In this document: one piece after another, positions 1 through 64,000 of the stretch | Layout: every line of letters starts with the position of its first letter | Numbering within the stretch: the stretch's first letter is position 1 | NCBI GenBank assembly: GCA_002189035.1 | Contig: NEEC01000002.1 | Coordinates: 2,914,001-2,978,000 of the forward strand | Reading direction: 5' to 3' | Length of the DNA: 64,000 nucleotides | DNA from: Utricularia gibba | Lineage: Eukaryota > Streptophyta > Magnoliopsida > Lamiales > Lentibulariaceae | Notes under the pieces: model-generated | What the model was told of the DNA's origin: nothing | What the model saw: the letters and a program-made list of their open reading frames with translations, nothing else | Databases searched by the model: none | Translations under genes and position numbers: made by a program

Positions 1-650
1 TGTTTCAAATGGCGGCCATGGTTGTACTCACTTGTGTCTGCGGAGCAATATTCCACTCGGGTACATTCTCCCACATTTCCCTTAAAAAGTTCAGCTCACT
101 CATCCCTTCTTTTTTACAACAGAAGCGTACCATCACACTCAATGACAGCCGTGAAGCTCGAAGTGCTCCCTCTGTTAAATGGTATCATTACTCTCGATTC
201 ACTGCAGATTGATGTTAAGGAGAAAGGTAAAACTTCCACCCAAGTATTGATTTATCCATCTTGTTTCCTTGCCTTCTCCTGCATCTGTTTCCCACTCGGT
301 AACATGATTCCTGATCCTTTGCGGCAGGTTTTTGTTACATACCAGAGAATACATTGAAGATAGATGCAACTTCAGGGTTTTCCTCCTCTCGGTAACATGA
401 CTCCTGATCCTCCCATTTTCTATTTGAAAGTATGCAGTCCTGGTTCTCATTGCAAATTTGTCGTGCTAAAATCCATGAGGTAAGTTTTCTGTTGATCTTC
501 TCTCGCCTCTTAGCCAGTTTACTTGTCCAAACGACAATTAATACATATTTGGTATTATTCTTCCTTTTCTTTATCATTGTTTTATTGGGCAACAAGTGAA
601 AGGAAATATGCTGGTTAGATTAAGGGGGAGCGCAATGGCAATAGAAAGTC
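1..650. other. unassigned left edge
   Basis: No gene could be recognised here. Several short open frames exist on both strands, but none resembles a known family and none has a convincing splice structure. The segment could be the 3' part or untranslated region of a gene that lies mostly outside the window. Confidence 0.4.
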
Positions 651-2006
651 CTTCATATGATCCTATCTATCTATCTACAGGACCCTCCCTTCCATGAGCC
701 CTGACCACATTAGAACCCGAAATCTCCGAATATCTTGACGTCGTTTAGTCGTCTTTTGTAGATATAAAAATGATTTAGGTCTGCATCACACCTTCACATT
801 AATTACTAGGGAATTACGTTTGGTTCGCATTAATGGGATCGCTTTTCTCTTAATTGTACTGTTAATAGATAATTAGATAGCGATTACCCCTGTTGATGGC
901 TGCATTTTAGTCCAACCATTTTGGTTTTATTTAAAAAATGGCAAGGGAAGAATGACGCAAGCATGATCGACGCCATACGGCACATCCCACCCGCGCCGGA
1001 AATGGTGGGTCCCGCCACTCGCAATCTCCCACGCCGGTTGTTGCTGGTGCCGGGTGGGCCCCCTACCACCGTGTTGTCAAGTTTTAAAATGTTTGTGTAT
1101 TACAAATCGGGTTATTATATTTTGAATGTGTTAGAAAAGTGATCATTGTATGTATAAAATTTTAATTGTGTAAGATAGAAAGTCATCAATTAAAATGCAC
1201 ACAATTTTATTCTTGTTTGTGGTAAATAGTAACAAAGACAGCAATTGAAATTATCCAATGGATGGATAATTTGGGTATTAAAAACTGAATTGCCTGTGGT
1301 TACGGGCAGGGGCTGCTTTTCCACTCTTGGATTGCATAATTGAAAAAGTTGGAACCCGCAATCTTTGCAGTATCTGTCTTGTTTTATTCGAATTTCCATT
1401 TCTCCTTCCCGAAGCAGAAGCTGCGCCACGCCGGGACGAGACTTGCCTCAACTCAGCAGCACCAGCGCTTTGAAACGAAATAGTTTTTGCAGAAGCTTTT
1501 CTGGATAATGAAGCGATGAGCTGGGTTTGTTGCGTATGAGTTGTGGATGTTCTTTTCGTCCTGAGGTTGGTGTTTATTTCTTATTACATGTGATTGTTTG
1601 TCGCGCATGTCTAAGGAGGAAGAGCATTCTGCTTGGGAGGGTCAAGCTAGCTTTTTAACTTTTTCGACGTGTTTAGTGGCTTTGATCTGGGTTTATTTCG
1701 AAGGAAAAGATATTGTTGTTTTATCCACCTCTGGGTCAAACTGGCGTTGTGATTCTCGGTGGCGATGAGGATTGCCATGTTTTCTGTGTTGATTTTGGGT
1801 TTCTCCGGAGCTGAAAAAGAGTTCTTGTTGCCTTGCTTGACTTTTTTGGGGGGAATACGCTAGGGTTATTCTAAGATACTTTTTGGGGATGCTTTGAAAG
1901 AAAATGAGGATGATCTGATCGAAGAACTGTTTTGGCTTGGTTTGCTCGATTTAGGGAGGAGGAGCATTTGGACTTGAAAAATTGGATGAGTTTTGGTTTG
2001 TGAAAG
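651..2006 (+). promoter_or_regulatory. intergenic DNA, promoter and leader of the RLCK gene
   Basis: Nothing in this stretch reads as conserved protein. A GC-richer block near 960-1070 lies inside AT-rich DNA. The last 500-600 bases before the kinase start are T/G-rich and look like a 5' leader, perhaps with a leader intron, because possible donor and acceptor sites are present. This is inferred from position only. Confidence 0.35.
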
Positions 2007-3957
2007 ATGGGAGCTGCTGATGATAACTTGAAAGTGAAAACTCTGGATCCCAAGAAATCAAAGAGAAGGCGGAAAGAAGAAGAAGAAGAAGATGTTGTAG
2101 GAAAAACTGGCTGTTGGTTTATGCTGGGGCTCGGGGGAAGCTGTATTCCTTCAAGATCCAAAATTGATAGCTCTGCCACTGGGATGAGCAATCAGGGTAA
2201 CCGGTTTCTACTTCATCGAATTGGCTTTCTGTTTTTAAGAATTTTGAATAGATTTTCCAGAGTTCCAGACTGAGCAGTGCCTAAAATCTCCTTTACCTTG
2301 TCATCAAGATAACTAGTCTTTCACTGAACAGAAACTAAATCTGCAAATGGCACAGGCAAGGGCAACCCAGCTGTTCCAGTTATACCGCCATCCAATACAA
2401 GCAATGCTGAAAGCACTTCTTCATTGTCAAGACTTGAGGAGGAACTTAAAGTTTCTTCTCTCTTACGCAAGTTTACATTTAATGACCTCAAGTTGGCGAC
2501 TAGAAATTTCAGGCCAGAATCTCTCCTTGGTGAAGGAGGATTTGGTTGTGTTTTTAAGGGCTGGATAGAAGAAAATGGGACAGCGCCAGTTAAACCTGGA
2601 ACAGGGCTTACTGTTGCTGTTAAAACTCTGAATCATGATGGGCTTCAGGGTCACAAAGAATGGCTGGTTTGATAGTGTCCTTGTTAAAATTTGTTATATG
2701 TATATTCCGCTATCTAGTAGTTTTGAATTTCTGTTCATTGATTCCAGGCGGAGATAAACTTTTTGGGTCATCTTGTTCATCCCAATCTGGTCAAGTTAGT
2801 TGGCTATTGCATCGAGGACGATCAGAGGCTGCTAGTATATGAGTTCATGCCAAGGGGAAGCTTGGAAAACCACCTATTCCGTAGTATGTTACTTCTTTTC
2901 TTCCGATAGAGAAAATTATGTTTTGAAACATACACCAGAAGGAAGCACTTCATATGTGAGAGTGATCAACCAGAGTGTACACATTTTCTTTGCTGATGAT
3001 TTTTCATCGCAGGATCCCTACCTCTACCATGGTCTGTCCGGATGAAAATAGCTCTTGGTGCGGCAAAAGGGCTTGCCTTTCTTCACGAGGAAGCTGAAAG
3101 ACCAGTGATATATCGTGATTTCAAGACGTCCAATATATTGTTGGATGCTGTGAGCAGTCTATCCCCTAGTTCATTCCATCATCCCCTTGGGGTTCTCTGA
3201 TTTAATCAAGTGTTTCTTCAGGAGTACAATGCCAAACTTTCTGATTTCGGGCTTGCTAAAGATGCTCCTGATGAGGGAAAGACACACGTTTCTACAAGAG
3301 TAATGGGAACGTATGGATACGCCGCCCCAGAATATGTCATGACAGGTAACTCATTCTTCTTTCTTTATACTCTCCAAAACCTGATGAAACAGTTGTGCAA
3401 AATGCTGGAGCAAGAGATGGGACTGTAACTCTGATCTCCTTGCAGGACACCTGACATCAAAAAGCGATGTGTATAGCTTCGGGGTGGTGCTGCTTGAGAT
3501 GATAACCGGAAGAAGGTCGATGGACAAGCACCGCCCCAACGGAGAACACAATCTCGTCGAATGGGCTCGGCCTCACCTCGCCGAAAGACGGCAGTTCCAC
3601 CGCCTGTTAGATCCCCGGCTGGAAGGCCATTTCTCCATCACCGGAGCTCAAAAGGCTGCCGCTTTGGCCGCCAGTTGCCTATCCCGCGATCCCAAGGCGC
3701 GCCCTCTGATGAGTGAAGTTGTCGAGGCCCTGAAGCCTCTGCCCAACCTCAAGGACATGGCGAGCTCCTCGTACTACTTCCAGACAACACAACCCCATCG
3801 GTCCGCCGCCAAAACCGTACACCAGAGACAAGGGCCTGTCTGTAGAAACGGTGCTCAGCAGCAGCATCCCAGAGGCCTGTCTATACCGCATGTCTGCCAT
3901 CCTTCTCCTCGCCATCATCTCGTTTTCCCGTCTCCGAAACCTTGCAACAGGCTGTGA
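2007..3957 (+). CDS. receptor-like cytoplasmic kinase, subfamily VII (PBL34/35/36 type)
   Basis: A serine/threonine kinase of the plant RLCK-VII (PBS1-like) family, which relays signals from cell-surface immune receptors at the plasma membrane. Six exons join in frame: 2007-2196, 2356-2666, 2748-2883, 3013-3149, 3222-3345 and 3446-3957, giving 469 residues. The N-terminus starts Met-Gly, has a Lys/Arg/Glu tract and then a GCW motif and a CIPS motif, as in PBL34-36 and fitting lipid anchoring. The kinase domain begins near residue 103, with glycine loop GEGGFG at 122-127, VAVK (Lys153), the RLCK catalytic loop [17 protein letters not shown] and the activation segment [11 protein letters not shown] basic, His/Pro-rich tail follows. 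The ATG at 2007 is chosen because it yields Met-Gly. Family assignment is firm; the exact orthologue is inferred. No lesions are seen. Confidence 0.93.
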
Positions 3958-4937
3958 TATAGAAATCTGGTGACGTCATGATGATGAATGCAGTTGTCAT
4001 TCTTTCTTCCATTAACAGACTTGACGGCGGCTATGAATCATTTTTAACCAATGGGATAAGTTAGGACCTATTCCGTAATTTGAATAAATAATTAAGATAA
4101 TGTAAAATCAAATTATATTTTGAAACTATTTAAATATATTTAATTTTGAGAGTATTAAACTGTTTTGTGACATATTATAAAATTTAATAAAATAATAAAA
4201 TTTAATATATTAAATATAGTATTATATAAATTAATATTATGATATAAATATATTTTTAAAAAATTAAAAACGAATATTATAATTTTAATTAATTTTTTAT
4301 TTAATTACTATAATAAATATTGAATAAATTCAATTTAAATTTAATCATAAAATCTGAATTTTTAACTTTATTACAAAATGATTAAAAATTAAAATCTTTA
4401 AAAATTAAACATAATCATTTTACAAAATTATGAAAATAGAGAATGTACTTATTACGATTAAATTTTTACAAAATTCAAAATATTGATAATTTATAAAGAA
4501 GACAGACTAAATTTTAAAAAATTGTGGTTGACTAACTAAAGTAGCATATTTTTAATTACGTACTTTTTTAAGATAATATTTTATAGATATATAATGGAGG
4601 AATTAATTAGAAGTTTAGGGATCCTTAAATTAAAATTTTAATTTAAAAAATGCACGTAGATTTCTTAATATTTTTTTATTAATGTAATGTCATGAGTAAT
4701 TATTGAAAGGATAAGAAATACTTAAAACAATATTCTTTCTATTTTTGTTTATTTAGTTTAGATTCCGGATATTTATAGTTACTCTCCGAGGAGGAGGCCT
4801 CAACACGTGTATACTATATCCATACGCGGCGAACGGTTATTCGTCCATCTGCAACACTTTTTTTTTTAATTTTTTTCTCGACAAAAATTGGATCTTCTTT
4901 TACATGTAGCGAAATCCGTTTGTTGGTTCATCGGAGA
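3958..4937. other. AT-rich intergenic DNA
   Basis: After a short kinase 3' region the DNA becomes strongly AT-rich (about 4080-4760) with no coding signal. The last 150 bases, including an ACACGTGT element near 4803, probably hold the promoter and leader of the CBS gene. No transposon ends could be recognised. Confidence 0.5.
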
Positions 4938-6613
4938 ATGCAGGAAATGGCGATGCGTGAAGAATCGAAGAGTCAAAGTTACGATGCGTATTTCGAAATG
5001 GTCCGAAGCAGGAAGAAGATTCCTCAGTCCCTGCAAGAATCTCTCACCGCCGCATTCGCTGGAATCCCTGTTTCATCCTTTCCTTTAGTCCCCGGCGGCA
5101 AGGGTAATGATCCGACGTACTGAAAACGAAATCCGATTTACTTTGATTAAAAATGCTACCAAATGATACGTTGTTGGTTCTTGATAGTTGTCAAGATTCT
5201 TGCGGACACTACGATCGGCGACGCCGTGAAGATATTGTCGGATTCGAATATTTTGTCGGCTCCGGTTGTGGATCCCGGGGCGACAGACTCGATGGATTGG
5301 AGGAAGAGGTATTTGGGGATAATGGACTATTCCGATATTATTCGTTGGGTGCTGCAGAACGGGGAAATTGCGGCTGCAGCGTTGTCCGCCTCTTCGGCCG
5401 CGGCTATCGGCGTTGGAACCGGGGCCGCGGGCGCTCTAGGCGCTCTAGCGTTGGGAGCAGCCGGTCCTCTTGCAGTAGCCGGTGTCACGGCTGCCGCGGT
5501 AGGGGCCGCCGTTGCGGGAGGTGCAGTGGCGGAGACGGGAATGGGCAAAGATGCCTCAACGGCGGCAGATAAATTGGGTGAGGATTTCTACAATGTGATG
5601 CTCCATGAAGAGCCTTTCAAATCAACAACGGTATAACCCTTGTAAAATACCATTCCCTGAATGCTCTTGGGATCTTCATTTCTCTGAGGCAGAACGCCAT
5701 AGCTAGCACACTACAGTCTTCAGCTTTGCTTACTGGTTATGCAGGTGAGGGCGATACTGAAGTCACATCGAGAGGCACCGTTTATCGCTGTTGGATCAGA
5801 TAGCTCAATATTGAGCGTCATGTTGCTGTTATCCAAGTACAGGCTTCGGAGTGTTCCGGTAGTCGAATCCGGAAGTTCAACCATCAAAAACTACATAACT
5901 CAATCAGCTGTGATTCAGGGCCTTCAGAGATGCAAGGGGAGGGACTGGTTCGACTTAATCTCATCGCTTCCGTTGTCGGAGCTCGGCCTCCCCTTCATGT
6001 CTCCAGAGCAGGTAAATGTTGCAAAAGAGCAATGTAGTTTCCTTGCAATGAAGATGACCATCCATTTGCTACTTGCAAGGTTGTGAGCATTGAGGACAAT
6101 GAATTGATTCTTGAAGCGTTTAAGAAAATGAAGGAAAAGCAAGTTGGAGGATTACCAGTTGTAGAGGGAGGAACCAGGCGGATCCTGGGGAACATAAGCA
6201 CCCGCGATATGCGCTTCCTTCTCCTGAAACCCGACCTCTTCAACGGCACCGGGTACATGTCTATATGATCGGAAAAGCGTTTCACTTTACTTGAATCTAC
6301 ATGAATGTGCTTATCTGAGTCCATTGGGAATCCCAGAACACTCACCGTGAAAGAGTTCCTGACTACAATCTCCGGGATCGGGGAGGGGCATTCTCCGATA
6401 ACGTGCAGGCCGGACTCCACACTGGCTAATGTGATCGAGACGCTTGCCTCCGAGGGTGTTCATCGAATCCATGTCACCGTGGGCAAGGAGAATGATGAGC
6501 CTATTGGTGTGATTACTCTTAGAGATGTGATCTCTTGCTTCGTCAGCGAGCCCCAGAACTTCTCCGATGACTACTTTGGGCATGCCACTCAAGAACTCTT
6601 ATCCCAGGAGTAA
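4938..6613 (+). CDS. CBS-domain protein, SnRK1 regulatory subunit gamma-1 (KING1)-like
   Basis: A protein with tandem CBS motifs, related to the plant SNF1-related kinase gamma subunit family, whose CBS pairs bind adenine nucleotides and sense energy state. Five exons join in frame: 4938-5103, 5188-5630, 5745-6011, 6080-6252 and 6337-6613, about 441 residues. CBS-like units are seen as SAPVVDP...YLGIMDYSDI, RSVPVVES, GGLPVVEGG...GNISTRDMRF and VHRIHVTV...GVITLRDVIS. Between CBS1 and CBS2 there is an Ala/Gly-rich stretch of about 50 residues encoded by GC-rich DNA (about 5365-5535). Three in-frame ATGs lie close together (4938, 4947, 4953), so the exact start is uncertain. The reading frame is intact. 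Assignment to the gamma-1-like group is family knowledge; participation in SnRK1 is inferred. Confidence 0.88.
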
Positions 6614-6902
6614 ACCAAGCTCGCCGAGTTCCCCCAGACGCAAGCTCTCTGCATGGATGATTCTATGTTGCATGGACTCTACGCGTAGTTAGCAGTTGAA
6701 TTTATAAGCAGGTGTGGGCATGAATCTGATCTATGCTGTGAACTTGAATTTAGTATATGAAGCACATGGAAGAGCATCTGTGGGTTTCGTAATGATTAAA
6801 CATACTCCAACTGAAACTGAAAAAACAAGGGATATTGGAAGAACGTGAGATTAAACGCAATAGAGTGCAGAAATCAGGCCTAAATCTTGCTTGCAGTTCA
6901 CC

Positions 6903-8080
<1,178 letters not shown>

Positions 8081-8781
8081 GGCTTCTCTCCGGCGCCGCT
8101 GATGATGGATTCCTTGTGGCACATCCGAAATACAAAACCTAATGGGCGGTAACAACAGTATCTGATTTGGGCCTTAGCACAAAATTGATGGACCGGATGT
8201 ATCAACGAAGCCCAACGTCGGTCGTTTTCTCGTATTTTCAGAATATTTGTGAACTTCAATACGGGTGATGACTGTTGACGAACCTTCTGCCATGCACATG
8301 CTTGGCGCACGCCGGCACGCGCCGCCCCAACCCGTCTGACTTCACCACCGCACACCACTAAACAGGTGAATTTCAATCTCAGATTACCCAAACAACCCAA
8401 AGTAAGGAGAAGAACGGAACGGCGAAGGGGGCGTCACCGTGGGGGTGGGGCCCACCACTAAGGGCCGACCCCCGTGGCCACATGATTTTGTTTTCCAGGG
8501 AAAAGGAATTTTTTAACAATCCGTCGTCAGCGATCTCTTCTTCCTATTTTTTATTTCAATTTCTCTTCCAGTCTTCTTCGGGCAAATCCTCGTGTCTGTC
8601 AACCCTTCTACTTTCCGACATTGGGAGACACGTTTAACGGCTGACCACTCACAGTAACCGTTTCTTTCAATTCCTGTTTGTGTGTGTGTGTGTGTTGAAA
8701 CGGGAGTCAGAAATCGAGTCTGGATTTGAATTTTTTCTTTGGTTTTCCCAGAAATCTTGGTGGTTCATTGAGGTTATTGGT
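8081..8781. promoter_or_regulatory. divergent intergenic region, RPS9 and sphingoid-base hydroxylase
   Basis: About 700 bases separate two start codons pointing apart. The region holds ATGGGC and TGGGCC-like motifs on the RPS9 side (near 8138 and 8166), a GC-rich block at about 8428-8484, and a (TG)n microsatellite at about 8680-8695 in the hydroxylase leader. ATGGGC/TGGGCC boxes are common in plant ribosomal-protein promoters. Function is inferred from position. Confidence 0.5.
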
Positions 8782-10459
8782 ATGGGAACGATGGTGGTAA
8801 GCGGTTTCGAGGTGTCGGATGAGTTATTGGGGACTGTTGTGCCGATAATTGTTTACTGGGTTTACTCAGGGATATATGAGTTATTGGGTTCCCTTGAGAA
8901 TTATAGGCTGCATAGTAAAAAAGATGAGGATGAGAAGAATTCGGTGCCTAAGAAAGATGTGGTCAAAGGGGTGCTGCTTCAACAGGCTGTTCAGGCGCTT
9001 GTTGCCACCATCTTATTTGCTGTATGTGTCGAAATTTCTGTTTTGGTTTGTTAGTTTCATTCATTATATGATGGATATCATTTATTGCTTTTGGGTGGTT
9101 GGTTAATAATAGTTTCGATTATGTGCTATCTTCCAGATATCAAGTGTGTGTACTTAATTGTTAATGAAGTAAATGCTTCGCTTTTGGGATTTGAATAGGA
9201 ATCCAGTTTCTTACCAGGAAGCATCTGTTTTATTTTGACGGAGTGTCTTTTGACAGAAAACCAAGGCTTCCTTCACTTGGGGTTTGTCTTTTTGCGCTGT
9301 GTATGTATGTTTTCATGCAGACCTCCTCTTTTGAGTAATGAAAACAAGAGCCTTTTTTTGAATGCAGAGGAAAATCTTAGGAAGTTTTAAGGTTACCCTG
9401 TTTCTTTGCCTGTTAAAAGTTGTGTTCACAGAATTATCTTTCCTGATGTACACAAGAGTTTCCTTTGCATGGCCATGCCTGTCTGATTGGCCTACAAAAT
9501 CCGAAAAAATTCTCTACTTATATCTCTTTGGGGGGTGGTTTTTTATGGATTCTTGTTGCTGTTGATATATGGTATTTGCCTCTGAAATTTCCAGTGGGAA
9601 TAAATATACGAAAAATTTATTCTGTATCTGAAAAAAATAGTGATTGTACTTAAGTGCTTGACTGTGCATGAACGTGCTACCGTGTTCTGTATAACTGTCT
9701 CACTTTAGGAACACTAGCGACGAAAACAATGCCAAATATTATAGCATGGCTATCTGAATATTTGGAAGTAGCAGTAATAGGTTACCTGCTATTTTTCACA
9801 AATAGGGGTACCTCCGTCATTAAGAGAACTCTGTGCTGTATCTTCCATAAGTTTTTCCCCTTGTTTACAGTTTCTTATTGGGTGGAATTCCTTCTCTCAG
9901 GTTACTTCAGATGTTGGCGATTCTGGACAAGCAGACTCAGAAAAGGCTTCTTTTTTTGTTCTAGCAAGACAGTTCCTAGTTGCGATGGTCATCTTGGATA
10001 CCTGGCAGTATTTCATGCACCGTTACTTGCATTACAACAAGTTCTTATACCGGCACATTCACTCGCAGCATCATCGCCTCGTTGTCCCTTACGCCTTTGG
10101 AGCATTATACAACCACCCTTGGAAGGCCTTCTTCTTGACACAGTTGGTGGAGCTTTATCTTTCCTTGCCTCCGGCATGTCCCCCGAACCTCAATCTTCTT
10201 CTTCTCCTTTGCCACTCTCAAAACCGTTGATGATCACTGTGGACTCTGGCTGCCCGGAAACCTTTTCCACTTTTTCTTCAGAAACAACTCCGCATATCAT
10301 GATATTCATCATCAGCTCTATGGGAACAAGTACAATTTCTCACAGCCATTTTTTGTGATGTGGGATCGTATCCTAGGCACTTACATGCCTTACTCGCTTG
10401 AGAAGAGAAGTAATGGCGGATTTGAAGCCCGGCCGGCCACAGACTGCAAGGAAGAATGA
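8782..10459 (+). CDS. sphinganine C4-monooxygenase (sphingoid base hydroxylase), frame broken twice
   Basis: An ER membrane di-iron hydroxylase that adds the C4 hydroxyl to dihydrosphingosine to make phytosphingosine (SBH1/SBH2 family). Two exons: 8782-9021 and 9901-10459. Histidine-box motifs are visible: HRYLH, HSQHH and, in the third frame, HDIHHQ. The family C-terminus with the motifs NFSQPFFVMWDRILGTYMP and GGFEARP follows. The reading frame shifts twice within 65 bases: near 10119-10121 (after NHP) and at the C run 10181-10184 (after GMSP). Each shift is what losing one base would cause, and conserved sequence resumes at once in the next frame. With both allowed for, the length would be about 266 residues, normal for the family. 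There are no other lesions, so assembly error is likelier than decay. Confidence 0.85.
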
Positions 10460-10974
10460 GGTTCATACGGCTTCCCTGTTAGTGCATTTGTATCAATATA
10501 GTGGCTTTTGTTTTCATCTACATCATCTGAGTGCTTCAAAGTGGTATATAAATTCATCTGCAATGATAACCGGAATAGTTTTGTCATTCATTCGTTTCAT
10601 GAGAGCCATCTTTCTGTTTCTGCTGTTTGTATTTGTGTTCCTTGTACGACGCACTCAGAGGGTTTTTGAGTTGGTCCTGTTCGCAGTTTAGGGGTTTTGA
10701 AAACTAATAAAATCGGTAGTACAAATAATAAGTAAACTGAACCGTTAACATCCCCTCCATTGGTGAGGATTGTTCTTTAGGTTTGAGTGTTTGGACATGA
10801 ATCTGGTGCTTTGAGATGAAGCAGCATCAAAACTTTCAATAACTTGGAAGCGACAATGTTAGTTGAACTGCCAGTGAATGGCTAAGAACATAACACGGGT
10901 AGGAACCAAGGGCATTTCGACGAACACAAAAGAGGATGGCTGGCTCGCTCATCTTTGGGGTCGCATTCCCATTT
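10460..10974. other. convergent 3' regions
   Basis: This stretch lies between the stop codons of the hydroxylase (+) and RPL34 (-). Possible polyadenylation signals occur near 10705 (AATAAAAT, + strand). No coding sequence is seen. Confidence 0.5.
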
Positions 10975-11915
<941 letters not shown>

Positions 11916-12207
11916 TTTCCCTGCTAATCCGGCGTCTTCTGTCTCTCGAGCTTACGGCGGTTCTAGAGCTACGCGATGAGACATGAACCAACGTATATAT
12001 AACTTGGTTTTTGCCCTAGTCTAAATGGGCCCAACCCTTCAAACCCGTGATTTCTTATTGGACTTTGTTTACAAAACCCAATTATAAACGGTTCGGTCCA
12101 GCAATAAAATCAGATTATGATATTGGGTCTGGCCCAGCCATCGAATGCTCCGCCGCCGCTTCATCAGAACGCCGAAAAAATCCGTATTTTCCGACAAGCG
12201 CTGCGGC
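11916..12207. promoter_or_regulatory. bidirectional promoter, RPL34 / mitochondrial bL32
   Basis: Only 292 bases separate the two start codons. A TATA-like element on the minus strand (TTATATATACG, about 11993-12003) sits some 80 bases upstream of the RPL34 ATG. Site-II-like TGGGCC/GGCCCA motifs occur near 12026 and 12131. Such motifs are typical of plant ribosomal-protein genes, so shared control of the two is plausible but inferred. Confidence 0.6.
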
Positions 12208-13399
12208 ATGGCGTTGAGAGTGGGGAATCGAGGAAGCGCATGTAGTATAGCGAAGATTGATCACGTATTTGGGGGATTTTTCCGGTGGATCCATGCAGCT
12301 CCACGACCGTTGCCGCCGCTGGAGAGCTCCGTTTTGAAACTTGGTCCCACGGAAATGCCTCCCTTGGTTTCACCGGAGAATCGAAGCGGTTTCGGTATCG
12401 GTATCGGTATCGGGATTTTGATTCCGAGATTTTCGTCATTTCTCGGGTCAATGGAACTGATGGCTGTTCCAAGAAGAAAGTAAGCTTCAGTTTCGGGGTG
12501 TTTAGGTTTTTTTGATTGTTCCCTGGATTAAACAAATGCACATGGTTTTTCTTTTGGAATATGATAAGTGCGTAGAATTTTTTATGCAATGCATGACGTG
12601 GTTTGCTGTTTTGGTATTGCTAATTCATCATTAATGTGCTTTTGGGTCTTTTCTGCGAAAGCATCTCCGATATATATCTTTAGGTGTTGGTCATCTGATT
12701 ATGCTGTGAATCATTTCAGAAGTCCTACTTCAATTGACTTTGAGTTCTTGTATCAGACAACCCCTCACAAGAAGGGAATCAGGAACGGACCCAAGGCTCT
12801 GAAGCCTGTTCCCGTGATCATTCGTTGCAAGTATGTACTTTTTGCAAGAAAAAAATGTGGTTATAAATTCGAAAGATGCCTCTACCTGATTATTTGATTC
12901 GTTCTTCGCAAGACTACATGGAGCATCTGTAGTAAGACTGAATGATAGCTTGCTCATTGATGCCAGTGCCTACATGAAATATATTTTTTTCGACTTCACA
13001 ACAGTAAATTTGGATTGTAGCTTTTATTCCCTATTTCAGACGCCTGTAACAGCTGAATCACCTGCCATTATTCATGTCTAAGCTTGGTGTTTGCCCCGAA
13101 TTTATTAACATTTTCTGCCTTGCCTTAGTTCCATATTTTGATCCCTTGGAGAGGCCTTCTACCATATTATCGGATTCAATCATGAAAGTTTCTTGCTGAT
13201 CAATGCCAATGCTTGCGTTGGAAAACCTGTTTGTGTGATACTCTTGTTTGCTAGGCAGCGCCGAATCAGGTTACAGCATGTCATTTTTGCCTGGGTTTCA
13301 AGCCATGACTATGTCTTTTATGTTTTCAGGGTGTGTGGCCGTGTGAAGCTACCGCACTTCTACTGTTGTAGTGGGGTTAAGCCCAATCCAGGCAGTTGA
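12208..13399 (+). CDS. mitochondrial large ribosomal subunit protein bL32m
   Basis: A nuclear-encoded L32p-family protein for the mitochondrial ribosome. Three exons (12208-12479, 12720-12830, 13330-13399) join in frame to 150 residues. The ATG at 12208 starts an Arg/Ala-rich leader (MALRVGNRGSACS, FFRWIHAAPRPLPPL) that looks like a mitochondrial presequence; an upstream in-frame ATG at 12145 is possible. The bL32 core begins MELMAVPRRK and continues with KKGIRNGPKALKPVPVIIRC and the zinc-ribbon motif CKVCGRVKLPHFYCCSG. The only acceptor that keeps frame adds about 14 residues (SPTSIDFEFLYQTT) between the two core motifs. From memory, plant homologues are shorter here, so this junction deserves a transcript check. 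Confidence 0.87.
12390..12415 (+). repeat. hexanucleotide tandem repeat in bL32m exon 1
   Basis: About four head-to-tail copies of GGTATC, in frame, encode a Gly-Ile repeat (GIGIGIGI) in the leader of the mitochondrial ribosomal protein. Because the unit is six bases, gain or loss of copies would not shift frame. Confidence 0.85.
12480..12719 (+). other. first intron of bL32m
   Basis: The donor GTAAGC at 12480 and acceptor TTTCAG ending at 12719 bound this intron. A second possible acceptor (TATCAG, just upstream of the PHKKG codons) is out of phase with the donor. Confidence 0.7.
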
Positions 13400-13902
13400 C
13401 CATGAGGGCTTATAGTGTATGCTTCTAAATCCAGTTTTTCATGCCAAGTAACAAGCTTTTGTACCGAGGTTTCTTTAGCAAGAAATGCACAAGCTTTTTC
13501 GTATTGGGATTTCAAGGGCATCATTTTACAGCATTGGATCTCGTTTTTGCGTGGCATTTTATAATCATCTCTTTAGGTTGTTGTTACCCTTTCATGATTT
13601 AGCCAATCGCAAGGATAAGCTTGAAGCCGTGGTGCAAACAACCTATTTTGATCACGTGGTCCACGTTTCTTATAGAAGGACGGTTCAAAGGGTGGCTTCT
13701 GGGTGGGCGACCCGACCCGGAGCTTGCCGGCTCAAGACTCGACAAAATATCTAAAGAACGCCTTCAACCTTCACAAGGAATTGTGAATCTTTGTGGTTTC
13801 TTTGCGTTCTGGAATTCTCTGCTCAAGCGGAACAAAAAAAAAAAAAAACGACATACACACAAGGCCGAGGAAGAGTCAGGAACGAGAGCCTCGAGAACGG
13901 TC

Positions 13903-15052
13903 ATGGATTGTCTAACATCCGTCTCCGCAACGATCGTGCTCCCTCTCACGCGCCACCTGCACCACCATCGAAGCAGGCGAGTCAGATCTTTTTCCTTTAC
14001 ACGGAGCAAAACGGTTAACGGCAAACGAGGAGGTGTTCCGATGAACCGGAGAGTCGACTGTAGATCGAACCCGGGAAATGATCAGGAAGGAGGAAGCCGG
14101 CGTTGGAGAGATGAGGAATTGGAGAGAGCGCTGCGGTTGGACGGCGCGATCCCTGGAACTTCCGATGCGTTTGTCGAGCAAGTATCGTCACGCGCTTATG
14201 ATATGCGGAGGCATCTCCATCAGAGCCTCGATAGCAGCAGTTATGACGGTGAGCTCCTCTTTTTCCTCCCTGCAACCCCTGAGAACTTATAATCCTAAAA
14301 CGGCCTGTGGCAATGATCATTGGGTTCCACAATAGCTTGAGCACTCTGTGATTGCTGCAGTGTTGGAGGCAAATCCATGGAGAGAGGCAACAAAGTCTGT
14401 TTATGTCCTTACCCACCAGGAAAACCAGCTATGTACCATGAGAACTCGTCGAAATCGGAGGTTGCTCTGAGATTCATTCAAATATTTCTCTCGTTATTTT
14501 TACCGTTAAGCAGTTAAGAAAACATTTCTCTTGCAGAGAAGTCGAGAAGGAACTCGGGATTCTCTTCTCCAAGGGGGGAAGGTACGAAATCAGTCGAAAT
14601 CATCAGGTTCCAGCTCCAAATTTCAGATGTTGGTTGAAGATGTCAGAGAGGGTATACTTGTGAGTTCTCCCAATGTTGATTTCTGCGGTTGCAATTCGCT
14701 TTGAGAAGAAAGAACTTGAAACCAGCCTTCCTTCACGTTCCCTAAAAGGTATTCGAAGACGAAAATGAAGCTGCGAAATACTGTGACTTGCTTCAAGGAG
14801 GAGGTCAAAGCTGCGAAGGTGTTGCAGAGATAGACGCCACATCTGTAAGTAGAACACCACCAATCTCATTCCTCGTTCATAGCAAAGCATTTCTTCAGCC
14901 AAAAAAGTATGCAGGTTTTTGATCTGTGCCGGAGAAATAAAGCTCTTGCTGTTTTATTCCGCCGGGGAAGAACACCACCGCTACCTGAAAGCCTTAAACT
15001 CAACCTCGCTGCACGCAAGCGCTCCCTTGAAGACCAAGATGAATTAAACTGA
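13903..15052 (+). CDS. plant protein with DUF3110-like domain, one frameshift
   Basis: Five exons (13903-14248, 14361-14460, 14537-14659, 14749-14844, 14915-15052) encode about 267 residues. The N-terminus is rich in Ser, Arg and His and could be an organelle transit peptide. The middle and C-terminus contain SVYVLTHQENQLCTMRTRR, SEVEKELGILFSKGG, KFQMLVEDVREGIL and VFEDENEAAKYCDLL, then an FRRGRTPPLP segment and a Lys/Arg-rich end. The order fits the DUF3110 pattern seen in plants and cyanobacteria; the function is unknown. In exon 3 the frame changes at the run of six Gs (14573-14578): text before fits one frame, text after fits another, as if one G were missing. Codons are otherwise clean. 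Family call is from pattern memory. Confidence 0.7.
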
Positions 15053-15189
15053 AGAAGTAGTAAGATTCGTCCTTGGAAATTAATCTCCGCTGTCAATCGT
15101 ATAGCTGACTCCTGACTGTTACATCTCTAAAGCACTGATCCTCTTTGTGTCCGTGCCTCATCAGCTTTCAACAGCGCCGGCAAGGGGAA

Positions 15190-16435
15190 CTAGAGCCCCA
15201 AATCCCTCAACACTAACTCCACTTCTTCCACGACTCCTAGCTTCCTAAGCCACTTTGCAAGCGACATCGAAGCTTCTTCTCCGAGCACAACACCATCCCT
15301 CTCTAGTTCAACAAGCAGGTCTAATGCTTCCTTCAGCTTGTTTCCTTTTTCATGAGCTGCTATCACTAGAGCCACGCATTTGTCATTAGGTTCAACCCCT
15401 GCTCTCCTCATGTTTTCGAAAACAATGCAAGCTTCCCTGCCTCTGCCCGACTCAACATATGCATTCATGAGATGCCCACATACTCTTGCATCAGGAATGA
15501 TGCCCCGAGTTGCATTGCATCAAACACCCTCTGAGCCCCATCACCGTCACCCTCCCTCGAGTATGCTCTCAATAGAGCCTTGTAAACTTCACTCCCTGCA
15601 TAAATCTCAAGTTCTCCCATCTCCAGTAGCAACTTCTCCGCATCAGAGAGCCTTCCCGCCCTAACATAAGCCATGACCATCGCCCCATATGACCTTCGGT
15701 CTAACTGATCCCAAGCAGCTTCATCTCCTGGAACAAACTCTCAGCCTCTCAAAATCTCCCTTCTTGCTGTACATGTGAAGCAATGTGGTGAGCATCACCT
15801 GGTCGCACACGAACCCTTGCCATCATACATGTGAGTGTCTTCTCTGCTTCCTCTATCATGTTCCCCTTTGCGTGAGCATGTATTATCTTGGTGTAGTCAC
15901 GCACATTCGCCTCGAATGATTCTTCTGTCAAAGCATGTTCGGCAACCTAGAAATGCACCAAGAAACCAGCAAGTTCAAAGATGGATCAGTGGCATTCGTC
16001 TCTAGACACAGTCATACCTATTTTATCAACGACCAAAAACCAGACCTCCAAGTAAAGAGGATGATTCATCCGGCTCAGTTCTTTGAGAACCGAAAGCCAA
16101 TCAGCTCTTCTAGGGCTCGTACTCCTAACCCAGGCATCCAGCATTAGAGAAACACTCCCATTTTCAGGCGAATAGCAAATCATCTGTCTCATCAGCGCCT
16201 TAGAACGATTCGTCATCTTGAAGGCCAATTGGGAAATCGCCTCTGTTTGCTCCTGGGTGAAACCTGTCTTCACCCATTTGTATCTTGGGATCTTCGTCTC
16301 GCTCGCCTCCGCTGGCGCGAGATTGCCGTTCTCTTTCGACGCGCGGAGGACTTGATTTCTGCAGCAGAAAAATGGATGCTTCGGAAACCGGATTTCGCAT
16401 ACAAAAGAGGAGCTAAGAATGGGATACGCAGCCAT
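15190..16435 (-). CDS. pentatricopeptide repeat protein (At1g01970 type), frame broken four times
   Basis: A P-class PPR protein, likely an organelle RNA-binding factor. Exon 1 is 16435-16046 (start MAAYPILSSSF, an organelle-leader-like N-terminus, then the motif RYKWVKTGFTQEQTEAIS). Exon 2 is 15946-15190, starting VAEHALTEESFEANVRDYTK. PPR-like helix pairs follow (DYTKIIHAHAKGNMIEEAEK, SYGAMVMAYVRAGRLSDAEK, VYKALLRAYSREGDGDGAQR, MNAYVESGRGREACIVFENM) and the end is GVVEEVELVLRDLGL. In exon 2 the frame changes near 15814 (as two lost bases or one gained), 15745, 15707 and at the C run 15503-15506 (one lost base each). Conserved text resumes immediately after each. About 383 residues would be expected. 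Artefact or a recent pseudogene; I favour artefact. Confidence 0.8.
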
Positions 16436-17031
16436 CGAAAAGTTCCTCCTACACAGAGATGATAGATGACGATGAGGTTTAAGATGATGTGCTCTCGGGT
16501 AGAGATGGGCGTGTACGGGCTTTTCTGTATTTTTTGACACGGCCTGGCCCGCATAGTTTAGAGACCCAGCGGGCTCGTGCTAGCCCAAGCCACTCTAATC
16601 TCATGCTTTGCCGGACATTGTTACTATCGTACATAAAAGTTATGTCCAAGTTTACATATAATTACTGTTTGATTAATTAGCATATGTATATCAATCTTGT
16701 ATAATTATACTATTTTCATATTCATTTTTTAAACATATAAATGATATACATAAATAAAGAGAAAGATTAGTTATTTTATATTAATACATATTCAAATTTC
16801 TATTTTTAAATATTACTACATATTGTATATACCTAATTATATTACATTTAAATATATTAATATTCTATTATCAAACTACCTCTTAATCATCTAAATTAGT
16901 ACATTCTCTTGGAATACCATATCCCAATAATATTATCATTTTATTTGAAATAGTTCACACACTTTTTCATTGTTTTCTTGCAAGTATCCTCATCACCCCT
17001 GAGGAAGAAACCGCCGATGACACCACACAAA
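16436..17031. other. intergenic DNA between PPR promoter and CDC48B 3' end
   Basis: The first 150 bases belong to the PPR promoter and leader. The rest is AT-rich (about 16660-16960) with no coding signal or recognisable repeat ends. Confidence 0.5.
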
Positions 17032-19754
17032 TTAGTCCCAGAGAGCAGTAGTCGTAACGCAAGGTCTTGAAAGGAGATTCCGGACCTTTTCGTCGAACCG
17101 CGTTCGAGAAGACTTGGAGGGCATCTGCTTCTTCCTCCGAAACGAGGCATGTGACTGGATCTCTTCAGCAGTCAAAAGCGGTTTCAAGGACTTCATTACT
17201 GCCTTGAAGTGCCGGCTCGATACCGACGAGGATGCGATATCTTCCGAAGAGCATGATTACCGGCTTCTCGACATAGCCATTCCAGCTCGGCGCCGGTGCA
17301 GCGATCCGTCTCCTCCGCGATTTTCATGAGATCCACATCTGCTTCTACTTGCATTCTCCGCGTATGCACGCGGAGGATTTCGTATCGAGCTTCTACGTCG
17401 GGTGGTGGGACGTAAAGAACCTGTTGGATGTGCGATGAGAGGCATTGCTGTGGCGAACAAGAAATGATGGATGAAGTGAACTAACCAAGTCGAAGCGTCC
17501 AGGGCGCATGAGCGCAGAATCAATAGCATTTGGACGATTCGTAGCAGCCAAAACGAGGATCCCCTAAGCGAACAGAAAACCATGTAAGATCATGAAACTG
17601 GAAGCGCTGGGTAGGGTAGGGGATTGGTTTTCACCTTGGCCTGCTCCAAGCCGTCCATTTCAGTAAGCAAAGTTGACAGAAGTCTCTCTCCAACGGTTGA
17701 GCTCTTGTGTGAATTTGTTCCTCTGAAGTTTTCCTATCAGCTCGGTCAAAAAAGAAACATCTCTACATAAGCGGAGAAGTCTTACCTTTTCGCACCGACG
17801 ACATCAGCCTCATCAAAAAATATGATGCTTGGAGTAGCAAGTCTGGCTTTGCGGAACGTTTGGCGCAGCAAAGCCTCACCTTCACCAACATACATGTTGA
17901 AGAAATCTGCACCACTGACATAAGATGTGATTTGTATTTTGATGCTTGGACTTGAGAAATGAAAAGCCAGTCTCGGGAAAGGCAACTCTACCACAATGAG
18001 AAAAATGAAGCTTGTGCTCCACAAGCAGCAGCCTTAGCCAGGGTGGTTTTTGAGCAACCTGGTGGACCATGTAGAAGAATTCCACGAACGGGTGAGGCCC
18101 CAGCCTCGAAAAAGCTTCGGGATGCTTCAAAGGCCATTCAACCGCTTGCTGAAGTTTCTTCTGCACCCCAAATTGGATAATGTTAGCAGGCTTTAACACC
18201 AATGCTCACCTGTTGACGAGTCAATGGAAAAGGAAAACTACACACACCTTCAAGTCTTTTAGTCCCCCAATATCATCCCAGGAAACTTTGGGGACTTCAA
18301 CGGTAACGCCTCTTGTTATACTGGGACGAACTAATTCTCTAGCCCGGTACCAGTCATCCATGGTTATGATACAGTCGCTAGTTTCTTGGTGATCACCAGG
18401 TGAATTGCTGACTGCAGAAATGTTAGCCTCGCGACACAAAGCTTCCAAATCTGCCCCAGTGAAGCCCTTGCAAAAAGAAGCTACAGATTCTAGGCTGACA
18501 TTCGGAGCCATACGAGCATCCTCTTCACATACAGCTGATAATAAAAAAGGCATGAAAAATATTTACAAACTACTAATTTCTGAACAACAGCCATTACTTT
18601 TTAGAATTAAAAAAAAAGTTGCTTCGCAGGCTGATGTTAGAACTAATGACATGAGATGCAGGAATGAGATCATCTCAGAACCTGAAGTATTTGAACTCGC
18701 TCCTCTTCGTTAGGTAAAGAGACTTCAACCTCAAAATCAAAGCGTCCTGCACGTCTTAGCGCGGGATCAATCACATCCACCCTGAAGAATGAATATACCC
18801 TTTTATCCAGGTGCAAATACTTTGCGAAAAACATAAACAAGAAATGAAAAGTAGGCTGTTGAAATCCACCTATTCGTGGATGCAATGACTGCGACATGGG
18901 AACCGGATTCTGCCAGCAACCTGTTGTTGTCCATCAATACAATGAATTGTGAAGTAATGCGAACATCCTGCTCTCTCCTGCGTTAACAAATAAACTTACA
19001 TTTCAACTAGACTCATCAAACAACACCAACGGAAAAACAATGCCCTTTGTGAGGTATTACTACCTGGAGTCCCTCTTGGGGAAAAGTGCATCAATTTCAT
19101 CAATGAAGATAACGGAGATCTTGCCGGATTTTGAGCGAGAAAATGCCTCGGCAAAAGTATCGCGTAGAACTTTCTCACTTTCTCCAGCATGTGCTCTAAG
19201 AACTGAATCTGGGCTGTAAATGATAATCAACAAAGACATTAATTTTAGCCAGAAAAAAAATGGCATTGAAGCAGCGCTGAAGTTCATAAAACGTAAATTC
19301 TTAGCTTAGACCAAGCACTGAAACTATCATCTAGCACAAGAAGCCAGGTTCCATTACCTAATAACAATCAAATGCGCATCACATTCGCGAACCACGGCTC
19401 GAACCAAGCTTGTCTGAATCGTAAAGCCGAAGTTAGTTGGCTCTTTTACAAGAATACTAGAGGTTTAAGTATTACCTTTCCCGTACCAGGAGGGCCGTAC
19501 AGAAGCAATCCACAGGGCCACTGAAGAATAATGAAAACAAATACGAGTAAACACCAAGAAAAATCCAATTTATCGATTGCGGAAACTAAGCGACAGCGTC
19601 GAAGAATGAATAGCAGCACCCTGAGGCCAAGTTTTCGCGCCTCTTTGGAGTATAACACAGGATAAATAATATACTCTCGGAGAGTTCGTAAAGCTTCCGA
19701 GTTACCGGCTATTTCCTCCTCCGCCGTCCTCACGGTGGCGCCTACGGCGTTCAT
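17032..19754 (-). CDS. CDC48B: AAA-ATPase, cell division control protein 48 homolog B, frame broken three times
   Basis: A type II AAA+ ATPase with two ATPase domains; CDC48 proteins unfold or segregate ubiquitinated clients. Twelve exons on the minus strand: 19754-19620, 19520-19476, 19413-19358, 19213-19064, 18977-18870, 18781-18682, 18534-18248, 18160-17992, 17914-17786, 17722-17635, 17563-17486, 17420-17032, about 578 residues. D1 shows Walker A GPPGTGK, Walker [13 protein letters not shown] and arginine finger RRAGRFD. D2 shows Walker A GPPGCSK (in a second frame), [10 protein letters not shown] and MRPGRFDL. The GPPGCSK form and C-terminus match CDC48B rather than CDC48A. The frame shifts by one base in exon 7 (about 18509-18514), exon 8 (C run 18098-18101) and exon 12 (about 17244). 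Exon phases independently demand one extra base in exons 7 and 8. The start is the first ATG, 19754. Confidence 0.9.
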
Positions 19755-20022
19755 TTTCAAGCCGATCAACCAACAAGAAATGGCTAGTTCAAAATTCCCC
19801 AACTCCCCTCAATACCTAACGAGTAAATGGGCTCAAGGGAATTATTGGCCCAATAATAAGCCCAACAATAGTTTTGAACATCAGACCCATTGACTAACTT
19901 CTCGTCTGTTGAAAATTGACGATAGTCGTTTTTGTTTAGAATTCATTTCAGCCTTCATCGTTATCTTCTCGGAGCTGCAAAAAGGGAAGAGTTTTAGGTA
20001 AAGTTGATCTTCGAGTTTGTTC
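19755..20022. promoter_or_regulatory. divergent promoter, CDC48B / membrane protein
   Basis: 268 bases lie between two start codons pointing apart. ATGGGCTC, TTGGCCCAATAA and AAGCCCAAC motifs at about 19828-19868 resemble site-II elements found in promoters of growth-related plant genes. A shared promoter is inferred. Confidence 0.55.
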
Positions 20023-21003
20023 ATGGCTATGACGACTCAAAACCTGAATCTCATCGGATTACTCTCTGAAACGAAGCGCATAGTCAACGCCCACTCTCGC
20101 CACTTCCTGGCTCTCTCAGTTCTCTTCCTCCTCCCGCTTTCCTTCTCTGTTGTGGTTTACCCTTCACTATCGCGATCTCCTTTGATCGTTTCCCTACACC
20201 AGAGATCCATGCTGTTTGCTGAGTTTGATATGGGTCCGATTGAAAAACCCAGTTTGCTCCTGATGCTTTACGCCCTGTTTGTACTTCTTTTTTCCCTTTG
20301 CGGCATCGCTTCTATCACCTACAGCACCTTCCATGGATTCTACGGCAGGCCGGTGAAATTCGTAGCCTCTATTAAATCCATCATCTTTTCATTCTTCCCA
20401 CTTGTTTCAACTGCGATTGTTGCAACTATAATTGTGGGATTGGTTGCTTTCTCCTTTTGGGGCTTCACGATGCTACTTTTTGTTGGGGTTTCGATGTTTG
20501 GGGTTGAAATTGATCTCACCAGCCCTTACACAATGGGGTTTATTGTTATAGTACTGGTTTGTCTAGCCGCGGCGGTGATTTACTTGAAAATTGAATGGTG
20601 TTTGTGGAATGTCGTGGTGATTGTGGAGTCCCGATGGGGTTTCTCTCCTTTGAAAAGAAGCTCATATTTGATTAAGGGGATGAAACGTTTGGCTCTAGGG
20701 ATGCTTACGCTTTTTGGATGTTTAACTGTTGTCTTGTCTTTGATGTTTGCAACTTTGCTTCCTAGTGAAGATGGGATTGAAGGGAGTTGGATCAGAAGTG
20801 CTTTCATTTTCCAGATAGTGATTTACACAGGCTTCCTGACAATCTTGATGCTTTACAATGTGGCTGCAATCACTGTTCTGTTCATGCATTGTAAAGCGTT
20901 GCATGGAGAGCTGGCTATCGAGATTGCAGAAGAGTTCTCCAGGGAGTATATAAGTTTACCTTTTGATGATGGGAAAGTTCCTCATGTTGTCTACGTTGTT
21001 TAG
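20023..21003 (+). CDS. plant multi-pass membrane protein of unknown function
   Basis: An intact single-exon gene of 326 residues. After a short polar N-terminus (MAMTTQNLNLIGLLSETKRI) there are about six hydrophobic segments: HFLALSVLFLLPLSFSVVV, SLLLMLYALFVLLFSLC, VSTAIVATIIVGLVAFSFW, GFIVIVLVCLAAAVIYL, LALGMLTLFGCLTVVLSLMF and IVIYTGFLTILMLYNVAAI. Loops contain FHGFYGRPVKF and RWGFSPLKRSSYLIKG. The C-terminus is acidic and soluble, with EIAEEFSREYISLPFDDG. The pattern matches a plant-wide family of uncharacterised membrane proteins. Clean codon structure and length argue for a real gene. Membrane location is inferred from hydrophobicity; the function is unknown. Confidence 0.85.
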   Translation: MAMTTQNLNLIGLLSETKRIVNAHSRHFLALSVLFLLPLSFSVVVYPSLSRSPLIVSLHQRSMLFAEFDMGPIEKPSLLLMLYALFVLLFSLCGIASITYSTFHGFYGRPVKFVASIKSIIFSFFPLVSTAIVATIIVGLVAFSFWGFTMLLFVGVSMFGVEIDLTSPYTMGFIVIVLVCLAAAVIYLKIEWCLWNVVVIVESRWGFSPLKRSSYLIKGMKRLALGMLTLFGCLTVVLSLMFATLLPSEDGIEGSWIRSAFIFQIVIYTGFLTILMLYNVAAITVLFMHCKALHGELAIEIAEEFSREYISLPFDDGKVPHVVYVV

Positions 21004-22507
21004 AGACTTAAGAACTAATCGTCTCAGGCTTGTACTGGTTACAGGGTTGTTGTACAGTGTACCATGACCAAGATTTGTAAACTTACTTTAGTTGATTAAA
21101 GGAGTATGTTTGGAACATCTTGTTGCTTATTTACATGTAAAACACAGGTCTTGGGCGTATTTTGAGCTCGGAATCTTTTTATCTGAAACACTTGATGTTG
21201 CTCCCATCTTGATTTGCCAGACAGCCTTCCATATAGTCGCCTTTGGAAAAGCTAGATGAATGGTTGAGACTGCTTTTCTGGGAATTGGTATTGGTTTCAC
21301 GGAGTTCTGCCTCGATTGTTAACTGATAAACAGGTGTAAGAACCCGACAGCAATAGGGCTGCTGCTTCGCTCCGAAATGGGAGTATGCTTCTTACCCTCT
21401 CGATGTCGCAGCCTGGCTTCTACAGACATAAGATCGATCAGGTTAGTGATGGTGTTTTCAAAGCGATTACTTTCCTTGAGAGTATGCGCAAGCAAGCTCT
21501 CTTAAACTCGCCCTGGAGTGGAGTGCCCCTTTACAACTTTCTTCCCGTATCTTCTCCACCTTTAGCCATCAATCATCTGGTAGATCAACTTGGGGGATCC
21601 AGAAAACTGGTCATCGTTTCTCACATGAATGTGAAAATTTGGCCAAGTGGTGTGTGTACAACGATTTGGGGGCTCTGGAAGGGGTTCCACTTTCCACCAT
21701 CAGATGATTATGCTCCAGGCTCCGCAGTCCTTGTCAAGCATTCGCTTAATCGGTGTGTACTCGGTATAACTCATGCATTCGGGTCCAAACCAGTGCAGGC
21801 ATATCTCGTTTGCCTCATCGACTCTGGCATCAGCAACCAAAAGTGCAATTCTTCTAAAATTTGCCTCATACTCCTCAGGCCATGTAGAACGCTCCTCAAG
21901 AATCGCTTTCGTGGGACACTTTTTTTTTTTTTTTCCCAGAAGAGGCAGGAAAAGGTGAAGCTCCATTAAAGTTACAGTGAACATGGCTTACAGTGGGAGT
22001 ATCACATTGTACACGACAAATTTGTCCTGGGAAATGGATGGACACTAAAACCTATACCATGTTGTAGAGAAATACGGACGAAGTTATTGAAGAAACAAGC
22101 GCATCCCTCCCCTGTTGGTTCAGGTGGGAAACGATAGGCGGCGACAGGTCTGGCAGGAGCTGTTTATCAACCCTATGGCGAAGCCTAGAGATTGTTGCAT
22201 GGGTTCTTGGAGGAACGCCTGGTAAAATTCTGAAAGAATCCCCCTTCAATGAAGCCCAATCAAACACAGCCATAAGAATACAGTCACATCACATGGCAAC
22301 TCATATGTATTCAAGCACAATAGGCTAAATCCATCAAGCAAAATGTGTCCACAGCCAAATATGTCTACTTGGGATCACAAAGAAGGAAAGAAACATAAGC
22401 AAAGCAAACGAGAAAAAGAAAGTCTTGTTGTTGATGGTTAAGCCATTTTCATAAAAAGGATCATGCTTCAATGACCGATAATAGCATGTGCAGCCAGGCC
22501 TGCGATC
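21004..22507. other. region with two unrecognised minus-strand open frames
   Basis: After the membrane-protein 3' end, minus-strand frames at 21984-21700 and 22273-22052 contain protein-like text (for example WPEEYEANFRRIALLVADAR followed by DEANEICLHWFGPECMSY). I cannot assign a family. Both end quickly, there is no clear exon joining, and a T17 run lies at 21919-21935. This may be a decayed gene. The last 200 bases include the eIF5A 3' untranslated region. Confidence 0.35.
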
Positions 22508-23680
22508 CTAAGCCTTCGGACCGATGTCCTTGAGGCCACAGATCTGCTCCTCGCCCATGGCAGCCATTACAGACACCACAAGATCCTTGCCTTCAGCAAA
22601 ACCATCCTTTATCTGCAAATTTTAACTCATGGTAAGAACAATGTAGAGGAAGGCTGCATATAAGAATAGGGTGTGAGCTCTGTTTTGGATTACCAGCGCC
22701 TATTCCGTAAATCTCTATAAGACACATAAAAAACCGTAATCTCACAGAAACATAATAAGGTCTCACAATCAAAAAGAAAAAGCAACACATGCTTTGCTAT
22801 AAATGAAAAGATAAAACCTGTTGAAGCAGGTTCTCATCAGTAGGAAGCCGGAGGTCATCCTTGGTGCCACCACTCTCGGTAAGCAAGCTCACCTAAATAA
22901 TATTCTCAAAAAGGATCATTAACAAGAACCAGAAAAGCAACACATAAAACCAAAATCAGTGAAGAGTGTCACATACAAAACCATCCTCAGAGATATCAAT
23001 AAGCTGGTAGTCAACGCGATTGACGTGTGGGACCTGTAGAAATACGGCTACATAAGTTATGCACGGTTAAAAACAGTGAGGTAGATGTGTCCAACGTGAA
23101 TAAGAGCATACATCACAGTTATGCGAGGAAGGAACAATATCTTCAAGCTTCTTGGAAGTAAAGATGTCAATGCCGACAAAGTGGCATTTTGCGTGACCGT
23201 GCTTCCCAGTTTTGGAGGTAGAAACCTCGACAACCTGTAAGCTCACAAACAGGTTTGATTTAGATTAATCTAACAAATGGAAAAATACACCAAGAAAAAA
23301 AAAACCTTTTAAACTACTGATGCACAGGCCATGAAATACAATGAAGAAGACGAAAACAACGATGCCATATTTTTCCCAATTCTTCTCATATAAGAAACCA
23401 GTACGTGGAGAAGCTTAAAATTGAATACCAAGTTTTTATCTGGATAAAAAACCAATCCCAATTCACAGATCTCAGACACGACAGCCCCGCCAATAAATTC
23501 AAAATTGGCGACAAGGAAATAGTGAAGATCAAAACGAACGAATTTAGCAACTAAGACCTTGCAGGGGCGACCCTTGATAACAATGTAGCCGTTCTTGCGG
23601 ATCGTCCCCGCCTGCTGGGGGTACGTTTTGGAGGCTCCAGCATCAGCCTTAGACTCGAAGTGATGCTCCTCGTCGGACAT
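22508..23680 (-). CDS. eIF5A: eukaryotic translation initiation factor 5A
   Basis: The translation elongation factor that rescues ribosomes stalled on proline-rich sequences. It is the only protein family that receives hypusine. Five minus-strand exons (23680-23558, 23234-23112, 23033-22977, 22892-22818, 22612-22508) join in frame to 160 residues, the usual length. It starts [15 protein letters not shown], and the hypusination loop [12 protein letters not shown] carries the lysine to be modified. The C-terminal OB-fold includes [19 protein letters not shown] and ends GLKDIGPKA. All splice sites are canonical. No lesions. Confidence 0.98.
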
Positions 23681-26600
23681 CTTCAGCAACAAATCTGAGA
23701 CGATCCCCCAAAAACTGTAGTAGTACGGTACCGTCGCTGATCAGAAAAGCGGTTGTGCGAGGAGTTTATAATAGAGTAGACCTACAAATGTAGAAGAGGG
23801 GAAATTAGGGTAATTGCTTTGGAGTGGTTCTCGGCCGTTGAATTCCTATCCTCCAGAGATTGACGGGTGAGATCATTTGTTAACTTTGGCATCAAAAGAC
23901 GCAGTTTAATAATCACAAATGTAAATTCTTGAAAATAAATATTTAATTCAAATATCTCAATTTTTCTATCTCTATCCCGGTTACCAAAATCATTACTACG
24001 AGGTGGTGTTTTACATTACTTATAACCAAATTAACGTAATTACAATTAGTTAAAGTATTTTTTTCAAATTATAAATCATGTTATTTATAAATATTTTTTA
24101 AAAAATAGGTAAATAACTATTTAAATATAACTTAAATGAACAAAATATAATAAAATTACTTAAATACCATCATAAATTCCTATGTTTTTAATCATATAGA
24201 TCACTCTAATAATAGAGTTAGGAACTCTGAGGAAAGTCCCCAATTTTCTTTTATTGGGGGTTTATCAATGAGAATGTTTGAATACGTAAAATAAGTGTTT
24301 ATTTAAATGTAAAACTTACTTAAAATGAGTGTTTTTTCAAATTTCAAACTTATCATTATTGATGATTTGAAGATGATTTTAGGGTTTTAATTTTATATTA
24401 AAACACAACACCTGATTCATTTATATTTACCGATAGATATTATATGGGAAATATTAAAATATAGTACACATATTTAATAATTTATAAATGTGTGCTAAAT
24501 TGATCAGCCACTGGTTTGATATCAATTTTACTAATTGGTGGTATGACATACAAACTCTAGTTATTTCTTTGTTTTTATATTTGTAAAATACTAAAATTTA
24601 AGTATTTTAGTATTTCAAACGATATATGACAGTCAAAGATGATTAAGGTGATTTTACTTTACTTATGTTTATACATAAAGTATAATTGCTATATAACTTA
24701 ATAATTTTGAATTTATTAGAAAATTCTACGATACAAAAAATTTAAAATCAATCCAACTATTTATCTTGACTTGTAAAATTTTAACTTCATATTAATGATT
24801 GTAATAACTAATTCGATATAAAATATTAGAAATGTCAATGTCCTTCTATGAGCAATTTATCTTGCATCAACAAAAGTTGATAGTTTTACTCATGATGGTA
24901 ATTGACCTAGATAATATAAATATCCAAAATGATAATTTTTTTCAATAATACTATTATTGGTAGAATTTTATATAATAATTCATAATAGGTATGTTATTTT
25001 CTAAATTATTGATGTATTATATAAATTGACTTATAATCCATGAAATTTTAAAAGTGTGTAGTTGGTGAACAATGTTAAGCGAAAGTCAAAGAACAAATAC
25101 GAAGGAAACATGAGAAAGTATGATTAAATCAATTAAAAAATATATTTTATTCATCGACATCTCAAAGATCAAAGATACCTACGATTGGTGAGTGTTTGGA
25201 TGTAATAAGGTAAACTCTTTAATCACAAAAATATTCAAGTATATTTAGAGTTGTTGCATTGCCAACAACTGGGCTCTATTAGTTTTTTTCAATGGATTAA
25301 CATTTAGTTGTTTCATCAACTCTTTTCATTGTTTGATTATTGGATTGAAGAAACTCAAGATCTCTAATAGAATTTGAGAAAAATCTTCTGATATTTATAG
25401 ATATAGATTACATAGAATCTCCGGCCTTTTTCTTTTTATAATGGTTTTACACCGTAACAATATATATTTTATGTTGATGTTGTTATATATGCATATTATT
25501 TACTAATTTATTTTATCGGTTTATTTATGTATTGATTAATTATTTTTTATTTATTAATTTGTTATATGTTTTCTTATTTAATATATGATAATTATTAATT
25601 TATTTATAGTATTTCTATAGATTAGCATATGATTTTTTGTATTAATAATATGTTTTCATTATTATTATATTATTTATTATTTAATATGTGATTTTTATTA
25701 ATTTATTTATAATTTTTTTATAGATAAACATATAATCTAAACATATTGAATATGCGATAATAATATATTACTAAAAATAAAACTATAAAGTAAAATACAA
25801 TATCATATAAATTTTATATCGAATCCACATTAACTCCATTTATTACTGAACTCCAATTGATTTAAGAAATGTTGAATATGAATGAAGAAACTTTCGGAGG
25901 TAAGAGATATATGTATGTTGTGGGCAAAAATCGAAAGGGAGGTTTTTTGTCGATTTCCAGATAATGAGATTGGTATTCAAATTTTCGATTTGCTATTTAA
26001 GGATTTTGGTTGTTGTTTTTATAAGAGCAATACTAACAAAGTTGAGATTTTTTACGTGGAAATCGTCGTTGGACAAAAACCATGGAACTGGAGGAGGTCA
26101 CCAAATAAAAGAGTTTTACTAACAAATAGAAGAATAAAGATTTACAAATATTAGTGAGAGTACAGAATGCTTTATTTTTCGTTGTTTTCCCTATTTATAG
26201 GGGAGATCCGGCCGATCGATTTTTGAGAGTATCACTTATTTTCTATGCCAAGTAGTTATACATGCTATGGAGGTGGTACTGTTGATAGATAACTGTCGTT
26301 TGCGGTTGACTTTGCCCTATTTTTACTATTGTTGATTTTGATGTTTGTTGTATCTTTTTAGAGATTGCCCCCCTCTCGAATCGATTTCATCCGATAGGTA
26401 CCGATTTGATGTTCAATACGTTGATCGATTTGTATATCCTCTTTATAATAACTTCACGTGGGATTAGCCGATTTCCTACCTTCATCAATGTAGAAGAGGG
26501 GATTGAGATTAAAAATGATATCTTGTAATAACGTACTACCAATAACAGTGTCTACACTTAAAATGTCGTTATTGATGACATCATTAGTAATAGTGGATGA

Positions 26601-26689
26601 TATTATTGATGGTGTCTAATATTAATAATATAAAGTCATTTTTTTTTTACCAATATTATAGAAGCTATTTTCTAATAGAAAGGTCAAAA
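23681..26689. other. AT-rich intergenic DNA
   Basis: The first 150 bases are the eIF5A leader and promoter. The rest is strongly AT-rich with no recognised genes. A 90-residue frame at 25882-26154 has no recognisable features. On the minus strand a strong TATA element (CTATAAATAGG) lies near 26191-26201, which could be the core promoter of an eroded LTR. Confidence 0.5.
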
Positions 26690-27480
26690 AATTATGCTTG
26701 TCTCAAGAACATTGCATTGAAAAAATTCTCGAAATATTTAATATAAATAAAATCAATATAGCTAGGTATCCTCTTATTAATCATTTTCAATTGAGTAAGA
26801 ATCAATGTCTATCAATCAAAGAATGGAAATTGAAGATGAACAGTCCATAATTATCAGCTATTAAGAGTTTGATGTATGTCATGTTATGTACCCGACCAAA
26901 TATCGTTCATATAGTTAGAGTTATGAACAATTTTTTGTCTGATCCAAGGAAGGATCATTAGTCTACAATGAAATGGATTTTTAAATATTTATGGAGATCT
27001 TCAAACATATGTTCATGCTTTAGAAATGAAGAGTCTGTATTGAAAGTATTCACAAATGCTGATTTAGTTTGTGATGTTGATGGTAGAAAATCAACATTGG
27101 ATATCTGATCACATTCATAGGAGTAGTTATGTTTTGACAATTGAAATTACTAAAGTGCATTGCTCTATCTTCAACAAAAGTTGAATATATTAACATTAAT
27201 GATGCTTGTAAGAACTATTACGTGCGAAAAAATTCTTATAAGAACTTGATGTGAAATAGGCGAAGTATGAATTATTTTGTGAGTTAGATTGCTATTCATC
27301 CAAATATGAATGTTTTATTTCATTCGAGATCGAAACATATTAATTAACATTATTATTAGATCGCAAATGTTTTGAAGGAAAAGCACCAATACATGAACAA
27401 GATTCATACTGAAAAAATAGATTAAATATAATGATGAAAATACTTACGAGAAAAAAATTTGAATTCTTTAACAAAATTGT
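26690..27480 (+). mobile_element. decayed Ty1/copia retrotransposon fragment (RT end and RNase H)
   Basis: Broken translation on the + strand matches the end of a copia polyprotein: LSQEHCIEKIL, then SLMYVMLCTRPNIVHIV, a VKWILRYL-like stretch, DADL...DGRKST, and later KIHTEK near the region for integration of the 3' end. Multiple stops and frameshifts show it is dead. No LTRs could be identified on either side. Confidence 0.75.
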
Positions 27481-28934
27481 TATATTGACAAATTTACTTA
27501 TGTGTAGAAAGTCGAAAAATTGATAGATAATTCCCTTCAAATAATGACTATTTTAATTTACAAAAAGATTATTAAAATAAAGATATTATATTAAATGAAT
27601 ATGAATAATTACATTTGTGTTTGTTTATTTAATTATATCAAATTAAAAATTTGTTTATATTTATTTATTTTAATTAATTGCAAATTTTTTTGTTAATGTT
27701 TTTATTTATTTAATTTTCAAGATCGAACGTTCACAAACAAATATATTTATTTATTATCATATTTCCATTTAAATGATAGAAATATAATATAGTTATATAA
27801 TTTAAATTATATTATAAAAATTAATCTTAGAAAATTTATGATAAAAGATATAACAAATAAATAATTAAACAAAATTTTGAAAATCAAAATATATGATTTG
27901 TCCTACTATATATTATTTTGTTATCATAATTTTTCATTTATAATTAAAATTTCGTATGGTTTAAAATAAACGTAGTATTTTTAATGTAAGTTAGTATTTT
28001 ATATATTTTAATTGAGAAAAATAATAAAAAAATATTCATAACTTGAATATTAAGATAAAAAATTATTTCTAATGTATATATATATATATATATATTACTT
28101 TTGATATGATATTATTATTATAATTGATTACATTCAAAAATTGATTTTTTGTATTTGATTATTAAAGTAATCGAATATGAATTTTGTTTGTATTTGTTTG
28201 TTTATATTATTCAAATGAAAATAAGCGATTTTAATCGAATGTAATATAATTTGAGTAAGAATTGTTTGTTCGTTATAACATTCATAAATGATAATCATGT
28301 AATTGGTGTGCTGTTCAACTTTGAAAAGTTGTTGATGAGAACTCTTCTTCAATCTTGTATCTCAACCATAACATGTAAGATCGAAGTATTCGATAAAATT
28401 TTATTGAGTTTTGTAGGAATTCTAGTAGTTTTTTAGAATAGAATAGAAAAAATAAAATAAAATAAAATAATCTCTTATCTTGTATAATTTTTAAGAAAAA
28501 AATTAAATCTAGTAATTTTTTAAAATAAATCTTTTTATATTTATTTTGATAAAGGATGAATTTTCTTAGAATTGAGTGTAGATATATATATATACATCGT
28601 AAATGTTTTGAAGGAAAGTATATATATATATATATATATATACTTGATATTTTGATTTTATATTTTTATTGATACAAAAATTAAAATTAATTTAAATTAA
28701 TTGAACATATTGTATAAATTTATTAATATAATGATAATGAATATTATCAATAAAAATAACAATATAATAAACTATATATTATAACATTGTATATGAAATT
28801 TATATATAATAATATAGTATATAATGTATTATGAAAAAATATGTGATTATAAATTAGATTACATTATTTTTGCTGTTATAATATATATTATACAAAGTTT
28901 GATTTATAACATTTAGATATAATATTTATGATAA
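27481..28934. other. AT-rich DNA with TA microsatellites
   Basis: No genes are seen. (TA)n runs occur at about 28077-28095 and 28618-28642. A 20-base match (AAATGTTTTGAAGGAAA, near 27366 and 28602) suggests the copia fragment and a second degraded copy are related. Confidence 0.5.
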
Positions 28935-29200
28935 TTAGATATTATTATTGTGTGGTTATAAGATATTATTATTATGTGTTTATAAATTAGTATATGTAAA
29001 TATTATCATTGTGTGACCATAAATTATTGTATGTATATATTCTTATTGTATGGTTATAAGTTAATATATATAAATATTATCATTGTCACTATAAATTAAT
29101 ATATGTAAATATTATGGTTATGTGGTTGTGGATCAGTATATTTAGATATTATAATTATGTGGTTATAAATTAGCATATATAAATATTTAAATCATACTAT
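28935..29200 (+). repeat. AT-rich minisatellite, about 37-bp unit, about seven copies
   Basis: Imperfect head-to-tail repeats with the consensus pattern ATATTAT(C/T)ATTGTGTGG followed by TTATAAATTAGTATATGTAA. Copies drift by several substitutions and small indels. It ends just upstream of the MULE coding remnant, so it could be part of that element's subterminal region. Confidence 0.65.
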
Positions 29201-29252
29201 AAAAGGATGGTGTATTAAAGTTATTATAACAAGCATTTTAATCAAATTTCCA

Positions 29253-31870
29253 ATGTCGAACTTTCCAAGCTCGGATAACAACCCTTACGAGTCCAATCTG
29301 TAAAATTCTCCATATAGGTATAACCCACAAAATGTTCTATATGAGTTCAACCCACAACATTCAGAATATGAGAGTGTCTCATTTTATCGAGGTGAGTTTT
29401 TTTTAGCTAAATGCAAATACATGATTATTATCGATTTGTGTAATTTAAAAAAATACGGATTCGGAAATGCTAGATCTTTAAAATATTGATTGGTTTGGCA
29501 TAGAGGAAGAGTATTCAATACACAACTATGGAACTTCACAATTTTACGACTACTCAGCCGGTATTGATTACAATGAGATGAGAAATTATCAAACTAGAGA
29601 AAAAGAAATTAGAGTGGAATTCGGTTCAGATTCAGGTAAATAATAATTATATTTTATTATTTTTGAAATCTAACAAATTTTTTTTTTCAGATGATCCGGA
29701 TGTCGATACATTTGTAAACTTTGATCCAAATTATGATTCTAATGAGGGTAATGAAGAAGAATGAGATCTAGATTACGTTCACATTTTGAGGAAGATGAAG
29801 ATGATTTTTCAGAATTGGATGAAATTGAATGCCAATTGTAGAGGTCATTTTTTCGAAAATAAAGAGGCCTATCGTAGCGTAGTGCTAGAGTATTCGATCA
29901 AAATTGATGAAGAGTTCTATGTTAATGATTCAAAACTTAATGTTTTGGATTTACGTTGCAAACAACGCAGAGAACAAGGATGCCGCTGGAGGATTCGTGG
30001 TGCCTATTATAAAAAGCATGGGCAATGGAAAGTTAATATAGTGGAATTACCTCACACTTGTAGTCGGGTTGGTCCAAAATATTTTGATAATCGAAATATT
30101 GAAGTCAGGTATATCGCCAACATAGCGAGACCGTTCATAGAAAGAGATATTGGCACTAAATTAAACATAATTGTAACTGCAGTCAACGAGATAACAAATT
30201 ATATAATTTTATATCATAGAGCCTAATATGGTTTGAGACGAGCCTTCACTGATGTGTTCGGTAATTGGGAGAGTTATGTGCCAAAACTTCCCTCTTTCTT
30301 GCAAGAGGTTACACTTCAAAATCCCGGCACGATAGTCCAATGGAAGCATCGCAAGGGAAATGTGTTACACTATGCATTTTTGGCATTTGGACCTTGTATT
30401 CAAGTACAAAAATGGTGTCGACCGGTGATGTCAGTTGATGCAACTCATTTATAAGTGCATTACCATCACAAGATGCTGATTGCGGTCACTCTTGATGCAT
30501 CTTACAAATGTGTTCCTTTTGCATTTGCTATTGTGGATAATGAAGCAAATAACTCATGGATGTGGTTTCTCCAACTACTCGACAGGTACGTTGTTTAGAA
30601 TAGACTAATGTGCCTAATCTCTTATAGGTGTAACTCCATCAGAAAGGCGGCGGAACAAGTTCATGCCTTCAGGCCTGCAAATGGTGGATGTCATAAATGG
30701 TGTATTCAATACCTAAGGGCGAATGTTACAGATAAATTCAAACATCCAAAATTAAGAGACACATTCACAAAGGCTGTAAATACAACATCGGTGGAGAAAT
30801 TCAAATTCTATATGGATCAAATCCGAGATTTTCACATCGGTGTTTGGCATTATTTATCTCAGTTCCCTCCAGAATCATGGACGTTGTCACATGATGGAGG
30901 AAAAAAGTAAGATACTCTAACTATTCTTTATTTCCATTAAAAAACTTAACATTCTTAACCATACTTAGATTTGGAATCATGACTACGAATCAAGTCGAAG
31001 GTATGAATGACGTACTATGTGGGGCACGACATCTTCCAATAACCGCATTGGCACAAGTATTAGTAACTATATGTTTGATATAATCTTGTACTCCTATCCC
31101 TAATGTTTTTCCTATGAATGTAGATAACATTCATAAGGTGCAAGAATTATTTCACAAACCGATTATCTAAGGCCTTACAATAACATCATCAAAGACTGCA
31201 ATTCACCAAAAATCCATCCAAGTTGTATAAACATTGGAATCAAGCAATACCACATGCATGTGTGGAGATATATGACCAAGCAAATATGGTTGTTCATGTG
31301 ATAACTCTGCGTAAACCAGGACAAGAGAAAAAGATTTTTTTAGTATGAGTAAAGGATGATACATACACATGTAGAAAGTGACAAAATTTCGGAGTTTCAT
31401 GTTCACATGCCCAACGAGCTTGCAAGATATTAGAAGTTGACTCACAAGGCTTCATCAGTCCTCTATTTTCACTTGAAAGACATTAATGCGTATCAGACAC
31501 AATTTCAATCGTTGCGGACAGAATTTCAATGGCACCACCACCATTCGAGCTTGTGCATGATGCATTCCGGAAAAAAACCAACCAAGTCAGGTGGAAAAAG
31601 AACTACTCGATTCTCAATGATAATGGATATGGGACAAAGAAGACGAAGTTTGCAAAATAATCAAGGAGTTGCATCGCATGTGCAAGACATACCATCAAGT
31701 CCACCTATCAGGTATCGAGCATCAATCGACGTTCCCTCTCGACCTAATATCGAAAACTATTTTCAACCACCTCGATCATCTATTCAGATGCCACCTGAAG
31801 TTTAGAGTTATCAATCAAATGACGTCAGAGCATCTCGTCAATCCACAGGTCGTCGTGATTCAATGCTTAA
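29253..31870 (+). mobile_element. decayed Mutator-like element (MULE) transposase
   Basis: Plus-strand translation in pieces matches plant MuDR-type transposases in order. An acidic N-terminal region is followed by the MuDR DNA-binding segment (RCKQRREQGCRWRIRGAYYK, then LPHTCSR). Next come the DDE catalytic region (MSVDATHL, HYHHKMLIAVTLDA, PFAFAIVDNEANNSWMWFL), WTLSHDGG and TTNQVEGMNDVLCGAR, and a SWIM-like zinc-finger remnant (TCRKC...GVSCSHAQRAC). In-frame stops interrupt it: one after HRA near 30224, one after DATHL near 30452, others later. It is inactive. No terminal inverted repeats were identified. Confidence 0.85.
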
Positions 31871-33062
31871 TAATTTGTTTAATATTTTTTGTTGAAAGAA
31901 ATAAAACTTATTGTATTACTGAAATTGTTGTAACTTTTTTTTGATAAATTTCGAAAAACTAAATATTTTATTAATAAGGTTGATGAAGGTTAATTAATTA
32001 AATAGCTTTATGTAAAAAATTATTGATATATAGTTTTATTTGATATAAAAATAATTTTGTACAAATACATATATCAATTTTTATTGTGTTAATTATTTTA
32101 TACAAATAAATGATGTATAATATATATTTAAAATAAAAAAATACATTCAAAATATTCCAAATAATTATATGATGTAGAAGATAAATTTAAAATAAAAAAA
32201 TGCATTAAATCAAAATAAGAATTAAGAATCAAATGCATAATAGAAATTTGAAATAAAAATAACATTCGATTTAAATAACATATAAAGATTCAGTATATAA
32301 TATAAATTTAAAAGAAAAATAATATACAATCTATTCAGAAAAAATCAGTTTTTCATTTTTCTTTTGAGATCATATTATTTTTTTCGATTTTCAATTAATA
32401 TATCTATTTTATTCATTTATATATATATTTTATAAATATAATTTTGTTAAATATTATAAATCATTATTTTTATATTGATTAAGAATTAAAAACAATAATT
32501 TTCGTTATTGAAATGAATAAAAGATAAAAAAAATAAAGATGGTTAGTTTTTTCACACCCAAACACACAGTTATTATATTTCTAAATTTGGTTTTTGACAG
32601 TATATATTTGTAAACGACCCCACTGGTCATGTGCGACGTGTTGGCTCCTCAGTAGGCCACGTGATGGCTACGGGTTAGCAATGTGTTGGTGACGCAGTGG
32701 GGTGCAAATGGGTGTAAATTGTGTAGCATACATATTGTAAAAAAAAAAAAGAATATTTATATTAAAGACTAATTTTTCCAAAACGCAAAACATGAGAAAC
32801 TTATAATATCAACTTGATTTGGGGATCAAATATATCAAATATGGAAATAAATGAGTTAATCGTGTCAAAATTTTAAGTAGTAAAAACTAACTATTCTTAT
32901 TGTTTAAGTATTAGGAACTACAAGTGTTTTATAATATAAAACTTTGGAAACTAGTTTCACTAGGTACATTTACAATTTTCCTAGTTTAAAATCATACATT
33001 AATTAGTAACGTAAAGAATCATTTGAAATTTTTATATAATTTAATATTAAGCATAAAACGCA
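31871..33062. other. AT-rich intergenic DNA
   Basis: No coding signal. A GC-richer patch at about 32620-32700 has no recognised identity. The last 100 bases are the POP1 3' region. Confidence 0.5.
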
Positions 33063-36000
33063 TCACATGTAGTCCATATCCTGCTCCTCCTGTTCAAGAA
33101 CAATGGTGGCAACAGCGAGCTGGTACGCAGTGGATCTTAGATTCCGAACTAGAACGAACACCTCCTTCCTCCGCCGTCTCCACCGTCCACCAGCCGATGA
33201 ACTCCATTGTTCCCTCCGTATCTTCGATAGAAGCTTCATCTCGCAAAGGGCAATGGCCATCGCTTTCTTGCTGCATTTTAGAAGAGAAGAGCAACAGAAT
33301 GGTAAACAGCCCCATTTGATTCATACCAAGAGAGGTCTGCAAGACTTGCCTTCCATGGATGGATCCCGAGGTAATGAACCCGATGGGCCAACGGTGGGAT
33401 GTGACACCAGCAGGATCATCGGGGACACGAAATGTCCATTCCCCCGATTCTAGCTTCATGAAGTATGAGGAGACTGAAGCTTGGAGCGGTTGAACGTCTA
33501 GAGCTTCAGTGTCTGATCTGCATTATTGATTAATAGGGTATGAGGAAGATGAGTATGGAAAGCAGGGGGATATTTGGTGACCAGAAGAGAACCTTTTTGT
33601 CCACAGCGATATGTCAGAAACTTGAGGTGCGCAGATAACTGCTCCTTGTTCAAAAGAGCCGCCTGCTTTGTGAGCATGCAAGATCACACGAAGATAGTGG
33701 CAGTGAACATGACTTTGTGGCCCAGGTGTAACTGTTGGTTGTGATAACTGTTTATTCTTCATCGCATCAGACACGCTGCTGCTCTTTGGATCCTGAAGCT
33801 TCGGAAACAGGAGCAAATGATCTCCAAAAGGATCACTTTTGGGGAGAACAGAAGATGTCCTCCCAACAATACCCTCAAACAGGGGGATGTCTTTTTGAGT
33901 ATCGGAAAATGTTGGGTTCTTGGTGTCTTCCATTGTTGCCTCGATTCCAATCCTGGTTGACATTACTTCAAAACTGTGCCGCACACAGTGCCAAGGAGGT
34001 GGAACCGGAACCTCTGGTTGCCTCTTCGAAGTAGGAATGAGCCTTGCCTTTTGACACAAGGCTGCTGCCTCCTTTTCCATGAGATTTGAGTATGCAGAAC
34101 AGTCAGGAAAGTCCCAAGGGAAGAACGGCAATCCAAGCTGAAATAAGCAGATGTATATGCATAAACACCTCGATGATCAATTTTTTACAAGTGGTTGAAT
34201 CAAAGTTTTTGCGACTACCTCAGTAGCAACCCAGTGCTTTTCTCTTAAACCTATGGGATGTGCACCACCAGAGATGAACGCATTCCAGAATGTTTTAACC
34301 CAGGCCACAGGCAGAATAAGAGAACACCTGAGCTTTTTAAAATGGAAAAATTAAAACTGATTCACAGCTCAGTTGTAACATGATCTAAAAGAGAACGAGG
34401 TGACATGATCAGGGCATAATTTTTCACAAGACATACAAATAATAAAATCAACCAGCATTTACCTTGACACAGATTCTTTATGGTAAGCATTTACCAAAAG
34501 AAAAACAGGGCAAACGCCAGAGAAATCTGCAGAATCAGTTTTTAGCCCCGAACTGCCATTGACCAAATAAATATGCTCCTTGCGTCGACTATGTTTTTCC
34601 AATGAAAGTATGAAATCTTCCTTGGGAGAACATAATAACCCTTTGCTAACATCCCACAAATCTATGTCCTCAAATGCAGTTACAGCCTTATCCCCAAGCA
34701 CTGATGCAGTTGTTGCCTTTTCGATGCTTAATTCACCAAAAGGTTTTTCTTCAGAGGTAGTTACTCCCTCATCCTTGTTCAATGTACGAGGATCCCTGAC
34801 AATCAAGGGAATGATCGAAGAAGCAGAAATTTGACTTGCTGATGGCTCATCTGTGTGAACATCAAGTGAACACTTCTTCAGATACCAGGAGTTTACGCTA
34901 CAGAATAGACATAAGGCATGAATGAGCCATCAAACCAGTACTGCATGATTATATACAACCACATGGTTTGTGCTCTTTCTTACCAGCCAGCACGCACCAG
35001 CATCTTCTGTAGCAATGGGAATATTTTGGATCCTACAAATTCCAGCTTGCCAAGCTGTCCTTCTAGAGAAACACAACGAATTGGACAAGGCTCGCCTGGC
35101 TGAAAAACACAGTTACTCACATATTTGTCAACTCCTCATAGTTTTAATAATAGATATTTACCAGTCTTTTAGACGCAGACAGAAAAGCATCATATGCTTC
35201 TTCAAAAGCAGAGGCGTGTATCCAAACCCAAACTTGACGAGCAGCACCCTCAACATTGCATGATCCTACATCAGGTGCCCTGCTGCTTTGCATATTTGAA
35301 TCAGTTGTAACCTCCCGACCTGGTCGCCACATGATCGACACAGGACATATGGGAAGATGATAAGGCTTTTCGACATCATAGAGCTGCATAACACAAGAAC
35401 TAAAATAAATTGTCTAACAACACATTCATATAAACATGGGAAAGTGGCTCAAATAACCATGTAAGTTCCAAAGGCTGCACCAGATAGTACTTCATGCGAC
35501 ATCTCCTCACAAAATGTTGATGGAGAAAACAACAAGGAACTCAAAAGTGTGATCAGGATGTCCTACAAGAGCACAAAACAAGGTTGCAGTCACTTAAAAA
35601 ACAAGATGTGTGCAAGAAGAAAACTTTTTAAACCGAGAAACAAAAGAAGAAACCCTAGTCATGAAAAAAAGACATTGATGTTTCAGAGAAACAAGAGCTC
35701 AACACATAATATTAGGGAGCATCTACCTCTGGTCCTTCCAACTGAACACAACTGCAAAAACTCATGTCATGTAGAAGCGCAGATTTCTTTAACTTCTTCA
35801 GAATATCCCTTGAGCCTCTACCTCTGAATGCACAAATAACCTCTGATGTAAACCTCAAATAAGGTGGTAACAAACTCCAATAACCAAATATTGTTCAGAA
35901 AGATAATCACCTTCCATGAAGACCAAGCGGAATGTAAAATCCCCACAGCTTCTTCATAATGAAGCGTTTTGCATGCCACAAATGAGTTCTCAGTCTCTTG

Positions 36001-36347
36001 GTCCCGTCCCCTGAAGTTGCAAACCCACTTTGAGAATTCTTCTTAAATTCGATCCTCCTCCGAATCCGACGAGGCAAAATCTTTTCACTCTTTCCTTCAG
36101 AATCACAACTTTGGGATTTGCCTTCGCCAAGATTTCTTCTCTTTAGGAAGTTCTTTCCAGCTCGATGATCGTGTCCAGTGGTTCGCCTCCGCTTGTTCCT
36201 TTGGACCCGAAAGTTGTTACTTAGACGACTAGCAACAATGGACTGTAGAGACACCAATTCAGGAGCTCTGGCTTCTATGAATTTCGACACATTAAGTTCA
36301 CGCGGAGGAGCCGCGCTGACGTCAACAGTAACCCCGTTCGGATTCAT
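33063..36347 (-). CDS. POP1: ribonuclease P/MRP protein subunit POP1
   Basis: The largest protein of RNase P and RNase MRP, nuclear ribonucleoproteins that process pre-tRNA 5' ends and pre-rRNA. Ten minus-strand exons: 36347-35911, 35823-35727, 35562-35458, 35383-35162, 35099-34984, 34897-34463, 34327-34219, 34137-33593, 33517-33350, 33270-33063. They join in frame to 813 residues. The N-terminal POP1 signature is clear (PRELNVSKFIEARAPEL, then NKRRRTTGHDH). The central POPLD region has CSLILPVAWVKTFWNAFI and GLREKHWVATE, and the C-terminus has ISLWTKRSDTE and HRWPIGFITSGSIHGSKK. The intron between exons 9 and 10 uses a GC donor (AG|GCAAGT at 33350/33349); a GT choice nearby breaks the conserved frame. 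Start taken at MNPNGVTVDVS. Intact. Confidence 0.93.
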
Positions 36348-37867
36348 GTATACACGATGGGGCGATTTCTTGCAAGCGTCTGAAAATTCACAACAAATTT
36401 CAGCAAACACGATAAAGCAGATATGAAGATTATGCGGCAATGTGAGCGGCAGTACGTTAGCATGGGATGAAGGACCTGGAGAAAATCACCGTCACGATCT
36501 TTCAATCCCAAGGAATCTAACCAATGTAAAATTAGGTCAACTTCGGGAGTCCGTAGCAACACGACGTTCCGGCAGCGTCTAATTGTAAGGGCCCGGACCG
36601 AGAGCGGGCGGCGGACCGGGTTCTCATGGGAGAGTCATTACACCCGTTGTCGGAAGCGTGTTGGGCCGGAAGGAGTTAATGGGTCAAGACCCACAACGAT
36701 GGGAGGAAGAGCTTAATGGACCAAGTGGGTTGGAAGGAGTGTCGCGGTGGCGGGCTGACGGAACCCGCGAGGTACCCCTGGAAGGTTAGCACCGGCTATA
36801 GTCCCCCCGTTTTGTATTAATTGTAACAATGATCTCTAAAAATATATTATTCATTCCTATTATTTAAAAACCAAATAAAATTGATCTCACTTTTTAAAAT
36901 CGAAGCAAACTCGATCCTTACAATTTATACGATCGTCGTTTTTAATCCCCCAAAAAATAGTTGACTATTTTTAAAAATAATATTACATAAATAATCTCCA
37001 CTATTTAAAAAATAGAAAAATCGATCCTCAACAATTTAATATTATAACACAATTGGTCAGCATCAAAAAAGTCTATAAATACCTATTACTTTTTTTTTCT
37101 TTGTCAATTAACTACACTTATCTTGGGTCCAGTGGAAACCGACCCATGAACAAATGGAATTGCCAACACATTTGGATGCTCGATTGACTGCACATTGGGA
37201 AGCTTGTTTACCTACATATTCAGGATGCTCAGTTACATCTGTGCCATCCACATAATTCTTCCAAAATAAATAATACTCGAGACCTTTGTGCTTTTATGTA
37301 TCACATCGAAAATTGATTTTATAAAATTTTCTTAATCCAGATGATATTGACTCATGCACCATGAAGGATTCTTTAATAATTAAGTTTGAATTTCAAGATA
37401 GTGAATATTTAAGTGGTGATAAACAGCACAACACCATATCATGAAATAGTGGAATATATGGTGGATCAACCAATAAAAGTATTATTATTTGTTCAAAGGT
37501 TTCACCTGATTGAAAATTTTTTTTATAAAGAGACATTGCAGTTTACAAAACATTAATTAGTATGGAGTTATTGACTTTTGTCACTTCATCATATATATTT
37601 TATATTAATAATATATATATATATATATATTTGGAAAATGTTAAATTTATAAATAAGGTCCAAATTAAGAAGGCCATGGAATTGATAAAAGTTTTTGCTT
37701 TAAGGTAATGAGAAATGACACTTATTGCTTGTAAATGAGAATGAATAGTAATGATATAAAATATGATTAGTGTGTCAATGTTTTAAAGAGAAACAATAAT
37801 ATTGCTTGTAATATCAAAAACATTGTGCTATGCTCATAGACAATATTGTGACTAGTGGGAACTTATT
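36348..37867. other. POP1 upstream region and AT-rich DNA with a GC-rich patch
   Basis: After the POP1 leader, a GC-rich patch at about 36583-36800 begins TGTAAGGGCCCGG, which resembles the start of some plant LTRs, but no partner repeat was found. The rest is AT-rich, with a (TA)n run near 37610-37631. No coding sequence. Confidence 0.45.
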
Positions 37868-38480
37868 AATGTAACCCTCTAATTTAAATAGATTAACAAC
37901 CCATCAAAACAAGGTGATTTTGATGCTTAGAAAGAAATCCATACAACTCTACTCTTAAGAGAATAAATCTCATGCAACTAGACTATTAAAAAAATGGAAA
38001 TTAGGAGGTACACTTCAAAAAGAAGAGAAATTGGAAGTGATAATATTTAAACATCACAAATTCAAAAGCTTGATAAATCAAAAGTGATCAAACAATCAAA
38101 AGAGGAGAAATTCCATATAAGATTCATGAAAATGAACTAAAGATTCTTCAAATAATACATTTCTAGGATATTTATACTTTAGAGTTGAGCTCTAATATTA
38201 TAAAGCTCAAATTAAATTAAAAAAAGGCTATCAAATCCAATAGCAAACATCAATGATGATGACATGTTTTGGGCTTTAAGATAGATTGAATTTGAAATAA
38301 TTGAGCTCTTTTGGTTGAAAAAATTTAAACCCCACTTCTAACCTAATATGGTTGAGTAGATTCTTGAGTGTAGTTTCAATCTTCTTACTCTTAATCTTTG
38401 TGATTAATCCAAGTGAAATGATTTTGTTATTTAAAATATCTACTTGTGCCACATCCTCAATATTCTTTAAATGCTCATCA
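37868..38480 (-). repeat. 3' LTR of gypsy element A
   Basis: This segment is a degraded direct repeat of 45083-45700. Shared blocks include TTCAAAAGCTTGATAA, TCATGAAAATGAA, ACATCAATGATGATGA, CTAACCTAATATGGTTGAGT and CATCCTCAATATTCTT. Since the coding region between them reads on the minus strand, this copy is the 3' LTR. A purine-rich tract on the minus strand at about 38490-38525 is a candidate polypurine tract. Edges are approximate. Confidence 0.75.
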
Positions 38481-38899
38481 TTATTTTGCTGGGGTTCTTT
38501 ATCCCCCTCTTCTTTAGAAAGATTCATCCGTAAATCTACATCGATTTCGAAAAGGGATAAATCAACAACATTGAAAGTTAAATGAACAAAATAATCACCT
38601 GGTATCATTCACACGTTCAACAAATTGGAAAGGTTCATTTCCACAAGGATGAAGTTTTGACTTCCTCTTGATGGGAAACCTCTACTTCTTGAGATGAAGC
38701 CAAACTCAATCTCTAGGTTCAAACACAATTTTGCATCTACCCTTGTTTGATGTTGATGCATACTTTGCATTGCTGGACTCAATCTAATGTTTCACCTTCT
38801 CATACATTCTTTAGATTGCTTCAGCCCTTTTTGTGCCATCTAAACTAACTTTTTCATCACAAGACAAAGATAACATATTCAAAAGTGTAATCAAAAGTG

Positions 38900-39700
38900 T
38901 AAGAGGATTGAAGCCATAAACAACTTGGAATAAAGATAACCTAGTAGTGTGCACCATTCGATTGTAAGCAAATTCAACAAGTGGCAAACATTTCTCCTAA
39001 GTTTTAAGATTAGATTTAATCCAAGTAAGGTAGAAAGTGTGCGATTTGTTACCTTAGTTTGCACATTAGTTTGAGGATAACAAGTTGTTGAGTATAAGAA
39101 CTTATTGCCAAGTTTACACCAAAGGACTCTTTAAAAATGATTGAGCAATCTTGCATCGTGATCAAAGATGATTGTGAGTGGCATTTTATGAAGTCTAACA
39201 ACTTCTTTAAAGAAGAGATCAACCACATGAGATGCATTATTGGTTTTGTGACAATAAATAAAGTGTGCTATATTTGAAAATCTATCTACAACAACAAAAA
39301 TCGAATATTTACCTATTTGGATATGAGGTAAACCTAAAACAAAGTTGATAGAAATGTCCACTCAAGTTTGGGAACGAGTAAGAAGTGGAGTATACAAAGA
39401 TGAAGGGCAATTGTGGATTTAGCCTTCTTATAAGAAATACATTTATCACAAACTCTTTCAACGTCACTTCTCATGTGTGGTCAAAAATAATGTTGAGAAA
39501 GAGTATCAATAGTCTTTTTGTCACCAAAATATCTCATTAATATACTACCATTAGCTTCCCTAACAATCAAATCACGTATGAAATAAGAAGGAATGCACAA
39601 CCCATGTTTTCTATAAAGAAAGCCATATTTCCTAAAGAATAATCTATATGAAACAAGTTCACATGACATATTAATGCCCCCAAAATTATGTTCATAAGCA
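38900..39700 (-). pseudogene. gypsy A integrase remnant
   Basis: Minus-strand fragments match the integrase: a zinc-binding-like segment with LCIPSYFIRDLIVREAN and the catalytic core [20 protein letters not shown] with RFSNIAHFI. Frames are broken several times. Confidence 0.75.
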
Positions 39701-39805
39701 TATAAATCAATAATGGAGACAAATCATAGAATTCTAACATTAATCATCACATGCTCTTTACTTTTTTTTTATATTTAATCACATATGGAAATGTGTCAAT
39801 GAATT

Positions 39806-40200
39806 CCCATAACGACCCACTCACACCTAACACGATATTGTCTGCTTCGGGTACCCAACCCTCATGGTTTTACGTTTTCCCCACATTCCGTCCGACTTCC
39901 CAAAGGGTCATCCATCTGCACATTACCCCTGGGCAAGCATGCTTAACTCTGGAGTTCTTGTGAAGGATCCTCCAGTGTGCTAGGGAAAAAGCCTTGTGCT
40001 AGATTTATATAGTTATTCCTTCTTAATCTCATCCTCTCCCTCGTCTATGATCGATTTGGGATTCACCTAAGGCCCTTCCTTTTGACCCTTCCGTGGGGCG
40101 GGACGTCACATCCCCCCCCCCTCCCTTGGAAACTCAGCGTCCTCAATGAGGTTTGCCCCACCACCGATCACGCGTCTGAGTTTGGCTTTGATACCAATTT
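39806..40200 (-). mobile_element. Cassandra-like retroelement piece with 5S rRNA-related LTR
   Basis: Reading the minus strand there is a primer-binding site TTGGTATCAAAGCC (40197-40184), about 55 bases, a polypurine tract of A/G (40128-40111), then an LTR starting TGTGACGTCC at 40110. The LTR contains a 5S-rRNA-like domain (about 39970-39885): GGATCC, AGAACTCCAGAGTTAAGC, ATGCTTG, GATGGATGACCC and TGGGAAGT, in the 5S order covering box A and box C. This is the hallmark of Cassandra TRIM elements. The 5' LTR is not intact. It lies inside gypsy element A. Confidence 0.8.
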
Positions 40201-41101
40201 GTTATGAGCCTCTCGTTAGAGGATGAGATGATTTATTATAAAGAAAGACTACTGATACCACATACTACCTCGTTACCGACTCAGATCATAAGTGCAGTTC
40301 ATAATGCTTACCATGAGGGATATGCTAAGACCATTCATATAGTCATGTCCAAATTTTTCTGCCTGAAATGAAGGCCCAAATTCAAGAATTTATCAAACAA
40401 TGTGTTGTTTGCCAAAAGAACAAGATGGAGCAATTGAGGCCTACGGAATGCTGCAGCCTCTCCCTATTCCACATGCCATTTGGGCAGTATTTCCATGGAT
40501 TTTGTGGAAAGTTTACCCCCTTCTAATTTTAAACAGGTGATTATGGTTGTGGTGGATCGATTGTCTAAATATGCACATTTTATAGCTCTATCTCACCTCT
40601 TTACTATTGCTTTGGTTGCTAAACATTTTTTTGATGAGATCTTTAAGCTGCATGGGTCGCCTAAAACTATTGTAAGTGATAGGGATCGCATTTTCATTGG
40701 ACATTTTTGGAAGGAGTTGTTGGGATTACTAGGCACACGGTTATGTTACTCTACAATGTACCACCCGCAAATGGACGGCCAAACTGAAATCGTCAACAAG
40801 GTGTTGAAAACTTATCTTCGCTACTTCACAAGTGAGAAATTGAATCAATGGACAGCTTGGTTGCCATGGGCAGAATACTCCTATAACACGAGTTCCCACA
40901 GTAACCTGGTTGCCATGGGTAAAATATCTCAATTGAATTTATGTGTAGAGACAGCTTTTGGTAATTAATTTGACTTTTTCACATCTTACAAGATAGGGAA
41001 CGAGAAGAAGGCTGCGTTCAAGCCTCTGATCGCAGAAGATTTCGCTTGCAATTGTCTGGTGACGAGAGCTCAAGGAGTAGCAACGTCGGAGGCTCGTAAC
41101 A
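40200..41101 (+). mobile_element. gypsy B integrase fragment bounded by 13-bp inverted repeats
   Basis: The plus strand encodes a second gypsy integrase: a zinc-finger-like part (CVVCQKNK), then ISMDFVESLPPS, VVDRLSKYAHFI, SPKTIVSDRD and YHPQMDGQTEIVNK, with the catalytic D, D and E context visible. Upstream a frameshift separates the zinc part. The unit starts TGTTATGAGCCTC and ends GAGGCTCGTAACA, near-perfect inverted termini with one mismatch. It is opposite in strand to gypsy A, so it is a separate insertion. How it relates to the adjoining Cassandra-like piece is unresolved. Confidence 0.75.
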
Positions 41102-41109
41102 ATTTCACC

Positions 41110-42200
41110 TACTTAACATGTCTTCTATTAAGCTTCTCTTGATCCTTTAAATGCTTTAGAGACTCATGATCAGTGTGTATCACGAATTCCTTAAGCCACA
41201 AGCAGTCATATCATGTTTTCAAAGTTCTAACCAATGCATACAACTCCTTGTCATAGGTTGGATAGTTGAGGGCGGTGCCATAAACCTTCTCACTAAAATA
41301 AACAAGTGGACATCTATTTTGCATCAATATAGCACCAATACTTAAGCGTGATGTATCACATTCAATTTCAAAAGTGTCAGAAAAATTTGGAAGAGCTAGG
41401 AGAGATGTTGATCAAAGTTTATCCATGAGTTGTGTGAAGGCTTGTTGTAGCTCGTCTCTCCAATGAAATGAGTGATTTTTCTTGATCAATTGAGTGTGGG
41501 GTGCTTTTATGGTGTTGAAATCCTTAACAAATCGTCTTTAGAAGCTTGTTAAGTCATGAAAACTCTTCAATTCACCAACTGAGGTAGATGTTGGTAATAA
41601 CACATAGTTTTGAGTACTTTAGGATAGTGAAATAATTAGTGTTATATTACAAAACTTGGATTCTATCATTTCTTTCTGTGTTTTTGTGATTAGAGATAGT
41701 GTTTGTGTCTTTTACTCTTCATTGGGTAATGCATCATATTCCTACATCACTAACACCATAGCGTAAAAAAGAGATGTTATTCATGTAAAAGACACACTTC
41801 TTGATGTTAGCAAACAACATCTTTTTCCTAAGAGTATCTAATACATCCCTCAAACAATATACATGTTCATCAATACTTTTGCTATGGATCAGAATATCAT
41901 CAAAATAAATAATTACAAATCTACTTATAAAAGATCTAAGAACGTGATTCATTAATCTCATAAAAATGCTAGGAGCATTAGTCAAACTAAAAGCCATAAC
42001 AACCCACTCATACAAATCAAATTTGGTTTTGAAAGCAGTTTTCCACTCATCAACTTACTTCATTCTAATATGATGATATCCATCCCTCAAATCAATTTTA
42101 GTAAAAACATGAGTATCATGCAATTCATCAAGCATATCTTCAAGTCTAGAGATAGAATATCTATACTTTAGTCATGTTGTTGATGGCTCGACAATCAGTG
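41110..42200 (-). pseudogene. gypsy A reverse transcriptase and RNase H remnant
   Basis: The minus strand encodes FSLTNAPSIFMRLMNHVLR and the reverse-transcriptase catalytic motif YFDDILIHS (about 41850-41900), then the RNase H region with [15 protein letters not shown] and [20 protein letters not shown] and [11 protein letters not shown]. Several stops are present. Confidence 0.8.
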
Positions 42201-42652
42201 CATATACACCAAGTTCCAGCAGATTTAGGAACCAAAAAAATTGACATAGAGCAAGGACTCATGCTTTCTCATACAAATCCTTTAGACATCAATTCTTCAA
42301 CATGCATTTGTATTTCGTTCGTTTCTTCTAGATTGGCACAATATGCTGGTCGATTGGGGAGTTGTTCTCTTGACATGAGATCAACTTGTTGCTCAATCCC
42401 TCTAATGGGAGGTAATCCGTGAAGTTCTCTTGAAAATACATCTTGATATCTTTGTAAGAGAAAAACAACACAAGATGAAATGAGTTGAGTATTATTAGGA
42501 AAATAAAAACTTCTTCCTCATACATAAGTAGAAGAAATGGTTGTCTAACATGCAAAGAGTGTTTAAGCTCACTTGATCTAATTAAGAGACTCTCATCTTT
42601 TCTCTCAATTTTTATCACTCTCATGTTTTCATTTTCTGTTTTGCACTTATTC

Positions 42653-44260
42653 TCACCATTTTTTTCCACTAAATTCCTTCCCACATCTTGCTTTCACTCC
42701 ATTTTTTTGAATCTTTTTTTCACTTATTTTCACTCCACTCTCATTTTGCTTTTCTCCACTTATCTCTCCTTCCTTAAGCATGACCTCGTGATTCTCATTT
42801 GTGCCATGTAGTGCTCTAGCATCACTTAGGATCATGAAATGCTCTTCTAAATTGCAAGGTTTTGGATGCCTCACAATTGGTAATTGCAATTTCTTCAGCA
42901 AGATGTTGCTAATAATATTAGTATAACTACCTCCATCAATAATCAATCTACAAACTTTGTCATTCACAAAGCAACATGTTTGAAACAAGTTTTATTTTTG
43001 TTCATCATTGTCCTTAAGTCCAATATTAAGTGTTTTTCGAGTGACTAACACTTCTGCAGAAATAGACATTTCATCCTCATCACTCAATATAGCTTCTATC
43101 TCCACGAGATCATCATTATTTTCACTAATCACTTCTCCATTGACTCTCATCACCATGGCTCTTTTATTTGGACGTTCAGAACCAATATGTTCATGTCCAA
43201 GCAATTGATGCATTTTATGTTCTTTATAGTACCCTTAGAAGGTGTTGTTCGCTCCCCTTTCTTGAAACTTTATGAGGTGTCGAATTTGGGGTGTTCCATG
43301 GATGACTTCCTTTTAGTTCTCTCCTACATCTCTTTTGTGTCTCCAAATTTCGAACTAGGAGCCCTTTTATTGAAATCTCGATCAAAGTTCTTGTTTGAGA
43401 GTTGTTTCTCAATTTTTGTTGCCATATGAATCATGTCATCATCCTCAATGTAATGTTGAAACTCCACAATATTTGCAATCTCAATGTAATAACTGTTTTC
43501 TTATCTTCACTAAGTTTTGCTCTAATCATTAATATCTCTATTTCTTGCCAATATTTTTCCATTGACCTTGAATCCTGTTTGAGATTTTGTAATCATTGAT
43601 AAACTTCTCTTTGGTAATGACATAACACAAATCATTTCATCTTAGCTCAAGTATCAATTAGTTCCTCAAAGTTAATCCTTCTTTTATTTATCAATTGATC
43701 CCATCAAATTACAACATATTTAGTGAATTCTATGGAAGCCAATCTGATTTTCTTGCCTTCAGAAAAATTGTCACAATCAAAGGTATGTTCCACTCGAGTT
43801 TTTCATTGCAGATAAGCATCTGAATCATTCTTTCATTGAAATTAGTGAATTTTCATCTTGATGTTATTAGCATGCCTTTCATTTCTTTCTTCCTCTCTCC
43901 TACCTCCTTGGTCTCAAAATCTTCTTCTATCATCATGGACATTGTTATTTTCACCATGTTCAAGGTACTCTCTTCTTCATCATCATTCATGATTCTTATC
44001 TTTTCTTCCAATGCTTCTTTTCACTTCATTGATCAATAAAATCAAGTTCAATGTAGTTGCATTGAGGCATTCGCACACCTCAATCCCTTCCAGAAGCATG
44101 ATTATTTCGTACACCTTCGTTCTTCGAATATCTTGAAGAGAATATTCACGCTCATCAAGTCTGGCATTAATATTTTCCAGAACACAATGCACTCTTGCAA
44201 ATTCTTGTTGCATGACTCTCAAACTGAACTTGTCATCCAATGAGTCATTTTTTCTCAAAC
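42653..44260 (-). pseudogene. gypsy A gag and protease-region remnant
   Basis: Gag-like fragments lie at about 44260-43400. A decayed zinc knuckle with GHEHIGSERPNKRAMV (final Cys lost) is near 43190, followed by an acidic linker. A pepsin-like protease region has CRLIIDGGSYTNIIS and KLQLPIVRHPKP (about 42960-42860). Frames are broken. Confidence 0.65.
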
Positions 44261-45082
44261 AGCAAGGTAGAGAAGAAAATAAAGCAAAAGATTAAAGAAA
44301 CACACACAAAGTTTACCACTCAATCATCATCTTCAAGTCCTTGATGCACTCGTTAACATCATCATGCTTAATCTCATAGTATCTCAATAATTAATCACTT
44401 CCATATTGGTAATAGTTTTGGTGTTATGATTGGGTTAAGTTAGAGTAATAGTATTATTTGAGTCAAGATAGAGACAAGGGAGAGTAGTTGAATTAAAAAA
44501 AAGAACTCAATAAGTTGGTTGCTTATTGGAGTAGATGAATAAGAGGAATAGACAATAAACTAAATAGAAGATGAATGGGCTCTAAACTCAAAATATATTG
44601 CTTGTGGGGATTCTAAAAATAGAGGAATGGACAATAAACAAAGAGAATAGTCAAATGGGATAATAGAGACAAGTAAATGAGAAGGAATAAAGATTGAAAT
44701 TAAAGAAAACAATAATAAAGAGGATGTTTGATAGAATAGTTGAAATAGAAGGATGGGTAATAAATAAACAAAGTTTCATAATAGATGATAGCGACAAGTG
44801 ATAGGTGTTCACCTTTACCCTTCTTCTCTTTCACAAACTTGAAGTTGATATTCAATGTGTTATTGTTAATTGAAATTGAAATTCGAGTTCTTTCTCAATG
44901 AACTTTCTTTACACCTTTTTGTTTGTTTGTTTGTTTTTTTTTTTTTTGTTTTGCCAAAACCTGAAATATGGAGAAGGCAATGGATGTTTTTTTTTTTTTT
45001 TTGGAATAAACATAAAGAGAAGAACTAAAAGAAGAGCAAGATACTCATATAGAGAAGAAACTCCAAAGTTCTAATACCAAAT

Positions 45083-45700
45083 GATGTGACCCTTTAATTT
45101 AAAAAGTTTTGCAATCCACAAACATGAGATGATTTTAATGCTTAGAAAGAAATCCACCAAAGTCTACTTACAAGAGAATGAATCTCTTACAACCAAATTA
45201 TGAAAGAAAGGGAAATTAGAAGCCACATTTTAAAAAGATGAGAGATTGGAAATGATAATCCTTATATATCACAAGTTCAAAAGCTTGATAAGTCAAGAGT
45301 GTTTAAGTTTTCAAAAGAAAAGAAATTCTTCAAAAGATTCATGAAAATGAATTAAAGGTACTTTAAAAAGTACATTTTTAAAGTATTTATATTTTAAATT
45401 TGAGCTCTAATATTTTAAATCTAAACTAAATTAAAAGAAAGATTATCAAGTCCAATAGCACACATCAATGATGATAATCCATTTTGAGCTCTCGCATAAA
45501 TCCACTTTGAAGTAATTGAACTCATTTGATTGAAAAACTTTAACTTAACTTCTAACCTAATATGGTTGAGTAGATTCTTGAATGTAACATCAATCTTCTT
45601 ATTCTTACTTCTTGTGATTGGTACAAGTGGAATGATCTTTTATCCAAAATATCAACTTGTGTCACATCCTCAATATTCTTCAAATGTCCATCATCATTTG
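45083..45700 (-). repeat. 5' LTR of gypsy element A
   Basis: Direct-repeat partner of 37868-38480, with the same blocks in the same order. The inner edge (TGATGTGACCC at about 45083) adjoins a TGGTATTAGAAC primer-binding site on the minus strand. Edges are approximate. Confidence 0.75.
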
Positions 45701-47006
45701 TTAGTTCATTGAATCGATAGTTCATTAACAATATGGTTTTTGCTTGAAATTAGAATTATAAACCTTGAACTAAGTTGAAATCGAAATTGAACCGTATGGT
45801 TTTGATTCAAACTTGGAATCATAAACATGAAATCGAATTGAAACCATAACAATACTATATGGTTTTGGTTTAAAAGATAATTTTAAATGTTAAAAATTAA
45901 TTTAAAAATAAAAATTGTATTTACGAGTTATTTTAATTCTATATACATGCAATTATCAATAAATAATTTAATTTAGCATATTTTTTAAAATATACATAAA
46001 TATTAAAATAAATATTTATATTATTTTGAAATGTATTTGCAGTTATCCACATGAAACATTTTGGATGTTTGAAGAACATTTTTATAGTTATAAAAAAATA
46101 TGATTAAATGTGGGATGAGGAGTTGATATTAGGATTTCTTAAAAACTAATTTTATCAAATTTTTAAACAGTTGAAGACTAATAACACTTATTATTTCAAA
46201 ATAGAGGATTGTGTATACCAAACTATTTATATAAAAAATAAGCAATAAATTGTTTGGAATTGAAAATACCAATTTTCTAAATAATGGAGGATCAAATATA
46301 TCATTATTTTGAACTAGTAGATATTAATTATATCAAAATTTTAAATAGTAAAAATGAATATTATGCAATAGAATCTTTTATGATTTTTATAAATTTTATA
46401 AATAGTGGACACTATTGGTATCATGTGACTATGTATGAATATTAGGTTTAGAACAGGATTTTATTTAGGTTGAATAATTATAAACATTTTTTTTGTATGA
46501 ATTTGAATTATAATATTTGACTTTGGATCCATTCAAAAAAAATACAAAGTTATTATATATTGTAGATCTATTAGTATTGAAGATTAAGTACATTTTTTTC
46601 TTTTTTTTTTAAAAAAGAAAGAATTAAGCGGGTACTAATATTTGGTAATGAAAAAGCAAAATGACGAAGATTTTGCTGCAGTAGATATGCATATGCATAC
46701 AACTCAGTAGGTTACAAGGAATATAAACATAAATAAGTAGAAGCTCATATTTCTCTGTTGACATGGGGATGCAGATCACACGAGACCTGCTACAAGACCC
46801 TGAGGCGTTATGCGAAGGGTGCATAATTCAAGACACTTTGAATCAAAAACTGACGCCTACTGCGAGAGAAACCCAAGGCAAACAGTCGAGAAACAAATCA
46901 GGCGATGCGCATGAAAGATTTCCATTTTGAAATAGAGATTTGGCCCATAGGTTGCTGCTTGGGTTTCATTATGCATTTGAGGCAGCTGGTAGGTGTTCTG
47001 TATGGA
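45701..47006. other. AT-rich intergenic DNA and ELM2-gene 3' region
   Basis: No recognised gene or element to about 46620. The remainder is GC-richer and is most likely the 3' untranslated region of the next gene. Confidence 0.5.
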
Positions 47007-48326
47007 TTATTTTTCTGTTTCATCGCTCAGCTCAGGAGCAGAGATGCGTCCAGAAGTGATGCCATTCTCTCCACTGCTGGTGTCTCTAGATGTAGCCTCA
47101 GGCTCAGGCCAGAAGTTGTCAAACCAGCTTAGATCAGCACCCAATTCATGGTCACCAAAAGACTCCACCGTGGAGTCTTCATCTGCATCTTCTTCTCCAA
47201 TGAGATGGAAGACGGTGTTCTGCATTTGGTGATAATCATCATCATCCGCCTCCCATGGATGTGATGGGTGATGATGGGCTCCTCGCCATTCTTCATCATC
47301 ATCACTGTCTATCTCCAAAACAAAGGATCTATTCTGCACAGCCCTCTTGTGGAGCATGAACACATTGAAGTAGTAGCTAACAAGTTCCATCATTGTGCGG
47401 TTTGGAAATGTATCCCTGAGGTGCCTCCAGAAATTTCTACCATGTGACTTAGGATTGGAGGATACAACCTCCTGAAAAATGAGCCTTTCTTCCGGGATCC
47501 ATTTTGATGCCACTGCCTCACCCATATCGTGGAAACCTAGATCCGAGAATTTGTCATTTCCAACAGCCCGCAGGAATTTTTCTCTCGCTTCCTCCACATG
47601 TTGTTGGACACATCTCATGGACCCCATGTCCAGGCAGCTGCATTCTGTTCTACCTTGCCCAGCTCTGAATCCGTCAACGTCTGAGTCATTTACATCAGGA
47701 AGTGACAAGACACAAGATCCCATAAGTCTCTGTTCCCGATCAATCTCCATAGACAGACTGTCATCGGAAATTCTGCTATGGCAACCACTAGCACCCCATA
47801 GAGGAACTAATGCTTGATGATCTGGGCCAATGGGAACTTGCTTCCTTGGGGGGCAATTGAATACAGTTGCATAAGGATCTACATGAGGTTCAGGGGATTG
47901 TTCTGGGATGCTTAAATGAATATATCCCGGAAGAGTTGACCAACCAGGGGTGCTTCCATTTCCAACATCTTCTTCATTACTCCTGGTGGTCACCAATAAT
48001 AATGGTTCGGTTGCATTTGGTTTTTTGTCAGTGGTTAAACCACTAACTTTTCCATCTTGAAACCCCAAGTCAAGCTCGAGTTCACAAAAATTGCTACCTG
48101 TGATATGTTGGAATGTTAATCAAAAGACAAATTTATTTCGAAACTAACCAGAAGCATAACTTTAGATGTACCACCCGACTAGCTTACCAAGGGAATAGCT
48201 AGTCTGATTCATTACACGAGATTCCTCTACATTTGATGGAGATTTTACGTAATATTCAACTAACTTGGACTGTTTGAAAGAAGGCTCAGGAAAATCTTCC
48301 TCGCCCCAACATCGTTTGATACCCAT
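47007..48326 (-). CDS. ELM2/SANT-like nuclear protein (At1g26580 type)
   Basis: Two exons (48326-48188 and 48097-47007) join in frame to 409 residues. The start MGIKRCWGEEDFPEPSFKQ is a typical N-terminus of this plant family. The middle has a SANT/Myb-like block: WIPEERLIFQEVV, NFWRHLRDTFPNRT and MELVSYYFNVFMLHKRAVQNR. The C-terminus is very acidic, with DSDDDEEWRG and a second acidic cluster. Proteins with this arrangement are thought to act in chromatin complexes; no direct function is shown here. Family resemblance is from memory of plant ELM2-annotated proteins. The frame is intact. The leader upstream carries a telomere-like CCCTAACCCTA and a long A tract. Confidence 0.8.
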
Positions 48327-49959
48327 AATTTACACTGAAAGATCGGAAAAATTAAGGGTCAGTGACAAAAAAAAAAAAAAAAAAAAAAAAAACCTGTAAA
48401 CATCATAAAGAATTACTATGGATGCAAGAAAGAACAACCTAACATCACAAGAAATTGAGGGTCAAACCCTAACCCTAGGTTTCAACACAAAAATTGTAAA
48501 AAAGCAACATGGAGGATATCAAACCTCAATTCAGAGGACAAAGAATGTAAACCCTCAATCAATTTCCAGATCCAAGAAACCTACATATTAATAATCACAA
48601 AAATTAAGAAAACCCTAATTTTGAAAAAGGATCTCCCGATAAAACTCCGATTCAATTCTATCAAAAGAGGAAAACGGACCAGGATGGCCGAAAATCATTA
48701 GATTTCAAAGATCGAGAGGGGATTCAGACAAACGCACTAGAAATTTTCGAAATTCATAATCTGGGCCAAAACCGTGCACAAACAAGAGGGGATTCAACCA
48801 ATCGCATCAGAAAATCGTCGAATTGAAAAAATTTTGCTGGAAACCAAACGATTACAAAAGATTCCGACTCCTTCGATGTGGAAATTGAAGGCAATCGATT
48901 CAGTTGGCCCAGGGGCAACCTTTCAACGGCGTATCGTTCTCTTCGTAGCGGTGAGGACCCGAATATTATGACCCGGTTTTCGTACGGGAAAAATTGCACA
49001 CCCGCCAATTATTCCCATATAAATAATTAATAAATTTACCGCCGATTTCAGTATTGTACTAAAATAGTCAATTTATTAATAATAGGATAAGTCAAAGAAA
49101 TAAGCACCTCCAAATAATTTATAATTTCAATTCATATAAAAATAATTTTTAAATATAATGTGTAACAGAATCAAAATTAAAAACAAAAAACTTATTCTGG
49201 TAATGTGCAAGTGGGATGCACAATCACAAATGAATTATATTTTAAATCCTAAGTAAAACTATGAATAACAAGTTGAAACAAGAATTGAAATTAAATAAAT
49301 AGACAAAAGATAATAATATTGAATTTAATAAAAAAAAAATAATACCTTAGGATGATTCTAATGATCTCGTTGATGTGGCATTAAATAATTTTAATACATT
49401 TATAAATGTAATTATATGTATATAATTACTTATTTCTTATGTTTAGAATAATAATACCAAAAAAGTGAAAAAATTAAATGTTAAGGAAGTCTTTGATAAA
49501 TGATTTATAATTTTAATTATATGATTCAAGATAAAATATAGTTTATATATTAAATTTGAAATATATTTAATAGATATTTTTAGATATGTTACATTTAATA
49601 ATATATTTGTTTTTATATTTATACCATAAAAATAATTATATTGTCCTTAATATTAATCTATTCGTCCATTCTCCTCCCCATTTATCCTTGGCTCCATTTT
49701 TCTCAAAATGGTTTTGGTCACAAAAGAAAAAAAAAATATGAATAACATTGTTTCTAATCTTATGAATAATCTTCTTATTAAATTTTATTTTTTTATTTGT
49801 GAATTTCTTCATGAATTCCATAATTGACATGTGAAAAAATGCAAAAGTTCATCAAGAATTTGCTAAGTTTTGTTTTTCTAAATACTCATCTATAGATATG
49901 TTTATGCTCCAAAACTATAAGTCGTTATACATAAAACCCTGAGACACGTTAGATTAGAT
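48327..49959. other. leader and promoter of the ELM2-like gene, then AT-rich DNA
   Basis: The 5' leader region (to about 48970) contains an A tract of about 26 bases at 48368-48393 and a telo-box-like CAAACCCTAACCCTAGG at about 48464-48480. Telo-boxes are common in promoters of plant translation and growth genes. Beyond 49000 the DNA is AT-rich without coding signal. Confidence 0.5.
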
Positions 49960-50600
49960 AAACTATAGGTACATGGTTGGATTTTTCATGTTTTTGAATA
50001 ATACTCATTCATCTATCGTGTTTGCATTTAGCTTATTATCTAGATTCATACATTATGTGATGGTATCTTATCTACAATATGCAAAAATGGTGTTGAGACA
50101 CATATTTGGAATCTTGACTTACAGCTTATATTATAATAGAAGCAGCAAGTCTATGTATGATTTTATTGATTTAGACTCTGATGAGCTAATGATTTCAAAA
50201 ACACTTTAGTTTATTTCTTCAATATTCCTCAATTGGAGCATGTTGGAACTCTAAGAAGCAACAAACAATTATCCAATCTATCAAAGAGGCAGATTATATT
50301 GTTGCTTCTTTGATTGATAATTAGGCTAATTGACTAAGAAAAATGCTCACTAATCTTGAAAGAAAGTATCAAGATCTAACAACTATCTATTTTTACTCCA
50401 AAACTGTCACAGTCATGATCAAGGACCTTGTGTTCCATCTGAATATGAAACATATATTAATGAACTATCATTTTTTCTATGAGAAGCAAAAAGATAGTAA
50501 ATTAAAATTCACATACTGTAACTCTAGTGATCAAGCTGCTGATACTTTCATCCAAGTCCTACCTCTAAATCAATTTGAGAAATAGAGAAGTGAGTTAGGT
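49960..50600 (+). mobile_element. second decayed Ty1/copia fragment (RT end, RNase H)
   Basis: Plus-strand text matches the last part of a copia polyprotein: VFAFSLLSRFIHY, YAKMVLRHIFGIL, then KHILMNYHFFYE and CNSSDQAADTFIQVLPLNQF, equal to the usual TKHI...HF and ADI.TK.L motifs. Stops and shifts show it is inactive. No LTRs seen. Confidence 0.75.
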
Positions 50601-51740
50601 TTGGTGGTGGGAAAACATCAACGGAAAAGTTTATTAAAAAAAGTTGAATGTTTTTTCTTTATTGAAACTGATAATGTATACGGATTTGAGATCCATATTA
50701 AAGATACCAATTATGCAAATCAAGTGAGAGCTAGAAGAGTTGACGCTAGGTTGGAAGAACTAATACTAGGATGAAATCTGACATTCAAAAATCAAAACTT
50801 TGTTAAGAAACAAAATCTACACAACCATTCAACCTTGGTTTTGTGAAATTCTGTTAAGCGATTGAGAACTCCCACATAATGTATTAGTTTCCTGATTTTT
50901 TATTCGTTTTTTTTACTTGCATTGTCTATTTATACACTTGTGTTAGCAGCAGGTTGATACACATTTGTGATAACAATTTTCCTTTGATCAAAACTTATTT
51001 TCTTGACTCAAGCTCCTTGCTTTTCGCTGTCGTATTGCTTACACGCATAAGCTTCAGAGTTCATCTAATCACTTCCTCTATCAACCAGACGAGGAAGAGA
51101 TAATTAATCAAGGACGACCACTCGGTTCTTCTTGAATACGATGGTATTTATTCACCCAGGAGAGCAAGAAGGCAACGCAAACAAGCGCACAGTTGGGTTC
51201 ACTGAATAATTCACATGAAAGGCTGCTGATGGTCGCGACGACAGCAGACGCAATTTAAAGCTTCCTAATAAATAACAGTGTGGTACTCGAAGACCGGTTG
51301 AAGAAGTGGAGGAGGAGGGATTTGGAGCTAAGCATTCCTTTCCTTGGTTGCCCCATTTCTAGTGTGGGCCTTATCATTCATGGAGCAGCTCTGTATTTAT
51401 GGAGAAAGCGAGTGAGTGTGTGTCGCTGCACCTGGTTTGTGTCTCTCTGGGTAAATACCTTTACCCCATCTCTAACACCACTACTGGGCCTCGCTGCAAG
51501 TGTCAAGGGAGTGATCGGAAACAATGTGCATGTGAGCGAATAAAAGTGGCATTTAGTTGAATGCCTGCCTCCAGAGAAGTTAATGTGCAGCACGACAGCT
51601 AATGGCGGGCAACTGCTGTTATTTGATCAGCACCCTCTTTTATTCACGACAGAAGAGGTCAAACCCATAAGCCTGCCATTTACTCTCTAACTTACAGATA
51701 CGCTTCCTCCTCACTTGATGCCATTCCTTCTCTGCTGAAC
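50601..51740. other. intergenic DNA and SOFL upstream region
   Basis: The part to about 51000 is probably the remainder of the copia element. The part from 51000 is GC-richer, with no conserved coding frame, and likely contains the SOFL promoter and leader. Confidence 0.45.
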
Positions 51741-52120
51741 ATGGAATCCTCACCCAACACTCTCCCGGCGGCGAGGAATGCAGCAGCAGCGAATCCGGGT
51801 GGACCAAGTACATCGCCTCGCCGGACGACGATCACCGCCGCTTCCAAGTAATCGAAGACGAAGAGGAAGAGGAGGAGCAGGGAGAGTATAGTGGTTTGAG
51901 TCTTCAACTCTGCAGAAAAAACAGGGACGCAGAGGACATAGAGAGTGATGATTCGATGGCTTCCGATGCGTCATCTGCTCCAAGCTGTAAATTCAGCTTC
52001 AAGGAGAAGAAGAAGCAGCAGCAGCATAAGAGAATGGAGATCAAGGCAGAGAATGGAAACGAAAAGGGAAAGTCTGTGCAGCAAGCTAATGGCGGTGAAA
52101 GAAGGATTAACAGACTGTGA
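51741..52120 (+). CDS. SOB FIVE-LIKE protein, frame broken once near the start
   Basis: SOFL proteins are small plant proteins linked to cytokinin level. Both family signatures are seen: domain A (ESGWTKYIASP, near residue 15-25) and domain B (DDSMASDASS). A Lys/Gln-rich tail follows (KEKKKQQQHKRMEIK), ending INRL. The ATG at 51741 starts MESSP but in a different frame from the rest. The change lies at about 51753-51755, a CCC run, as if one C were missing. About 126 residues would result. No other in-frame ATG precedes domain A. Confidence 0.78.
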
Positions 52121-52990
52121 AAACCAGGTCAGGTAGATCCTGTGACGCTTATCTTCTTTGTTAAGCTCTGAAACTTCTAGCTGTACCTGAAAATCTTTGA
52201 GTTCATGCGTGTATGCAAGTGCGCCGAATGCCGGTGGGCTGCGTTGAGTCGAGGGCGTAGGCACAATTTAAATTAAATGGTGTCAACATTTTTTTAAAAA
52301 ATATTACATTAAACTTTTTATTTTTTGTAATATCAAATTGATAAACCTAATCGAAATTCATAATTTTAATAATACATATTATTAATCAAAATTTGATTCC
52401 AAAATAGGCCAAAACTTAGTTAAAATTTAATGTCGTACTTTTTTTTTAAAGAATTCTATATTACATGTTGTTTCTTATTACAAAAAAAAAAAAAAAACCA
52501 AATGTCAGTTAATTGAACTTGTTCTTTATTCTAATTAAGGGCATGTTCTTTAATTCGAAGCTAGGCTTTAGATTATATAGAATAGAATCAATCTTAAGAT
52601 TATGTAAATATAATCAATTTGAAATTGTAAAATTATTTTGTGAAATAAAATAAAATCATATTATAAAATTTAATAAAATACAATATATATAATAAATTTT
52701 AATATGTTGAATTATTATATGATAGAAGTGGAACATGGTCTGGAACCCATGAATCAATAATTTTTGTGTTACTAAATGAAAATAGAATGGATTTTTTTTT
52801 ACAATTAAGAAACAATGGGAATTAATGGACTCGTTTACAATCATATCTTAAACTAAAAATAGTTGGACATTGCGGGGAAGTATAGTATTTGGATTGGAGT
52901 TGGAGTCTTCTACACGTTGTCGTTTTGCATGGGATATTTACAGTGGAAACGTTGAAAGAACTATTACAGGGACATCTATACCTATGGCCT
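52121..52990. other. AT-rich intergenic DNA and PI4K-gamma 3' region
   Basis: Convergent ends of SOFL (+) and PI4K-gamma (-). An A14 run lies at about 52483-52497. No coding signal. Confidence 0.5.
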
Positions 52991-54690
52991 TCAGAATCTA
53001 CGAGAATTCCCAAGCCTTGGGCTCTGCTGCTTCCCAAGAGTCGCAGCCTTGCGTTTGGCAAACGCGGGCGGGAGAAGCTCCTCAAACTTGTCCATGAAGG
53101 AGCTCCAGTCCGCGTTGTTCAGGTCAGCTACCTCCACGAAGCTGGCGCTAGGAGGCAGCAGCTCATCTGCGCTTGCTCCGCGAGGAGAAAAAGAATTCCA
53201 TTGTTTCTGCTTTGAGATGGTAAAGATCTTGCTTGGGCTTTCACTAAACGGGGACTCCCTTGGGTGTCCATTGTCCTTTTCCTTGATGGTTGCCGCCTTA
53301 GAACCATTGAACTGAGATCCAGGATTAGTAAGCGTTTCTTCAGCTGTAAGAAGGCGTCTTGCTTGGATACATATGGACTCAAGCTCACTGGGTTGCTCTT
53401 CAGTATTTCGAAACTCCCGAGTCATCATCTCCCCGATTTCAGCGAGACAGAGGCCTGAGGAAGCAGCTGCCTTGAGGAAGACTGTGCAAAGGAACAAGAC
53501 TCGTAAACTAGCATCACGAATCATGGGAAGCTCGGAGAGCAGCATCTGTGCATCACGGCTGGGATCAAGATCTTCGATGTACTCAAGCTCATCATCGGAG
53601 AAAGGAACTGAAGCCTGAGGCCAATGGATCCACTCAAAGTAGGGATCCTCCAAAGTCTCAGGCAAACATAGGCCATGATCGATTGGAATCAGTTCAGCGT
53701 CACCTCCAGCTCCATCAAACTTTCTAACTAAAATATTACCCGCATGCCTGTCAGTGTTGAGAATCCTAACATCTAAAATTCCGATTCGATGAACAAAAGA
53801 AACGGGGAAACATGATGTTCCGTGATCATTAGCATCACAATCATGGGGCACGAAGTGTTGGAAGGATGCAATCTTGGTACGAATATCCTTATTTTGAGCC
53901 ATGAGCCCATCCATAAAATCATTAACGTTGAAGATTGAGTGACTGATTTTCACAAGTGCAGTAGGTGGCACATTTGCAGAGTGATCATAATCAAGGAGAT
54001 AAGCAGCGACCTCTCTGTATCCAGTTTCCCCAACTCTCACGGACTGCTTTAGGCCAGGACGTCCAAGAGCTTTGCCTACAAAACCCTTTGGATTGTTGGG
54101 TGCAAATGGCTCTTCGTCTGTAGGTTTCACAATGGCCACACTTTCGCCTCTAATGTTTCGAAAATAGTACGCACCCCAAGCCCACTACGAACAGGGATAG
54201 GATCAATACCATTTTTCACAGCCATGACAATTTCCTCAACCAACTTTTTTGTGTTTGCAAAACACGTTGAGTGCCCCAGAATCTCTATAGGGCCACTCTG
54301 ATCCCTCTGATGGATATCTGTGCCTGTTGCGGAGAGACAAGGAGTTGATGAGCTTCTGTGAAGTAAGTTCCTCATCAATAATAAGGGAGAATCATTCCGT
54401 ATAGCTCTAAGATCATTTTTCAAAACCGCATCACCGAATGTCAGCGAACTCTCTTCGATGGGGAAATTTACAGCAAGCTGCAGCCTCCTCTTCACGGTAC
54501 GTGCATTGTCATCCCTCTCCAATTCCATCCCCAGTAGGAAACCAGTTTCAGTTTGCACAAAAACACTTCTCCTACCGGTCGATTTGCTTCCAAACCAATT
54601 GGACCCATGGCACTGCCCATTGCCAAAGGGGCTATCGAAAACAGACACAGCCGCCAGTGTCTGCACAGGACTATCAACCTCGCGAGACAT
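52991..54690 (-). CDS. phosphatidylinositol 4-kinase gamma (PI4KG5/6 type), frame broken once
   Basis: A plant type II PI4K-like protein with an N-terminal ubiquitin-like region and a PI3/4-kinase catalytic domain; some family members act mainly as protein kinases. It is effectively a single coding exon of about 566 residues. It starts MSREVDSPVQTLAAVSVF. The ubiquitin-like part has FVQTETGFLLGMEL, VKRRLQLAVNFP and HRSSSTPCLS. The kinase part has AIVKPTDEEPFAPNNPKGFV, GETGYREVAAYLLD, catalytic RILNTDRHAGNILV and IPIDHGLCLPETLEDPYFEW. The frame changes at the CCCC run 54174-54177 (GGGG in the gene sense), exactly where the family has a Gly-Gly-Ala-Tyr-Tyr motif. No other lesion is visible. The start is followed by a clean frame. 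Confidence 0.9.
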
Positions 54691-56614
54691 CGAAAGTTGA
54701 TATAAGACGGCACAGCTCAATAGGAACGGTGCCAAGCCTAATCAGAAACAGGACTACCACTCTCTGAACATAAAAATATCCTGAGGAGCTACAGACATGA
54801 TACTTCGGAAGCCCAGAGAGTAGATAGTGGACGAAATTTATGGGTCAACTAATCGAGAGAGCCATGAGCAATCCCAACTCAAACCAGAATCTGCAATTCT
54901 TAAAAACATCTTTTTAGTGCACAGAAACTGGTAAACTAAGAAAACCAAAAAAAATGAATATTTTCTTCATGCCAAATCACATATAACAAGACAGCATGAC
55001 ATAGAGCTCAGAAGCATCTAGTATTTTGGCAAGTAAAATCATGATCCACAAACAAAGTGCAGCTTACATAGAATTCACAAACTCCACCGCACATACTTCC
55101 AGCACATCTTCATGCCAAATCGCATATAAGCAGCACTTTAATTCAAAAGACGACCTTACTTCCAAGAGATTGACACAGCAAATTCCTTAACCACAAAAAG
55201 GTATGAAATTACAGAAAATAGCGACACGGCTTGCACTTACCAGAAAATCAGCTAAGCCGGATGGAAAGAACACAGGACTCCTCAGAAACCGGATAAACCA
55301 ACTCAACAAACACTTCAGATCTGAAGAAACTCACGCCTCTCCTCTCCGATACGGCACCGTCCGCTTGATCAACCACTGGAAGATCCTCACAGAACGATCG
55401 CCGATCGAAAGTAACGGCTAGTTTCCGGTTCCAGGGAGCCACCAAAACCTCCTGCGCTCTCCACTGTGCTCGTTCACCTGCTTTCTATATATATACTGTA
55501 CATCTTTCACGACTCACGCTTTCTCAACACGCCGTGCTGCGATCGCAGCCGTCCAAAGCAAATGGTACCACGTATCGTAGCCGTCAATAGTGTGTAGATA
55601 AAGATGGGGCAAATGACGTGTAAAAATGTCAGCTATTTCCCATTGGCATCTATTCCACCGAAGGCTACTAATTATTATATTTTTACTTTAAAAAAAATAT
55701 TCAATTTCAAAGCTCATTTGGTGTCAAACTTTATTGTATTTTTTGTCAAAAAAATATTGGCATTTTTTAAGAATCTAAAAACTATCTACAGGACCCACGT
55801 TTGAACTTCAACGATGACGCAATAAAACTATTCCAAGATTATTCACGTCATTGTCGAATCAAAAAAGATTATTCATATAAATCCACAATAAAAAGTCCGA
55901 TATTCACAATTAAATGGGATTATTAGTTTTTTAAAGTTCTAATTAAATTTATATTTGTGAATGAGCAAAATAAATCAAGAATATAGATTTTTTAATATAG
56001 AATTGGAAAAGTTAAAGAACACAAAATTGTTAGATACAGCTACTTGAGCCAGCAATTCCATTGCAATGAAAAGGCAGTGTAGCAGTCCTTCAAACATGTC
56101 CTGGGTCGTCGTCCTTCCATGAAAGTCATTCATATTATTGCATTCCATAGAATAGAAGAAAGAATAACTTTCATGGAAGAGATCACTAATGAACCCAGGA
56201 AGATATCTGCATTGCTCAGTTAAGATTCATCTTCCCACAATGAAATCTCACATTTCAGGCGATTAAGCTTCCATTTTGGCTCGAAGGACAAAAGGCCAAT
56301 ATAGAGAAGCCAGTTTGGAGTAGATGCCATACAGCTCTAGCACATAGACCAAGCCTCACTTGCAAACATTAACAAAAATAGATAATGAAATATGGATCCA
56401 CAGGATTTCCCTAATGCAGGGAAAAGAAATATAAGCACACATATTTTGCCGCAAAGACCAATAAAATGATGATGTACAAGAACATTTTCAGAAGCCACCC
56501 TGGAGAAATAATGACAAATGAAGCACACCACCTACAGTATATTGACATTTATTGCAAAGAAACCAAAGGGATTTATCTCCAAAATCAACTTATATCTACA
56601 CTGATATCACCACA
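54691..56614. other. PI4K-gamma leader and promoter, intergenic DNA, gar2-related 3' region
   Basis: The PI4K-gamma leader probably holds an intron, since the TATA-like TATATATATAG (about 55486-55496, minus strand) lies 800 bases upstream of the ATG. AT-rich DNA without coding signal follows to about 56050, then the probable 3' untranslated region of the next minus-strand gene. Confidence 0.5.
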
Positions 56615-58117
56615 TCAAAATCTACAGCAGAAAATGCCAGATCCCCAGCCTGAGTTTTTCCTGTAATGTCGACGATCAGCTTTGGCCATTTTGACAGGAC
56701 TACTATTCCATTCAGATTGTATTCTGCAAAAGGATTTGTGTCGTTAGTAAGACTGAGCACTGTGGAATTCTTTGAATGCGAACAATACTAAGGAAGCATA
56801 CATCGGGAAAGCAAAAGATCTTCCACTTATACTGCCATCAGAGCGCATGGAGATGTTCCCAGGATGAGGCATTGGCTCGTTGAATGTTACTAGACTTGCT
56901 TTTGAGAAGCTAGACTCTCCCACATCGTATTTTTCTTGGTTGGGAACTGTATCATGCTTGGCTTGCCCACTGCTTGCAAGTTGAAATACCTCATCAGGAA
57001 AAAATACATCTAGAGTTTTTCTGTCCTTGCTTGAGAACTGCTCAGGGCCACCTCCATGTTCATCTTCTGGCAGCCCAGCTACAGATGTTGTTGGCTTACC
57101 ATCTTCACAACCCGATATTCCAGTAGGAATCTGCTTAATCAAAAATAAACGATGTCAACCTCCACATGGCTAATGGAGAAGTATGTAACGAAACGAAAAG
57201 CTAGCTGGACAAACCTCCAAGGAAAGTTGGTTGTCCTTATTTCCCTCATCACCGAAGGAGGTTAAAAAGGATCTGAAGATTCTTTGAGTTCCATTCTCTT
57301 GTGGAAGCTTACTACCTACGAGGGATCATTCCGTGAAACATCAGCTACATTCTTGGCATCTGTCCTTGAGTTTGATTCATGTCGCTGCACTGAGTTAACT
57401 GGAACATGGAATATAGATGGATACTGGGCTAGGTTGTTTCGTTGTTGAGATTTTGAACTTATTTGAGCATTTACTGGACCATACACACTCCCATCATCAT
57501 TGGCGGTAGAAACATCAAAAGAAAGACCTTTGGATCGGTATGACATGAAATGCTCCACTTCATATCCACCTCCTGTGCTTCCATATTTAACTGTGTTCCA
57601 AGAATCAGGTATGGAATTAGTAGACTGATCATTCTTATGGTTCACCTCGGTCATTCCTTTGCGACAATCTAATGTATCAAATACTAGAATACTTTTGTTG
57701 CTGCAAGGCTTGACATCCATCTCAGGTGCACAAATAGTCTTGCTAGAGTCCCTGCATTTGTTCACACTGTCTAGACTATTCTGAACTTTCTTTCCAACGA
57801 TTGGCTGACGTGATAGCTCACTATAACATTCTGCTCCTGATGAACCTCTGCTTTCATCTTCATTGTGAACAGAAAAATTAGCAAGAAAAGGGGACCAACT
57901 CGCTGCATCCCCACCTTCTGACTTGATAAATGACTGTGATATGTTACCCTTATGTTCGTCATTTAACTGGCATCCTTCCTTACTTTCCGAGCTATGAGGA
58001 TTAGCTCCCTCCCATAAAGCCTTGTTGCTGTAAATCATTGTGTTTTGAATTTCCTTCGTTCTCATATATTGTGGAGCTTGTTCACAGGTGCTGCAGGTGT
58101 ATGAAGATTCCTGAATT
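56615..58117 (-). CDS. 18S pre-ribosomal assembly protein gar2-related protein, one frameshift
   Basis: Three coding exons on the minus strand: 58117-57215, 57130-56802 and 56723-56615. The family C-terminus is clear: SMRSDGSISGRSFAFPI, QSEWNSSPVKMAKADRRHY and a Cys-Cys end (GIFCCRF). The N-terminal two thirds are polar and low in conservation (Ser/Asn/Asp-rich), typical of the family. Near 57317-57324 the frame must change by one base: it reads through NDPS to a stop, while VGSKLPQENGTQRIFRSF follows in the next frame, with no room for an intron. The start is probably Met at 58065; upstream codons in the first exon are uncertain. The product name is inherited annotation; function is poorly known. 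Confidence 0.75.
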
Positions 58118-61100
58118 CTACATACAGATACAATAATCACTGTAAGGGATTGGAACGCATAATGAGCTAATATGACTTGACAGATATGAATCATTACCAA
58201 GATTTTAATTCACATCAGTTGGAAGGATCAAGAGAATCCACAAGTTTTGTAGGGCAGGAATACATCTGGCAAGGATCAAGGTGAAGCCATCCTATACAAA
58301 AGAAGAGTTAAAGCTAGCAGACTCCATCTGTTATGGAATCAAAAAGCTTGTGTAAAAGTACATATATCCAACGAAGCCGAATCCAACAGAATTTTTTATG
58401 TTTGAAGTAACAAACACATGATTTCTGCCATAAAGATCCGCCACACTGAAGGGAAGTTTATTGATCGATTTTAACCATACAGCAATACATACAAATATCT
58501 ACCCAGTCTTAAGAAAAAAAACCAAAAACTTTTTCTTGTGAAGCAACAGGGACACACAACTACAAGAGCTGCGTAGAAGGCACAAATCATACAACAAAAG
58601 GTCTTGACGAACAACTAACTTACTCCTAACTTACCAAAAACAAACAGTTTCTTTGAAGAAGGGATCAAACAGCGCAATTCTTGAAGGTGTCAAGAATCTT
58701 TTGAGGTTTCCTTAAAAAAAATGTTTTTGGTGGAAAATGAGGCAGCACATAGAATTCCTTAAAATTACTGCAAGGGTATGCATAGCAGAGAGGGTCAAGA
58801 ATCTTCCTTGTTGTCAAAAGGTAAAAGAAGAAGACAAGAAAGCGTCACAGTTTTTTAAACATCACTCAGAATTCTTGACATCTAACCATGAAGTGCTCCT
58901 ATCTCTTTACTTATCCCATTCATTTTTGTGTCTTCACTCCCTTCACTGACAAACCCACCCACACACAAGGTTCTTCTAGATCTATTCCCATACTTCATAC
59001 CCTGGAGCTCATCGCTGGCATAGTCCTGTTACCCAACTGAGATTATGGTAAAAAAGAAGAAACCCACAGCGAATATAAGCTTTCCTCTATTCCCTATAAA
59101 CCCCCAGTTCTTCAAAATATAAAAAATAAAAAGGAGAAAATTACAAGACTCCGCGGCACCTCACATCACCCATATTACACATTCATCTTTAAGGCCTCCC
59201 CCTTTCCAAGGTTTCGTCTTTACCACTGCCTTCTTTCTGAAGAAGAATACGATTCCAATCCCCACCCACGGAAAAAAAAAAAGAAAAGAAAAGGCCAATC
59301 CGCAGCCCAGTAATCTCTATGAGACACAAAGAGCGGATCCAAAAGGAAAAGAAGCAATGTAGTGATCGCTAAGTCATATTAAGCACAAACCCGTATTCAA
59401 CATCCAATGATGATACAACTCAGGTCATCTACCAGCAAGCAAAGAAAGAGAGAAGGTGTGGGAGCGTGAAAACGAAAACGCCTACGCTCGCTATGATGAG
59501 CTCCCTCGAATTTCAAGACCCACAAAAAAAACTTTCTCCGTTCTGACAGAGATGGTCTCCCCCGGCACCCCTGCCGTTGAGCTTGAACCGCAATACAGAT
59601 AGGCACAAAGTTACACACCCAATAGGAAGACACTTTTCATTTCACCACACAGACAGATGGAGACACGGAGGAGGAGACCCGCGAACTACTGCCCACAGGA
59701 GAGGCGCACCCCCCTTCGTCGCTATAAACCATATAATTTTGTTCCTCCAAAAAGGATATCGAAAACAAAACTTTTTTGTCAAATTTGGATGAGGTAGCAG
59801 CAGAACAAGACAGCATGTACTGGTGACCAATAATCATCAATGTCGTACCGGAAACAGTAGACGGAGCGACAAGAACACAGACTAGTCGAGTCGGGTATGC
59901 GTAATGCCTTCGACCCTTCCTTCTCTCCTGTCCTTCGTGAACGACAGGGTGCAATGGAGAAGGGAACAGCAGTCGCGGGAGCGGCAAGAGGGCAAAAATG
60001 GTCCACAGCACAGTGGCGCCCGGACAGGGAAGGATAAAATGGTAAAAATGTGAACCTGGCCCGACCCGACCCGGTTGGAAATTAAGAAGATGAGGCTTCC
60101 TTTCCCAGGGGAGACATGATTCGCTCCGTCATTAATAATTAATTACCGGGACCACCATGTGTTTAAAAAGTTGGGTAAATGTTAATTTACCAGCCCCAAC
60201 CCGTCTCTCCATTTACCTCAATTGACCGCACCATGGATCCATCATGAGATCGGTTTTTTGGTCCACATCATGTCTCCGCAGTTTAATTTTCCATCAGTTT
60301 TAACTGTTTGCATTTACCCCCATCTCACTTTTACTATGCCACACGCTCGTGGGTCCTTTTCTCACTTTTGTTATTTTTTATATTCACAAAGAAATATTTT
60401 AATTTACTCAATTTTGAGGTGAATTCCATGAATGACCTTTGATTAAGGGAATGTTTGATATTTAATATAATAGATGTCAACCATTAAAGTAGAATTTCAT
60501 TCAAACCAAGTGTTGTATTTAATTTTTAAAATGCGCTTTCTATAATATTTTAATCTATTATTTATGACATTATATTCATTAATAAAAAATATTTTAACTT
60601 GAATTTAAAATAATTATATGAGGCATAATCACTATTTTGAAAAAATTGCAACTTTCAAGGATGATGAATATGAATTTTAAACAAGAAAAGAGTTGAAACA
60701 TTTATATATAGTTTATAAATTAAGATGATTTAAGCACTGTATTATAGGGGCTTTCAAACGTGTATCAAATTCTATTATACGAGAATTAATTATTAAAAAT
60801 CATTTTAATTTTATGAAACATATGAGATGATAGATTATTTATAATAATTGATTTTTGAGAAGCAACTATAACATTGAAATTAAAGTTGTAGTCATTTTTT
60901 ATAAATTAAAATGCACAACTGGTCTAAATTAATTGTTATAATTAATATCGAAGTGAAATGCTCATTCCTGATTAAGATGACCAATTAATTGCACTGTTGC
61001 ATAATTTTCGAATAAATTGAATATAAAAATATTCAAATATTGAGGAGTCAACTTTTTTTTTTCAAATAAATAAATAAATAAAACAGTATTAATTTGCATA

Positions 61101-61759
61101 GAATAAATACCGCTGTACATTAAAACGTTACACATAATAGATGCGCTGAGTTAATGGTGGGGCACGGTTGCAACATTTTGTCGTGCGAGGGTGCGACACT
61201 TAGCGTTGTCCATCTACAGGCAGTAGACATTAAATTTGAAAGGTACATATTTATTGGTATAATATCTACTATGCATTATTATATGATTCTATAGCTCTTG
61301 TAATGAATGCATCCCTTTTCCTCTTTTTTCTTCTCGATCTTGGTTTTTTGAGATATTTTCGAGTTTTGGAAACATTTTAATGTTTATTTAAATGGAATAT
61401 TCCAAACTCTTTTTATTATTTATTTATATTATATTTGGATTTTTATAACTCCAAATACATCTTTACTGAAAGTTTTTTTTATTGAAACCATATCAAACAT
61501 TTGTTGTGGACGGAAGGAGTAATGTGATTAAATAGAAATACCTATTTAACTTTATATAATACATTTTATTCAAAAGAAAATAACATAAAACATTAAAAAA
61601 TAAAATTCAAAACGTACAATATCTAAAAAATAAAACATAGGTTGTCATTCAACGTGATCCACGATTACACATCATCAAGTTTGTCATTTCAATTGATCAA
61701 GCAGTGAATCCACCGAGAGATGGCAGGAGTAGAGTGAATCGAGGGTGAGATTAAGCTCG
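58118..61759. other. leader and promoter of gar2-related gene, then AT-rich intergenic DNA
   Basis: Stretch 58118-60050 is moderately GC-rich, probably untranslated exons, leader introns and promoter of the minus-strand gene; no conserved protein is seen. From 60100 the DNA is AT-rich and featureless apart from an ATAA-type short repeat near 61067. Confidence 0.45.
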
Positions 61760-62566
61760 ATCCTTGACGCATCATCAAAGGCCCCTCCTCTGCAATCAAG
61801 GAACGCGACGACCATTTACGTCGCAATGCCAAATTTCAGAGAAGTTGAAGAAGCACTTACCCATTTGTTTTAAGAAGCGTATTGGGGAGCTGCAGCACAG
61901 TAGCGCACTGCATTCGCTGCTGCTCCTCGTTGATCTACAGCATCTCTTGATAAGGAACATAGAGAAAGGGGAGGGGTGGTGTTCCCAGATTCACCCTCTT
62001 AGTGAGTATTCTGTTTTGTTCTTGAATCGCCTTCTCCAACTCACATCCATACAGACACTTCATTGGGATTTTTATGCAAAAAAAGAGATCGAAGGTGAAG
62101 GAGCAAGCTGTTCAAGTACCTTGAGTAGAAGCTGGGATGTGGATTCATGTATGACCTGATTCTACACCAAAAAGAACGAGTGATGAAAGATCTTATGGCA
62201 ACAAGGTCCAATAGGTCGGGATTACTTCAGAAAAAATGGGCCAAGAAACTATTTGCGCATACTTTTCTTGTCCTTATAATCGTGAGAGCTGCTACAAGCT
62301 ACTAGTCCAGGTTCTGAAGACTTTTAAGCTCATGGAGTTCATATCGTCGCCCATACAGTTCTTAGTCACGATTTGTACACAAAGTCATCCAACACTAAAT
62401 GTGAGCTCTTGAACTCTCGTTTTCGTTTTTATTCTTTGACGAAATTTGTAAATGCATTCAGTAGAATGAGATGCCAGAATTAAACAGGGTGGAGGAGAAT
62501 AAGAACAATGTGTATTCACCTGTGGTTTCGCTGCAACAACTCATTTTTCTGCTTAAGTTTGCTGTA
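61760..62566 (+). other. unassigned segment with a 131-codon open frame
   Basis: A plus-strand frame at 61764-62159 (contains RRPFTSQCQISEKLKKHL) lacks recognisable domains. Another frame carries MPNFREVEEALTHLF before a stop. It may be a decayed gene fragment; no family could be assigned. Confidence 0.3.
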
Positions 62567-62571
62567 CTATC

Positions 62572-62746
62572 TGTTGAAATTCAGGATCTGATGGGTCGGG
62601 CGAGTGCGTACGTGAATCCCAAGTATACAAGAAACGTGAATCACAATAGAAAAGATTAGGCCCAACCAATTATTAGTGATCCATAATTTCTTATATATTT
62701 GACTATTCTATTTTCATTCTCTAATGTGAGATTGTGTATTCTAACA
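62572..62746 (-). repeat. TRIM 3' LTR
   Basis: Left terminal repeat of the element, downstream LTR in the minus-strand sense. It is bounded TG...CA and preceded by the CTATC duplication. Confidence 0.93.
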
Positions 62747-62967
62747 CCGCCCTCAAGTCGAACTGGTCTGTGATCCGGTGATGACTTGCTCCTTTTTTTT
62801 GTGATTGTAGGTAGTGCTCGGATCATAGGTCGATCTAATTTTTTGACGCCTAAGTCCAATGCATCTCCTTGTTTTTTTCCTTTTTTTTTTATTAACCGAA
62901 ACTTAGACCAGAATGAAACCCATCTTGGCCACCCAAGCCATGCCGTGAGGCAAACGCTCTGATACCA

Positions 62968-63142
62968 TGTTGAAATTCAGGATCCAATGGGTCGGGCGAG
63001 TGCGTACGTGAAGTCCAAGTATACAAAAAACGTGAATCACAATAGAAAAGATTAGGCCCAACCGATTATTAGTGATCCACAATTTCTTATATACTTGACT
63101 ATTACACTTTCATTATCCGATATAGGATTGTGTATTCTAACA
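62968..63142 (-). repeat. TRIM 5' LTR
   Basis: Right terminal repeat, upstream LTR in the minus-strand sense. It is followed on the minus strand by the iMet primer-binding site with no spacer, and flanked on the outside by CTATC. Confidence 0.93.
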
Positions 63143-63147
63143 CTATC

Positions 63148-63829
63148 AAACTAAACACTACTACTGTCCCATAGGCATGCTTAGTAGGCGTTGTTTCGCA
63201 CGTGTCTTTGCCACAAGTAGCTTGCGGAGCCATACACATCTTCTAAACTTCTTATCATTTTATTCATTAGTTACATATTGTAGTACTCCTCTAGTGAGCA
63301 TAAATATCATGCTCGTTGTTACATTCAGTTTGTTGGTTTTATTTCCACAGAACATTGTGTGAGTTTAATTTTAGATCATCGATCTCTACAATTTGTTCAG
63401 CAATTAACCTAACAAGATAAATAATCATCAAGAAAAAACCTCTACTAAACACAACAGTTTTGCTTCATTCATTTGCAAGTATGGGAGAAGTAGGCTCATT
63501 GGCCATCGATTGACTTTTTGCAAAAAAAAAAAAAAAAAAAAATCTCTCACACTTCTTAAGTATATGATCCATGCTGTGTTCACATAATATTTATGATACG
63601 AAAAAACAGAATAAAAGAGGAAGAAATCAAACGTATTGGTGCAAAGTTTACAATGGGAAGTATTTTCTTTTATAAAGCATTCCACATATACATAAAACAG
63701 TACACCCCTCATAGTAGATCTTAGATTCAAATCTTATAGAACCTAAAACCACAAATAGAAAAATCTGAAAAGATCCTCAAAAGAAATAGAAAACCCTGAT
63801 CGTCAAAAAATGAAAAAGAAAATACTCAC
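63148..63829. other. AT-rich DNA, probable first intron of MADS gene
   Basis: No coding sequence is visible. An A20 run lies at about 63522-63541. If the MADS exon to the right belongs to a gene, this is the start of its first intron on the minus strand, which is usually long in this family. Confidence 0.45.
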
Positions 63830-64000
63830 CATGAATCGGTAGCATATTTGGAGAGCATCCTCATTTGACAGAAAACGACCAAACCAACTTTCGTGTCTCA
63901 TAAAATTGAGATCTCATGTGGTTTCTTCAACAGCCCGCCTCTTCTTTTAGAGAAAATAACCTGCCTGTTGATCTCGTTTTCAATCCTCTTCAACTGAGCA
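63830..64000 (-). pseudogene. MADS-box (AP1/FUL-like) first exon with in-frame stop, cut by window edge
   Basis: The minus strand encodes most of a MADS DNA-binding domain, a transcription factor domain of flower and fruit genes: [32 protein letters not shown], then a stop where Cys is expected, DTKVGLVVF, and YATDS before a canonical donor (TG|GTGAGT) at the usual family position and phase. The first five or so residues lie beyond the window. The stop (TGA for TGT/TGC, about 63928) is a substitution, not a frameshift, because the frame continues. Changes such as CQMRML for SNRGKL suggest relaxed constraint. The absence of the K-domain exons here is only because the gene is cut or long-introned. 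Confidence 0.8.

What the first reader, a model, noticed from the sequence alone, without database searches (positions are those of the whole stretch)
10119..57324. About 13 small frameshifts in seven conserved genes, nearly all at G/C runs
Seven genes (SBH, DUF3110-like, PPR, CDC48B, SOFL, PI4K-gamma, gar2-related) each read perfectly except where one base seems to be missing, mostly inside GGGG/CCCC-type runs. Nine others (RLCK, CBS, RPS9, RPL34, bL32m, membrane protein, eIF5A, POP1, ELM2-like) are fully open. Almost no nonsense substitutions accompany the shifts. True decay would add random stops; this pattern fits homopolymer under-calling in the assembly.
Basis: partly seen in the sequence, partly recalled or inferred. 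Interest (0 to 1): 0.75.

Follow-up and report, generated by a model that had tools for sequence, protein, structure and literature searches.

The report
Assembly errors that break plant genes
Seven ordinary plant genes look broken only because the long-read assembly dropped single G or C bases from short runs of the same base; the genes themselves are almost certainly intact, and the same error recurs across this genome assembly.

Summary
I find 13 reading-frame breaks in seven genes. Each can be read as one lost base (two at one site) in a run of G or C. There are no in-frame nonsense codons. The interpretation also holds: these are consensus errors, not decay. (1) One locus that this assembly holds on three contigs differs from itself mainly by missing bases; single losses fall mostly in G/C runs and there are few substitutions. 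(2) Across contigs, broken GRAS genes slip next to G/C runs far more often than chance allows, and A/T runs show no enrichment. In four gene families, 24 of 30 adjacent frame splits are net -1. (3) The doubly broken SBH copy is under strong purifying selection (dN/dS 0.06 against its intact sister) and is no faster than that sister. (4) The inferred error rate climbs with G/C run length, from about 1% at 3 to about 40% at 5. Contig sizes fit the published Utricularia gibba PacBio/HGAP assembly (inferred). Homopolymer deletion is the documented residual error of such assemblies. This is an artefact of low biological interest, but it bears on gene-loss claims made from this genome.

The parts
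10116..10118 (+). SBH (sphingoid base hydroxylase / FA_hydroxylase) break 1, CCC run called one base short (the lost base could also be the third base of the preceding His codon)
   Evidence: intact paralogs have one more base here
10180..10184 (+). SBH break 2, CCCCC run called one base short
   Evidence: all five intact paralogs have one more base
14573..14578 (+). DUF3110-like gene break, GGGGGG run
15814..15816 (-). PPR gene break 1, GGG run (net -2 or +1)
15745..15746 (-). PPR gene break 2, GG run
15710..15712 (-). PPR gene break 3, GGG run
15503..15506 (-). PPR gene break 4, GGGG run
18520..18521 (-). CDC48B break 1, GG run just after an intron
18098..18101 (-). CDC48B break 2, GGGG run
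   Evidence: joined frame aligns without gap to VCP-like ATPase 5vc7
17244..17245 (-). CDC48B break 3, GG run
   Evidence: joined frame aligns without gap to 5vc7
51764..51766 (+). SOFL-like gene break, CCC run
54174..54177 (-). PI4K-gamma break, GGGG run
   Evidence: both intact paralogs analysed read through here
57322..57324 (-). gar2-like gene break, CCC run
20008..21003 (+). intact single-exon membrane protein gene, contrast between the two clusters of breaks
47007..48119 (-). intact ELM2-like open frame, contrast

Best explanation
The breaks are consensus errors of the assembly. Single-molecule long reads (most likely PacBio CLR assembled with HGAP/Quiver, not effectively corrected with short reads) were collapsed to a consensus that, at short G/C homopolymers, often settled on one base too few, more often the longer the run. 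The seven genes are intact in the plant. Shown here: the breaks, their G/C-run placement, the conserved protein on both sides, recurrence across contigs, and error-type differences between three assembled copies of one locus. Inferred: sequencing platform, polishing history, organism, and that the reads carry the longer runs.
For: All 13 breaks lie at G/C runs, none at the more numerous A/T runs, with no in-frame stops in the joined proteins. Inferred error rate by true G/C run length: 3: 3/225, 4: 5/67, 5: 3/7, 6: 1/2, 7: 1/1. One locus is held three times (C414 end, C416 start, C422): 18 indels in 3.7 kb, 19 in 2.2 kb and 8 in 6.0 kb against 10, 4 and 6 mismatches. Single-base losses are mostly in G/C runs (G4, G3, C5, C3, C5, C3, G3, C5, G6, G6), in coding and non-coding DNA alike. 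GRAS genes: 8 of 15 slips lie within 9 nt of a G/C run of 4 or more, against 8% of random coding positions (p 6.5e-6); A/T runs show no enrichment (p 0.48). In four largely intronless families, 24 adjacent frame splits are net -1 and 6 are the other sign (p 0.0014). Eleven further -1 junctions in BAHD, KCS and UGT genes are enriched for G/C runs (p 0.002) and not for A/T runs (p 1.0). SBH window copy against its nearest intact paralog: 36 synonymous, 10 non-synonymous, dN/dS 0.057; its dN to outgroups equals that of the intact sister. PI4K dN/dS 0.13-0.15; broken GRAS genes 0.07-0.26 with no stops. Literature: a PacBio/Quiver plant assembly had 38,889 deletion against 8,611 insertion and 1,631 substitution conflicts with short reads, dominated by homopolymers of more than three bases, and 91 of 91 Sanger-checked indel sites went against the PacBio assembly (PMC4663752).
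Against: No reads were available, so no site is proven. Error density is uneven: many long PPR genes and most KCS genes on the same contigs are fully open, and the PPR gene has four breaks in about 320 bp. Three breaks sit at GG doublets as called, where homopolymer error is least expected. The triplicated locus lies at two contig ends, where coverage is low, so it may overstate the error rate in the middle of contigs, and there some A/T runs are also short.
Confidence: 0.96

Rival explanations
1. Real pseudogenisation: duplicates left by whole-genome duplication in a compact plant genome are decaying, and single-base deletions have fixed in them.
For: SBH and PI4K have intact paralogs elsewhere in the genome, so loss of one copy would be tolerable; the species inferred is known for gene fractionation.
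Against: No nonsense codons; dN/dS 0.06 and no acceleration against the intact sister; the PPR gene has no close intact copy in the genome (best other match 38% identity) yet carries four breaks; decay would not spare A/T runs; real pseudogenes here look different (psaA copy with about eight in-frame stops); the same losses separate copies of one locus in non-coding DNA.
Confidence: 0.03
2. A genuine, recent, genome-wide mutational bias in this plant that shortens G/C runs (for example a repair defect in the sequenced clone), so the frame breaks are real but young.
For: Would give young single-base G/C losses with no time for dN/dS to rise, on many contigs (compare).
Against: A repair defect would be expected to hit the longer and commoner A/T runs too; three assembled copies of one locus disagree with each other, worst at contig ends, which an inherited change cannot do; many core genes would be lost in one clone.
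Confidence: 0.01
3. The breaks are bridged in the cell by programmed frameshifting, RNA editing or unusual tiny introns.
For: Protein is conserved on both sides of each break.
Against: 13 sites in seven unrelated nuclear genes share no slippery heptamer that I could see, only a G/C run; insertional editing of nuclear plant mRNA is not known to me; ordinary GT-AG introns explain the other frame changes and none is possible in a one-base step.
Confidence: 0.005

Closest known systems
Residual homopolymer indel errors of PacBio CLR assemblies polished with Quiver (azuki bean, PMC4663752; Plasmodium, PMC5964635)
   Same: Indels dominate over substitutions and sit at homopolymers; in azuki bean deletions dominate; genes can appear frameshifted.
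   Different: Published cases stress all homopolymers or long A/T runs; here, in coding DNA of the window, all losses are in short G/C runs.
Gene-fragmenting false deletions in nanopore assemblies (Kastor, PMC12007338)
   Same: False deletions in homopolymers of two to eight bases, most at four to five; produce false pseudogenes.
   Different: That study found A/T runs worse than G/C runs; here G/C runs are worse, which argues mildly against nanopore as the platform.

Membership tests
Long-read homopolymer consensus error | Single-base losses placed in homopolymer runs | tested here: met
Long-read homopolymer consensus error | Error rate rises with run length | tested here: met
   small counts
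Long-read homopolymer consensus error | Losses far outnumber gains | tested here: met
   12 of 13 in the window; 24 against 6 genome-wide
Long-read homopolymer consensus error | Same locus assembled twice differs by such indels with few substitutions | tested here: met
Long-read homopolymer consensus error | Reads or cDNA show the longer run | not testable with these tools
   no reads or transcripts held
Pseudogene | Nonsense substitutions and in-frame decay accompany frameshifts | tested here: not met
   no stops in the joined proteins; contrast psaA copy
Pseudogene | Relaxed selection (dN/dS raised toward 1) on the broken copy | tested here: not met
   SBH 0.057, PI4K 0.13-0.15

The most novel reading that the evidence does not exclude
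The losses are real and young: the sequenced clone carries a repair defect that specifically shortens G/C runs across its genome, so that many core genes are freshly frameshifted.
Probability: 0.01. Interest if true: 0.7.

Novelty: not a real feature. Interest (0 to 1): 0.12.

Why it matters
As biology it is ordinary. As data quality it matters: at this density a good share of genes in this assembly will be annotated as split, truncated or lost, and any claim of gene loss, truncation or pseudogenisation that rests on this assembly alone needs read or transcript support. Intact genes in the same window show that the damage is patchy, so gene counts and single-copy completeness scores can hide it.

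Tried and rejected
A classifier that asked which single inserted base best restores similarity to a paralog was too noisy with divergent queries; it was replaced by a run-length comparison with random coding positions. An 18S rRNA control (RF01960) gave no answer. A plastid control turned out to be an organellar contig with a decayed psaA copy, probably plastid DNA in the mitochondrial genome; it served as a positive control for real decay instead. I considered whether the published truncated DCL3 of U. gibba could be such an artefact; the authors confirmed it by 5' RACE and transcripts (PMC8333044), so I did not pursue it. The apparent CDC48B shift near 17.72 kb was rejected as a splice-acceptor choice.

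Full report
What was checked. The window is nuclear plant DNA at C451:2914001-2978000 of a 100.09-Mb, 516-contig assembly. I read the seven named genes in three frames and located every frame break exactly. There are 13: SBH 10116-10118 and 10180-10184; DUF3110-like 14573-14578; PPR 15814-15816, 15745-15746, 15710-15712 and 15503-15506; CDC48B 18520-18521, 18098-18101 and 17244-17245; SOFL-like 51764-51766; PI4K-gamma 54174-54177; gar2-like 57322-57324. tblastn of the joined proteins against the window returns abutting matches in different frames at these places. The joined proteins contain no stop codon. One PPR site is net -2 or +1; the other 12 are net -1. The remaining frame changes in these genes are ordinary GT-AG introns, and one apparent CDC48B shift is removed by choosing a different acceptor.

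Gene identities. Pfam supports FA_hydroxylase (1e-25), AAA with AAA_lid_3 (7.6e-76 and 6.4e-25) and PI3_PI4_kinase (9.7e-45), and gives DUF3110 just below its cut-off. The joined CDC48B protein aligns without a gap across two of its three breaks to the VCP-like ATPase 5vc7, so the protein on both sides of those breaks belongs to one conserved domain. The SOFL and gar2 names are not supported by Pfam here (SOFL gave no real match, gar2 was not scanned) and rest on motif resemblance from memory.

Pattern of the breaks. In about 15.5 kb of coding sequence, all 13 losses lie at G/C runs although A/T runs of 3 or more are more numerous (470 against 299). Counting each run at its inferred true length, the error rate is 3/225 for 3, 5/67 for 4, 3/7 for 5, 1/2 for 6 and 1/1 for 7. 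A steep rise with run length is the mark of homopolymer miscounting. My exon boundaries are approximate and I placed the losses by eye, so these figures are indicative. At SBH site 1, for example, the paralogs would also allow the lost base to be the neighbouring third codon position.

Is it genome-wide? Independent tests do not depend on placement by eye. GRAS genes are mostly intronless. About 25 of them are open over the whole domain, and many others are split into two frames at almost no distance. A frameshift-aware alignment of ten broken GRAS loci to intact paralogs gives 15 slips; 8 lie within 9 nt of a G/C run of 4 or more, against 8% of random positions (p 6.5e-6), with no enrichment for A/T runs. 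Over GRAS, KCS, BAHD and UGT families, 24 adjacent splits are net -1 and 6 are the other sign, and the 11 net -1 junctions of BAHD, KCS and UGT are enriched for G/C runs (p 0.002) and not for A/T runs. These lie on many contigs. Against this, most KCS genes and many long PPR genes are open, so the density varies by region and by G/C-run content; the window is on the dense side.

The same locus assembled three times. One GRAS gene lies at the end of C414, at the start of C416 and inside C422. These copies differ by 18 indels against 10 mismatches over 3.7 kb, 8 against 6 over 6.0 kb, and 19 against 4 over 2.2 kb. Most single-base losses are in G/C runs, some in A/T runs, with most differences near contig ends. 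Copies of one locus that disagree in this way, in coding and non-coding DNA, show the assembly's own error type directly. Because two of the three copies are contig ends, the rate there is not the rate in mid-contig.

Selection. The window SBH copy, with two breaks, differs from its nearest intact paralog by 36 synonymous and 10 non-synonymous changes (dN/dS 0.057), has no other indel, and has the same dN to more distant paralogs as its intact sister (0.117 and 0.117 to L042). PI4K gives 0.13-0.15 against two intact paralogs; the broken GRAS genes give 0.07-0.26 with no stops. A gene with two old disabling frameshifts would not look like this. By contrast, a real pseudogene in the same assembly, a psaA copy on the organellar contig C515, carries about eight in-frame stop codons besides its frame slips.

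Origin. A review lists the U. gibba long-read assembly as HGAP, 88x SMRT, contig N50 3.4 Mb (PMC5793159), and another paper names a 6.8-Mb Unitig_8 (PMC8333044). Here C451 is 6,822,880 bases and C255 is 3,424,836. I infer that the window is from that assembly; it is not proven, and the 581 contigs quoted there differ from 516 here. The error class is documented for such assemblies: in azuki bean, conflicts with short reads were 38,889 deletions, 8,611 insertions and 1,631 substitutions, dominated by homopolymers of more than three bases, and all 91 Sanger-checked indel sites supported the short reads (PMC4663752).

Verdict. It is an artefact of the assembly with no new biology, but it matters for anyone using this genome to argue gene loss. 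The missing proof is read-level evidence at the 13 sites.

Noticed in passing
G000 contigs C1, C2, C505, C507, C515 (lengths): Their lengths (8,500,000; 6,192,500; 3,452,500; 642,500; 267,500) are all exact multiples of 2,500, which chance would not give; it looks like a chunking or cutting artefact of the assembly, possibly with lost contig ends.
   Followed up: no
L065 1579-2255 and 4965-5650 (C414 end) against L064/L067 (C422): Two near-identical segments of about 680 bp in inverted orientation, 2.7 kb apart, are present in C414 and absent at both places in C422; a mobile element polymorphism between haplotypes or an assembly error.
   Followed up: no
L068 about 1174-3322 (C515:70174-72322): psaA copy with about eight in-frame stops and frame slips next to an intact psaB, on a 267.5-kb contig; probably plastid DNA in a mitochondrial genome.
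   Followed up: partly
L063 (C451:831000-832000): Another SBH paralog that lacks one base relative to the window copy in a G-rich stretch near its 3' end, probably the same error.
   Followed up: partly
G000:C255:1682118-1683059; C402:1216543-1218138; C244:2105347-2106219: A PI4K-like and two GRAS-like loci with stops and several frame changes that look like genuine pseudogenes.
   Followed up: no
window 38279-40968: Fragments of integrase-like Ty3-type retrotransposon reading frames on both strands.
   Followed up: no
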